Source: Hemileia vastatrix
Lineage: Eukaryota > Basidiomycota > Pucciniomycetes > Pucciniales > Zaghouaniaceae
Direction: 5' to 3'
DNA length: 64,000 bases
Assembly: GCA_030280995.1 (NCBI GenBank)
Contig: JASXTE010000002.1
Span: 38,065,183-38,129,182 of the forward strand
The notes under the pieces are model-generated. The model saw nothing but the letters and a program-made list of their open reading frames with translations, was not told the DNA's origin and made no database searches. Both the position numbers and the translations under genes were made by a program. Each line of letters starts with the position of its first letter. Within the stretch, counting starts at the first letter, position 1. This document shows, in pieces, positions 1 through 64,000 of the stretch.

Positions 1-1123
1 GATACCCTCTGGCTTAATGGTGTCCAACAGCCCATTGAGCCAGCTTCAAGACTCGCAAACTGTCTCAATGTTTTGAGGAACCTCAAATCTGCCCTTGAAA
101 TGAGCTCTTCTGATCAACCTCCTATCGTCAGTTTTTAATGACATCTTCTCTCATCCAGTTCCTAACATCCTTTCGTTTTAGCCTGAATCCAAACGCGCTC
201 TCTGTATTGTGTCTGAGAACAACTTTCCTACTGCAGCAGGTTTGGCCTCGTCCGCATCTGGATTTGCGGCACTCGTCTTCACACTGGCCAAGCTTTTCGA
301 TCTTGATTGCAATCCCTCAGAGCTCTCCCGAATTGCAAGACAAGGCTCTGGGTCTGCCTGTCGCTCCATTATCGGAGGCTTTGTAGCTTGGGAGATGGGA
401 GAACGCCCTGATGGTCTAGATTCTCTTGCTGTCGAAGTGGCTCCCCAACATCACTGGCCCGAAATGGAGGCACTCATCTGTGTCGTCAGTGACATGAAAA
501 AGGGAACAAGCTCTACAAGTGGTATGCAAGCCACTGTCAAAACTTCTTCTCTGCTGAATCACCGTATCAAACATGTGGTTCCTGAAAGAATGAATCTTAT
601 AAAAGAGGCTATCCTCAAACGTGACTTCAAGGACTTTGCCACTCACACTATGGCCGATTCTAATCAATTTCATGCTGTATGTCTTGACACCTGTCCTCCA
701 ATTTTCTATCTTAACGACATCTCCAGACAAATTATCCGGCTAGTTGAAGAGCTCAATCGTGCTTCAGTTGCTAGTGGAAATGGCTTCATGGCTGCATATA
801 CATTTGACGCAGGTCCAAATGCTGTCATTTATGCTCTCAAGCACAATATAAAGACAATAATCAACGCAATTCTGTCATTTTTTCCCCTTCCTGATCAAGC
901 GCCATTTGAAGATCCCAAAAAAGTCTTTCTAGACAGTAAACCTGGGCACTGCCCTTTGCCTGAAGCCTTCAATTCAGCTGCATGGCTACCACTTGAAAAA
1001 GGATCCATAAGTCGTTTAATTCATACTAAAGTTGGTGATGGTCCCAGAATCATTACAGACAAGTTGAATCAAGGCTTGATTGATGAAAAAGGACTTCCCA
1101 AAAGCGTTTCTGTTTCTCATTGA
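1..1123 (+). CDS. MVD1: Diphosphomevalonate decarboxylase, 5' end outside window
   Basis: Mevalonate-pathway enzyme that converts mevalonate 5-diphosphate to isopentenyl diphosphate with ATP, feeding ergosterol and other isoprenoids. Two exons are visible: 1-126 (in frame from base 1) and 182-1123, joined across a 55-bp intron (donor GTCAGT, acceptor TTTTAG). This junction restores the family sequence leading into NNFPTAAGLASSASG, the GHMP-kinase-type ATP-binding motif. Further family signatures are ADSNQFH and TFDAGPNA near the active site. Stop TGA at 1121-1123. The N-terminal part lies left of the window. Exon 2 is intact, without frameshifts, so the gene looks functional. It runs towards RPS19 on the other strand. 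Family assignment is confident; the intron call rests on frame and homology. Confidence 0.93.
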
Positions 1124-2426
1124 GATTTCATTGCTCAATCACTTATTACCTTCTGCTAGAATATGACAATAGTATAAAAAAGTTTGATACTTCTTTCACT
1201 ATCAGTTTTATCTGCTTGGAAACTTTCATACACTTAGGGGATTTAGTCCTGCTTGTGATCTATCTTTATATCCCTCTTTATCCTAATATTTTCTCAATAC
1301 CATATAGACGGAATTGGTAATATCTGTCTTAAAAATGATTAGATGGGTCCAGCTGTAAAGCAAAAGAGCTTATCTTAAAAGAATGAGTAAGAATTTATGT
1401 GCGTTGAGTTAGCTTAGTATAGACACAAGAAACGAAGAGATATCCTGCTTACTATGACTATGTATTGAGAGTTTGAAATATGGCTTTCTAGTGCATTACT
1501 TTAGAATTCGTGCTTTAGTCACCAGAAGAAAAAAGCAAGCACCTGATAGCAGGTGCCATTTCCTAACTTTGATTTAATTCAATTTCGGCTCTGCTGTAAA
1601 GCTTGAGCGAAGCTCGTGCATTGAACACTGAGCACACCAGTTTGCGCTGCATCAAATCTGAGTTATTTTTTTGGTGAATGAGAAAAAACATGACATTCTT
1701 TTTATGCGCAACCTTTACCTGAAAGAAAAACCTACATACAGAATAGTTGTCTTAGTACCAATTGCTCAGCTCTTACTTCTTTAAGTGACCCACTCATATA
1801 TTGTATCTAATTATACTTTTATTCCTCCTTCCTTTTCCTAGCCAGGTGCCATTATACGAAATAAAGAAATATAGGTAAAATTTGTAAATAAAGAGTAAAA
1901 AAGTAGGAAAGAAATCACTTCATCTCTACCCTGCATTACCTTGTTTTAGAAAGTTTTTTTCTAACAATTTTTTTCGTCCCAAATATCAAATTTACTATCT
2001 TGATTATTTTACTACATATATATATATAGTTTTCAATGCAAAGACTCATTTATTAAATGTTTCAGGATCTAGTAATTATGGCAATTTGATTACTGCCTGA
2101 TGTGAAAAAAATCTCGAAAAACCAATAGCCTTCAGTCATACAGGAGTGGCACTTATCTATCATTTGCAAAGTTAAACATATTACATTTATAAGTTGCAAC
2201 TTGGATAGTCAGCTTAATTCATAATCATAAATTAGGTTCTCTAATATTGAATTGACTTATCCATCCTAATAGCAGTGGAGATACTTGGACTGATGTAACA
2301 TAAAGAAGCTGAATTTATCCCATCACTGAATGATCAAACAAGATTGAGGAAGCATTAGGCACCAATAAGTCATTTATTTCTTTGGAATCAGAGATGATGC
2401 ATCTTAGACTTTGTCTGCAGTTTTGT
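1124..2426. other. Intergenic region between convergent genes
   Basis: About 1.3 kb of AT-rich DNA separating the 3' ends of MVD1 and RPS19. It should contain both 3' UTRs. I see no credible ORF or RNA gene. There is a small perfect hairpin at 1539-1556 (GCACCTG, 4-nt loop, CAGGTGC) and a short TATATA run near 2018-2028. No transposon ends were recognised. Confidence 0.6.
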
Positions 2427-3155
2427 TTACTCCTCCTCTTCCACCTCATCACCTTCCCGCATAGTTTTGGCAATATTGCTAGCAATACGATCAAGATCAC
2501 GCTGCCCATCTTGTGATATTCTTCTGCCGCCACGAGGATCCTGCCCACAAAAGAAGGATGAGTTTCACATTGCTCCTAGCTTGCTGAAAATAATTAAAAT
2601 CTCGGAACCACCTTCTCCAATACTCCAATTTTTTCAAGCCCTTGAACGGCTTTTCGCTCCACTGACCGGGAAGCATCAACATGACGACTTGGCCGGTTCC
2701 CTCGGTTTTTGGCACCACCATGCAGTTTAGCTAGAGCACCAACACCAACATACTTTCGAAGATAGATATGACGAGCAATGGAAGCTTTCAAGTGGAATGA
2801 TTGGAAGCGTATTTGCAATCCATTTAACATACCGAACCTTCATTAGAAACTAACTCGAAGACTTCAAGAGGAGAAATTATAGCCTACCTGCACGAATGTA
2901 GAACCAATCTGGGTCATATGGTGCAAGTTCCTTGTAATTTCCAGTTTTAACAATGTCAACCCAGGTGGGAACTTCAATTTTACCTGTAATAAGTATTTCA
3001 GTTAATCAGTATCCAATGCTTCCAGAGGTCTGATGTGGACAAATCCATTCAAGTTGAATTTTTGAGCGCGAGAAACGCTTCATACCTGATCGCTTCAAGT
3101 GACTTGCGTATTCTCGTATGAATGCGTCGGCCGAGATATCACGAACTGATGACAT
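2427..3155 (-). CDS. RPS19: 40S ribosomal protein eS19 (RPS19), four exons
   Basis: Small-subunit ribosomal protein needed for 40S maturation. Exons on the minus strand: 3086-3155, 2888-2983, 2612-2784 and 2427-2540, totalling 453 nt and 150 residues, close to the usual 145-150. Introns of 102, 103 and 71 bp have GT-AG borders (GTATGA, GTAGGC and GTGGTT donors). The start is the ATG at 3153-3155, giving [13 protein letters not shown]; the longer upstream reading frame is not needed. Family landmarks in order: [36 protein letters not shown] and [17 protein letters not shown]. Both phase-1 junctions reconstruct conserved residues. The acidic EEEE tail ends at TAA. An intact housekeeping gene at the edge of a transposon-filled region. 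Confidence 0.96.
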
Positions 3156-3357
3156 TTTGAGGAAGTAATAGAATGTAGAGGTGGACAACTAAAAGAGATG
3201 AAAGACTTGGGATGGTCAGAAGATATAGGTTAAGAGTGTTAAGGGTGTGGCCACTTTGGCAATCTCATCAGTTTAGGTTTCGAGCCATGAGTATTGCATG
3301 CCATCTTGCATACCCTCTCACTACGTAAGAAAATGTGACTATTTTGCGTTATTGATA
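3156..3357 (-). promoter_or_regulatory. Upstream region of RPS19
   Basis: About 200 bp between the RPS19 start codon and the foldback repeat at 3358. It should carry the 5' UTR and core promoter because RPS19 transcription starts here on the minus strand. No unambiguous TATA box or other named element was recognised; the call is positional only. Confidence 0.4.
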
Positions 3358-3489
3358 CAGCTAATCCTGGAAAGCTTGCGGTTGTTTTGCCTCTCAACTC
3401 CGCCAAAAGCATAGGTCAGCTGACCCTAAATTCATGATTTTGGCTGGGAATGGAATGCAAAACAACCGCAAGCTTTCCAGGATTAGCTG
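3358..3489. repeat. Foldback repeat with perfect 33-bp inverted arms
   Basis: Arm 3358-3390 begins CAGCTAATCCTGGAAAGC and is exactly reverse-complemented by 3457-3489, with a 66-bp centre. The centre holds smaller nested stems, GCCAAAA/TTTTGGC and the 12-bp palindrome GGTCAGCTGACC. No reading frame is present. It resembles a short foldback MITE, although no target duplication is obvious. It lies about 200 bp upstream of the RPS19 start. Confidence 0.8.
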
Positions 3490-3759
3490 CATCTTGCTGA
3501 TTCCTTTCGTTGACGATATAACACTGAAAATACAGAATCTTCACGTTTTCCAATGTATCGTCACAATCGTCCACATCATTTTTTTTAAATGTGGCACTTG
3601 TGTGGTTAAGCTGACCAGTAAATGATGGATACCTCGTTGATTCAATAATGATAAATTAACATACTAGAGAGCATCAAAGTTGGAACTTTTTGCAAAATCT
3701 GATGTTGGATTTCCCGGAACTTTTTGAAGGGAAATCTGACATGGAATTTTGAAAACAGT
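3490..3759. other. Spacer before the transposon nest
   Basis: AT-rich spacer without a supported gene. A pair of short related segments around 3675-3745 (GGAACTTTTTG repeated) is the only structure seen. The last three bases, AGT (3757-3759), are the left copy of the CACTA-element target duplication; the right copy is at 39893-39895. Confidence 0.5.
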
Positions 3760-4203
3760 CACTACGCACCAAGTAAGATATCCCGGATGGGGATATCCAG
3801 CACGAGTTGGAGATATTGTAGGGAGGGACATAAGGATAGAAAAATATGTGTGAGAAAAATATGTGCGAGAAAAATATGTGTAAGGAAAATATGTGCGAAA
3901 AAAATATGTGACAAAGATAAGTGTAAGAAAAATATCTTGCAACCATGGGAAATTTTGTTTTTTAATTTTTTTCTCTCAAAAAAATGATTTTTTATTTCAT
4001 TTTCCATTTTTTCCTATTTTTTTAAGAAAAGATTTTGAAAAAAAAAAAAACTCTCATGTTAGCAAATTATTTTTCTTACACGTAATTTTCTCGTACTTAT
4101 TTTTCTTGCACTTACTTTTCTAACATTTATTTTTCTGACCTTATGTCCCTCCCTAAAATATCTCCAACTCGCGCTGGATATCCCCATCAAGGATATCTTA
4201 CTT
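3760..4203. mobile_element. CACTA-type foldback MITE, left portion
   Basis: Starts CACTACGCACCAAGTAAG and ends, beyond the LINE insertion, with the matching inverse at 39869-39892 (...CTTGGTGCATAGTG). AGT flanks both ends, as expected for the 3-bp duplications of CACTA/EnSpm transposons. The arms continue inward as a long inverted repeat: 3772-3836 pairs with 4135-4203. Inside each arm is a minisatellite of about 15 bp (AGAAAAATATGTGYG type) at roughly 3838-3930 and, inverted, 4075-4138. No transposase is present, so it is non-autonomous. It is the outermost layer of the nest. Confidence 0.75.
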
Positions 4204-5690
4204 TTTTTTTTTTTAATTTCTTACAATCTCACCCAGCAAGGGGCATGAAGGAAAAACACAACTGTAAACATATAGTTAAGTATAGTACAGGGACGTAGCT
4301 AATAATAATGGCAATAGCCACTAAGGCTTGTGCAATAAGAGAGGAGTTGGGAGAGTGAAGGGGGGTTAAGTTATATGTAATCACATGATAATGGGAGGTT
4401 GTTTTTAAATCTGCCAGTATCAACTAAGTAAGAGGCAACTTCTAAAATAATTGGGGAGGGAGAGAGGAGAGATGAAGTGGTAAAGGGGACTTTATTAGCC
4501 CTCGCAGCTTTTATGAGAGCGGAGCGTAGTTCTAAGTGGGCGGGGCACAGGAGAAGAAGGTGTTCAGGAGTTTCTTTACATCTTGAGTTGCAGCTAGGGC
4601 ACCACGGGTCTTCCACCGCTTTGAATTTGAATAAGTAGTGATGGAGGGGGCAATGTCCAGACCGAACCTATGTGAAGGCTGTAGCTTTGGCTCTGGGGAG
4701 GAGGTACAGTTGTTTAAGCATTAACATAGGGCCAAAATGGCAATGTAGTTTCCTTAATGTGTTAGGGAGGGGAGGGGTGAGAAGCAAAGAGTGGGACTGG
4801 GATTTGAGTAATGATCTGAGAGAGGATGGAGGAGGAGGAGGAGGAGGTAGGAAATTAAGACTTGATCGGGCCAAGGTTGCAAAGGGGTGAGAGCCATTAG
4901 CTAGGCCATCCACTATCTAATTTCCAGCAATGCCAGCATGGCCAGGGCACCACTGGAGCTTGAGTTGTAGGGATGTACTGAAATGGAGGAGGAATGAGAT
5001 GACTTTTATAATAGCACCAATTGTGGAGGAGTTCGAAGTTGGTAGGGAAGTGGTAGAGAGGGCTTTAACTATTGCCTGATTGTCAGTAAGGATGGTGAGG
5101 GAGTGCATCTGGTCCCATAAGGGGTTTGCCAGAAAGAGATGAAGGCCGAGGAGGATTCCAATTAATTCAGCTTCAAATACTGAATATAGGGTGGAATTTC
5201 CTAGGCAAGAGACAAAAGAAAAGGGTAAGCTTGGGTCAAATGCAGCAGGAAAAGTGCCAGCCAGTAATTTAGATCCATCAGTGAATACAAAGTGGTTAGA
5301 TAAAGGGGAGAGGGAGAGGGAAGAGGAAACTTCTCTGAGTGCAGTTTCCTTATTGGGGGCAATAGAAGCATTAAAGAGAGGGGTGGACCAGGGTGGGAGG
5401 GAGAACCGGCATCTGATGTCAAGGCCATCAATGGGGAGGTCCCTAGGGAAGGGATTCTGGGAGGTGCAATGATGAAGTTGGTGCTGATGCAGTTTCAGGG
5501 GGGTGGCTTTGGCTAGTTGTCTTGCAAGCTTTGCCATGGGGTTTGTTAGGGGGAGAGAGAGGAGGCGAACCCAGGCTTTGTGTACTGCGAGGTCTAATCA
5601 CTGCAGACAAGTGAGTGAAGCTGAATCATGTAAGAGAGTGCACACCGGGGTGGTTCTGAAACAACCGAGTGCCCTTCTGATAGCCTTATT
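4204..5690 (-). mobile_element. Tad-like LINE, 3' portion (RNase H end and poly-A)
   Basis: The 3' part of one LINE whose 5' part is at 35820-39868; the MITE and the copia composite separate the halves. A T run at 4202-4214 is the poly-A tail of this minus-strand element. A target duplication of about 13 bp (GGATATC[T/C]TACTT) lies at 4191-4203 and 39869-39881. When the insertions at 5688-5890 and 5891-35819 are removed, the protein frame reads directly across the junction, showing a single element. The 3' UTR is about 4215-4370. Confidence 0.85.
4371..5690 (-). pseudogene. LINE ORF2 C-terminus: RNase H and Cys-rich tail
   Basis: Decayed 3' part of the endonuclease-reverse transcriptase polyprotein. 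Reading leftward, a short post-RT segment (AIRRALGCFRTTPVCTLLHD) is followed by an RNase H domain. Its signatures are VFTDGSK (about 5265-5285), FEAELIGILLGLH, ILTDNQAIVKAL and WCPGHAGIAGN. A terminal zinc-knuckle-like stretch, CPSCNSRCKETPEHLLLLCP, lies near 4525-4600. One frame runs through the RNase H and tail but is cut by in-frame TAG codons at 4917-4919 and 4668-4670, with another stop upstream near 5605. RNase H would degrade the RNA of the RNA-DNA hybrid during target-primed reverse transcription. Not functional as it stands. Confidence 0.85.
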
Positions 5691-5890
5691 AGGGGGTATC
5701 AAAGTTAAAAATCTGAAATTATTTAAATGACATTTCACACCACAAAAATACAGCCACAAACTTGCCTTTAATTATCAGTAAAGAGGTGTCTAGGGGGCAA
5801 GACATGCTATATATGAAAAAATAATTATGTCTGATTTGATGGAAAAAACAAGGATTTTGAACTGGCTAATTTCTAACTTTGACACCCCCT
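5691..5890. mobile_element. 200-bp MITE with AGGGGGT ends
   Basis: Left end AGGGGGTATCAAAGTTA and right end TAACTTTGACACCCCCT form imperfect terminal inverted repeats of about 23 bp. The 3-bp duplication ATT flanks it at 5688-5690 and 5891-5893. It sits inside the LINE and directly beside the copia insertion. The end sequence and ATT duplication match the Harbinger-like elements at 42498 and 46308, so it may be mobilised by such a transposase. No coding capacity. Confidence 0.8.
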
Positions 5891-5895
5891 ATTAT

Positions 5896-6012
5896 TGTAG
5901 CACGGTGTCAGCCTGTAGAACTCCGGAAAGAACCGGAGAACAGAGGACACCGCGACTACAGACTATATACATTTGCACACATAACTAAGTACATAGTCCT
6001 AGTGACTTAACA
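5896..6012 (-). repeat. Copia 3' LTR
   Basis: 117-bp LTR beginning TGTAGCACGG on the + strand and ending GTGACTTAACA. On the element strand it is preceded by a polypurine tract (AAGTGGGGGGGA, reverse complement of 6013-6024). It pairs with the 5' LTR at 35703. Confidence 0.9.
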
Positions 6013-7320
6013 TCCCCCCCACTTAGTTATGAAACATATTATTGATATCCCCCCCATGCAGATATAACCAACTCCAAAAAGAAAAAAAATGAAATGAAAT
6101 GAAATGAGAAAGAGAGAGAAAAAAAAAGAAAAGAGAAATATAACCCCATCACCACACACATACATCCTTCCTTCTTAGCATTGTTAGAGATGGGCCCAGT
6201 GATTTTGTGAGTATATCTGCCCGCATTTGAGCAGTGGGAACCCATTCCAACGTTGCTTTCTTTAGAAAGAGTTATTCATTGACAATATAGAAACACCTAT
6301 CCACATGCCATGTCCTCTTGTTGCCAGGGTTATCTTTTGCATTTGCAATAGCTCCTTTGTTGTCACAGAAAATCTTGATTGGGGGAATATCTGGGAATAT
6401 ATCCTTGAGAAGATTTGAGATTCAAATTACATCTTTCATACCACCACCAAGTGCTACATATTCAGCAGTGCATGATGAATCACTTACTGTCAACTGGCAC
6501 CTGGATGTCTATACAATTGGGCAAGAGTTAAGGAGTAGCAGGTGTCCACTTTGAGCTCTTGAGAATTCTTTGTTATTCCAGGTGGAATCAGAAAAAGATA
6601 GGAGTTCAAGTGGTGAGTTACGGTCAGGGTGAATGTGAAGACAAAGGGTGGTGGTGTGCTGGACATATCTAAGAAGGTGATTGAGAGCAATCCAGTGGGT
6701 GGCAGTAGGTTTGGAAGAGAAGCGTGCCAAAAAGTTGACTGGGAAGGACAGATCTGGTCTAGTTGCTACTGCCACATAACTGAGAGCACCTAGAATAGAG
6801 AGATATTTAGTTGTCTCTATAGCTACCTCTTCATCCTTTGCAGTGGTGATTTTCAAATTGTTTGGTAGAGGTGATCTTGTGGTCAAGCCAGAGGGATTAT
6901 GAGTCCGTAGAATCTTGTCAATGAGCTGAAAATTGTGCAGATCAAAACCTTCTGGAACTACTTTGATAGAAACACCTACTATACTGTCAACATTATCATT
7001 CCACTTCACTCTTAAACTACCATCCAAACCATCTTCCAGACCCTTTAACACCTCCTCACTACTTCCAGTAACTATACCATCATCAACATGTATCCATATC
7101 ACACCCAAAAAATCCTTCTTTCTAAGAACATAGAAACTTTTATCATAATGACTTGCCTTATACCCCAGAGAGTCCAATTTGCTGGCTATATGAAGCCACC
7201 AGCATCTTGCTGCTTGTTTGGTACCATAGAGAGCTTTCTTTAAGCGTAGGACATTACCAACATCATGTAGCTGGTAGCCTTCAGGAGGACGCACCCAAAT
7301 TGCTTCATCAATTGGACTGT
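6013..7320 (-). pseudogene. Copia RT and RNase H, left duplicate copy, plus 3' tail
   Basis: 6160-7320 repeats 30861-32020 and carries the C-terminal half of the copia reverse transcriptase and the RNase H. Visible landmarks are ALYGTKQAARCWWLHI, the active-site motif WIHVDDG, YLSILGALSYVAVATRPDLSF, then RNase H with DSSCTAEYVALGGGMKD, TWHVDRCFYIVNE and LEWVPTAQMRADILTKSLG. In-frame TAG at 6509-6511 (shared with the right copy) and a private TAA after VNE break it. The tail 6013-6159 includes the polypurine tract and, on the element strand, a pyrimidine-rich stretch. The fragment ends abruptly at 7320 against the inserted block. Confidence 0.85.
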
Positions 7321-7900
7321 CACCACGGGAAATCTAGGGGTGAATTGCTAGCAATCCCCTCTCTTGAAATTTAGAGTGTCCCTTAAATATGCCAGGTTTA
7401 CGAATACTTTATAAACATAAGTAAATTAGAGTTAGATTTACATTTATTCTCAGATTGATTATAGACAGAATATCAACTGATTCCAAATTATGCAAAAGTT
7501 GATCCTCCAGAACTTGATTTTGGTCCTCTGATGAGCACAAATTGAGCACAAATTGATCTAACCTAAGCATATGCATATATAATAATTCAGGATACTTGCT
7601 CTATTAAATTGGATAATAAAATAAAATATTGATGAATTTATATAAAAAAAATTATTATGTAAGATATTAAATTATAAATTTAAGCATCATAGGAGGGCAC
7701 GTAATAGAACTTAATTATACTATGTGACACCTTAATACTGTATCACGCAGTTTGAAACATTTAAAACAAAATGAGTCATGATGGGCAATGAAATTGATTG
7801 GACAGACACTTTCAAAATTAATACTGACCATAATACACAAGTATGAAACCTTGGCATCTATCCAATAAAAGATTTTCCTTCTGATAAATGGATTTTTCTC
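7321..7900. repeat. Left arm of the inserted block
   Basis: Begins with the palindromic terminus (7321-7363) shared with the right arm and with the repeat at 54829. The following 0.5 kb is AT-rich and noncoding, with a short GAGCACAAATT duplication near 7530-7560. No gene is supported. Confidence 0.55.
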
Positions 7901-10461
7901 AGTTACTACCTGCTAAAAAGTGTCCTTTTGAGGTTTGTCTGACCTTCAGGGGGGTAATTTGGCCACATCACACTACTTCTATTTCCATGATTGACCAAAA
8001 CATCATCCTCATTCCCATCTAAAGAGTTGATCTCATCTGACTGTGGCTGATCAAAGGGGTCCACCACAAGTTTAGCCAAAATTTTGGTGAACACTTTTTT
8101 GATGGATAGTGACTAACTGGTGCTTTCCGAAATTGTCCACCTCAAGTTAGGATAAACTTCAGGAGGATAAATTTATTATGAATACCAAATTAACTGAAGA
8201 ATACTTTTGCACTAGCTACTCTGCATCATAAAAGTGTCCAACTGAGGTTTAGCCATAATTCAGGTAGACACTTTTGGGAAGGCACAGTCTGATAGGTTTA
8301 ATATCTATATATGGCAATAAGTATCAGTTTTTTATCAACATGGAACTAGAATTAATTTAATATGGCCAAAGTCTCCACCTGAAGTTTGGCCAAAATACAG
8401 GTGTAAATTTTTATGAGGATTACTTGATGAAATGAAGAAGACTTGCAATTACTTTCCATCATAAAATTTTCAAACTTAAGTTTATCAAAAATTGTGGTGA
8501 CACTTTTGCCAGATCCAGTCATATGGGATCAACTCTCTATATAGCAATGAGAATCAATTTTTAGTCAATCATGGCATTAGAAGTAATTTTATATGGAAAA
8601 ACTTTCCACCTGATTTTTGGCCAAAAATAAGTTGGAAATGTTTATGAGGAATACTAGATTAACTAAAGAAGACTTGCACCCTACTACTGTCCATCATAAA
8701 ATTGTCCACCAGAAGAATTCTCAAACTTGTGGTTGACACCTTTGGCCTGGTCCAGCCATATGGGATCAATTCTGCATATGGAAATGAGGATTTAATTTGG
8801 TCAATCATGGTACTAGAAGTAATTTGATATAGATAAAGTGTCCAACTAAATATTGGAAAAAAATCAGTTGAAAAATTCATTTAGTTTTTCAAAAAATCAA
8901 ATTAAGTACAATTTTATTCCTGATGATGCCCATTTTATCCAACACCTCTTCTGAGCCTTGAAAGTATGCATTTAGCTTGAATTTTTAATTTCATATAAAA
9001 TCCCTTTTATTCAACCTATTTCTTTTTATCCCTTTTTTCTCTTTTAGATATCAATTAACTTTATTTAAAACAAATCATTTTCATAATTTTTTACCTGTCT
9101 TTAATAAAATTATTAAAGGTTTAACATCACCCTGTAAGCATTTGGCACATGTTTTTTTGCTATACTAATAAAAATAATAATATACTGGTGACAAAAAATT
9201 GATCAAATGATAAAATATTAATAAAACAGAAAGATCAAATACCAGTGGATATGTTTTAAAAAAATACCAGTTGCACTGAAGAAGAGCTGGACCCTAGATA
9301 CTCAACATCAAAAAAGTGTCCAGCACAAGTTCGGCCGAACTTGTGCTGGACACTTTTGGTCAGGTGCAGTCATATGAGATCAATTCTCAACATGGCAATG
9401 AAAAAAATTATTTGATAAAAAACTTCACTAGAATTAGTTTTACATAGCCAAATTTTCTACCTAGAGTTCATCCAAACCACAGGTGCACAATTTTTTATCT
9501 TTAAAAAAAAGTCAATTTAGTACAATTTATCCCTGATGGCTCTCATTTGCTTCAACACCTCTACTGGCCTTTGATAGTAGGAATATTACTTGGATTTCTT
9601 TTTTCATATTTGATCCCTTTAACTTAATTTTTTATTCCTAATATTGCTTTTGGATATCAATTAATAATTTTTAAAATAAACTATTTTCATATTTTTATAC
9701 ATTTATTTAATAATATTATAAATGGTGTAACATCACCTGGTATGCATTTGGCACATGAGTTTTTTCTATACTTATAAAATTAATAATATAATGGCAACCA
9801 AAAATTGATCAAATAATATTTATGAGTGAGGAAAAAAGATAAAATACCAGTAGACATGTTTGTAAGAAATACTAGATGAACTGAAGAAAAATTATACCCT
9901 AGCTACTCTCCATCATAAAAGTGTCCAGCACAAGTTCGGCCAAACTTGTGCTGGACACTTATGGTCAGGTGCAGTCAGATAGGAGCAATTCTCTCTATGG
10001 AAATGAAGATAAATTTTTGATAAAAAATTACACTAGAAGTAGTTTGATATGGCAAAATTTTCATGCTGAAGTTTTGGTAAAGCTCAAGTGGATTTTTTTT
10101 TATTTTTACAAAAAAGAAAATTTAGTGCAAGTTTAGCCCTGATTGTGCTAATTTGATTCAACATCTCTTTTTTCTGTTTATGGCAGGAATTTAACTTGTA
10201 TTTTAATTTTCATCTTTGATTTATTTTATTTTAATTTATTCCTCTCATATTGCTTTTGGATAGAAGTTTATTTTTTGTAAAATAAATCATTTTCATATTT
10301 TTTTACCTTTCTTTAAAAATATTATAAATGGTGTAACATCACCCAGTATTCATTTAGCACACAAGTTTTTGCTATACTGATAATATTGATAATATAATGG
10401 TGACAAAAAATTAATCAATTGATAAATATGAGTGAGGCACAAAGATTTAATAACAGTGGAC
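7901..10461. repeat. Satellite array, left part
   Basis: Tandem units related by the core GTGTCCAGCACAAGTTCGG followed by its inverse. Two long units have cores at 9316-9353 (perfect 38-bp palindrome) and 9921-9958, 605 bp apart. Before 8.9 kb the cores are degenerate and closer (about 7920, 8060, 8234, 8467, 8702), so short units of roughly 170-320 bp occur here. Long units add an AT-rich segment of about 375 bp containing a recurring GGTGTAACATCACC-like stretch. Small ORFs across cores (for example from 9921) are products of the repeat, not genes. Confidence 0.9.
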
Positions 10462-10465
10462 ATGT

Positions 10466-11558
10466 TGTAGACAATCCTATAGTACTAGCTATAGGCCTTG
10501 ACCAAGGGAGTTGGAGAAAAACCAGAGAGAAAATCCCCTGTCCCTTTAGAAAAATAGAGTGAGATTTACTTGCTAAAGTAAGTTGGTTCTTGTTTTGCTA
10601 AAGCCCCTTTTAAACACACTTGACTGCTTGATGAGCCAAGAAAGTAGTCCCCAGATAGACTACCAGACCAAAGAACTGAAATGTAGAACAAAGTCCACAC
10701 CAGAGACAGCAAAGATACTTGATGTAGGCTGCAAATCCACACCAGAGACAGCAATAATACTTGCTATAGCTTGCAAGACTATAACAGAGAAAACAGTTGC
10801 CAAAATTAAGTTAAATGAAGAACTTACTTGCAACAAACACAGCCAATTGTGGCCAGAAAACAGTGAAAACTGAGTGAGGAACAATGAGATCACCTCCGGA
10901 TGGTTGTATGATGATTAAGGTTGCCCCAAACTGTCTTATTCACTATGTTCACACAGACCACTAACTAAGAGCCCATGCGCACCCACCAATCTGGCGCCTG
11001 TACCCGCCAAATTGCATAAAAAACCCTCCTGAAGTGCTCCCCAACCTCCTAAAACAGAGGTGGGCGGGCCGCCCGACGTCGGAGATGCCGCCTGAAGCGG
11101 CCCGGCCTCCCTGAAGCCAGAAAACCAACAAAAACCACTAATCTACTTAGAAAAATTAGCTACAACTACTAAAACCTTTAAAACACGGAATTTCACTATA
11201 ACAACATTGAGACATGAAATATAGAGAAAAATTAGCTCTATCCAATGGTACTAAGCACTTAACCCTAAGACTTAAGGTTAGCCAGTAAAACACAAAAAAC
11301 AAAATTAAACAGCAATCTTTTATAAATGAAAAATGAGGAAATGACCCCTTAAAACTCAGAATATGAAAAATGTCTACAAGACATAAAATATAGAGAAAAA
11401 CCAGGGCTATCCAATGATAGTACCCACATACCCGCAGACCCAATATCCACGCAATAAAACCAGAAAAATACCAAACTCCTTAACAGATGTCAATTAAGAC
11501 ATGCACAAACAGCGCCAAATCACACAACAAAGGCCCCTGCCAATGTTGGAAGACCACA
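10466..11558 (-). repeat. Gypsy A 3' LTR
   Basis: 1093 bp, TGTAGACAATCC...GACCACA on the + strand. It contains the GC-rich box at 11063-11082 with CCGACGTCGG, unusual in this AT-rich element. The antisense gene at 11577 starts 18 bp beyond its inner edge, so this LTR is the likely source of that gene's promoter (inference). Confidence 0.95.
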
Positions 11559-11572
11559 TCCTCCCTCCAATT
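11559..11572 (-). other. Gypsy A polypurine tract
   Basis: On the element strand the sequence AATTGGAGGGAGGA abuts the 3' LTR. This is the expected primer for plus-strand synthesis. Element B has an equivalent GGAGGGAGGA at 56354-56363. Confidence 0.8.
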
Positions 11573-11576
11573 GAGA

Positions 11577-12247
11577 ATGTCCGCATTCTTTCTTCATCCA
11601 ACTCTCATGTTTAACCTTCTTCCCAAATCTGCCTCTGAAATGGGCCCCTGCCAATACTGCATAGACAATAATTTAATCTGTGCCATGACACCACCTGTCC
11701 ATCCATACAGAACGTCCTGCAATGTCTGCAAATCCAGAAAGAAGACCTGCCACAGACCTGGTCCACTTTCTTCCACAACAGATTCACCTCCACCTCAACC
11801 TGGTCCTTCTTCTGCCAGCACCAAAAGATCTAGGCCATCCATCCTGATACCCAGATTAATCAAAAAGCTCCACCCTTCCCAGAAGAGTGCCACAACCCAT
11901 AAAACAACTAGTTCCCCCATCCCTGGTCCATCTGATGGTAAAGAACATTCATTTCTTCCTTCAACTTTAAAACCGATAACTTCTCAGTTCCTCCCTCTTC
12001 TGATAGTGATGATAACAATGTAGGATCCATTGCACCACCAACACCAACGCACTTGCCCACTATCAAGGCCAAGTTCCAACAACACACATTTCAACAGAAA
12101 CAACTTCTGCTTCACTACTTCCAATCCACTCCTGCTAGAGATCCACAGGACATTGAGAACAGAAGACACCTCATTCACCAGTTCAAGGCTAATTCTGAAC
12201 ACTTCATTTCATCTCTTGATTCCCTCTGGAATTCCACTAGTACTTGA
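11577..12247 (+). CDS. Antisense Zn-cluster protein 1 of gypsy A (spliced)
   Basis: Exons 11577-11937 and 11988-12247 joined over a 50-bp intron (GTAAAG...TTCTCAG) give an uninterrupted 206-residue frame. The start MSAFF matches MSSFF in the element B homologue at 56372. Residues about 23-60 hold C-x2-C-x6-C-x12-C-x2-C-x6-C, ending with CNVCKSRKKTC, which is the spacing of Gal4-type Zn2Cys6 DNA-binding domains. The middle is rich in Pro, Ser and basic residues (KRSRPSILIPRLIKKL). After the splice comes an acidic stretch (SSDSDDNN), then a helix-like region with HYFQSTPARDPQDIENRR, which aligns with HYFQ-type sequence in B. It is opposite in strand to gag-pol and lies between pol and the 3' LTR. 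The function (DNA-binding regulator) is inferred from Cys spacing; expression is unproven. Confidence 0.75.
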
Positions 12248-12308
12248 GTTTGATTCAGAAAAGAAAAATTGACCACACCCTCTATAGGATGTAACCACAA
12301 ACAACCCT

Positions 12309-12775
12309 CAGTTTTAAGTCTTGGGGGACCATCCTCATTTTATAGTCTTGGGGGACTCAAAAACCTAAATCATAAACCCAGAACCAGAGATCAACCACAT
12401 TAAGACACAGAGAAAAAACTAACATTCTGGGGTAATTGTAAATAGAGCAGCCAGCCCATCAATTACCCCCAAACTTGCCTTTGCTAAATTTGGAGGCTCC
12501 CCCTGTGGATACCCTCCACCAATCTTTCAAAACCAACTCCAACAACAAAAAACTTTTTCTTCAGTTTATAGTCTTGGGGGACTTACAACCCTCAGTTTAA
12601 ATTCTTGGGGGACTAACACAGTGTTCAGTTTAAAGTCTTGACAGACTATCTTGATAAAATCTTGAAACCAGCCAGTTTAAAGTCTTGGAGGACTAACAGA
12701 AACCAGATTTCAGTATAAAGTCTTGATGGACTGACTTGATACCATAGCTTTTTCAGTTTAGAGTCTTGATGGACT
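12309..12775 (+). repeat. Cluster of eight copies of a 22-nt motif (gypsy A)
   Basis: Copies start at 12309, 12337, 12562, 12593, 12626, 12673, 12711 and 12754. The consensus in + orientation is CAGTTTA, two variable bases, GTC, TTG, then GGGGGACT or near variants. AGTC and GACT within it are complementary across a 6-nt gap. Spacing is irregular (28 to 225 bp), so this is not a simple tandem repeat. The cluster lies between the two antisense genes. More copies occur at 15215, 15479, 15730, 17287, 19330, 19396 and 19462 in this element. Confidence 0.85.
12429..12469 (+). other. Conserved stem-loop, copy 1
   Basis: GGGGTAATTG (12429-12438) pairs perfectly with CAATTACCCC (12460-12469) around a loop containing AGAGCAGCCAGCCCAT. 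Related hairpins at 15307-15348, 15571-15611 and 58866-58906 keep the loop and the pairing. Confidence 0.8.
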
Positions 12776-12926
12776 GATGGAATTTTGCATAAAATAGACG
12801 CAGCCAATTTCATGCAGCACACCTCTACAGCCAACCTGCTGAACTTCCACCTTCACTTCATCATCTACCCATCACTGACAAAAATCTCCTCCTATCCCTT
12901 TTCATCATCTTTTCTCACCACAGATC

Positions 12927-14497
12927 ATGGCTGGATCTCCTGATGTTAACCCTTCTACTCTCCTTTGCTTCACTGCTCCCAAGGACTATGCCTGCAAACA
13001 GTGCATCCACATGTGCAGACCTTGCACATTCACTCTTCCAAATCCTGAATCCAAATTCTACAACAGGGCTTGTGATTCTTGCTATTCCAAAAAGAAAAGA
13101 TGTGACAGAGACGCCAACTACCCTATTCCTCCACCTTCTCCTTCTCACAAATACATCTCCAGATCCCCTACCATATCCCCAGAGCTTTGTCCTTCCTCTT
13201 CCTCTCTATCTTCTGCTCCTTCCAGAAGATCCAGAAGCTCAGCTTCCCACAATCTTCCCAAAAGACCAGCCTTAGCTTCCCAAGAAACTGCTTTTATCTA
13301 CGCCAAATTAGCTCCAAAAGCTTCAAGATCAACTCCCAGGCTTCTAGACCGCTTCCAGGCAGCCCGGCCGACGTCGGGCGGCCCGCCTGCCTCACCAAAC
13401 AGTGAAAATCAGGGCCAAAACATCCAAAAACGGCCAGAAAACAGCCAAATTCATCCAGACAACAACAACAACTCAACCCAACTACCTCCTACTGCTCCCA
13501 GAGCAATACAATCCACACTTCCAAAGTCCAAAAGCACCAAAATTTCCCAGATTTCTAAGAGACCTGCCAGAGAACCCCAAGAGGAAACCAGAACACCACA
13601 CACTGCTCCACAACAACAACTTTGTCCCCAACTAAGACAAAGAAACTACACCTCTCCTCTGTCAGCCAACTACTCTTCTGAAAGTTCCATCTCTTCAAAA
13701 TCTCCATCCAGAAGAGAGCAGTCTGCTTCCAAATCCCCCTCTCCTGCTCCATCCTTTAACAACCCTGGTACCCCATCACCAGCACCTCCTCCAGCTGAAT
13801 CCAACAGAAATAACAACCACAACAACAAAAACAATCTCACTGCTCCAACTAGGCCCCAGGAACCTCAGAATCCCAGTTAACCTTCTCAGGATCCTTCAGA
13901 GGAAGACCATGAGAATCCATATCTTTCCCTAGTTGATCCACCCACTATGACCATTGCAAACTCGTCAGAGATCCAAATCCCAGCTGCTTACAGATTTGAT
14001 GAGCTTCCAATCTGTAAGTACCAAATTAATTATTCCATTTCTTCAACAAAAATAATTACTGATCCAATTCTTCTTGTCTAGTTGGCACCCCTCCTCCTGA
14101 ATCAATTATTGGAGTTGGCCAACCTCTTGAAACTTCTTTGACCCTGGATTATGGAGACATGAAGAAACACCTAAGCACCATGTGTTCCAACATGCTAAAA
14201 GCCTTTGCCCTCCATGGACCTTTGAATGACTTTGAAAAATCCCTGAGAAAGCGCCTACTGGACGACCACTGGAAGATGTCTAGGATCATTAAACACACCC
14301 TCCAGCACTCCATTCCTGCCTCTTCTTCTTCTTCATCTGAACTTCCCTCTAATCCAATTCTTGATCATTACAATCCCTATCATCTCTCCAGCAGGATGCA
14401 CTTCAAAGAACACAGTGCTACCCACAATCCCAACAAAAAACAAAAACGTCATCACAATCCGGATCCGCCTCCAGAAGCTTCATCATCCAGACAATGA
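12927..14497 (+). pseudogene. Antisense Zn-cluster protein 2 of gypsy A (one stop codon)
   Basis: Start ATG at 12927 (MAGSPDV). Exon 12927-14013 and exon 14082-14497 join over a 68-bp intron (GTAAGT...TTGTCTAG) and would encode 500 residues, but TAA at 13878-13880 interrupts the frame. The sequence after that TAA stays open, in frame and splice-compatible, so the damage is a single codon. Residues about 22-58 hold C-x2-C-x6-C-x15-C-x2-C-x6-C, ending RACDSCYSKKKRCDRD, typical of Zn2Cys6 domains. Next comes a long region rich in Ser, Pro, Gln and Asn with basic patches. Exon 2 has a helical-looking segment, and its tail includes a possible nuclear signal, NKKQKRHH. It appears paralogous to antisense protein 1 in the cluster but not in the C-terminus. 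The alternative is a functional 317-residue product ending at the TAA. Confidence 0.65.
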
Positions 14498-15112
14498 GCT
14501 CCTGCAAAAAAGATTAGAAACATAATAATAATATAAAACAATTAATAAAAATAATTTCAGAATTTTTTATTTTTATTTTTTTTAAATGTACTAATATATT
14601 AAATTAAAAATTTATAAATAAAATGAAATAAAATAAATGAAATAAAATATAATATAAAAAATAATACAAATGGTATCCCCCAGCCAATTGATGAGCTGAT
14701 CCCCTGATACCTTACCCAAATCCAAGTGCATCTTGATGTGGATACACAATTAATTCTTTTAAATGTTTAACAGAAAACAAAATTCAAAAAATTTAGAAAT
14801 TCAGAAGATAATAAAAATAATGAAACACAGAAACACATGAAATAAATAATAAATAAAAATAAAATAGCATTACCCGGCCAATTGATGAGCCTTTCCCCAC
14901 CAATGCTTGCCCACATCCAGGTGACCCTGATGTGGTAACACCCTATATTTTTGATTTTATAATTTTAAACAACCCCCATAAAAAAATTAAAAGAAAAAAA
15001 GAGAAAAAAGAAAATAATCTAAAACTGCTATCTAGCAAAAACATAACTGCAAAATCAAAGACAGTCCAGCTCCATAGATGGTCCAATAAGGGAAAGTCTG
15101 ATCCATAGAAAT

Positions 15113-15168
15113 GATCACTGGGTGGGCTCCCTCCAATAAGTTAAAATGATGGGAGACCACCAGTGATC
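15113..15168 (+). other. Imperfect hairpin GATCACTGG...CCAGTGATC
   Basis: The arm GATCACTGGGTGGGCTCCC pairs, with one-base bulges, with GGGAGACCACCAGTGATC over a 19-nt loop. A related, weaker version is at 58573-58628 in gypsy B. Confidence 0.7.
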
Positions 15169-15306
15169 CACCATTAATCTGAAAGAACCAAAGATAAAGA
15201 AGCCAGTCCCAAACTAGTTTAAAGTCATAGTGGACTTGAAACCTGAATAATAAACAACAGAACTAGAATTCAACTAGGAAAAACAAAGACTTGAAACAGA
15301 CATTCT

Positions 15307-15348
15307 GGGGTAACTGTTCTACAGAGCAGCCAGCTCATCAGTTACCCC
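15307..15348 (+). other. Conserved stem-loop, copy 2 (compensatory change)
   Basis: GGGGTAACTG pairs with CAGTTACCCC. Relative to copy 1 both sides of one base pair have changed (T-A to C-G), preserving the stem. The loop includes AGAGCAGCCAGCTCAT. Confidence 0.8.
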
Positions 15349-15570
15349 CACACTTGCCAAAATAAAATCTAGAAGCCCCCCCTGGGTACCTTCTAACATA
15401 AAACACAACGTCCAACACAAAAAAAACCAAAACCAATAAACAGTGAAGAGTCCAGCACTTGAAAACCAGAGGAAATTCCAGTTTAAAGTCATAGAGGACT
15501 AAAACCTGTGAAAAGAAACCAATACTAGGGTTCAACCAAATTAAGATAAAGGGTTGGAAACAGACAATCT

Positions 15571-15611
15571 GGGGTAACTGTTGATAGAGCAGCCAGCCCA
15601 TCAGTCACCCC
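15571..15611 (+). other. Conserved stem-loop, copy 3
   Basis: GGGGTAACTG (15571-15580) opposite CAGTCACCCC (15602-15611): same fold with one mismatch. The loop AGAGCAGCCAGCCCA is conserved. Confidence 0.75.
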
Positions 15612-15750
15612 TACACTTGCCAAGATCAAATCTAGAAGCCCCACCCATGGGTACCCTCTAACAAAAAGTTTCCAACACAAAAGTTGCTCTGCAACACCAC
15701 AAAATTCCAAAACAAAAAAAGACGTTCCATAGTTTATCCTCATTGCGGAG

Positions 15751-17031
15751 TCAATCTTCTTCATGCCTAGTGCCTCTGGGATAAAACCTCTTCACTTGGT
15801 CTGCAGCCACCCTCTTTTTCAAGACTGCACCATCCAACTCTTCCAAAACATAAGAACCTCCAGACGCCTGAGATCTGACTCTTTAAGGTCCATTCCATCT
15901 GTCAGCAAACATTTTCCCCCACTGACTCTCCAAACTTCTATTATACACCAAAACCAAACAACCAGGTTTCAAGGTATTCCTGAGTCTATGAGCCAACTTC
16001 TTGTCCCAGTATCTGACTGATTGATTCCTAATCTTCATCATTCTAGAGTATTCCTTCTCCTGACATTCCTCTCTACATTCCAACTGTTGCATTCTGGCAC
16101 AGAGCAAATATTCTGTTGAGTGAACGTCATCCCAATCAATTCCAAGATAAGAGAAAGCTTCCAAGTACACTGGTAGAACGGCTTTCTGACCAAACATTAA
16201 CTCATAAGGAGAATAGCCAGTTGTCCTCTTCACAGTGACCCTATCAGCAAATAACACCAAGGGTAAATAATGCCTCCACTTTTCAGCACTATCTACTCAC
16301 ATCTTCACCAAAGCATTCTTGATAACTTGATGGCCTCTTTCAACCATGCCTTCAGCTTCAGGATAATACGGTGTAGCCACTCTAACTTTAGAACCAACAC
16401 TAGCCACAGCTTCTTTAAATTCGGCCCCAAACTCTGGCCCGCTATCAACAGTCACCAACTTCATCAACCCATACCTATAAATCCACTCCTTCTTCAAAAA
16501 CTCTGCCACATTCTTGGCAGTCAAATTAACCAGAGGCACTGCCTCAACCCAACCAGAAAAATCATCCCTAGCAACAATCAAGTATTTATACCTGCCCTCT
16601 TTAATATGGACAGCATCTAGACTGACCCTTCCAAAAACAGTTGATTCACCAGTAGCACGGCCCACCTCTTTAGGTTTCAAGTGACTTCTTCTTTGACATT
16701 CTTCACAAGATTGAACCCAACCCTGCACAGCCAACTTCATACCTGGCCACCAAAATCTGTCTGCTACTCTTCTATAAGTCTCCCCAAAGCTTCTATGACC
16801 AAGGTCTTCATGCAAAGATTTCAAAACCAATTCTTGACCCTTCTTCTGAGTCACCACCACTTGAGGATTAGGATGCCTTCTCCTCACCAACCTTCTTCCT
16901 GACACATAAAATCCAGGACTCTTCTTCTTGATTGCTAACCAAGTATCATCATCACAACTATCTGGCCTCTCCAAGGTCAACAGATATTCCACCAAAATAA
17001 AATAAAACCCAGACTGACCCCAGGTCTCATC
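15751..17031 (-). pseudogene. Gypsy A integrase
   Basis: C-terminal part of pol, which inserts the cDNA into the genome. The zinc-binding part shows HEDLGHRSFGETYRRV and CEECQRRS. The catalytic core shows LDAVHIKEGRYKYLIVARDD, VDSGPEFG and an ERGHQ glutamate, the D-D-E set. A C-terminal SH3-like stretch ends YVLEELDGAVLKKRVAAD and VKRFYPRGTRHEED. One frame covers it, interrupted by TAA at 17032-17034 (before DETWG), TGA at about 16294-16296 and TAA near 15880. Element B has sense codons at these places. The pol stop TGA (15751-15753) directly adjoins a 22-nt motif copy. Confidence 0.85.
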
Positions 17032-20001
17032 TTAAAAATCCAACAACACCACATCCAAGGGTACAATTCTGTCATCAAAATCACCAGTATGAACATGAGC
17101 CAATTGAGCAGCCCAACCAGGACACCAATCCTTAAATTTTGGCACATCCTTCTCTTTCCACTGACCCTTTTGAGAATCCAGTTCACTAACAAAAACACCC
17201 TTTTCCAATTTTGAGCTATCCCAAACAACAACTCCATCTTCATCAACAAAAACATCCTGATCACCAGAATCAAGATCAGATCCAGCCAGTTTAGCCTCTT
17301 GGGGGAGGTCAAAAAAATCTTCAGCACCTTTTGTGCTGGCCCTAACCACTGGAACATCCTCATCAAACTCTTCAGCCTCAGAATCTTCATCTGTAGGTGG
17401 CCTCCTTGATAATCCATCAGGCATAGTAAAAGTTTTACCTGGTTTGTGTACCAGGTCAAAAGAAAAATGTTGAATAAATGCAACCCACCTAGTCATTGGA
17501 GCATTTGGAAGACTAGGTGTATTGATCATCTGAACCAAAGATTTTGCATCCACCTGCAGCTCAAAATGCTGCCCCCACAAAACCGTCTGTAGCTTCTTTA
17601 AAATTTTAGCTATGCCACACAATTCCAACTTAGGTTGAGAATACCTAGATTCCACCTCATTAAACACCACAGACTCATATCTTACTGGCCTGACCCTCCC
17701 AGGCTTATCCTCCTGAGACAAAACAGCACCAGCAGCAATATAACTTGAGTCCACTTCCAGATAAATTTTTCCAGCACCAACCCCATAATCCAACTTGTGA
17801 AGAACAATATCTTCACCAACAACCTTTTTCAACTTCTGAAAAGCCTCTTCACATTCTTCAGTCCATTCCCAATCTGCATCTTTTCTGGTCAACCTCCTTA
17901 AAGGTGAAGCCAACAAAGAAAAATCCTTAATAAAAATCCTGACATATACACATACACCCAAAAATCCCCTGACTTCAGTAGTATTTTTAGGCCTTGGCCA
18001 TGACTGAATTTTATTAATCTTCTTCTTTGCCATAATCCTTCCCTCTTTACATACCACATGACCCAGAATTTCCAAAGCAGGAACACAACAACAGAATTTT
18101 GACCCTGAAATGGTCAAACCAGCCTCTTCAATCCTGAACAACACTCTATCTAGAGTTATTGCATATTCCCACACAAACCTCCTTATGCCAGGGTTCTCCG
18201 CTAACACCTCATTACCATAATCAGTGAATGGTCCTTTAATTCCACCATCATCAATAAAAATACCAGCATGAGTAGGAACCTCATCCTGCAAAATCCAAGC
18301 CATCTGTGCTTGATAAACTGCCACTGAATTTGTTGCTCCTTGAGGCAACCTAGTGAGCTGAAATCTTCCCAAAGGAGTCTCAAAAGTTGTGAGAGGCCTT
18401 GAATCCATATGTAGTTCCCTCTCATCATAACCACCCATAATATCACCCAACCCATAACACACCCTTCCAGAAAAAGCTTCAACAAAATCCTCTGCACTTG
18501 GTGGCATACCAGCGTCCTTGATAGTGACTCTATTCAAGGCTCTAAGATCATGAACCACCTGCAACTTTCCATTCTTCTTCTTTACACAGAACACCGGACT
18601 TGAGTAACTGGATGTTGATTGTTCATATAACCCAGTCCTGACTCTTTCCCTAACAATCTCCATGAAATCCTCTCTAATAGCGGCTGGAATCGGAATAGGT
18701 TTGATTTGCAAAGGTTCATGACAAACCACAGGAATCAAGTAAGGTTCCCCATAAGAGTGCTTCAATACACCCCTTTCCTCCTCAACAAACGCCACAGCTT
18801 TTTCCCTTAGCACAATAACGTGCAACAACAACTTCTTTTCTTCTTCAGACAACCACCCATCAGGACCAAAATTAACAACTTTCAATCTTTCCACAGTCAC
18901 CCTAGCCGTCTCTACAAATTCTGGAGGATTCTTCACCAAAGGAGTACAGTACGGATCTCTTGACAAAGGAGGTCTCTTCAAAGGAGGATTCAAACCCACA
19001 GGCATAGGCTCATTGACAGGCCTAATCTTCTGCGCTACCTTCTTATATTTTTCCACTCCACCTTCAACTTGAGGGATCTTCAGGAATTCTTCATCACCAG
19101 ACCTGGAACAAAAACCAAGGGATTCCCCATTGCTCACATGTGTGGCCAAGGTAATGTTTTTGAAAGGTGTAGAAGAAACCCTAGTGGTGCACAATTGGGA
19201 GGACTTACTTTTACACCCCAATCTCACCACTCCAAAACTTTTCCGCAATTCCACGTCTTCATCCTCACTTCCGACTTCCAAATCTTCAAATCTTAATTCA
19301 TCTTCTGAATCACATATTCTAACATTATGCAGTTTATCCTCATGCTGGAGGCCCAAAAATTGATCTTGATGATCTTCTCTCTTCAAAATTTTATGCAGTT
19401 TAATCTCATGCTGGAGGCCCAAAAATTTATCTTGATGATCTTCTCTCTTCAAAATTTTCTGCAGTTTAACCTCATGCTGGTGGCCCAAAAATGGATCTTG
19501 ACGATCTTCACAACAATATTTTGCATCTTCTTTCTTCATTATCTTCAGATTTTTTTTTTGATTTTCATGAATTATCTTGAAATTTTTATCTTCTTTTCTT
19601 GAGTTTTCTTCTGACCTACAAAAATAACCAGGGGTTTCCCCAATGCTCACAGGTGTGGCCCAGGTAATGTTTTTGAAAGGTGTAGAAGAAACCCTAGCGG
19701 TGCACAATTGGGAGGACTTACTTTTAGAACCCAATCTCACCGCCCCAAAACTTTTCCGCATATCTTTCAATAAAGATATATAACCAATCTTCTTCCTTGA
19801 ACTTGAATTAAAAATAATTAAGAATCTTGAGAGAGAACAGAGACTTGATAAAAAACTTGATGAATACTTGCAAAGAAGAGAAACATTAAAAAGAGAAAGT
19901 TGAAAATCCACTTGGTATATCTCCAAGGGAGCTGACCTACTACAACCTGGGATTTCCGCATCTTGGGGAGAGGTTGTAGCACTAGGGTGATCAGCCCTCA
20001 T
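17032..20001 (-). CDS. pol: Gypsy A reverse transcriptase and RNase H
   Basis: Open frame of 989 codons overlapping the protease frame by one base and in the -1 frame relative to it. The N-terminal third is low-complexity and repetitive (three LGLQHEIKLH-like repeats between two copies of a segment of about 50 residues). RT follows: LYEQSTSSYSSPVFCVKKKN, VHDLRALNRVTIKDAG, LTRLPQGATNSVAVYQ and active site FIDDGG, then the connection and RNase H with VDSSYIAAGAVLSQ and VESRYSQPKLELCGIAKILK. It ends with PDGLSRRPPTDEDSE and an acidic linker into integrase. Probably made as a Gag-Pol fusion through frameshifting. The whole domain is free of stops, although the following integrase is not. Confidence 0.9.
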   Translation of the reverse strand: MRADHPSATTSPQDAEIPGCSRSAPLEIYQVDFQLSLFNVSLLCKYSSSFLSSLCSLSRFLIIFNSSSRKKIGYISLLKDMRKSFGAVRLGSKSKSSQLCTARVSSTPFKNITWATPVSIGETPGYFCRSEENSRKEDKNFKIIHENQKKNLKIMKKEDAKYCCEDRQDPFLGHQHEVKLQKILKREDHQDKFLGLQHEIKLHKILKREDHQDQFLGLQHEDKLHNVRICDSEDELRFEDLEVGSEDEDVELRKSFGVVRLGCKSKSSQLCTTRVSSTPFKNITLATHVSNGESLGFCSRSGDEEFLKIPQVEGGVEKYKKVAQKIRPVNEPMPVGLNPPLKRPPLSRDPYCTPLVKNPPEFVETARVTVERLKVVNFGPDGWLSEEEKKLLLHVIVLREKAVAFVEEERGVLKHSYGEPYLIPVVCHEPLQIKPIPIPAAIREDFMEIVRERVRTGLYEQSTSSYSSPVFCVKKKNGKLQVVHDLRALNRVTIKDAGMPPSAEDFVEAFSGRVCYGLGDIMGGYDERELHMDSRPLTTFETPLGRFQLTRLPQGATNSVAVYQAQMAWILQDEVPTHAGIFIDDGGIKGPFTDYGNEVLAENPGIRRFVWEYAITLDRVLFRIEEAGLTISGSKFCCCVPALEILGHVVCKEGRIMAKKKINKIQSWPRPKNTTEVRGFLGVCVYVRIFIKDFSLLASPLRRLTRKDADWEWTEECEEAFQKLKKVVGEDIVLHKLDYGVGAGKIYLEVDSSYIAAGAVLSQEDKPGRVRPVRYESVVFNEVESRYSQPKLELCGIAKILKKLQTVLWGQHFELQVDAKSLVQMINTPSLPNAPMTRWVAFIQHFSFDLVHKPGKTFTMPDGLSRRPPTDEDSEAEEFDEDVPVVRASTKGAEDFFDLPQEAKLAGSDLDSGDQDVFVDEDGVVVWDSSKLEKGVFVSELDSQKGQWKEKDVPKFKDWCPGWAAQLAHVHTGDFDDRIVPLDVVLLDF
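19096..19760 (-). repeat. Internal duplication flanking motif-encoded repeats in pol
   Basis: About 150 bp at 19096-19253 is repeated directly at 19608-19760; the peptide core KSSQLCT.RVSSTPFKNIT occurs twice. Between them lie three tandem repeats of about 66 bp (19330, 19396, 19462) encoding LGLQHEIKLHKILKREDHQD-type units. Each repeat contains the element's 22-nt motif on the + strand. Confidence 0.85.
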
Positions 20002-21290
20002 TACTCTAAAAAAGACAGACTCTCAATAGAGCCTGAGCCGCACTCCAAAAAACCAGAGGCAGCACCCACTTCCTTCCTTCTCCTGCAGCAGTCCATGCAC
20101 TGGCACATTGAAGATAAACCAGGCCTAGTCTCCCAACCATCCTCTCCAGGGGATGACAACCTCATGTGAAGCCTCCTTTTGTCTTCACCAGTCAACTCCA
20201 AACTGATTCCCAAATCAAATTGATAACCAATTCTTGCCTGAAAATCCATCAAGAATGGCCCACCCAAAACTGCTTTTACATTACCTTTAGCAATGTAAAA
20301 ATGAGCCTTCCCTGAGGCTCCTCCAACATCTAACTTCACAAACTCTGAATTTCCAACCAATTCAGTGACATGGCCACCGATCCCTCTCAAATTCCCACCA
20401 ATACCAGTTTTGATGGGGAGGCCCATATGAGTTGCCTCAAACAAAGAAATCAGGTTTATCTGAGAACCTGAATCCACCAATGCCCTTGCCTCCCTGCCAT
20501 TCAGAGTGACATTGACATATCCCAGAGGAACAGAAAAATGAGTTTCCAACCCCTCACCAAACTTTTCAGCAGAATCACAGATGTATTCCACCTCCCCAGA
20601 AGACACCCTTCTTCTGGTCAACAACTTTTTTTGTCTATCAGCCAAACCTGGACTGATAGCATACAATTCCCCATAAGATAGGGAAACCTGACCCTGATTC
20701 ATCCTTTCCAGAACAGAGTCCATAACATTAACTTGACCAGACACTACTGGCCTCTCAAAGTGAGCCCTTGGCTTCACCACCTTGGTCCTAGAAGCTTCTT
20801 GAGGACCAGCACCACCAACAGATTTACCATTAACAGGAACCAAACCAGATCCCTCACCAGAACCTCTGACTCCAACAGGCTTTGGCAATGAAGCCAAAGG
20901 GACATCCTCCTCAGAGTCAGAATCCACCTCCATTGGCATTGGCTCACCATTCATATCCAATGCGCCAAAACTAGGGGGGCCCATATCAGCCATACCCTTC
21001 TGCATCTTGTACAGCTCCTCTTTGCTGTACCTCTTCCAAGCTGCACTCAGCTTAGGATCCACCTTTGAAGAATTTGGCTTTAGTTGGGCCTGAGAACTGC
21101 TCTTAGGCCTTCCCACCTTCACTGCTTCCACATCATAAACACCAGCCAAGCATTCACCACTTAACTGTCCACCACAAGAATACAACTCCAAACCACCAAA
21201 GGAAGTAGAAAAAGAGACCTTATTGACCACCTTCCCCTTTCCCTTGACGTCCTCATCTACCTTAACAGAAGACTTCCCCTGATCAGGAAT
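20002..21290 (-). CDS. Gypsy A protease region
   Basis: Frame continuous with gag beyond a single TAG. After a long linker (acidic MEVDSDSEEDV, Gly-rich) comes a retropepsin: ALVDSGSQINLIS holds the catalytic D-S-G, and AVLGGPFLMDF is the family's C-terminal ILG-like motif. The domain spans roughly 20250-20540. The frame ends at TAA 20001-20003. The U-rich heptamer at 20007-20013 and the -1 position of the next frame indicate production by programmed frameshifting into RT. The protease would cut the Gag-Pol polyprotein. Confidence 0.85.
20007..20013 (-). promoter_or_regulatory. Putative -1 frameshift site UUUUUUA
   Basis: On the element strand the protease frame reads U UUU UUA two codons before its TAA stop. 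Slipping one base back leads into the open RT frame. This is a textbook X XXY YYZ heptamer. A downstream pseudoknot was not identified. Confidence 0.7.
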
Positions 21291-22382
21291 CTACTCAAAC
21301 CTTGGCCTCCTTTGATTGAGACCACCCCTTCTCCTGACCAAATCCACAGGAGCCTGCCCCTCACTGGGCTTCACAAAAGAACCGTCAGGGAACTTAAAAA
21401 CCCTGCCATCAAACTCCACTTTTCCTTCAGACACATCTCTGTTCAGTGCCCAACAATCATTGGACCTGTGCCCCCTCCTACTGCAATAAGAGAAAACCCA
21501 AGGATCACTCCTACCAGCCCTCCTTTCAAAATCTCTAGGCTGAGAAGGTTCCTTATTAACCTTCTTGGCCTCTTGAACAAAAATGTGCAGCTGCTTTGTA
21601 AGATCAGCCAACTGCTCCACCATTGGGTCCCTCTCCTGTTTGGGAGCCTGCACCAAATTCTTCTCCTCCTTCTTCTCCCTAACTTCCACTTCAACCAAAG
21701 CCTCACTGACTTTGCTGACATACTTGGCACACCCCTCCTGATAGGTGTCCACAGCCAATAACTTCAAATGGGCCTCAACAGCCTCCTTCACCTTATCCAA
21801 GGCAGGCAACTTCTGGTCCCCATTAGAAAGAGTATTCATCAATTCCTTTCTTGACAACTCCTTCAACACATCCATCCTGACATCTCTAGCCAGGGCAGAC
21901 CAAAAAACATCCTTGGCAGCATTTTCATGTGCCAGCTCCTCCACTTCCACCAAATATTCCACCACAGGATCAAACTGTAGCAGAAACTTCCTGTAACTAT
22001 GTAAGTTACCAACACCACCATAAGATTGCCATTCACTGACAACCTTGTTCAGATCCACCATAGTGAACCTGACCCCCCATCTGTCCACAATTTCCCTACA
22101 CAACAATTTCCAATCCCTCTTCTTTTAGCCAGACATGGCCACAATCTCCTTCTCCACTGACCTATCACCAATGAAGAAGATAATCTGCTTCACCATGTCC
22201 AGGTAGGAAGCACCATCCACTCCAACAGCAGTTTCATACTTCTCTAGAAACCACTTGACATCCTCCCCATTAAACTTGGTACCATCCCAAGTTTTAATCC
22301 TCACACACTCCCTAACCATCACAGAAGGAGGACCATCCCCCCCACTGACAGTCACCACAGGAATAGAGGAACCAGAAGCCAT
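21291..22382 (-). pseudogene. gag: Gypsy A gag
   Basis: Capsid and nucleocapsid protein. The start ATG at 22380-22382 (MASGSSIPVV) fits better than upstream non-ATG codons. A capsid-like region has IKTWDGTKFNGEDVKWFLEKYE, followed by a coiled-coil-like Lys/Glu-rich stretch. Near the end is a zinc-knuckle remnant, YCSRRGHRSNDC, in which the first Cys of C-x2-C-x4-H-x4-C is replaced by Phe. An in-frame TAA at 22125-22127 interrupts the N-terminal third. The frame ends in TAG at 21291-21293 and continues in frame into protease. A single nonsense mutation explains the TAA; the TAG could be mutation or readthrough. Confidence 0.85.
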
Positions 22383-22452
22383 TCCTCCAGTCCAAAACAC
22401 CAAAAATAGCCAACCAAAGAAAACAGAGATTCCAAAGAACTAGAAAGTTCTA

Positions 22453-22469
22453 CCCCATGTTGGGCGCCA
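22453..22469 (-). other. Gypsy A primer binding site
   Basis: TGGCGCCCAACATGGGG on the element strand, four bases inside the 5' LTR. It has the TGGCGCC start common in LTR elements. The priming tRNA was not identified. Confidence 0.7.
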
Positions 22470-22473
22470 GAAA

Positions 22474-23566
22474 TGTAGAAAATCCTATAGTACTAGCTAT
22501 AGGCCTTGACCAAGGGAGTTGGAGAGAAACCAGAGAGAAAATCCCCTGTCCCTTTAGAAAAATAGAGTGAGATTTACTTGCTAAAGTAAGTTGGTTCTTG
22601 TTTTGCTAAAGCCCCTTTTAAACACACTTGACTGCTTGATGAGCCAAGAAAGTAGTCCCCAGATAGACTACCAGACCAAAGAACTGAAATGTAGAACAAA
22701 GTCCACACCAGAGACAGCAAAGATACTTGATGTAGGCTGCAAATCCACACCAGAGACAGCAATAATACTTGCTATAGCTTTCAAGACTATAACAGAGAAA
22801 ACAGTTGCCAAAATTAAGTTAAATGAAGAACTTACTTGCAACAAACACAGCCAATTGTGGCCAGAAAACAGTGAAAACTGAGTGAGGAACAATGAGATCA
22901 CCTCCGGATGGTTGTATGATGATTAAGGTTGCCCCAAACTGTCTTATTCACTATGTACACACAGACCACTAACTAAGAGCACATGCGCACCCACCAATCT
23001 GGCACCTGTACCCGCCAAATTGCATAAAAAACCCTCCTGAAGCACTCCCCAACCTCCTAAAACAGAGGCGGGCGGGCCGCCCGACGTCGGAGATGCCGCC
23101 TGAAGCGGCCCGGCCTCCCTGAAGCCAGAAAACCAACAAAAACCACTAATCTACTTAGAAAAATTAGCTACAACTACTAAAACCTTTAAAACACGGAATT
23201 TCACTATAACAACATTGAGACATGAAATATAGAGAAAAATTAGCTCTATCCAATGGTACTAAGCACTTAACCCTAAGACTTAAGGTTAGCCAGTAAAACA
23301 CAAAAAACAAAATTAAACAGCAATCTTTTATAAATGAAAAATGAGGAAATGACCCCTTAAAACTCAGAATATGAAAAATGTCTTCAAGACATAAAATATA
23401 GAGAAAAACCAGGGCTATCTAATGATAGTACCCACATACCCGCAGACCCAATATCCACAGAATAAAACCAGAAAAATACCCTATTCCTTAACAGATGTCA
23501 ATTAAGACATGCACAAACAGCGCCAAATCACACAACAAAGGCCCCTGTCAATGTTGGAAGACCACA
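22474..23566 (-). repeat. Gypsy A 5' LTR
   Basis: 1093 bp, the partner of 10466-11558 and of equal length. About 17 substitutions by eye, several clustered near the outer end. Its GC-rich box reads GAGGCGGGCGGGCCGCCC and extends the match to antisense gene 2 by a few bases compared with the other LTR. Confidence 0.95.
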
Positions 23567-23570
23567 ATGT

Positions 23571-26500
23571 TTATAAGAAATTCCAGATGATTTAAAATGA
23601 CTTTCACCCTGGCTACTCTCAATAATAAAAGTGTCCAGCACAAGTTTGGCCAAACTTGTGATGGACACTTTTGGTTGCATGCCGTCAGATGCAATCAATT
23701 CTTTTTATGGAAATGAGACTGAATGATCAGTCCATCATTGCACTGAAAGTAGTTTTATATGGAAAAATTGTCCCCCGGAAGTTTGTCCAAACCTAAGGTA
23801 GACAATTTTTTACTTTGGTAAAAAGTAAATTTGATCCATGTTAATCTATGATGGTGCCCATTTTTTCTGAAGCCTCTACTGGCTCATGATAGCAGAAATT
23901 ATACTTAATATCTTTATTTCATGTTTGATCTCTTTAATTTTAATCTTACCCTTTTATTTATCCTTTAGCTTTTAAATATCAATTTTATTTTGGTAAAACT
24001 GATAAATTTCACATTTTTTTACATTTATTATATAATATTATTAAAGTTGTAAAATAACACAGTTTACATTCAGTACACATGTTTTTTCTATACTAAAAAC
24101 ATTAATAATATAATGGTGACTAAAAAATAATCAAATAATAAATATGGATGACACAGAAAGATCAAATACCAATAGACATTTTTAAACTGAATATAAGATT
24201 AACTGGAGAAGACTTGCACCCTAGCTACTCTCCATCATAAAAGTGTCCAGCACAAGTTCAGCTGAGCTTTTGCTGGACACTTTTGGTTGCATGTAGTCAG
24301 ATGGGATAAATTTACTCAATGGAAGTTAAAATGAATTTTTGCTCAATCATTGCACAAGAAGTAGTCTTATACTGCTATACTATCCTCCTGATTTTTTTGA
24401 AAACCTCAGGTGGAAAATTTTATTAATTTAAAAAAAAATGAAAATATATTCCAAATCTAGAACCGGTGGTGCAATTTCGGTCTGAAAACCCAAATTTTCT
24501 TTGATGGCAGAAATTTTATTTGAATGTTTAATTTCATATTTAATCACTTTTATTTTACTTTTTTTTTCCTCTTTTTGCTTTCAAATATCAATTTATTTAT
24601 TGTAAAACTAATACTTTTCATGTTTTTTTTACTTTTATTTAATAAGATTATTAAAGATGTAGCATCTCCCAGTATGCATTTGGCTTATAATTTTTTTCAA
24701 TACTAATAACATTAATAGTATAATGGTGAAAAACAATGAATCAAATGATAAATATGAATGACACAGAAAATCATATACAAGTGGATTTGTTTATAAGGAA
24801 TACCTGATGAACTGAAGAAGACCTGCACCCTAGATACTCACCATCATTAAAGTGTCCAGCATAAGTTCGGCCAAACTTGTGCTGGACACTTTTGGTTGCA
24901 TGCAGTCAGATGGGATAAATTTACTCTATGGAAATGAAAATGACATTTCGCTCAATCATTGCAAAATAAGTAGTTTGATATTGCCAAAATGTCCTCCTGA
25001 TGATTTTTCAAAACTCATCAGGACACTTTCTTTGGTTTAACAAAAAAGAAAATATAGTCCAAGTTTAGCCCTGGTGGTGCACATTTGATCTAACACCTCT
25101 ACTTGTTATTGATAGTGGGAATATTCCTTAGATTTATTTTTCTTATTTTATCCCTTTTATTTTACTTTTTTATTGCTCATATTGCTTTGGATATCAATTT
25201 TTAATTTTTAAAATAAATAATTTTCATACTCTTATACCTTTATTTAATAATATATGATTAAAGGTGGAACACCACCTGGTATGCATTTTTCACACAAGTT
25301 ATTACTATAGTAATAACATTAATAATATAATGATGACAAAAAATTAATCAAATGGTAAATTTAAATGACACAGAAAGATCAAATACCAGTGTATATGTTT
25401 ATAAGAAATCCCTTTTGAGTTTAAGAAGATTTGCTGTATGCCTACTCTCAATTATAAAAGTGTCCAGAACAAGTTTGGCCGAACTTGTGCTGGACACTTT
25501 TGGTTGCATGAAGTCATATGAGATACATTCTCTCTATGGCAATGAAAATGATATTTCACTCAATTATTGAAGTAAAGAATGTTTAATATTGTAAAATTTT
25601 CCCCTGTAAGTCTCTACAAGCCTCAGCTCAAAATTTGTTAGCTATACATAAAAGTAAGTTTAGACCAAGTCTTGACCTAGGGGTCCCCAACTGTCCCAAC
25701 ACCACTTCTGGCTCTTGATAGTAAAATTTTACTTGTATTTTTTATTTCGTATTTGATCCCATTTATTTTCATTTTACTTTTCTATTACTCTTTTTAATTT
25801 TAAATATCAATTTATTTTTTTAAAAACTAAAAATATTCATATTTTTTTTAACTTTATATAATAATATTATTAAAGGTGTAACATCACCAATTTTGCATTT
25901 GGAATGCAGGTTTTTGCGATACTAGAAACATTAATAATATATATGGTGACAAAAAATTAATTATAAGATAAATATGAATGATAAAAAAAAGTTAAAAAAC
26001 CAATAGAAATGTGAAAAACAAAAAACTGATGTGCTGAGAAACACTTTCACCTTAGCTACTCTCTATCATAAAAGTGTCCAGCACAAGTTCGGCCAAACTT
26101 GTGCTGGACACTTTTGTTCAGGTGCAGTCAGATAGGATCAATTCTCTCTGTGGAAATTAAATTAAAAAAAATGCTAAATAATTACATTAGAAGTAGTTTG
26201 GTATGGCTGAATTATACACCTTAAGTTTTCCCAAACCTCAGGTGAAAAATTTTTTATCTTTAAAAAAAATTAAATTTTATCAAATTTAGCCCTGATGGTA
26301 CCCATTTGTTTCAACACCTCTACTGGCTCTTGAAGTCAGGAATTTTCCTTTAATTTTTCTTTTTCATATTTGATCTCTTTTACTTTACTTTTTTATCACT
26401 CATGTTACATTTGGATATTAACTTATAATTTTGGAAAAAAAATCATTTTCATATTTTTTTAACATTTTTTAATAATATTATAAAAGGTGTAATATAACAT

Positions 26501-29500
26501 GGCATGCATTTGGTGCACAAGTTTTTTCTATACTAATAAAATTAATAATATACTCATGACAAAAAATTAATCAGATAATTAAATATGAATAACACAGAAA
26601 GATCAAATACCAGTTGACATGTTTTAAAAAAATAACAGTTGCACTGAAGAAGGCCTGCACCCTAGCTACTCTCCATTATAAAAGTGTCCAGCACAAGTTC
26701 GGCCAAACCTGTGCTGGACACTTTTGGTCAGGTGCAGTCAGATGGGATCAATTCTCTCTATGGCAATGAAAAAAAATTATTTAATAAGAAAATTCACTAG
26801 ATGTAGTTTGATATAGCTGAATTATCCACCTAGAGTTCATCCAAACCACAGGTACACAATTTTTTATCTTTAAAAAACAGTCAATTTAGTACAATTTATC
26901 CCTGATGGCTCTCATTTGCTTCAACATCTCTACTGGCCTTTGATATTAGGAATAATACTTGGATTTCTTTTTTCATATTTGATACCTTTAACTTAATTTT
27001 TTATTCCTCATATTGCTTTTGGATATCAATTAATAATTTTTAAAATAAATTATTTTAATATTTTTATACATTTTTTTTAATAATATTATAAAAGGTGTAA
27101 CATCACTCAGTATGCATTTGGCACACAATTTTTTGCTATACTTATATAATTAATAATATAATTAAGACAAAAAATTAATCAAACAATATGTATGAGTGAG
27201 GCACAAAGATAAAATACCAGTAGACATGTTTGTAAGAAATACCAGATGAACTGAAGAAAAATTCTAACCCAGCCACTCTCCATCATGGAAGTGTCCAGCA
27301 CAAGTTCGGCTGAACTTGTGCTGGAAACTTTTGGTCATGTGCAGTCAGATGGGATCAATTCTCTGTATGGAAACAAAAAAATTTTTTTATCAAATTTCAC
27401 CAGAAGTATTTTGGTTTAGCTGAATCATCCACCTGCTGTTCTGCCCAATATCAGGTGTATAATTTTTTTTCTTTAAAGAAAAGGTCACTTATTACAATAA
27501 AGCCCTGATGGCTCCCATTTACTTTAACACCTCTACTGGCTCTTGATAGCAGGAATTTTACTAGTATTTTTTTCATATTTGAACTGTTTGACTTTTATTT
27601 TACTCATTTATTCCTCTTTTTACTTTTAAATTTCTATTTAATTTTTGTAAAACTAATCCTTTCCATATTTATTTGCGTCTATTTTAAAAAATTATTGAAG
27701 GTATAACTTCACATGGTATGCATTTGGCACACAAGTTTTTGCTATACTAATAACATTAATAATATAATGGTGATAAAATATTAATCGGATGATAAATATG
27801 AAAGATACAGACTGATCAAATACCAGTAGACATGTTTATGAGAAATACAAGATGAAGGAACTGAAGAAAATTTCCACCTAAGCTACTCTCCATCATAAAA
27901 GTGTCCAGCACAAGTTTGGCCGAGCTTAAGCTGGACACTTTTGGTCATGTGCAGTCAGATGGGATCAATTCTCTCTATGGCAACAAAAAACATATTTTTA
28001 TTAAACTTCACTACAAGTAGTTTGGATTAGCTGAATCATCCACCTGTTGTTCTTCCTAACCTCAGGTGTATAATTTTTTATCTTTATAAAAAAAGGTCAC
28101 TTATTAAAATTTAGCCCTGATGGCTCCCATTTGTTTCAACACGTCTACTGGCTCTTGAGAGCAAGAATTTTACTAGTATTTTGTTTTTCATAATTGATCT
28201 CTTTGAGATTAATTTTACTTTTTTATTTCTCTATTTTTTTAATATTTATTTAAATTATTGTAAAGCTAATCATTTTCATATTTTTTTACTTTTATTTCAT
28301 AATATTATAAAAGGTGTAACATCACCTGGTATGCATTTGGCACATGAGTTTTTTCTATACTTATAATATTAATAATATAGTGGTGACAATAAATTAATCA
28401 AATGATATATATTAGTGAGGCACAATGATCAAGTAAAAATGGACATGTTTATAAGAAATACCAGATTAACTGAAGAAAAATTCTTCCCTAGCTACTCTCC
28501 ATCATAAATGTGTCCAGCACAAGTTCGGCCGAACTTGTGCTGGACACTTTTGGTCACATGCAGTCTGGTGTGATTGATTCTCTCTCAATCATTGCACTAG
28601 AAGTTGTTTGATATGGCTAAATGGTTCTGCTGAAGTTTTGGTAAAGCTCCAGTGGATTTTTTTTTATTTTTACAAAAAAGAAATTATAGTCCAAGTTTAG
28701 TGCCACTGGTGGGCATTCACCCCATCATGTCTACTTGCTCTTGATGGCAGGAATTTTACTCTAATTTTTTATTTCATATTTTATCCCTTTAATTTTACCT
28801 TTTTATCCCTCATATTGCTTTTGGATATCAATTTATTTTTTGTAAAACAAATCATTTTCATATTTTTTTACCTTTATTTAATAATATTATAAAAGGTGTA
28901 ACATCACCCGGTATGCGTTGGGCACACGAGTTTTTGCTATACTTATAATATTAATAACATAATGGTGACAAAAAATCAATCAAATGATAAATATGAGTGA
29001 GGCACAAAGATCAAATACCAGTGGACATGTTTATAAGAAATACCAGATGAACTGAAGAAAAATTCTACCCTAGCTAACCTCCATCATAAAAGTGTCCAGC
29101 ACAAGTTCGGCTGAACTTGTGCTGGACACTTTTGGTCACATGCAGTCTGATGTGATCAATTCTCTCTATTGCAATGAAAATGTATTTTTCTTCAATAATT
29201 GCACTAGAAGTTGTTTGATATGGCAAAATTTCCATCCTGAAGTTTTGGTAAAGCTCAAGTGGATTTTTTTTTATTTTTACAAAAAATGAATTATAGTCCA
29301 AGTTTAGTGCCACTGGTGGGCATTCACCCCATCATGTCTACTTGCTCTTGATGGCAGGAATTTTACTTTAATTTTTTATTTCATATTTGATCCCTTTAAT
29401 TTTACCTTTTTATCCCTCATATTGCTTTTGGATATCAATTTATTTTTTGTAAAACAAATCATTTTCATATTTTTTTACCTTTATTTAATAATATTATAAA

Positions 29501-29625
29501 AGGTGTAACATCACCCGGTATGCGTTGGGCACACGAGTTTTTGCTATACTTATAATATTAATAACATAATGGTGACAAAAAATCAATCAAATGATAAATA
29601 TGAGTGAGGCACAAAGGTCAAATAC
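23571..29625. repeat. Satellite array, right part (about 608-bp units)
   Basis: Ten palindromic cores start at 23631, 24243, 24852, 25460, 26074, 26684, 27291, 27901, 28510 and 29092, spaced 607-614 bp except the last (582). The 28510 core is a perfect 38-bp palindrome; others have one to several changes, often in the central CGGCCG. Each unit also has a weaker second inverted pair about 130-150 bp after the core (CCACCTG...CAGGTG type). A recurring GGTGTAACATCACC and GCATTTGGCACACAAG stretch lies near the unit end. The last two units are closest to each other. No gene is supported. Confidence 0.92.
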
Positions 29626-30600
29626 CAATTAAACAATAGTTCTTTTTCATGTTATAAATTTTTTGATTAAATAAAATAGTAATAATGAATTATATTTTTC
29701 ATCCACAATTCAAATCTAATGATTCCCACTGGACAAAAAGGGTTCACTCAGTCCTTTCTTTACTGCTTGTGCATATATTTTATTGCCCACAGTACTACAA
29801 TTTTTTGTAGTGATTATCCCACATCTGATTCAGGAATATTTTTAAACAATATAAGTTTTTTTTACAAAAGACCTTATCATATCCAATATCCCACAAAAAA
29901 TACAACCTGTTTTTGTATTAAAACCCATTAATTATTAAGATATTGTTAAAATAATTAGATTAGACCCTGGCACAGCTAGATCCATACCAACTGACCTAAA
30001 GTCTTTTCAATATTGAAAACAATTAAATAAAATTATGATATCATACTAAAATATGGGCACCAACCATAATTCAGCACTTCTCATTTGCTCTGCTACAAAA
30101 TGAGTGCATGTAGCATTTTTCTAACGTCAGACTGTTTTTCTTCCTTCCCTCACACCTTTAGTCCAGAATGAAAATTTGGTATGAGTTTTGGTCAAAATGG
30201 TTTGCCAGTGTTATCTGTATGCAATATGAATTCATATTGCATATTTCTATTTATGCATAAAATATACTCATTAAGCATCATTTTTTTTGCATTTTTCAAT
30301 CATTATGCATATTTATGCATATGCATATGCATATTCATTATACAGATTTATATGCATATTAATATATTTTATTCATATACATATATGCACCTTTTTTTGC
30401 ATATTCAATATGCATATTTTTTATGCATATTTTTATGCATATTTTTTATGCATATTTATTCTTCATAGTCATTATGCATACACTTTAGATAGGCATTTCA
30501 CATCAATTTTTAACATGCAATAAGTATCCACCATGCAAATTCAAATGCATATGCATCTATATCATACACGCAACATATATTCAAGTTTAATGTTTGAATA
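29626..30600. other. AT-rich DNA with ATGCAT-rich block
   Basis: Unique-looking AT-rich sequence after the array. From about 30235 to 30560 the palindromic hexamer ATGCAT recurs many times in irregular ATGCATATT-type runs. No transposon end or convincing ORF; the ORFs over this block translate the microsatellite. Confidence 0.6.
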
Positions 30601-30860
30601 TTAAGGTATGCTAAGTGATGTTGTTCAACCTTTTGCCAAACCTGAGATTAACTGATGTTCAATGTGGTTCCTAAGCTCTGCTCAAGGAGGGATTGTTCTG
30701 GATTCAATCTGTGACAGTTTATTTTTTCAATTTTTTTCATCAGATTTAAAAACATATTTCTGACAGTTTCAGGATGGTTTCCCAACAGTTTCCTGACAAA
30801 TTCCTGATAGTTACAAATAGAGGGAACTGCTAGCAGTTCACCCCCAGATTTCCTGTGGTG
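30601..30860. repeat. Right arm of the inserted block
   Basis: Read on the minus strand, it starts CACCACAGGAAATCTGGGGG, then palindrome AACTGCTAGCAGTT, then about 220 bp resembling the repeat at 54829-55080 (GTTGGGAAA, AAATCTGATGAAAAAA, GATTGAATCC, ATCAGTT). This makes it a diverged second copy of that repeat in inverse orientation. Confidence 0.7.
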
Positions 30861-32564
30861 ATACATCCTTCCTTCTTAGCATTGTTAGAGATGGGCCCAG
30901 TGATTTTGTGAGTATATCTGCCCGCATTTGAGCAGTGGGAACCCATTCCAACGTTGCTTTCTTTAGAAAGAGTTGTTCATTCACAATATAGAAACACCTA
31001 TCCACATGCCATGTCCTCTTGTTTCCAGGGTTATCTTTTGCATTTGCAATAGCTCCTTTGTTGTCAAGAAGATCTTGATAGGGGGGATATCAGGAAAGAT
31101 ATCTTTGAGCAAGTTTGAGATCCAAATTGTGTCTTTCATTCCACCACCAAGTGCTACATATTCAGCAGTGCATGATGAATCACTTACTGTCAACTGGCAC
31201 CTTGATGTCTATACAATTGGGCAAGAGTTAAGGAGTAGCAGGTGTCCACTTTGAGCTCTTGAGAATTCTTTGTTATTCCAGGTGGAGTCAGAAAAAGATA
31301 GGAGTTCAAGTGGTGAGTTACGGTCAGGGTGAATGTGAAAACAAAGGGTGGCGGTGTGCTGGAAATATCTAAGAAGGTGATTGAGAGCAATCCAGTGGGT
31401 GGCAGTAGGTTTGGAAGAGAAGTGTGCCAAAAAGTTGACTGGGAAGGACAGATCTGGTCTAGTTGCTACTGCCACATAACTGAGAGCACCTAGAATAGAG
31501 AGATATTTAGTTGTCTCTATAGCTACCTCTTCATCCTTTGCAGTGGTGATTTCCAAATTGTTTGGTAGAGGTGATCTTGTGGTCAAGCCAGAGGGGTTAT
31601 GAGTCCATAGAATCTTGTCAATGAGCTGAAAATTGTGCAGATCAAAACCTTCTGGAACTTCTTTGGTAGAAACACCTACTATACTGTCAACATTATCATT
31701 CCACTTCACTCTTAAACTACCATCCAAACCATCTTCCAGACCCTTTAACACCTCCTCACTACTTCCAGTAACTATACCATCATCAACATGTATCCATATC
31801 ACACCCAAAAAATCCTTCTCTCTAAGAACATAGAAACTTTTATCATAATGACTTGCCTTATACCCCAGAGAGTCCAATTTGCTGGCTATATGAAGCCACC
31901 AGCATCTTGCTGCTTGTTTGGTACCATTGAGAGCTTTCTTTAAGCGTAGGACATTACCAACATCACGTAGCTGGTAGCCTTCAGAAGGACACACCCGAAT
32001 TGCTTCATCAATTGGACTGTGAAGGTAAGCAGCAGTGACATAAAAAGATTTTACAGGCCATTTGTGATAAGCTGCTAAAGTGAGAAGAATGCGTTGTGAA
32101 GCAAAAGTGGCAGTTGGGGCAAAGGTGTCAGTAAAATCTATACCATATTGTTGTAAAAAAACTTTTGCTACATAACATGCTTAGTAGATTGGAGTTTTTG
32201 AAGAAGGATTTTTGATTGTGAAGACCCATTTTGCATTGGTGATCTTGGCGCCAGGGGGAAGCTTCTCCTCATACCACACATCCATATCTCTCATGTTTAG
32301 TAGTTCCCTTTTGCATGCTTGGTCCCACTTGTGACTGTCAGGTGAGATCATAGCTTTCAGATGCGTTCTGGGAATAATGGATGATTGGGACAAACCTTTT
32401 GTAACAGTTTCATGTACAGCTTTTTCCTGAGAGATAAGAGTTTCCTCATCCTTAAAATTGCCTAGTTTCATATTATTGAGTATATGAGCAAGAGATCCTT
32501 TGGATGGTGTTGGTTGATAAGCAGTGTTGTGAGAAGGCAGTCGGTCACCAGGGAAAACAGCCAT
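30861..32564 (-). pseudogene. Copia reverse transcriptase and RNase H
   Basis: The RT begins in the 32564 frame (KWDQACKRELLNMRDMDVWY, AKWVFTIKNPSS). In-frame TAA at 32181-32183 follows, then the frame continues through ALNGTKQAARCWWLHI, WIHVDDGIVTGS and YLSILGALSYVAVATRPDL. TAG at 31209-31211 (Trp expected) precedes RNase H DSSCTAEYVALGGGMKD. A one-base deletion then shifts the frame near 31065, and the WHVD region is read in another frame. The same TAG is present in the left duplicate (6509-6511), showing that the duplicated segment came from this already damaged element. The 5' junction with integrase has a one-base frameshift near 32595. Confidence 0.85.
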
Positions 32565-34492
32565 TGCAGATTCAAAAAGCTGTTTGATTCCTCATTCCAG
32601 AAAAGCCAGCCAGCATTGTATAAGGAATAACCTACACACTTACAAATCAACGCACATTGATTGAGTTTTTGGCGTGTCTCTTTTTGGATATGGACAAATG
32701 CTGTTTCACCAAAGATGCGAAAGTTGGAATAGTTTGGAGTGGCATTGTATAGTAGTTGAATGGTGGTTTTGTCACCTGTTTTAACATTAGGGATACAATT
32801 GTGAATATGAGCCACCCACTTGTATGCCAAACCCCAGAATGATTCAGGTAGTTTGCTGGCAAGCAGTATGGTTCTTGCAATGTCACCGACTGTTCCGTTA
32901 AACCTTTCAGATGTTCCATTCTGCTTGTGGTGATGGGGGCATGTAACTCCATGAGTAGCACCAATGTTGGCCAAGATCTGAGCCATTTTATTGCTGTGCA
33001 TCTCACCTCCATCAGTGCGCAAAACCTGAAGCTTCTTCCCAGTGACATTTTCTAATTTTTTATAGAAAGAAACAAAACAAAAAGTTGCCTCAGATTTGGC
33101 ATTCAGTAAAAATACCTCACCATATGAAGTTGATCTTTCTCTGAACATTGCTGCCCATCTGGCACCGTGAATAGTGGGATCCATGGGACCAACAATATCT
33201 CCAACAATTAAGCTCATTAAAGATTCTGGATTTGATTCACGAGTGGCTGATGGTTTCCTAGTGCTCTTTGCAATTAAAAAATCTTCACAGTAAATCTTAC
33301 CTGCAGGCATAGATAATGGTAGTCCAGTACCCATACCAGCCTTGATTATTTTCCTGATGGTTTCAACGCTGACATGTCCTAGTCTTCTATGCCAATCCAT
33401 CAGGGAACCTTTGGTGGCAGGTGGACAATTGATATGATGATTCGTTTTTACAGTGCAAAGTAATGAAGGGTGCAAGGAATAGCAATACAAAGGAACATCA
33501 TTTGGATTGCAAGTACTAACACTAATTACATCCAAGACCCATCTTCTTCTGGTATTCTCTACCTGGCAAGTCATAATCAATTCCTCTTTCATATAAATTC
33601 CCAAATTTTTATTTTCAGAACATAAACCAAAACAGAAACCACAGTCCACTAAATCAAATAAATAAATTATAGTTGTCCTCACATCTGGACAATAGAAGAC
33701 ATTGGTAATAGTGACTATTTTACCATCCCCTTTAATTTTCAAATCTCCTATGCCGGTGATGAAGGAAGAAGGACTGTTAGTGGCCACTTTGACTGGAATC
33801 TGCTTTTTAAGAAGTTTGAAATTGCTGAGAAGGCTCACATTGCTGGTGACATGATGGGTTGCTCCACTGTCCAAGATAGCATAGTTATCAGAAATTGCGT
33901 CGGGAGACCATTCAGCACTATTCAGATCAATTTGTTTGACCATTTCATAAAGCACCTCAATGTTTTGTTCAAAGATGGTGATTTCATTGGCTTCAATTTG
34001 AACATCTCTGGCACGAATGGGACCACATTGAGGGCGTTTGTATGGAATGTAGACTTTTTTGTTCCTTGCATTGGGATCAGAAACAAAAGCAGTAGCATGT
34101 TCACGCATAATGTATAATTTAGCACAGAAATTGGAGGAATGAGGTTTATATGGACAGTGTGCTACAATATGAGCAGCAGAGTGGCATTCATGACAATTAG
34201 GACATGCACCAGGGGGCCTGTAGGAGTCAGTCTTTCTCTGGGGTTGAGTGGCAGCATGAAGAGACGGTTCAACAGTAAGGGTAGCAGCAGGTGATGAAAC
34301 TCTTTCTCTATCAATTCTGTTTTGGACCAGACTTGGAATGAGTTGACAGAAATCTTCAAAGGTGACTGATTTTAAGTCAGGGAGGTTATCAAGAGCAACA
34401 CAAAGATCAACATACAGACCTTTCAGAGATGACGGGAGTAATGCATGAGACATCAGGGCTTTAAAAATTTTATGATCAAAAATAATGCCTTG
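32565..34492 (-). pseudogene. Copia nucleocapsid, protease and integrase
   Basis: Long frame carrying, in order, a CCHC zinc knuckle (CPNCHECHSAAHIVAHC), aspartic protease (AILDSGATHHVT), pre-integrase motif (MDWHRRLGHVSVETIRK) and the integrase core. The core shows VGDIVGPM for the first Asp, RTDGGEM for the second and NGTSERFNGT for the catalytic Glu. Zinc-finger spacing in the integrase N-terminus is partly changed (KIYCEDFLIAK). The frame joins gag through a single TGA (34493-34495) and loses register by one base before RT. Copia elements normally use one continuous Gag-Pol frame. Confidence 0.85.
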
Positions 34493-35290
34493 TCATTCAA
34501 TGGCTTCAAAATATTTGTTGAAAGCTTCCAGATACTTTCTGTGAGACGTAAAAGGTGTTTGTTTCAAATTGATGAAATTGCAAATCGCTGTCATTGTAGA
34601 AGTATGGTTGGATCTGGTGAATTTGTTGTGAAGATGAAGATATGTTTGGCATGCCTTCCAATAAGTGGATATCTCATGTCTCAGACTTGTAGAGATGGAG
34701 TTTACCAGGATCAAATAGGTAACTCTGTCTTCATAATCATCAGGACCAGTTTCGTCATTTAGTGCATATGCTCTTGTGCCAACGAAGTCTTTGATTAGTG
34801 CCATTACATTGCTGTGCCAGTCTGAATAGTTATTTCCATGTGCATAAAGAGTTTGTATGGACTTTGTGAATTCAATTACATTTCTCAGTGTGCATTGTCT
34901 TTCTATCATGCTGATTTCTGGTGAAGATTGCATGTGGGGCGGTGTTTGTCGAGAATGACCAACAGGGTCAGTCACCCTAAAAGGGGAGACTGATCTTACT
35001 GTTGGATTTTCTCTATTTAGATTGCTCATGTTTTGGGGATGTGAGGTGGGGTTAGATTCCAGACCTAGTGTTAATCCACCTATCTCTTGTGTTAGGTCCT
35101 CAATGACGTTGGGGACCTGCACCTGCGGTTGTGGTGTTGGAGGTGAGGGTATGGCAAGTGAGGGGAGGCTATAGGAAGTAGCAGTGGCAGGGGGGTGTGT
35201 GGTAGGGGTAGCGTGCGCAAGCAAGTTGCTCCCAGCGGGGGTACACGTAATTGGGTGGTTGGTGACGGTATGTGCAAGCCAGTGGCTCAT
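34493..35290 (-). pseudogene. Copia gag
   Basis: Pro- and Thr-rich N-terminus (SYSLPSLAIPSPPTPQPQ), then a capsid-like helical region with YSDWHSNVMALIKDF, YLILVNSISTSLRHEI and a UBN2-type HLHNKFTRSN. Ends at TGA 34493-34495, after which the same frame continues as QGIIFDHKIFKALM. The start is uncertain; a Met near 35290 gives MSHWLAHTV. Confidence 0.75.
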
Positions 35291-35702
35291 GGCTAGTGTG
35301 CGCGAGTCGCTTGCTGGTGGGGGTTTGGCAGGGGAGGCTATGCAAGGGGCAGGGGTGGCTACACAAGGGGTAGCGGAGGTTACACGAGAGGCAGGGGAGG
35401 TTGCGTAAGGGGAAGGGCCAGTAGGTGAGGGAGGTAATGATGAAGTTGGAGCAGGGGTAACAGATCTTTTGGAGGAGCGCGTTTTGCGTTTGGAGGCAAG
35501 AGAGGGTTGGCGAGGGTTGATTCCGAGGCTACAGAGCTCTCGGTTGGATATCGGACGGGTGTTTTGATTTTCACCAGCAGTAGGTAAGTCTTTTTCAGAA
35601 ATGCGCTGGGGGTCTTTTGGCTACTAGCATTCCTAGTGTCGCTAATGCTGGTGGAGTTTTTTATGGCTAATGTTTCAGTGCCCGCGAGTACAGCCCATAA
35701 CC
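35291..35702 (-). other. Copia 5' leader with primer binding site
   Basis: Untranslated leader between 5' LTR and gag. Directly inside the LTR the element strand reads GGTTATGGGC, the same bases that follow the 5' LTR of the second copia at 50735, so this is the probable primer binding site. The part at 35180-35400 is G-rich on the + strand, made of short GGGGTRGCG-like imperfect repeats. Confidence 0.65.
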
Positions 35703-35819
35703 TGTAGCACGGTTTCAGCCTGTAGAACTCCGGAAAGAACCAGAGAACAGGGGACACTGCGACTACAGACTATAAACATTTGAACACATAACTAAGTACA
35801 TAGTCGTAGTGACTTAACA
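35703..35819 (-). repeat. Copia 5' LTR
   Basis: 117 bp, partner of 5896-6012, ending at the ATTAT target duplication (35820-35824). Seven differences from the 3' LTR by eye. Confidence 0.9.
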
Positions 35820-36952
35820 ATTATCAGCAACTTGGAGCATTCTAATTGTGCGTGACTTTTTCTTAGGGCAATGACATACTATAGCTGACTGATCCATGCG
35901 TGAGTGGATCAAAGAGGAAATGAGGATCTTGTAGAGTTTTAAGGGGATACCGCACCCTGAGGAGGCAAGGCGATGAATGTTGGCTGCTGCTTGGTGCCAT
36001 TTTCTTTGAAGGAGAGGGTTGGGTCAAGTAAAGTACCCAGCCATTTAATGGAGGGAGAAGGGGGAATACTATGATTATTAAAGTTAAGGAGAAGGGGGGT
36101 GATGAGTAATGAGCATTTTTTGGAAAGCAAAAGCCACTTAGTTTTGCAGAGATCAAACACTGCAGCGTGATGTGCACCCCAGGAGAGAGCATCTGATCCT
36201 AAGGAGGACAATTTTCCAATGATCCACTCTGGGTCTTTGTTAGCTGCCAGGTAAATGATGTCGTCAATGTAACCTAAAGACAAGCAGTTAGTAGAAAGGG
36301 AAGGAAGGCAGAGGAGTGGGGAATGGTAAGTAATATAGAGGATAGGGGAGAGGGGAGACCCCTGTGGGAGGCCTTTTGGATAGAAAATGGGGGGAGATTT
36401 GTAAGAGGAGAGGGAAATGCTGGTGCATCTGCCTTTTAGTGAGTTGACTATGAGGTTCACCATGCTATGTGGGAATCGGAGGGAGAAGAGGGTGGCTTCA
36501 AGTCTGCAGATAATAACAGAAGGAAAGGCACCCCTTACATCAAGTGAGAGGGTGCCAAATACATTACCTTTCCTCCACTGGTCCTTGGTCCAGGTGGTGA
36601 GGTGTAGTAATGCATCTGATGTGGACCGGAGGGGGTGGCTGCCATAGTGTGTTTCCGAAAGTAGGTTGTAGGTTTCAAGCATGAAGTTCAAATGATTGGC
36701 CAGTAGGGAGTTGAGGAGCTTCCCCATAGTGTTGAGTAGTGCAATTTGTTGGTATGCATTGGCTATTGTGTAGTCTGGGCTTTGGGGCTTGGGAATTATG
36801 ATTGTTATTTCATTTTTCCAAGTTTTAGGATAGTGTCTTGTGTCTAGGAAAGCTTGGAAAATTGGAAGTCGGGGTTCCAATTTGAGAATGGAATTTGGGA
36901 TGCCATCTGGACAAGGGGCCCTTTTTGTTTTGGTGCAATTTAAGGAGGACAC
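35820..36952 (-). pseudogene. LINE reverse transcriptase
   Basis: Non-LTR RT with motifs in order: APCPDGIPNSILK, NAYQQIALLNTMGKLL, GTLSLDVRGAFPSV (first catalytic Asp), GLPQGSPLSPILYITY and LGYIDDIIYLA, the YIDD active site. Thumb-region residues follow (KTKWLLLSKK, IKWLGTLLDPTLSF). A frameshift near 35950 precedes the tail, which reads up to the copia target site and resumes at 5690. The active-site residues themselves are intact. Confidence 0.88.
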
Positions 36953-38263
36953 GAATTTGGACAGAGTAAATGGGGGAGAGGGTTATGAGGGGGTGAAGAT
37001 AAATAACTATTATTGCATGTGATAGAGGTGACTGAGGTGCCTTCAAAGAGACATTTTTCTTTTTCCAGGTTGTCCAGGATGGGGGAACTGTCTGGAGCAG
37101 ATAGAGGAGGGTTAGTGTGGGGGGGGAAATGTGAGGATGAGAACTTAGCTGCTTGGTGGACTGTGAAGGGGGTGAGGTTAGCAAGACACAATTTCAAATG
37201 TTGTTTTATTAGGTAATTAATTTTGGCTCAGAAGACTCTTCTTGCCGCTTTGAACTCAGCTACAAGGTGAGGTGTCTGGGAGACCTTAAGATGTCGCTGA
37301 GCCTGATAGAAGATTGCTTAAGGGGATCCAGGATACTTTGATTCCACCATGCATGACACAATGAGCTGGGCTTCAGCAGTGGGAGAGAGCCATCCATTAT
37401 TTCAAGAATAGAGGAAGTGAGATGTTCAGCAGCCAGATCAATCTGTGCTGGTGAAGAGAGAGAGGAAGGGGAGGGGAGGGAACACTTATCAAGTTTCTTC
37501 CAATTGCAGAAAGGATGTGCAATTGGAGGAGGGTGAGGTGACAATTGAATAAAGGTAGTGATGCAGCGGTGATTGGAGAGGGGGGACTGAGAACCAGTTG
37601 GATCTGTGTTACATTTGATGAGGAGCTTGAGTGCTTTCTCGTTTGCATAAACAAGGTAAATGACTGAGGTAAAGTTTTGGGTGTTGCAGAAGGTAGTGAC
37701 TCCTTCTTGAGAATTGAGGGACATATGGAGGGAGGACATGGAGTCAAGAAAATTAGTGGCTTCTGGGTGGTTGGAGGAATGTCTTGAGGGGTTGGCCCAC
37801 ACACTGTGATGAAGGTTGGAGTTGGCAAACAGAAGACATGGGATGTGTTTGTGCTGTGAAAGGTAGGGAAGTAAGAAGGGAAGAGATGAGAAAGATGAAG
37901 GGGGGTTATACATGTTTGTGAACAGAATAGGAGGAGGGTGATATTGCAACATGGGGATGGAAGGGAAGGGAACAAATGGATTGGAAGTTTCTTGTTGAAA
38001 TAGAAACAGCAGTGAATAGGATGAGGGGAGGGAGAGGGGAATTGGGGGGTGATACAAGAACATCCATTGGCATGTGCTGGATTGGTCTGTCCAAGAGCAA
38101 GATACAGTTCCTGAATGGATAGTAGGTCAAAATAAGAGGTGTAAGTATTGTTAAATAGGGAGTGAAAACAATGAAAAGATTGGTCACAATTGAGTTGATA
38201 GATTAAAAAACTTTTGTTGGGGGTATGTAGACTTTGAAAAAGGATAGGGGAGCCATCTATCAT
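36953..38263 (-). pseudogene. LINE apurinic-type endonuclease and linker
   Basis: Two frames are needed, broken near 38060-38100. The first half shows YFDLLSIQELYLA, where LSIQE is the metal-binding Glu motif. The second half shows LFANSNLHHSVW, replacing the usual GDFNLHHPLW, and SNHRCITTFI, replacing SDH. Thus key Asp residues of the endonuclease are lost. The linker to RT contains AEFKAARRVF and AKINYLIKQHL in a further frame. Confidence 0.75.
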
Positions 38264-39867
38264 ATGTTTCTATGAGGGAAGGCTGACTGGTGAGGCAAAT
38301 GAAAGATAGGAGGGTTCAGGGATGGACCATCAAGAACCTCTTGGAGGGTAGCTTCTGACGTGATGAGGGGGTGGTCCTGGGGGAGAGAATCCATGCAACA
38401 GAAGCAAACTGGAGATTTGAGTTTTTTTTTGTCACATATTTTGGTGTTGTGATGACCCACAAAGCTGGAACACCTGGGAAGAAAGGAACAGTGGATGGAT
38501 AGGTGGCCCTTACTCCAGCACTGGAAACAGGTGTTTGGCTCCTTGTTAATGGACTCTGTGCAACATACCTGGCTATCACAAATGAAAGGATATAAAGGAG
38601 AGGGGGAGGAAATTAAATCAGCATCATGTTTATTCAGTTGGTGTATGATTATGGAGGAATTATTTTTCCCCACACCTACTTCTGCGCGTTTGAGCCAAGA
38701 TACCCTGTACAATGATTTGAGGGTTTCAGGGCTTTCCTTGGTTAGGGAGTCAAGGCATGTTTGATTGTCGGGGTCAAAGGAGGTAGGGATGCTGTGAACC
38801 ACAACAGGGAATAAAGGGGGTTTATATATAATCCCTTGAGGGATCCATCTTTTCCAGGAGTTTTCTAGGGCAAGTTTCACTTCTTCTGATGGTAGGGTGA
38901 GCTTGATATCATTTGATTTGTGGCAAAAAGCCCCTCTGATCTTGATGGGGGAGGGAGAATGAGGGAGAGAAATTTTGTTGTCTGCAAGGCAGTTGTTAAG
39001 AAACATAAGTAGTTCAGTGTTATTGTACTTAGCCAAGACAGGGGTCATTGGGTTCTTTTGTTTTATGGGTAAGGTGGGGGTAACCAGAGGAGGAGCTGAT
39101 GGGAGATGTGGTTGAGCAGAGGGGGAAGGAAGGGAGGAGGATGCAGCTTGGGCAAAAGAGAATTGAGGAGTGTCTACCAACTTTGGGGGAGGGGCTGTGG
39201 TTTTGAGACTAGCAAAAATTGAGTTCAGTTTGTCTTTTATGGAGGATAATGAGGGGGAGGGTGGGGAAGGGGCTTGTTGAGGAGGGGACATGCATTGGAA
39301 CATTTCTTTGTTGATGAGAGGGAGGAGGGCATTGGAGAGGGTGCAAATGTTTGCCATGGTGGACATATGGATTCAGATTTTGGAGCCTTTGCAAGGGGGG
39401 TCCTGGATGGTGCCAAGGATGTTGTGGAGACATAGAATGAGGGATGAGGGGTTTGGGATTGTGGGAGGAGGTGTCAAGTGATGCAATTTGTTGAGATAAT
39501 GGGGGAAGAAGGGAGGGAGATAGAGGATTGAATGGGGTGTTCAAGTGAGGAGGGAAAAGGGAGACTTGCAGAGAAACAAAGAAGATCTCAGGGTGCTCTG
39601 CCCTAGCTGCTTCCAGGGAGGAGGAGGGGGATCTGGCTGGGGGAAGAGAAGAGTATCTTTGTTTCTTGGGCATGGGGTAGGGGTGCAATGAGGGAACCAG
39701 AATCAAAGAGTTCACTTTTGAGGGAAGGTGAAGAGGGATGTTGGGGATAGAGGGAGAGGAGCAGGGATGACAGGGACATTGGCTTGAGAGGGGGGATCAG
39801 GATGTGCAGGAGGAAAAGGGGACAACACATCAATTTGCATATTGTGGTTGTTCAAGTCAATATCCAT
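38260..39867 (-). pseudogene. LINE ORF1, gag-like with zinc knuckles
   Basis: Starts MDIDLNNHNMQIDV at 39867; a TGA soon follows. Later parts lie in other frames (39209-39715 and 38260-39366). The C-terminal half has nucleic-acid-binding features of Tad/LINE ORF1: an RRM-like WLKRAEVGVG region and Cys-His knuckles CFQCWSKGHLSIHC and CSSFVGHHNTKIC. The N-terminal half is Pro- and Ser-rich. It should bind LINE RNA; inactive here because of frameshifts. Confidence 0.75.
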
Positions 39868-39868
39868 G

Positions 39869-39892
39869 GGATATCCTACTTGGTGCATAGTG
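39869..39892. mobile_element. CACTA-type MITE, right end
   Basis: GGATATCCTACTTGGTGCAT and AGTG, the inverse of the left end at 3760, followed by target duplication AGT (39893-39895). The first 13 bp double as the LINE target duplication. Confidence 0.75.
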
Positions 39893-39951
39893 AGTATTAA
39901 TTGGGTAAAAAAATATCTGAGTCAATCTGAAGCTCATCAGATTTTAATGTA

Positions 39952-41520
39952 CAGTGGCTGGACAAAAATTTCCACCTGTTTTTTTCTCATAACTCAGCAA
40001 CTATCCATTCTACATACATGGTCTTAATATTTTTCCGACTCTAACCACCATGTAGAGAACAGCCATAACGTTTATTTTTTAATCAGATAACATTTTTATA
40101 AAAAAACCCCAAATTTAAAATTTCGTAAATTCAAAATTTGAGAACAAGCAAGGTGACAAGACCGTGCCTTTAAGCATTGAGACTAGAGAGTATGATATGA
40201 CATTTCATCAAAAAAATTGTTGAAAAATGATTTTAAAAAAAGATATTTCACCTTACTAGTAGATGGAGCCACCCTCAGCATCAAAAACAGTCTGCATCCT
40301 AGCAGGCATGAATGCAACTAAGTTGTCTAGTATTTTAATTGGAAGGCCATTCAAAGCCATTTGAATAGCCTTGCGCATCTGAGGGATCAATTTTAGGTGA
40401 TAAAGTTGAGAAACAGAATCCTTGATTTATTGCCATACATTCTCAATTGGATTGATATCAGGAGACTGTGCTGGACAATCTATAATCTTGCATAAGTTAA
40501 TTGCTTCACAGAATTGAGAAGCAAGGTGTGAGGTGTGAATTGGGGCATTATCATCCATTAAGATTAGCTCTTTGCGTCCATCATTTTTTGCAAGCCAAGG
40601 GAGTAAGTTTGAGAGATTAAAATTTTCAATAAAATCTTTAGTTGTTTTTTGTTTTTCTGGAAGAAATACAAAGGGGCCCTTAAAATTACTATGAAAAGAG
40701 CCCCAAACCATTATCAAGAATTTCCCACTCTTAAAAGTGGGTGTGAGACAATCATGTTTGAGCTTTTCTTGAGTTTGATGCCACACTAAAGATTGACAGG
40801 TTGTCTTTCTGATTTCAAAACTGGATTTGTTGCACCATAGAAAAGCCTTCCAATTTTTAATGGTACAGTGTAAATGGGCTTGCACAAAATTGAGGTGGAA
40901 AGTTTTGTTTGAGTTGTTAATAAAAGGCTTTTTTATAGCAGCTTGGCTATGGAATACAAGTTCATGTGCACACCTTTAAAGTGTAAAAGGAGAGATTTCA
41001 TTTGTAAGTGTGCCCATAATTCCAGCTAATTTTGATCTTCTGTTTTTTGATAGGACTTGGCTGATTTCTCAAAGGTCTTTATCAGAAGAAATGTGAGGTT
41101 GGCCAGGGTGTTGGACAGTTTCCACTGTGCCAATGATATCATGTTTCTTGATGATACCACACACAGTGGCCCAAGGAATCCTGTAACACCTAGATATTTG
41201 GTATGGAATGGCCCCCCAAATTGACATGCCAACTATATTTTCCTTCTCTTTGGTCATCAAGTGCCTCTTTTTGGCTGGGGTTTGTGTCATAAGTGCAGGG
41301 GACAGGTGAAAATGCAGCTAAGGATTGAAGGTAAGAAATAAGAGAAAAAAAGAAAGAAAAAAACAAAAAAAATTGATATTAGTAAAATATAAAAGCAAAA
41401 TGAGAAATTGGTACTTACTTTGAGGTGTGAGCAGTGTTGGTGGTGGTAGCAGGAAAAAAAAACAAAATCTGACAATCTGGGTTGTCCTTGCACCAGATGA
41501 AAATTTTAGTCTGGCCACTG
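39952..41520 (-). mobile_element. Tc1/mariner element
   Basis: Inverted termini CAGTGGCTGGACAAAAAT (39952) and the inverse of CAGTGGCCAGACTAAAAT (41520) with TA on both sides (39950-39951, 41521-41522), as expected for the superfamily. 1569 bp, with one decayed transposase on the minus strand. Confidence 0.9.
40262..41290 (-). pseudogene. Tc1/mariner transposase, decayed
   Basis: N-terminal paired helix-turn-helix part from 41290 (KRHLMTKEKENIVGM, WATVCGIIKKHDI) breaks frame near 41075. The DDE domain is at 40427-40885 and beyond. The first catalytic site reads LWCNKSSF where D-E is expected, the second is ILMDDNAPIHTS, and the third is AQSPDINPIENVW. Stops at 40427 and elsewhere. The tail LNGLPIKILDNLVAFMPARM reads to about 40262. 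Would cut and paste the element at TA sites; inactive here through frameshifts and loss of the first Asp. Confidence 0.85.
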
Positions 41521-41522
41521 TA

Positions 41523-42494
41523 CACTACACACCAAGTAACAACACAGACATTTTACTGCTTCACCTCTAGAAGCACAAGTAATTGATCCTTGCTCTATTT
41601 TTTCTTTCAACTCCTGGTTATCTTTTTACTCATTAACTAAGGGCTTCAAGCCAGGGATATAGACAAAATATTTGGGACAAATGGCCAGGAATTAGACTAG
41701 GGCTGAACTTATATTCTGGCTTGCTACATAGTGCTGGGTGAAGACTAAGATATGTTAAAAAATTATTTCTACTGACTCAATTTTACTGGAAACCTTTTCA
41801 ACATGTGTATTAAAGTGATCAGTAAATAATGAAAAGAAAAGTTGTATAGGTGTGATGGATTCAGTCTTCAGCAGCCATTCTAATTGATATGGCTTGTTGA
41901 ATATCCTCATTTTTAAACATTCTCTGAGCCTTGAATCCCACATTTTAATTTCTTGTTCAATATCAATACATTTCAACTATTTTTCAAGCCATTTAAATAG
42001 CTGTTGAGTATTGTACACAAAAACTGGGGCATCAACTTGAGCATTCATTTCATTAGTGCAGTTATGTAAGTAACTCAAAGATTTCCAATTTTAAAAAATA
42101 TCTGATGCATATAGTCTGGTTAAGTAACTCTAGGTATTTCCAGTTTCTTGTAGAAGTGTCTACTGGATATAGCAAAAAACGTTTGAAGCAAAAAATGTTA
42201 CTAATATACTTAGAAGAGATATTGGGAGCATTCACTATGGGTTTGGAGTCATTCTTTCATGTAGTTTTTAGCAGAGAATTATTGCGTAAAGTTTTAAGTG
42301 CTTTAAGAATCTTAAAAAGAAGCTCATAAAAATGACATTTCACTATATTGATTCTAACTCACTGGTAAAGCCATGAAATAAGAAGTGAAAATATTCCTAT
42401 TACATTAAGAAACAAAACAAATATATGGATGTAGTTCCTCAAAGTTGCTGATGCACTCAACTCCTGATAATTCAGAAGATTACTCAAATCTTCT
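41523..42494. other. AT-rich DNA without recognised gene
   Basis: Small frames only; the longest on the minus strand (41755-41976, with QEIKMWDSRLRECLKM) continues upstream as INAQVDAPVFVYN-like sequence with a stop, so it could be a remnant of an unidentified gene. No family recognised. Confidence 0.4.
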
Positions 42495-42497
42495 ATT

Positions 42498-45400
42498 AGG
42501 GGGTTTCAGTTCTGTAAAATATGCACTTAAAAATCTGCAATAATCTAAGTACAGATTTCTGAAACACACTAGCCCCAAAACTGGTGGATTTCAAAAGTGA
42601 AATAAGTCACTTATTTCACTTAAATCAACACTTTCTCAACCAAAAGTGCTTATTTCACCATAAAGTCCCATTTTAATGATTTGTCAGCATCCTCAAATTC
42701 TTGCACAGCACTCTGCAGCATAAAACTCTACGTCTCAAAGTATAATACATCATTTACATTTTTATACCATATAAGAGTCATGCCTTCCTTGCTCTCAAAT
42801 CATGATAAAATACATCAAGGAGTAAGTTTCATAGCTCTTGATCTCCTCTATGATTCTGATTCTGATTTTTATCTTGAACATTTTATTTTTTTATCAAAAA
42901 TGTCCAGAAAACATTACCTTCTTCACAGAAAGCCTCAAGTACTTCATAACCCCAAGTACACCATCCAGACACTTCTTAACCTATCTTTGCCTAGTTTTAG
43001 ACAGCTATTCAGGACTTCTAAGGAATTTTTCCTTAAATTAGTTAAGCTTATTCAGGATCACCTCACTTTTTCCAATAATTCTTAAAAACTACAAAATGAT
43101 CCTTCAATTAAATTGACCATCACACCATCTCATTTGGGCTCCAATGGTAATGGAGCTGCCCTGAAAAATTTAGAAAACATCCTTGATTTAGGGTATGGTT
43201 CAATTAATAGCTATACCAAATGAAGTATCACTTCTATTCTTTCCTTATGGTACCAATTTCTCTCTTGCACAACCAAAAAAGAGCAACTTGAATTATCTCA
43301 GGTAATTCAAGTAAAGGGCTTCATGGGATGTATTGGTTTTTTTGATGGTGCACCTATTCCACTGAGTCAGAGCCCTTCTCAAGGTGGAATCAATCACTCT
43401 GAAAAGAATAAAATGTAACATTTTTTTCTGTTTTAAAGAGAGCCATAAATTTTGTTCACCAGACATGTTTTATGTACAAAAACATTTCATTACTTTTTCA
43501 TGTTTTTTCAACAAAATGCAATTAGGTACCATAAATGTCGGTCAGTCGTCTAGAAGATATAAGAGAAGAGGGAAGAAAAGAGAGGAGGACAAGAAGGAGA
43601 TAGTAGTTTAGAAATAAAGGAAATAAAAACAATTGAAATTATTTAATTTATTTGAGAGAAAGCAACGACGAGTGATTTGAGAGGTGACAACAAATTGGTT
43701 TTATTAATATTTAATATTGTTTAAGTAAGAGTTCTGCGCGGCAAACACTATAATTACTATCAGACTTAAGGCAACCTTTAAATTGTTATTTAGAATTTTT
43801 AATTAGAATTTAATACTAATAAAAATAATAATAAGCGTAATAATTTTATTTTTAAATTGTTGAGTGTGTAATAAGTGATCCTTCTACAGGGGATTATCCA
43901 AGGCCCTTTTATAGGCAATGGGTCCTCTGAAGTGCTACAAGTGACTATATACAAAATAGTAATGAAGTAAAACAAGAAGATAAAAGAAGACATTTGTAAC
44001 ATAGTAATTAAGAGAAAATTATACGAAAAATAATAAGAATCCCAATTAAGAATATAAAATTCCCATCCCAAATTTCCCAAATCAGTTAATACAAAATAGT
44101 GAGTAACTAAACAACCCTGTGATCTAAGAACTATGGGAAAAACAGATCAAAACAAGTATTACAATCTGTTTTCAGCATTTCTAAGTGAAACAAATAACAT
44201 GTTTTGACGTAACAAGGCATGCATTCATTTTAATTCAGTGTAAATTAATATGTATTAATTGTTTTCACTATGTAATTTAATAACTAGTTTAACTGAAACA
44301 ATTAATTAATTTAATTTGAGAATTTATAATAATATTTTATAAAATAAGTATTATAATTTATTTGATTTTCTTCCTGACACAATTTAAGGGTCAAAAGAAG
44401 CGTCCTTAATTATTGTTTAGTATCATATGAGAGGTAGTATTTAATATATAAATTTAAGTAATTAATTTAAATATATTATAAATCAATTTTACACTTGTAA
44501 TTATAATATATGTTTTTTAATTAAATATAAATTTATAATTATTAAATACATAAAAATGCGCCATTATTTGTAGAATATATTATATTATGCTCAATTTAAT
44601 TGTATATTAAAATATATATAACCAATAAATTTAATGTAACACTTGTATATAATAAAATTCTTATATAATTTCATTATGCAATAAAATATTAAGTTATATT
44701 CATTAAATACAAGTCTTACCCACTTTTTAGGGTATTATAATTTATATATCATTTACTGGACTCCTGGAATAGCCTGGCTGACAATAAAAGTCTGGTACAT
44801 TTTTGAATTCATGTTTGTAATCTAATATACATCTGTGTAAGCTTGTAGGTTTCTATGGGTCTAATGTAAAACTTATATTCCTTTCAAATTTATAAGTCTA
44901 ACATACAAAAATTTGCTTTTTTTCTAACTTTTTTCTTTAATTCTAAATTCAAAAAGAAAATGGTAATGACCCCCTGAATTTTATCCTAGTAGGGGGTCCA
45001 TATTACCAAATTTTAATTTAAATGCCTAAATAAACAATAAACAAGTCATTCAGAGCAAGAAAAATAGATGAAGTAATAGACTACAAGAAAAAAAATTTAA
45101 ATTACAAGTAAATTCAAGAAAACATGTCACAAATTAATGTAGACATGATACCACAGCAGCACAGCTTGATGGTTTAAAACCTCAAGTAAGTGAAGTGGAT
45201 GAATAACTTGTATATGCTAAAGTATGAAATTGAAAGAGAAAAATGACAAACTTTCTTTGACCCCCTAGTTTACATGTAAACATTATAGAACTTGAATACT
45301 CACTTATTTTAACATAATCTTGAAATGGTAAACACAAAAAAATACAAACCAAAAATACACAAAAAGTGTACAAACATAATTACTAAAATTCCCCAAGAGT

Positions 45401-46171
45401 GCAAATGAAATCAGTGAACTTGATATTTTCTTCAGAATTGCAAATTCACTGTTACTAATATTCAAATTATCATGATATAAGAATTTCAAAAGCTTTATTT
45501 TTTAAGTATGTAATATCAAAGGGAAAAAAAGTAAAATAATGCAAAAAAAAAGACTCAAATTTAAAGGCCAATATCTCAACAACCACTGAACCAAATTCAA
45601 ACCCATTTATTGCAAATAGAAGGTAGGCTTCAGGAGAATCTTTAGATAAAAGAACATGATATTTTAATAGACATAACCCTAATCTAATTTTTTCAAAATT
45701 GTGTAAATATTTGTTAAGTAATAGTGAAAATGACATCAAGAGGAGTTAAATAAGTCCACCATTACCCAGGTAAGGGTCCTAAATTTATTTGAGTGTGAAT
45801 TATATATAGAAAGAAAAAGATATCAAATAGTCATGAAAAAAAGGAGTTGACAATTACTTTGATGGAAAGACAGGAGAGAATAGATTGAGAAAGAGAAAAG
45901 TTTAAGTTTGGGGGAAATTTAATATGGAGCAAATGAATTGCATAAAGAATGTGATATAAAGAATAAAATGTGACAACAATGAAGTGAGAAAGGTAGGGAG
46001 GCTGTGGCCAAAATGTGGTCATGAAAAAAAGATCAAGAAAAAAGTGCTGATTAGAGGTCATAAATGACACAAATTTATGAAATAAGTGACTTTTTTGCAA
46101 AATTTAAGAGCTGATTTGGTTTGAAATCTTCATTTTACTTAAGTGTGGATTTTCCAGAACTGATACTCACT
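42498..46171 (+). mobile_element. Harbinger-like element 1
   Basis: Ends AGGGGGTTTCAGTTCTG (42498) and the inverse of AGTGAGTATCAGTTCTG (46171), with ATT on both sides (42495-42497, 46172-46174). Subterminal copies of AAGTGCGGATTT- and AAATAAGTCACTTATTT-like sequence follow. The transposase remnant starts at 42900. From about 43430 to 44960 the content is AT-rich and unrecognised and may be a further insertion. A segment at about 45548-45694 matches two segments in element 2. Confidence 0.7.
42900..43405 (+). pseudogene. Harbinger-like transposase fragment (element 1)
   Basis: Same protein as in element 2, starting MSRKHYLLHRKPQVLH. In one frame with stops at about 43083 and 43219: FRQLFRTSKEFFLKL, HLGSNGNGAALKNLENI, then GCIGFFDGAPIPLSQ, where GCIGF.DG contains the first catalytic Asp of the PIF/Harbinger DDE nuclease. 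Truncated after INHSEK, losing the remaining catalytic residues. Confidence 0.7.
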
Positions 46172-47324
46172 ATTAATTTCCTTTTAAGATCTTTCAAACG
46201 CATCAAATTTTCTGAATGTCCTTTTTGGTGTGTTTTGATATTTGAATTAGATCATAAGCAGTCTAAGAATGTTTGGAGCACTAAGAGAAAATATGCAATG
46301 ACATATTAGGGGGTGTCAGTTCTGGCAAATCCACACTTAACTTAAGTGCGGATTTCAAACCAAATCAGCACTTAAATTTTTAAAAAAAGTCACTTATTTC
46401 AAAAATGGGTGTCAGTTCTGACCTCAAATCAGCACTTTTTTCGTGATTTTTTTTTCAAAACCACATGTTGGCCACATCATCCCTTTCTTTCCCATACCAT
46501 TTTGTACTCTCCAAAAGTCCTCTTTGTGTACTTCATTCACTTAGGTTGGTATTTTGGTTTGTTTCATATTCATTTTTTTTTGGAATTTACAGTGAAAATC
46601 TCTTTTTTGGATGACTCATTGGTTTTCTTTCACCAGCTCAACATGAAATTGCATATTTTCTGAAATCACATATTTTTTCAGTGATTTTTTTTTCATTCAT
46701 CCCTCATATCCTTTTCCTATTCTCCTCCAACATCCCTCAAACAATTTGGTTTCATTCATTTTCTCATCTCATCTCTCCAGGTAAGTCATTTTATTCTTTT
46801 TTTTTGATTTTTTGATTACTAATTATGATTATTTTTGTTCTTTTCTGTTTATTTTATTTTTTTTATCTAAATTTTTTTTGTAAGTGGTTATTTTGGATTT
46901 CAATGGTATAATTAACCTTTTTTTCTCTCCCTCTTTACTTTCTTTTTTAGCTCCATCACCCTACTCTTCATCCCTCCTTTGCATGGTCATTATCCCCCCT
47001 TTCCCTTATTTCACTTTTTTTTGGCTCCATTTCATTGAAACACATAAATTGCACATTCTTTATGAATTTCACTTACTCCATATTCAATTTCACCACAATT
47101 CCAACATCAATCTTTCTCACTCTATTTTCCTACTTTTCAATCAAGGTAAGTTTCATCTCCTTTTTTTCATGCCTATATGATATCTCATTCCTTTTATGAA
47201 AAGTTCATACTTAAATATATGTATGACTCTTATCTGGATAACAGTGAACTTATAAAACTCTTTTTGAGTTCATCTTCATTACCACTTTTCATGTTTTTGT
47301 AAAATTTTGAAAATCAGACTCGGA

Positions 47325-47650
47325 TTTAGGGTTAGGTTTATTCAAATCTAATGCTCTTTTTACTGAAGATTCTCCTGAAGGCCACCTTTCATTTCCTACA
47401 AACAGATTTGAATTTGATTAAGTGGTTGCAGAGATATTGACCATTAAAGTTGAGCCTTTTTTTTCCCAATTTAAATTTTTATTTCATTTTTTTATGTAAC
47501 AAATTAGGGTTAGGTTTATTTAAATCATATTTTCTTTAACTGAAGATTCTACTAAAGCATATCTTTCATTTCCCACAAACAGTTTTGAATTAGGTTCAGT
47601 GGTTGCTGAGATTTTGACCTTTGAAGTTGAGCCTTTTTTCCAAATTTCAC
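47325..47650 (+). repeat. Tandem pair of about 150-bp repeats
   Basis: Two units (about 47325-47470 and 47505-47650) share TTAGGGTTAGGTTTATT, GAAGATTCT, a TTTCATTTCC box, a GTGGTTGC-GAGAT box and AAGTTGAGCC. A third copy is on the minus strand at about 45548-45694 in element 1, the mirror position. Noncoding. Confidence 0.7.
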
Positions 47651-47753
47651 TTGTCTTATTTCACATTTTTATATTGCATATTTAGAGGATAAGGATTCTG
47701 AAACTCTTATATGATTATTATCTAGGCATTTCAATTATATAGGCATATATTCA

Positions 47754-48329
47754 TTGCTCAAGAATATCACTAAAGCTCAAAAAGATGAAGATTTTTGCTT
47801 ATGGGACACTCTTCCTTCCTTTAACTCTTTTCTTGCTCTTCGACTCAAAAAGCACTGTAATAAAGCATTTGAAAAAAATCATGAACTTGCAACCAAAGTT
47901 GGAATACCGAACTGGTGTGACTCCAAATGGGAAGATATCAGCCATGAATACCTTTTATTTTCTAATGTTATTATCACTCATTCTGGATTTCACAATAAAA
48001 TTCACACTGATACCAATGACACCAATTTTCTTACTTTTGGTATATTCTCATATATCAAACCGATTACTGGCCAACCAATACCATCTCCAGCTAAAATCAA
48101 ATGACATGGTTTATATTTTCCACACCACCGGTGCATCATTGATTTTGGTTTGGGAAATGGTATCATCAAAACTATTTGGAATTATTCTAAGGATAATCAT
48201 TAAACAACCAAAGCTCCTCCTGGTTTGGAATCCTGTCAAGATTTAACACATTTTGGTTGCTCATTTCAAATCAGTCATAAGTTGATTCAAAGAATCAATA
48301 AGGTAATGAAAGAAGGTAAAGTTAATTGA
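47754..48329 (+). pseudogene. Tet/JBP-like 2OG-Fe(II) dioxygenase remnant
   Basis: One frame with stops at 48102-48104 (TGA) and 48201-48203 (TAA) and no good ATG. It shows WEDISHEYLLFSNVIITHSG, then HTDTNDTNFLTFGIFSYI, with an H-x-D iron-binding pair, then GLYFPHHRCIIDFGLGNGII and a distal His in YSKDNH. The end is HFGCSFQISHKLIQRI. This order and wording match the Tet-like dioxygenases abundant in rust genomes, related to enzymes that oxidise modified bases in DNA. About 190 residues remain; the N-terminus is missing. It lies inside Harbinger-like element 2, convergent with the transposase. Confidence 0.7.
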
Positions 48330-48464
48330 TTTAAAAAAACTTTATTTAGATCCAAAAAATATGGGGATTAGAGTTGTCATCAAAAATTTTATATTTTTTC
48401 ATAAATTTTTAATAAATATTTTTTATGTATCAATTTCCTCAACTAAAGTAATGGGCCAACAACA

Positions 48465-48668
48465 TTGTGTTGTATAAAAGGTAATCATGATAACATTTAT
48501 TTGTTTCATGGAGTTCCTCTAGCCTATACCTGTGGAAAGTCCCAAACTTTTGTTTCTAGATTTGATCTGCATTTTGGCTTGAGGGATTGTCATTACTTTA
48601 AACTAGGGAAATTGATATATATTAGATATTTATTTAATAATTTACGTAATTATATTAAATTTAGATGA
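48465..48668 (+). other. Small unassigned frame in element 2
   Basis: 67-codon frame starting MCCIKGNHDNIYLFHG, with no recognised family. It lies between the dioxygenase remnant and the transposase. It could be a further piece of either or noise in AT-rich DNA. Confidence 0.25.
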
Positions 48669-48779
48669 ATTCCACCACTTACTTCAATAAAATGCAGGGG
48701 GGGGGGGTATTGCCAAATTTTCAAATCTGACATGTGAAATTGATGACTTAAAAATTTTTTGGTGATATCCACCCCTTGC

Positions 48780-49380
48780 TTCAATAAAATTCAGGGGAGA
48801 GTATTGCCAATTTTTTAAAACAGATATAGAATTTTTTTGACTTGTAAATATTTTGGTGAAAATGTTTGACAAGAATGTGAAAGTAATTGTTTCCACCTTG
48901 AGAAGGTTTCTGGCTCAAAGGAATAGCAGTACCATCAACAAAACCAATACATCCTGGGAAGCCCTCTGCTTGCATAACCTGAGATGATTCAAGTCGCTCT
49001 TCATTTGTTGGCCAGGTGAGAAGTTGAGATTACAAGGAGTTGATGGCAGTGATAAATCGTTTGGTATAAGTTTTAACTGAACCATACCCTAAATCAAAGA
49101 CATTTTCTAAAAGTTTCAAAGTGGCTCCATTACCATTTGAACCCAAATGACATAGTGTGATGGCCAATTGAATTGAAGGATGTCGTTGTTCTTTTTGAGA
49201 ATCATTGTGAAATATGGGATGATCCTGAATAAGCTCAAGCAATTCAAGGAAAAATTCCTGAGAAGTCCTGAACAGCTGTCTAAAACTGGGTGTAGATAGG
49301 TTAAGAAGTGTTTGGATGGTGTACTTGGGGGTATGAAGTACTTGAGGCTTTCTGGGAAGTAGGTAACGTTTCGTGGCCAT
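48780..49380 (-). pseudogene. Harbinger-like transposase fragment (element 2)
   Basis: Begins MATKRYLLPRKPQVLHTPK at 49380. Residues 35-115 include FRQLFRTSQEFFLELLELIQ and CHLGSNGNGATLKLLENVF. A single TAA follows SL (49030-49032), after which the frame continues TWPTNEERLESSQV and FPGCIGFVDGTAIPLSQKPS, with the catalytic Asp. It ends in repetitive DNA near 48700-48780, where a 45-bp segment is duplicated. The rest of the DDE domain is absent, so the element cannot move itself. Confidence 0.75.
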
Positions 49381-49820
49381 TTTTGATAAAAAGACAAAAT
49401 CTTCTTCTAGATCAGAATCAGAATTTCAATCAGAGTCCAAGAGCAGTTCAAGAGCCATGAAAGTCATTGCTTTATGTAATTTATCACGATTTGAAAGTGA
49501 AGAAGGCAAGACTCTTATATGATATGATATGAAAATGTAAATGATGTACGATGTTTTGAGTTATGAAGTGTTATGCTGTGGAGTGCTGCGTATGAATGGG
49601 ATGATGCTGACAAATCAGTGAAATGGGACTTGATGGTGAAATCAGCACTTTTGGTTGTGAAAGTGCAGATTTGAGTGAAATAAGTGACTTATTTCATTTT
49701 GAAATCCACCAGTATTGGGGCTAGTGTGTTTTGGAAATCTGCACTTATTTAAGTGCGGATTTGGTCAAATTTAAGTGCGGATTTGTAAGTGCGGATTTGC
49801 CAGAACTGATACCCCCTATT

Positions 49821-50119
49821 AAATTTATTTCAAATGGGAATGAGTAAATACCAAAAAAATTTAAATTAACAGATATTCTAGATAAGCAGAAAATTAGAAG
49901 AAAGAAAAAAAAGAAAGGATCAATTGCTCATGCTGCTAGCAGTGAAAAAGTGTGATGGCATTTGCACTGATGTTCCATAAATTTGTGTAATTCCCAGTCA
50001 AATTGTGCATTTCATGTGGCTTTCAAAATTTTGAATTAAAAAAGGTGCAAATGTCAGGGTGATTCTCCCAGTGTGAAGTTTTTCAAAATGTCTGTGGTTC
50101 CAGAAATACCCAATGGAGA
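49821..50119. other. Spacer without recognised gene
   Basis: AT-rich DNA between Harbinger-like element 2 and the LINE fragment. Nothing supported. Confidence 0.4.
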
Positions 50120-50546
50120 TTTTTTTTAATGTCTTACAACCTTACCCAGGTAGGGGAATGAAGGCATGATAAGCTAATAGGCTAGGTACAGGTGGGGTGT
50201 AAGGAAAATTATGAATTAGGTGTCTGGGAATTAAGAAGGGTAAAGGGTAGAAGCCAGGTATCTTGAGGACACAGATGGGATTACCATAGGGGGGAGGAAT
50301 TTAATACTTGAGGGTTTGTAGTTTGATGGGTAGGATTTTTAAAAATATAAGGGAAGTGGAATTTTAAAGCTGACCCAAGGTGAGTAACCAAGCACAATTT
50401 TCCAGATAATGGGGGGTTGTAAAAGTGGGTGGCTGTCAAATTGTGGTGGTTTTTCCAGCCTTCACATACATGCCCATCCACCATAAGTTACTGAGGGAGA
50501 ATAGAGATATCATGGGGAGAACAAGACATAAACACCAGAAGGAAAC
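50120..50546 (-). mobile_element. LINE 3' end fragment
   Basis: A T run at 50120-50127 followed by AATGTCTTACAACCTTACCC closely resembles the 3' terminus of the LINE at 4202 (T run, AATTTCTTACAATCTCACCC). Probably a 5'-truncated copy of a related LINE in the same orientation, ending at the copia LTR at 50547. The small frame at 50281-50484 has no recognised motif. Confidence 0.5.
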
Positions 50547-50734
50547 TGTTATGTACATAAGGTTAAAGACATATTTATTTGATATCATGTACTTAGATAT
50601 CTAGTATAAAACCTATGGTTCAGCCAACATGTCTAACTCTGGTCCACTCTGGATGAAATGCTGATGCTGCTACCATAGGTGAGTAATCAATATTACTTTT
50701 TCACTCCAGACAAAATTCTGATTCTGCTACTATA

Positions 50735-52170
50735 GGTTATGGGCCATCCTAGAATTGATACTAGCATTAATATTTTCTTGTAAATTCTCAGAAATATATG
50801 TGTTCCCCAAATTTTTCCCTTATAGAAAGTGCCTTATCCTGGTGTTTAATTAATTCTTGACACCTAATCTACATTTTCCTGGAGTTTAATTCATGCCTCT
50901 GTGGTACAAATCTTTCAGTAACACAGAAATTGGCTCATTTTTCAGCAAGCACAACAAAGGGGTTTCTATGAAGGATGGTTATGAAAGCACAAAAAAGGGG
51001 GTCTTCAAAGTGCATAAAAGGTAGATTCTCTGTGCTGAATTTTTTAGCTCAATATGAATATATGGATCACAGAGAGTAGAAAATAGAAAAAAATAAATAC
51101 AAGACTACACAACAAGAGTACAGTATGTATTTGGGGTAATCACAACTAGCACTAAAAGAATAGTATTGGTTTAGGAAGAAGCTTCAAGTGATGGTACAGG
51201 ATTCACCCTTAGATTAGTGCAACAACACATAAGTGGGATCTACAAGTATCTGTCTCTGATTAGCCCTGATAAGATAATCAAGCATGGTGCTAGGAAACAA
51301 GAAAAAAAATAAACAGGTGTATATGAAGTTCTCAAAGATTAGAAAATGAAAGTAAGACACTAAACAAGGAATGACTGTTACTAAAGCACTGAGGGTATCA
51401 TGATAAGTAAATACTCTCACAGAAGGCAGTACATCACTTACTATATAATTAATGATCTCAGGAAATGAAGGGCACTTTTAGTTTGACTGATGCAGGCATT
51501 GTATCTAGAATATTGAGATGATTAGTTTACTTTTTGATATACCTAGAAATAGCCCTGAACTTGTGCAAGGGAACCAGTAGGGGAAAAAGCATTGGGGAAG
51601 GGCACTGATCATATAGGATATATGAAAGAGAGCACACTTTTTGATAGGAGATTTTTTTTAGTTAAATTTAGGGGAAATTTAATTCTTTTAGAAAAAGAAA
51701 GAGAGATATAAATTATTATAATATAGTAGAATAAGAAATTTAGAAGAAATATATTACATATTTTATTTTTTTTGTGAATAATGGTTGTAAATATCCTGAA
51801 GTGGTGCTGTAGAGCTATTTTATTGCTACAGTAAGGATATTATCAGAGAGATTTCTCCAAGAGGGAGTGACTGAAGATACTAGTGCTTACTGAGAATAGA
51901 TCTAGCCAATCAGCACATTATTTATTTTAAAATATATTAACCAGTTCATTTGTTTATTTTCTATATCTCTTACTTTTACTTCTCTCACAACAATTAAAAA
52001 TTACTACTGTGTTTTTAAAATATTAGAATAGCAGGCGCTTCTTTATAGATTATTTAGAAAGGATAACCAACCCATCTTGGATTGTGTCTACAGCTTAGTA
52101 TTATAGAAATCACTTTTACTCCACTTCTTTACCCAAATACAAATCCCATATAATTTAGACCTGAAATTTA
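50735..52170 (+). other. Second copia: leader and unreadable 5' region
   Basis: Starts with the primer site GGTTATGGGC. The rest is AT-rich without a readable gag start. A frame on the opposite strand (51214-51420) shows no family. It may include further insertions. Confidence 0.45.
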
Positions 52171-52689
52171 ATGGTACCAACATACCCTTTCCCAGGAACT
52201 AAAAAATTTAGACTTACCCCCTCATCTCACAAAAATCACTGCACAAGACAGAAAAAGGTCACACTCCTTTTCTGGTACTGCATCCCCATATCATCATCCA
52301 ATGGGAATACTGAGAGACCTTTTTTTGACCCACAAGAACTTTCTCCAACAGAAAATAACAGCAAATCTATTCCTCATCCCACTTCTCCTACGCTTTCACC
52401 TACTCTTCCTACCTCTATACCCAACTCAATCATGCAATCAGTCAAATCACACCAACCTGAACCTGAGTCTACTTTAATAGAATACAAAGGCAAAGATTGC
52501 AGAACCATACTTGCTTATGTGCTAGCTCAAGATAAAAACACCCTCAAAATCAAAGTTGATGGCTCTAACTGTCAATTTTGGTATGAACATTTTGCATTAT
52601 TCCTGAAAAGAAGAGTAAGTACAGTGGGGGCAAGAATTCCTTGCAATTTTTTATGCATAGGACCTTCCAGAAACCACCAACTTTTCTAA
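52171..52689 (+). pseudogene. Second copia: gag N-terminal remnant
   Basis: Pro/Ser/Thr-rich start with PHPTSPTLSPTLPTSIPNS, then LAQDKNTLKIKVDGSNCQFW and YEHFALFLKRR, the LDGSNY.W-type start of copia capsid domains. The rest is not readable in one frame. No intact gag product is possible. Confidence 0.55.
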
Positions 52690-53389
52690 TTATCCAGCAC
52701 TATTGTCTCCTTAAACCACTGGATTATCCTTGGAATATGACTAATTGAATTACCATATATAATATGATACAGTTCTTTTCTCATTTTTACAAAGCTTTAT
52801 TGATTTAGATGCTGAAAAAATTGAGTTGTTCTTTCACTTTTTTCTACAGATGGAAAGGGTTGTCAATATGATTCTTATCTTAATACCAAGATTGGCTTAG
52901 AGAATAACATTCTCATTCCTCTAAACTAAAAAATGAGGCTAAATATGACCTAATTACTCTATCCTAAAACTATTTATTGGACCACAAAGTTGGCTTGATT
53001 TCATTCCAACCTCCCTGTTATTTTTTTCCACCATCTAAAAAAGCAATGAAAATTCACAAAACCTCATCAGATTTAGCAGAAAGACAGAGAGATGGTTTCT
53101 AAATGTTCTTCCAAGACTTTTACTCACAATAAAACACACTCAAATGGCTATTGTTTTGCTGATGACCCCTGGTGAGCCTCATCCAAAAATCATATTTTTC
53201 ACCTAATTTTCATTTTATTTTTGTCGGTTTATGGTCTCAAATCATCATAATGTGTGTCTATATTTTATTATAAGGCAGTCTTATCCTTGTGGGATTTCTA
53301 ATTCTAAATTTATTCTCTTGAATATTTCTGAAAAATAATTTTTTTAAAAAAAATTATTGGAGTAATGCAATTTCTGGCTTAGCTATAGT

Positions 53390-54543
53390 GACAAGAAAAT
53401 TTACATCCATCCACTTGAAGGCCTTGAAGCTTTCAAACCTGGTTATAAATGTAAACTTAAGATTTATACAGCACAAATCATGTAGCTTGGCTCTATTAGA
53501 AACACTTAAGAAAAATTATGTCTGATTTAGGTTACAAATCTAGTAATCATGATACTAGCATATATGTTCTTACCAAAACTAATTTTACAGGAATTCTCTG
53601 GGTACATGTAGAAAATGGTGTTTTGGTGGGGAGTAACAATGACATATTAAAAAAATTTTAATTGGATATTAATGATCATCTCAAAGTAAGATGAAATGAT
53701 GATATATCTGAAATATTAGGATTATTTGTTACCAGATAAGAAAAAGGCTTCATGATTCACCAGCCAGATCATATTAAAAAAATCTTAAAAGAGAATAGTC
53801 CCACCAGCTTATCCTCTTTCTTTCCCCTACCAACTAATCTGGTGTTTAAATCTATAAAGGATAAATCTCAGTTTCCCATTGAACCAATAAAATTGATATC
53901 TATGATTGGATCTCTTACATATCTAGTAGCAGGTTCACAACCTGCTTTAGCCAATATTTTCAGCTTCCTGCAATGTTACACATCAAGTCCAGGTAAATTT
54001 GAATTGGATTTGCTAAATCATTTATTATGTTACATTCAGTTTACTAAAGGTTTATAGCTCCATTTTTCCTGACTTCTGAAGATTTACTGAATACTGAAGC
54101 ATATTGTGAAACTAAAAGAGGTGGAGAATTTCACAGGCTTCAGGTGGAAATATTCTTCAACTCAACATCTATCCCATACTTTGGAAGTCCAAATGTCAAT
54201 ATAGGGTTTCAACTGTTTCTTTACACTTAGACTTTATGGAAATGTTGAATGAAACAAGGCAGGAGCTATGGATGTGGAATGAATTAAAAGACAAAGGCTT
54301 ATGCCATAGCTCTATGACTCTCTATTGTGACAATAAAGGAGAAATCATTATTTCAACAGAAAAACCTTACAAAAAAAGATGTAGGCATGTTGATAAATAT
54401 TTTTATTTTATAAATGAAAAAGTTTACAGACAAGAAGTAGTTGTAAAGTGGTATCCATAATCAGACCAGGTGGCTGATTTTCAGACAAAATATATAGGTC
54501 CAAATGTATGGAAACAGAAAAGAAAACTTTTGGGTGTCTAATA
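53390..54543 (+). pseudogene. Second copia: RT end and RNase H
   Basis: Recognisable by comparison with the first copia. NHDTSIYVLTKTNFTGILWV is followed by HVENG where HVDDG is expected, so both active-site Asp residues are lost. Next come HLKVR, GFMIHQPDHIKKIL, LISMIGSLTYLVAGSQPALA and HLLCYIQFTKGL. RNase H follows: ETRQELWMWNELKDKG, YCDNKGEII, CRHVDKYFYFINEKV and QVADFQTKYIGP. Multiple stops and frame changes. Confidence 0.8.
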
Positions 54544-54828
54544 ATTAGAAAAATTATCTGTCAATCACATTCTTATTTTCTTTTATTTCCTTTTATATTT
54601 TTTTTCTTCCTTTTGATTTAAGTTTTAATCTCTTATTCTCTTTTACCCTGTTAAACATGTTGGTCATGGTAGTCAAGAAATAACTAAGAGGGGGGGTGTT
54701 ACGTACATAAGGTTACAGACTTAGAGTTTTGATATTATGCACTTAGATATCTAGTGTAAAACATATGGTGCAGCCAACATTTCTAAATCCAGCTTACTTA
54801 AGAAAAAAATGCTGATTCTGCTACCATA

Positions 54829-55312
54829 CACCACAGAAAATCAGGGGGTGAACTGCTAGCAGTTCCCTCTCTTTGAAACTTTCAGGAAGAGGTTGGGAAA
54901 ACATTGGGGAAATGTTGTTAAAGTGTTAGGAAACTTTTTTTAAATTAGATGAAAAAATTTTGGAAAAAAAGTTGGCCCTAAATTGAGCCTCAATTTATCC
55001 CTTCTTGAGAAGAGCTTTAGATTCAATTTAAGTATCAGTTGGACCAAATTTGAGCAATGGTTGAGCCACAAAACTTATCATACCATAATATTCAATTTTA
55101 TATCTAGATCCATTGAATGTTGAGAGGTAAGCACTACTTTCAGTTATCTATCTTTATTTAGTTATTATTAAAATGTGAGTCAACATTAATTATTAACATA
55201 CATGAAAAACTCAATTGTGAATATTGATCTAATATTATATATATTCTCTACTTTATTCTCTTTCAAAAATTTACTCTCATCCTCCCTTTATTTAAACTAC
55301 CACCATAACCAT
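54829..55312. repeat. Palindrome-bearing repeat, third copy
   Basis: Begins CACCACAGAAAATCAGGGGG with palindrome AACTGCTAGCAGTT directly after the second copia 3' LTR. The next 250 bp resemble the right arm of the 23.5-kb block (30601-30860). Ends at the LTR of gypsy B. Noncoding. Confidence 0.65.
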
Positions 55313-56353
55313 TGTAGAAAGACTCTTACAGTCGCCTTGCTGTAAGCAGAATCTGAAGGAGTTGGATAATCAGAGAAAACCCTGTCCCTCTAAATGAATT
55401 TGTGAGTTTTTCAGATTAATAAGCTTAAATGTCTACTTGATAATAATAAAGATTGAAACCCTGTTTGATTAACGCTTGTTAGGATGATTGAGCGGTTCTT
55501 CTGTGCAAAACAACTGAAATGCAACAATAAAGTTACACCAGATACAAACTTTTTAAAAGAAAGAAGTTTTAGTGTTTTTAGATTTTAATAATTTTTGAAA
55601 ACAGATACTATAAATGGGTCCCTGGAGTTGAGACCTTTCTAATGATAACCTATATTTTAATCTTTAAGAGTTGTTGAGTAAAATTGTTATTTTATAAGGG
55701 TATTACAAATAATTAATTATTTTGTTGACAAAAGAAAAATATGAATAATGGTTGTTATAATCATGTATCTGTCTACATACACTGTCTAGCTGACACTGAA
55801 TAATTTTGAGTCTACAGCCTTATATGCATATTAATCAGTCACGTGTCCTTTTTCCCTCTGGAGCGCGGCCAGAGCTTGTACGGACCTCCAGACTCAATCT
55901 AGAACCTTAAATCTAAAATAAAAAATCTAGAAAAATTACACATGATAGAGCTACTTCTCCTTAACATTTTTAACTATTTTTCGTAGTCTGCGCAGCTTTA
56001 TTAACCCCCTGAAAAATCCTCAAAGTTAAGTAATTTTTGAAAAATGTAAATAATTTTAATAAAGCTTTAAAAATCAATTAAAAATATAAGAAAAATAGTA
56101 AAAATTCAGGAAAAATTCCCAAAGGTTTTTGAGCTTCTTGAATATCATTAAATTTAATTTTGCGGCTATAAAAAATCATATGACCTGTGATATTAATAAA
56201 TCTGACCAAACATTCATATCTTGACTTTTTCAACTTCATTTTACGTTAATAATAAAATATTTTAAACTAATCCGGCTTCTCCAATCACTGTCCTATTCCC
56301 AATAAGTTTTCTAAATAGAATTTTAGAGCCGTACTAAGATTTGGAATGCCACA
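55313..56353 (-). repeat. Gypsy B 3' LTR
   Basis: 1041 bp, TGTAGAAAG...GCCACA, homologous to the A LTR at both ends (GAGTTGGA...AACCAGAGAGAAAA-like start). The GC-rich box of A is not conserved; a moderately GC-rich stretch is at 55858-55890. Confidence 0.85.
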
Positions 56354-56363
56354 TCCTCCCTCC
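56354..56363 (-). other. Gypsy B polypurine tract
   Basis: GGAGGGAGGA on the element strand, adjoining the 3' LTR as in element A. Confidence 0.8.
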
Positions 56364-56371
56364 AATGAAGA

Positions 56372-57175
56372 ATGTCCTCATTCTTTGAATTTTGCATGTT
56401 TGATCGATATATAATCCTACTTTTATCTTCTCCATATTCATCTCTTCATCATTTCTTCAACATCCCACTCCAACTACATAAACTTATTTCTACTTTTATA
56501 AGTACCATAATCAGTATGAAAGATCTTTCCATACGATGCGAGCTCTGTAAGAAATATGAAGTCACTTGCTTGATGTCCTTTCCAAACCCTCCTGGAAGAA
56601 CTGCTTGTGATCTCTGTTGCTCCAAAAAGGTTAAATGTGTCCTGCCAACTTCTAAACCATCTTTCAATCCTATTTTTGGCCCATCTACTTCTCCAGCTTC
56701 CATTTTATCCAAGAAAAGATTATCAAAAATACCGGTATTCTGGAAAAGGATCAAGGCTATTTCTAAACCACCATCTCCAACTTCATTTCTAATCTCTCCT
56801 TCTCAAGATCCTTCACCCATACTTCCAGTTTCTCCTTTTTCTTTTGCCCAGACTTTATTTCCTGGGTCCAAAAGTAAGCCTTTTAATAATTATTTATCTA
56901 TTCCATACTAAGCTCAACAATGCCTTTTCCATCTTTTAGCTATTAACATCACCAACTCTGATGATGTAGGTCAAGTCCAAATGGACAATATAAATCATTA
57001 TCCTAAATTTCATAGATATCTTTTTCTTGAATTTACTGACAATATAAAGAGAAACATTTTATCCTACTTCCAAGACACTCCTGCCAATAATCATGAAGAT
57101 ATAATGAAGAGAAGATTGTTGATGCAGAGTTTTGATGATGATGTAGAAAAATTTCAGCAAAATTATTTGTTTTAA
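56372..57175 (+). CDS. Antisense Zn-cluster protein of gypsy B (spliced)
   Basis: Start ATG at 56372 (MSSFFEF), 18 bp inside the LTR edge as in element A. Exons 56372-56873 and 56940-57175 joined over a 66-bp intron (GTAAGC...CTTTTAG) give 245 residues without stops; the intron is phase 1, as in A. Residues about 58-92 hold C-x2-C-x6-C-x12-C-x2-C-x6-C: CELCKKYEVTC and CDLCCSKKVKC with FPNPPGRTA between. Basic and Ser/Pro-rich segment next (KKRLSKIPVFWKRIKAI), then after the splice NSDDVG and SYFQDTPANNHEDIMKRR, aligning with A. An upstream hydrophobic stretch (YIILLLSSPYSS) may mean that a later Met (MKDLSIRC) is the real start. An intact frame in an otherwise broken element suggests recent selection or chance. 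Confidence 0.75.
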
Positions 57176-57804
57176 TCTTATAGTTTAGTGATTTAATAAA
57201 CATGAATCCTTATCTTTTCTTCATATTAAATTGTTTTAAATCGATTTCTTCATAAATTTTCATTTTGAAATAAAATCTATTTGCCTCGTGATGCTTCCAA
57301 CTAATGAGAGCAAGGTTTGAATCCCTTCAGACTCCCCTATACCAGTCTCTACTCATATGCATTAAGTGAGTAGGCTCTACACCTACTGAGCTGAATACTT
57401 GATTCCATTCTAATCAAATGAGCCAAATACTCCTAATTCCATTCTCTTTGATTGAGCCGAATACTTGATCCAATTCTCGCCATAAGGTCCTCCAAGATTC
57501 ATACCATTTAGCCTATTCAAGGCACACTACTTTTCCAACTACCATATCCTCCTTCAAAAATTTCATCATCACAACATTCAAATAGACCACCTTTTTAATA
57601 ACTCATCTTTTAAATAATAATAATAACCATACTTTCACCATTTTTAGCACCATAATTATTGTTCTTCATCCATCACCTCCACAATATTAACCACTACATT
57701 TTCCAAATCAAACATACACCCTTTTCAAAATTTGAGTACCAGTGATAAATTAAATAATTTTTTGATTGTTAATTGAATAGCCTTCATAAAAAAATTTGAA
57801 TTAC
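57176..57804. other. Noncoding spacer of gypsy B, first part
   Basis: No counterpart of the second antisense gene of A was found here. AT-rich with an imperfect repeat around 57390-57490 (GAATACTTGATTCCATTCT and GAATACTTGATCCAATTCT). Confidence 0.55.
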
Positions 57805-58209
57805 CAGTTTAGATGTCTTGGTGGACAATGATAAATTAAAATGAGTGCATAGAGTTGCATAGAATATTCCAGTTTAAGGTCATGGGGGACCCATCTTGTA
57901 AATCTTTTTTAAATTGTCCAAATAACAATTGAATTGCCAGTTTAATGTCATAGAGGACAAAGAATGAGTGATTTTCCAGTTTAGGGTCATAGTGGACCAA
58001 CCATTTTAAACATAATCATCCATAAATCTTGAAAATTTCTTCTTGAATTCAGTTTAAAGTCTTGATGGACTAACAGCTCCTTTATAACCTCTTGAACAAA
58101 AGTCTTGAATAATTAGCCAGTTTAAAGTCTTGGAGGACTAACAGATTATCAATATAAAATCTTTTAATGAAAGTCTTGAAAATTAGCCAGTTTAAAGTCT
58201 TGGTGGACT
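57805..58209 (+). repeat. Cluster of seven copies of the 22-nt motif (gypsy B)
   Basis: Copies start at 57805, 57870, 57938, 57977, 58050, 58118 and 58188, with consensus CAGTTTA, variable, GTC, WTR, then GGAC. Further copies are at 58778, 59191, 59238, 59284, 61785, 61841, 63842 and 63947. Position relative to the antisense gene and polarity match element A. Confidence 0.85.
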
Positions 58210-59304
58210 AATAGCTATTGTGAAATAGGATCTGGTTGGTATCAAAATCTGCTAGACCCTGTTTCCTACCTAAAATAAATGAATAACTAAAAGAATGAAA
58301 ACTGAAAAATAAGACTAAGATTAATAATAAATATTATATTTAATTAATTTTATTTAATGTTTTTTTGTAGAAGAGATGATAAACAAATTTGAAATATAAT
58401 ATTTATGAAATGTGAAATAAAATTTTAAAAGATGCTCCCCAGCCAATTGATGAGCCGTACCCTTGACATCATACCCACATCAAAGTACAACTTGATGTGG
58501 TTACACAATTTTGAGAAATTGAAAATACAAATTTAACAAATGAAAGTTTAGAAAAACAAAATTTTATGATAATGATTACTGGGTGGGATCCCTCCAATTT
58601 GTAAAAATGACTAGAGACCACCAGTGAGCATCACCCTTAACAATATTTTACAGTATTATAAAATTGAAAGAAAAACATATTTCATTATATAAAAAATCTA
58701 ACATAAAAGAAATAACAAAAACAAAAATAAAAGGAATCTTGAATCTGGCAGTTAGAGCAATGTCTCTTTGTACATTCCAGTTTATAGTCTTAGCGGACTT
58801 CCTATAAATCAAAAACAAAGCCAGGATTCAACTAGAAACAGGGAAAAATTGGTAACAAAAATTGTGGGGTAATTGTGTATAGAGCAGCCAGCCCATCAAT
58901 TACCCCCACACTTTCCAATATTTAATTAAGAAGGTTCCCCTGTGAACACTTCTACCAATAAAATTTTAAATATCCATCATAAACTTCCCCAAAATTTTTG
59001 TTGCTTTAACGTTTAAGAATTTTTCAACAAATGTCTTCATAAATTTTGTAAAGTTTTGTTATCAGTTTCTTCACCCATACAATAGTGAAACGAAAGTAGG
59101 ATTATTGATTTAAAAAGAGATATTTTATCTTCATTCCGGAGTAAACTTGAATAAAGAATGTTGTATAACCGCAATATAAGATCTAAGATATAGTTTACCC
59201 TCATCTCGGAGTTTCCTTTTAAAACGATTGTAGAAAATAGTTTACCCTCATTTTGGAGTTTCCTTTAAAAAGATTGTTGAAAATAGTTTACCCTCATATT
59301 GGAG
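58210..59304. other. Structured noncoding spacer of gypsy B, second part
   Basis: Contains a CCAATTGATGAGC box with the CCACATCAA...TTGATGTGG hairpin (58440-58500), the imperfect hairpin at 58573-58628, a conserved stem-loop at 58866-58906 and four motif copies. The order matches the spacer of element A. Confidence 0.75.
58866..58906 (+). other. Conserved stem-loop, copy 4 (gypsy B)
   Basis: GGGGTAATTG pairs perfectly with CAATTACCCC; the loop contains AGAGCAGCCAGCCCAT. Same pairing as copy 1 in element A. Confidence 0.8.
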
Positions 59305-61800
59305 TTAAACTTTGACACACCTGGTGCCCCTAGGATAGAACTGTTTGACTTGATGCGCCGCTACCCTCTTCTTTAAAACTACTCCATCCAATTCTTCTAA
59401 AACATATGAACCACCAGACACCTGTTCTCTGACTTTATAAGGTCCATTCCACCTATCTGCAATCATCTTTCCCCACTAGATTTCCAAACTCCTATTATAC
59501 ACCAAAACCATATCTCCAGTCTTCAAAGGTTTCTTGAGCCTGTGTGCTAATATTTCATCCCAATACCTTACTGACTGATTTCTGATTTTTATCATTCTAG
59601 AATATTCATTTTCTAAGTATTCTTCTTTCTTCTCCAGCTGCATCATTCTTGCACACAACAATTCTTCAGTAGTGTTAACAGTATCCCAATCTAATCCAAG
59701 ATATGATTCAGCCTCTAAATCAACTGGTAAAACTGCTTTTTGTCCAAAAACTAGTTTGTAGGGTGAATATCCAGTCGTCCTTTTGGCAGTGATTCTGTCA
59801 GCAAATAATACTTAGGGTAAATAGTGCCACCATTTTTCAGCACTTGTTCCACACATTTTAACTAATGCATCCCTTATAACTTGATGCCCTCTTTCAGCCA
59901 TTCCTTCAGCTTCAGAATAATAAGGGGTTGCTACCCTAACCTTCGATCCAACCTTTGATATAGCTTCCCTAAATTTTCCCCCAAATTCAGGTCCTCCATC
60001 AACCATTACCAATTTCATAACCCCATATCTATACACCCAATCCTTCAACAAGAAATCTGCCACATTTTTGGCATTTAAATTAATAAGAGGTGCTGCCTCT
60101 ACCCAACAAGATAAATCATCTCTGGCAACAATTAAATATTTATATCTCCCATCTTTTATATGAACAGCATCCAAACTAACCCTACTAAAAAGAGTGTTTT
60201 CACCAGTTGCATGTCCAGGTTCTTTTGGCCTTAGATAACTCCTTCTTTGAAATTCTTCACATGACTGAACCCATCTCTTAACAGCCATCTTCATACCAGG
60301 CCACCAAAATCTATCAGTAATTTGTCTATATGTCTCGCCCATTCCCCTATGACCAAGATCTTCATGCAGAGCTTTCATGACCAACTCTTTCCCTTTCTTT
60401 TGAGAAACTACTACTTGAGGATTTGGATACCTCCTTTTCATCAATCTTCGTCCAGATATATAAAATGCTGGGGTCTTTCTTTTGATAGCCATCCAGTCAT
60501 CATCATCACATTCCTCTGGCCTTTCCAGAGTCAACAAATATTTTACCAAAACATAATAAAATCCAGTCTGTCCCCATGTCACCGGACAACCTACGCACAA
60601 GGTTGAGGGTGTTCCTGAAAGTGAGATGGAGGGAGGAGTTCAGAAACTTCTTTGAAGTACAGAGGAAATGTTTGAGGAAGTGGTTTGAAGATGATTTGAT
60701 GGAAGAGATGCTTCTTTGAGATATGTTCAATAAGAATCTCAATATAATTTAAAGGTAATATTAATATTCTTAGAATCTCACAAAGGGTTGTAAACTCAAT
60801 AATAAAAGATTTAAGTTTTTAGAAATGATTACTGAGAAATAAGGAAATGTACAATAATAATGATTTAACCTGAAGCTTTACCACTACTAACTATATATAT
60901 GTTTTATAATTTAATTCTAAAAAAAAGTCTAACCAAAATCTAACCCCTTTTATATCCATTACTCCTCCTCGCATTGACCTCATACCCATCCATCATTACG
61001 CACACCACAGACCTCCAAAAATACACCTTTTACACCTGGAACATCCTCACTAACATCCATTAACCATCCCGTCTATGCTCACTACCCCTGTTAATAACCC
61101 ACAGATACTTAATAAACCTTTTAGCAGAATATTGCATTGACTGTTGCGCTGTGCGTCACTTATCAAGGAAAAGACTAAAGACACTATTGAGAGATTGACT
61201 AATTTAGATTTAAAGTTTATATTAGCGCAGTTGAATAGTGAGTACACAAAGGAAAGTTGCAGTTGCTATGTAGAATCGCTTTCTGCGCTTCAAATATGGA
61301 TTTAGACATCTTTATTATTAATTTAATGAGCTGCTTTTGCCTTGAGTTTCACGTGGTGTGTGACACCCCAGACCTCATCTTTAAAATCCAATAAAATAAC
61401 ATCCAAGGGCACTTCCATATCACCTACATCACCTGCACTTGCATGAGCCATATGCTTCTTTGATTGAGTTTGATTGATAAATGAATAAAATTTTTCATCT
61501 TTAAATTTTGAAACTTCAATTCTCTTTTGAACCAAATTTTTATCAACCTCTTTACCACCCTTTTTAGTATCTCCTTCTTCATCATCATCATCCAACTTCC
61601 GCTTTACCGAATTTATATTTACACCCAACCTCTCTTTGACCAAATTTTCTAAACTTCAAACATATACACCATTAACCAATCTACTGCCATCCCATATTAC
61701 CACATCATTCTCATCCACATATACACTTTCCACACTTTTGTTATCCTCATATCCCACATATTCATCCCACTTTATACAACCAGCCAGTTTAACCTCATGG
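59305..61800 (-). pseudogene. Gypsy B integrase, interrupted by a solo LTR
   Basis: Integrase with HEDLGHRGMGETYRQI, CEEFQRRS (second Cys lost), LDAVHIKDGRYKYLIVARDD, VDGGPEFG and ERGHQ. The frame stops at 59812 (TAG before VLFAD) and at 59476 (before WGKM), then continues to YVLEELDGVVLKKRVAA and the terminal TAA at 59305-59307. The solo LTR 60577-61365 separates TWGQTGFYY from the upstream linker DVILLDFKDEVWG. The upstream linker is Lys/Asp-rich (KRKLDDDDEEGDTKK) and frame-shifted near 61800, where the KLAG motif region is duplicated. Confidence 0.8.
60577..61365. mobile_element. Solo LTR in gypsy B pol
   Basis: 789 bp starting TGTCACCGGACAACC and ending GGTGTGTGACA, with the 5-bp duplication CCCCA at 60572-60576 and 61366-61370. 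The uninterrupted site is seen in element A near 17010. It is a single LTR left after recombination of another retrotransposon, whose family was not identified. Confidence 0.85.
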
Positions 61801-63463
61801 GGAGGTCTTCATCACTATCATCTGTACACAATAGTCCTGCCAGTTTAACCTCATGGGGGAGGTATGGAAAGTCTTCAGCTCTTTTAGTGCTGGATTTAAT
61901 AACAGGTATATCTTCATCAAACTCTTCTGAGTCTGAATCCTCTTCAGTTGGTGGCCTTCTTGACAATCCATCTGGCATATTAAACGTTTTTCCAGGCTTC
62001 TGAACCAAATCAAATGAGAAATTCTGAATAAAAGCTACCCATCTAGTCATGGGAGCATTCGGTAAATTTGGGGAATTGATCATCTGAATTAAGGACTTTG
62101 TGTCCACTTGAAGTTTGAAGTGTTGTCCCCATAAAACATGTTGCAATTTCTTCAAAATTTTTGCCACACCACAGAGTTCCAGTTTTGGTTGAGAATATCT
62201 TGATTCCACCTCAGTAAAAACTGCAGATTCATACCTGACTGGTCTAATATAACCAGCTTTATCAATCTGAGACAAGATTGCACCAGCTGCAATCTGACTT
62301 GAGTCAACTGCTAAATAAATCCTACCAGCATCTTTTCCATAATCTAACTTATGCAGGACAATATCTTTTCCCACAACTTTCTTCAGCTTCACAAACGCCT
62401 TCTCACAATCTTCATCCCACTCCTAGTCTGCATCCTTTCTTGTCAACCTTCTCAAAGGAGCTTCCAATGAAGAAAAGTCCTTGATAAAAATTTGAACATA
62501 AACACATACACCTAAAAACTCCCTAACTTTGGTTGTATTCTTGGGTCTTGGCCAGGACTGAATTTTATACACTTTCTTCTTGGACATAATCCTACCCTCT
62601 CTACATACCACATGACCTAAAATCTCTAAAGCTGGCACACAACATGAAAATTTTGAACCCAAAATATTTAAACCAGCTTCTTCAATTCTAAACAAGATCC
62701 TCTCTAAAGTGATTGCATACTCCCAGATGAATTTTTGTATCCCTAGGTTCTCCTCCAACACTTCATTATTGTAATCTGTTGAAGGTCCTTAAATTCCTCC
62801 ATTGTCAATAAAGATTCCAGCATATTGGGGAATTTCATCTTGAAGAATCCAAGCCATCTGAACTTGATAAACGGAAACTGAATTTGTTGCTCCTTGAGGT
62901 AATCTTGTCAATTGTAATTGTCCTAGCAGTGTATCAAAAGTAGTGAGAGGCCTAGAGTCTGGATGCAACTCTCTCTCATCATATTCCCCCATAATATCTC
63001 CTAAACCATAACACACTCTCCCAGAAAATGCTTCCACAAACTCCTCAGCACTAGGTGGTATACCAGCATCCTTTATTGCAACCCTATTTAATTTCCTGAG
63101 ATCATGAACTACTCTAAGTTTGCAATTTGGTTTCTTGATACAAAATAACGGACTAGAATAACTTGATGATGATTGCTCATACATTCCAGTGCAAATCCTT
63201 TCTCTGACAACTTCAATATAAGCTTCTTTTAATGCAGCCGGAATTGGGATTGGTTTTTGATGCCATGGTTCATGACATACCACAGGAATCTTGTAAGGCT
63301 CCCCATAGGAATGCTTCAACACACCCCTCTCCTCTTCTACAAAAGCAATGGCCTTCTCTTGCTTGACCATCACATCCAAAAACATCTTCTTCTCTTCTCC
63401 AGACAACCAACCATCAGGTCCAAAATTAACAACACCTAATCTATCAAAAGTGATTCTTGACAT
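61772..63463 (-). pseudogene. Gypsy B reverse transcriptase and RNase H
   Basis: Aligned with element A throughout: MYEQSSSSYSSPLFCIKKPN, VHDLRKLNRVAIKDAGIPPS and LTRLPQGATNSVSVYQ. The active site is FIDNGG, in which the second Asp has become Asn. A TAA follows GGI (near 62790), and a TAG replaces Trp near 62422 (DADWEW in A). RNase H shows VDSSQIAAGAILSQ and VESRYSQPKLELCGVAKILK, and PDGLSRRPPTEEDSD follows. Nonfunctional. Confidence 0.88.
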
Positions 63464-64000
63464 TTAAGAATATTCAGGTGGATTCTTCACCAAGGGACAT
63501 TCATAAGGATCTCTTGATAGCCTTGGTCTTCTCAAAGGTGGATTTAATTCAGCAGGTAGCGTTTCATTAACCGGTCAGATTTTATTTTCTACCTTCTTAT
63601 ATTTTGCTGCTTCCACATCTACATAAGCTTGAGGTAAAATATTAATTTTTGTATTGCCATTATAAATTTCCTCAAAGGAATTCCCTTCTTTGTCAGAATC
63701 AAAATAAGAATAATCAGAAAAATATTTTATTTTATTTTTAAATTCATCCTTCTTCTCATTTCCCTCTTCAAATTTTTCAACAAATTTTCCAACAACTTTA
63801 GTTCCCTTATCCATCATAAAATCCCCCATAAATAAAGTTGGCAGTTTATCCTCTTGCTGGAGGACCGGAATTGAATTATCACAAAAATTATTTTTTTGTG
63901 TTTTAATTATACTAAAATTTTTTATAGAATTTTGATGAATTAATTGCAGTTTACCCTCTTGCTGGAGGTCTGAAAATAAACCATTCCAATTTTTATTCAA
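63464..64000 (-). pseudogene. Gypsy B pol N-terminal region, cut by window edge
   Basis: Corresponds to the low-complexity N-terminus of A pol (KYKKVENKI, RRPRLSRDPYECPLVKNPPE). A TAA near 63464 and another after ENKI interrupt it. Two DLQQEGKLQ / LQQEDKLP peptide repeats are encoded opposite 22-nt motif copies at 63947 and 63842, paralleling LQHEIKLH in A. Confidence 0.75.

What the first reader, a model, noticed from the sequence alone, without database searches (positions are those of the whole stretch)
11577..57175. Antisense, spliced Zn-cluster gene conserved in two gypsy elements
Seen: at 11577-12247 (element A) and 56372-57175 (element B) a + strand gene starts 18 nt inside the 3' LTR edge, opposite to gag-pol. 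Both have one phase-1 GT-AG intron at the corresponding place, both spliced frames are stop-free (206 and 245 residues), and both carry exactly C-x2-C-x6-C-x12-C-x2-C-x6-C plus a similar C-terminal exon. Known: this spacing fits Gal4-type Zn2Cys6 DNA-binding domains; retroviral antisense genes read from the 3' LTR exist (HTLV-1 HBZ, a spliced bZIP regulator). Inference: this gypsy lineage encodes an antisense transcription regulator. I know of no described equivalent in fungal gypsy elements.
Basis: partly seen in the sequence, partly recalled or inferred. Interest (0 to 1): 0.92.

Follow-up and report, generated by a model that had tools for sequence, protein, structure and literature searches.

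The report
Antisense zinc-cluster genes in retrotransposons
Jumping elements that are abundant in a large fungal genome carry, on their reverse strand, one or two extra intron-containing genes for zinc-binding, probably DNA-binding proteins that evolution has kept working, which suggests the elements bring their own gene regulators.

Summary
The antisense gene beside the 3' LTR of elements A and B is real: spliced frames, phase-1 GT-AG intron and cysteine spacing are as described. In 61 distinct family-A copies the intron is GT-AG in 60; the frame from 11577 is unbroken in 39. Of six frames the true one has the lowest pN/pS in both exons (0.38, 0.40; 0.57 in copies chosen by DNA similarity). 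Family C keeps 61% protein identity to B with saturated synonymous sites.

Corrections: the start is probably 11640 (185 aa) and 56516 (197 aa). The halves of the cluster are in swapped order relative to Gal4. Element A has a second antisense gene (12927-14497) with a related cluster, its own phase-1 intron and purifying selection, broken in this copy and in most copies read. In 21 of 61 copies gene 1 is open with or without splicing.

Antisense accessory genes are known in plant gypsy elements and in one fungal gypsy element (Boty, brtn), so 'no equivalent in fungi' is too strong; a zinc-cluster, intron-bearing one was not found in ten paper searches. Best reading: a nuclear DNA-binding regulator of the element. 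Transcription, DNA binding and the regulatory role are untested.

The parts
10466..23566 (-). Element A, LTR-bounded gypsy retrotransposon with ATGT on both sides, inside an array of ~606-bp repeats
   Evidence: LTR pair 10466-11558 / 22474-23566, 1093 bp, 98.4% identical; ATGT read by eye; repeat array 8149-10443 and 23546-29692
10466..11558 (-). 3' LTR of element A (in gag-pol sense)
22474..23566 (-). 5' LTR of element A
16297..22124 (-). gag-pol frames of element A (several stop-separated frames in this copy)
   Evidence: ORFs; Pfam RVT_1, RT_RNaseH, aspartyl protease, Integrase_H2C2, rve; gag assigned by position only
11559..11570 (-). polypurine tract next to the 3' LTR
   Evidence: sequence; LTR edge
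   Evidence: 2 matches in the window, 0.10 expected, 2 of 100 shuffles reach 2; intact in 45 of 61 copies and not better conserved than its neighbours
11938..11987 (+). intron of gene 1, phase 1, GT-AG
   Evidence: GT-AG in 60 of 61 copies; 8 distinct indels in 50 nt against 3 in 558 nt of exon; read-through frame pN/pS 0.84
11988..12247 (+). antisense gene 1 of element A, exon 2 (predicted two-helix hairpin, modelled on B)
12927..14013 (+). antisense gene 2 of element A, exon 1 (Cys cluster C-x2-C-x6-C-x15-C-x2-C-x6-C); broken here by a nonsense codon at 13878-13880
14014..14081 (+). intron of gene 2, phase 1, GTAAGT...TAG
   Evidence: GT and TAG in 24 of 26 copies
14082..14497 (+). antisense gene 2 of element A, exon 2
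   Evidence: pN/pS 0.30 in distant pairs
11065..11105 (.). CGG/CCG-rich block in the 3' LTR (same block at 23069-23113 in the 5' LTR): candidate target sites, unproven
   Evidence: 8 triplets in 60 nt, largest of 1000 simulated sequences 6; but more variable between copies than the rest of the LTR; the two LTR blocks are the densest in the window
56874..56939 (+). intron of gene 1 of element B, phase 1
56940..57175 (+). antisense gene 1 of element B, exon 2
59812..63463 (-). integrase, RNase H and further pol frames of element B (element runs off the window)
   Evidence: 70-77% identity to element A in three repeat pairs

Best explanation
A gypsy lineage carries an antisense accessory gene (gene 1) between the 3' LTR and pol; element A has a second one (gene 2). 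Shown: the frames are real, intron-bearing in A and B, and under purifying selection; the N-terminal exon encodes a six-cysteine cluster related to Zn2Cys6 with its halves in swapped order. Inferred: RNA polymerase II starts in or near the 3' LTR and reads inward; the transcript is spliced; the protein enters the nucleus, pairs through its C-terminal two-helix hairpin and binds DNA, most likely sites in the element's own LTRs, to set the output of gag-pol and of itself in trans across the copies. Antisense orientation would let the gene keep an intron through cycles of reverse transcription, because the genomic (sense) RNA shows only the reverse complement of the splice sites.
For: Selection: true-frame pN/pS 0.57 [0.35-0.95] in 21 copies chosen by DNA similarity, the other + frames 1.14 and 0.90. 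In the most distant pairs of 61 copies 0.40 (exon 1) and 0.35 (exon 2), the other + frames 0.84 to 3.16. Gene 2, whose copies were picked on gene 1, gives 0.35, 0.40, 0.52 and 0.30 in distant pairs, the other + frames 0.96-1.60. B vs C: pS 0.78 (saturated), pN 0.23 over 195 codons. Indels against the window copy in 20 other copies: 1 in the 558 nt of gene 1 exons, 41 in the adjacent 670 nt; 11 in the 1503 nt of gene 2 exons, 77 in 1341 nt downstream. Intron: GT-AG in 60 of 61, 8 distinct indels in 50 nt, and in 34 copies with a 51-nt intron its read-through frame has pN/pS 0.84. In family C a rump of the intron is an in-frame coding stretch. Cluster: Pfam Zn_clus over cut-off for C; best solved sequences are the Zn2Cys6 factors PPR1 (E 0.0095) and GAL4 (E 0.4). 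C-terminal exon of B: two helices, block pLDDT 79-97. A's LTRs hold the two densest CGG/CCG blocks in the window.
Confidence: 0.6

Rival explanations
1. The protein is an anti-silencing factor: it binds the element's own DNA and relieves chromatin or DNA-methylation silencing (as recalled for the VANC proteins of Arabidopsis VANDAL elements), instead of acting as a classical promoter activator or repressor.
For: Same anatomy would be expected; the LTR of A has a CpG-rich CGG/CCG block in which several copies show C-to-T or G-to-A changes.
Against: No methylation data here; the VANC parallel is recalled, not tested.
Confidence: 0.2
2. The protein works in the replication cycle itself (nucleic-acid chaperone, nuclear import of the pre-integration complex, or integration-site targeting) and is not a transcription regulator.
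For: Cys cluster plus basic linker and helical tail could serve this; the Vicient and Casacuberta review offers import and accessory roles for antisense ORFs.
Against: Antisense, separately spliced expression is unusual for a structural protein (general knowledge); the basic half of the cluster resembles DNA-binding Zn2Cys6 factors.
Confidence: 0.12
3. The antisense RNA is the functional product (it silences or tunes the sense RNA) and the protein is incidental.
For: Antisense transcripts of other elements can act as RNA (review).
Against: Codon-level selection in both exons and in two genes; saturated synonymous sites with conserved protein between B and C.
Confidence: 0.03
4. Chance open frames, or a captured host gene carried along without function.
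For: Many copies are broken.
Against: Frame and cysteines kept across families A, B and C, intron position in A and B; frame-specific constraint; few exon indels.
Confidence: 0.02
5. The constraint belongs to a sense-strand gene or sense RNA element and the antisense frame only mirrors it.
For: One minus frame per exon also shows pN/pS 0.51.
Against: All six minus frames tested carry 1.3-7.9 stops per copy, the + true frames 0.13-0.23; divergence ranks third > first > second position of the + frame.
Confidence: 0.02

Closest known systems
brtn of Boty-like gypsy elements (Botrytis cinerea; Zhao et al. 2011)
   Same: Antisense additional gene in a fungal gypsy element; the Vicient and Casacuberta review lists it with the ORFs between pol and 3' LTR
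   Different: The 2011 paper was not held; brtn's protein sequence, introns and domains could not be compared. Boty pol carries a chromodomain (passage); none was matched in the element A frames scanned
Antisense aORFs of plant gypsy elements (Grande gene23, RIRE2, Retand TRP28)
   Same: [quoted passage not shown] nuclear or DNA-binding role suggested (PMC7264820; PMC11963269)
   Different: Different protein domain (TRP28 in Retand); the words intron and zinc do not occur in the Retand paper; plants, not fungi
Gal4-type Zn2Cys6 transcription factors (Pfam PF00172)
   Same: Six Cys in two C-x2-C-x6-C halves; second half ACDLCRVKKVKC in family C as in GAL4/PPR1
   Different: Order of halves swapped; Pfam's cut-off passed by family C only, not by A, B or gene 2
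HTLV-1 HBZ
   Same: Antisense regulator of a retroelement (nuclear HBZ mentioned; spliced, read from the 3' LTR: recalled)
   Different: bZIP protein of a retrovirus (recalled), no shared domain found; analogy only

Membership tests
Antisense aORF of LTR retrotransposons (aORF-3R) | Open frame between pol and 3' LTR, antisense to gag-pol | tested here: met
   A and B in the window; an LTR/polypurine edge also lies upstream in the one family C copy read
Antisense aORF of LTR retrotransposons (aORF-3R) | Present and conserved in most copies of the family | tested here: inconclusive
   Many copies found (2274 first-look candidates by DNA, 40 scored) and conserved, but copies were found by the gene itself, so the share of elements that carry it was not measured; the pattern search meant for this did not complete
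Antisense aORF of LTR retrotransposons (aORF-3R) | Antisense transcription | not testable with these tools
   No RNA data
Zn2Cys6 (PF00172) binuclear cluster | Six Cys, C-x2-C-x6-C ... C-x2-C-x6-C | tested here: met
   A, B, C gene 1 and gene 2; kept in 47 of 61 A copies of gene 1
Zn2Cys6 (PF00172) binuclear cluster | Basic residues in the first (N-terminal) half | tested here: not met
   Basic half is C-terminal. Of 4 second halves scanned, C's and gene 2's match profile positions 1-15 or 1-16 and A's and B's match nothing; of 4 first halves, A's matches positions 17-35 and the other three match nothing
Zn2Cys6 (PF00172) binuclear cluster | Profile score over Pfam's cut-off (21 bits) | tested here: inconclusive
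   C 24.3 met; gene 2 piece 16.5 and B piece 14.4 below; full A, B and gene 2 exon 1 none at E 0.1
Zn2Cys6 (PF00172) binuclear cluster | Two zinc ions bound; binds CGG-type DNA sites | not testable with these tools
   AlphaFold model too poor to judge
Boty brtn | Sequence similarity to brtn | not tested
   Sequence and original paper not held
Retand TRP28 antisense protein (PF04195) | TRP28 domain | tested here: not met
   No such family in Pfam scans of A, B, gene 2 exon 1 or C; gene 2 exon 2 was not scanned

The most novel reading that the evidence does not exclude
An abundant gypsy lineage of a very large fungal genome carries a self-made regulatory cassette on its antisense strand: one or two related, intron-bearing genes for half-swapped (circularly permuted) Zn2Cys6 proteins that bind CGG-rich sites in the element's own LTRs and switch the family on or off in trans. 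The antisense orientation is what lets a retrotransposon keep introns, and splicing then ties the protein to antisense transcripts.
Probability: 0.35. Interest if true: 0.85.

Novelty: new variant of a known kind. Interest (0 to 1): 0.72.

Why it matters
If right, a lineage of retrotransposons abundant in a very large fungal genome encodes its own transcription-factor-like proteins, which gives a handle on why such elements escape silencing and burst. It would add a domain class (permuted zinc cluster) to the small set of antisense accessory proteins of gypsy elements, whose function the 2020 review calls unknown, in a form with a predictable kind of DNA target that can be tested in vitro. It also gives a clean case of introns kept in a retrotransposon because the gene is antisense.

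Tried and rejected
Chance frame: rejected by frame-specific selection, few exon indels and recurrence in three families. Sense-strand gene: rejected, the minus frames carry stops. First ATG (11577/56372) as start: rejected. Intron as ordinary coding sequence in the 51-nt subgroup: not excluded, but its read-through frame shows little constraint (pN/pS 0.84) and it varies more than the exons (0.121 vs 0.081 and 0.052). A first frame test of exon 2 labelled the wrong offset as the true frame (rows 'exon2'); the true frame is the row starting at 11990, and searches are correct. The minus-frame rows repeat one frame through a script error and were redone. The alignment used loci in mixed orientation and was redone. 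A Gal4-like fold check by AlphaFold led nowhere; the C-terminal hairpin has no match at E 0.001. A CGG/CCG block as target site: dense in A's LTRs only, not better conserved there, not in B. Three protein searches found no relatives. Ten paper searches were answered; by title and start of abstract none of the papers listed is about a zinc-cluster antisense gene in a fungal retrotransposon, but searches listed only 15 of 181, 15 of 78, 12 of 103 and 12 of 18 papers. The share of elements carrying gene 1 was to be estimated with a pattern search that did not complete.
Full report
What was checked. Element A is an LTR-bounded gypsy element on the minus strand, 10466-23566. Its LTRs are 1093 bp and 98.4% identical, with ATGT on both sides; its pol frames are split by stops in this copy. 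It sits inside an array of ~606-bp repeats. Element B shows pol parts 70-77% identical to A in three repeat pairs and runs off the window.

The observation. The two spliced proteins are homologous (E 1e-18). The start codon is probably wrong. The ATG 18 nt from the LTR overlaps an inverted repeat, GAATG-N4-CATTC, that both elements share (2 in the window, 0.10 expected), and that repeat is itself not better conserved than its neighbours. That ATG is intact in 50 of 61 copies, the ATG at 11640 in 60 of 61. The codons between them show little constraint (0.63-0.97, wide intervals), and in the family C copy read a frame opened there closes after 11 codons. I take 185 aa for A and 197 aa for B.

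Selection. The A gene recurs in the genome: 2274 first-look candidates by DNA, of which 40 were scored and matched, and 261 exon matches from 150 scored of 15601 protein candidates. First-look numbers are loose. I aligned 61 distinct copies: 21 chosen by DNA similarity (the window's own included), 30 top protein hits and 10 lower-ranked protein hits; 8 loci that repeat a place already held were dropped first. GT-AG is kept in 60, the frame in 57, full openness from 11577 in 39 and all six Cys in 47. In the 21 DNA-chosen copies pN/pS is 0.57 [0.35-0.95] in the true frame and 1.14 and 0.90 in the other + frames. With distance between copies it falls from 0.57 to 0.40 (exon 1) and from 0.56 to 0.35 (exon 2). 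The exon 1 +1 frame stays at 0.62-0.84, the other wrong + frames at 0.97-3.16. Over pairs at 6% or more, the true frame is the lowest of six in both exons (0.38 and 0.40); the next lowest is one minus frame at 0.51, which carries 1.9 to 4.0 stops per copy. Protein hits bias gene 1 downward, so the DNA-chosen set and gene 2 are the fair tests. Third codon positions vary most and second least. Against the window copy, 20 other copies show 1 distinct indel in the gene 1 exons (558 nt) and 41 in the 670 nt beside them; the LTR, not coding, has 13 in 939 nt. The low divergence of gene 1 against its surroundings (0.017-0.024 vs 0.021-0.085) is partly due to choosing copies by gene 1.

The intron. 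It is the variable part: 8 distinct indels in 50 nt against 3 in 558 nt of exon over 61 copies. In the window's A copy and in B the frame needs splicing. Over 61 copies, read from 11640, 19 are open only spliced, 21 both ways, 2 only unspliced and 19 neither way; most of the 'both' group (19 of 21) have a 51-nt intron. In 34 copies with a 51-nt intron the read-through frame has pN/pS 0.84, and the intron core varies more than either exon. So an intron is the better reading, and retention in a subgroup is possible. Family C was found with the B protein as 8 uninterrupted matches at 60-63% identity, and one copy was read. It has an LTR/polypurine edge and a continuous 203-aa frame in which a shortened piece of the intron is in-frame coding sequence. 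Between B and C synonymous sites are saturated (pS 0.78) and pN is 0.23. This is strong evidence for a selected protein.

A second antisense gene. Element A carries at 12927-14497 a second antisense gene with the cluster C-x2-C-x6-C-x15-C-x2-C-x6-C and its own phase-1 intron (GTAAGT...TAG; GT and TAG in 24 of 26 copies). A protein search gave 125 matches from 125 scored of 15132 first-look candidates. In distant pairs (146 pairs, mostly between two groups of copies) its true-frame pN/pS is 0.35, 0.40, 0.52 and 0.30 in four segments, the other + frames 0.96-1.60; in near pairs it is 0.60-0.97. These copies were not chosen by gene 2; 3 loci with partial matches were dropped. Its cluster region aligns with that of gene 1 (profile comparison, probability 85%, E 7e-7), so the two genes look related; the rest could not be aligned with confidence. 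In the window copy it is broken by a nonsense codon at 13878-13880. Over 26 copies it is fully open in 2, and 15 lack a 19-nt stretch at 13358 that shifts its frame. Element B shows no gene 2 at E 1 beyond a weak match of the gene 2 cluster to B's gene 1.

The zinc cluster. In Gal4-type domains the basic half comes first. Here the basic half (ACDLCRVKKVKC in C) comes second. Scanned apart, the second halves of C and gene 2 match Zn_clus profile positions 1-15 and 1-16, and the first half of A matches 17-35 at 14.7 bits; the second halves of A and B and the first halves of B, C and gene 2 match nothing. The best solved sequences are PPR1 (E 0.0095) and GAL4 (E 0.4), aligned to the second half. 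The order is thus swapped, as after a circular permutation. I recall similar arrangements in basidiomycete proteins, but no call shows this. Only C passes Pfam's cut-off. AlphaFold gave no usable model for the cluster exon (3 sequences) and a two-helix hairpin for the C-terminal exon (2 sequences, mean pLDDT 79.4) without a meaningful fold match. The genome has few canonical Zn_clus matches: 13 at E 0.001 from 150 scored of 3258 candidates.

How it probably works. An antisense transcript from the LTR side, spliced and translated, yields a small nuclear DNA-binding protein that pairs by its hairpin and acts on the family's LTRs (inference). A's LTRs hold the two densest CGG/CCG blocks in the window (9 and 8 in 60 nt; largest of 1000 simulated sequences 6). 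CGG triplets are the usual targets of Zn2Cys6 proteins (recalled). The block was noticed afterwards, varies more between copies than the rest of the LTR and is missing from B, so it is a lead only. Antisense orientation explains how introns survive reverse transcription (inference).

What is known. [quoted passage not shown] In Retand they carry the TRP28 domain, thought to bind DNA (PMC11963269, abstract and passages). brtn is mentioned in PMC8365987 and PMC4227169 (passages); the 2011 paper itself was not held. The rust TE survey PMC12210899 does not use the words antisense or zinc finger in its main text (word search). The ten paper searches answered showed, by title and start of abstract, no zinc-cluster antisense gene in a fungal retrotransposon; four of the lists were cut, and most subscription journals are not held.

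Verdict. The gene is real (about 0.97). A zinc-cluster DNA-binding protein is likely (about 0.85). A regulator of the element in the broad sense, counting the anti-silencing rival, is the best reading (about 0.75). It is a new variant of a known kind.

Noticed in passing
8149-10443 and 23546-29692: Array of ~606-bp tandem repeats, copies 60% to 93% alike, into which element A is inserted
   Followed up: partly
13368-13387 (gene 2) and 11063-11082 (3' LTR): A 20-nt GC-rich stretch of gene 2 is the exact reverse complement of part of the LTR's CGG/CCG block. A 19-nt stretch beside it, bounded by a repeated GGCGGCCC, is missing in 15 of 26 gene 2 copies from both near and distant groups, so it may be lost repeatedly
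   Followed up: partly
L033 and L069: Two different internal deletions of the gene 1 intron: 30 nt left in L033, an in-frame remainder in family C
   Followed up: partly
31209-34492 and 6509-7333 (minus): Copia-type frames (RVT_2) beside the repeat pair 6160-6666 / 30861-31366, 93-99% alike
   Followed up: no
182-1123: Frame with mevalonate diphosphate decarboxylase domains, a host gene near the window edge
   Followed up: no
42594-49700: Nested inverted repeats (arms 523, 198, 186, 179 and 170 nt, 75-84% complementary)
   Followed up: no
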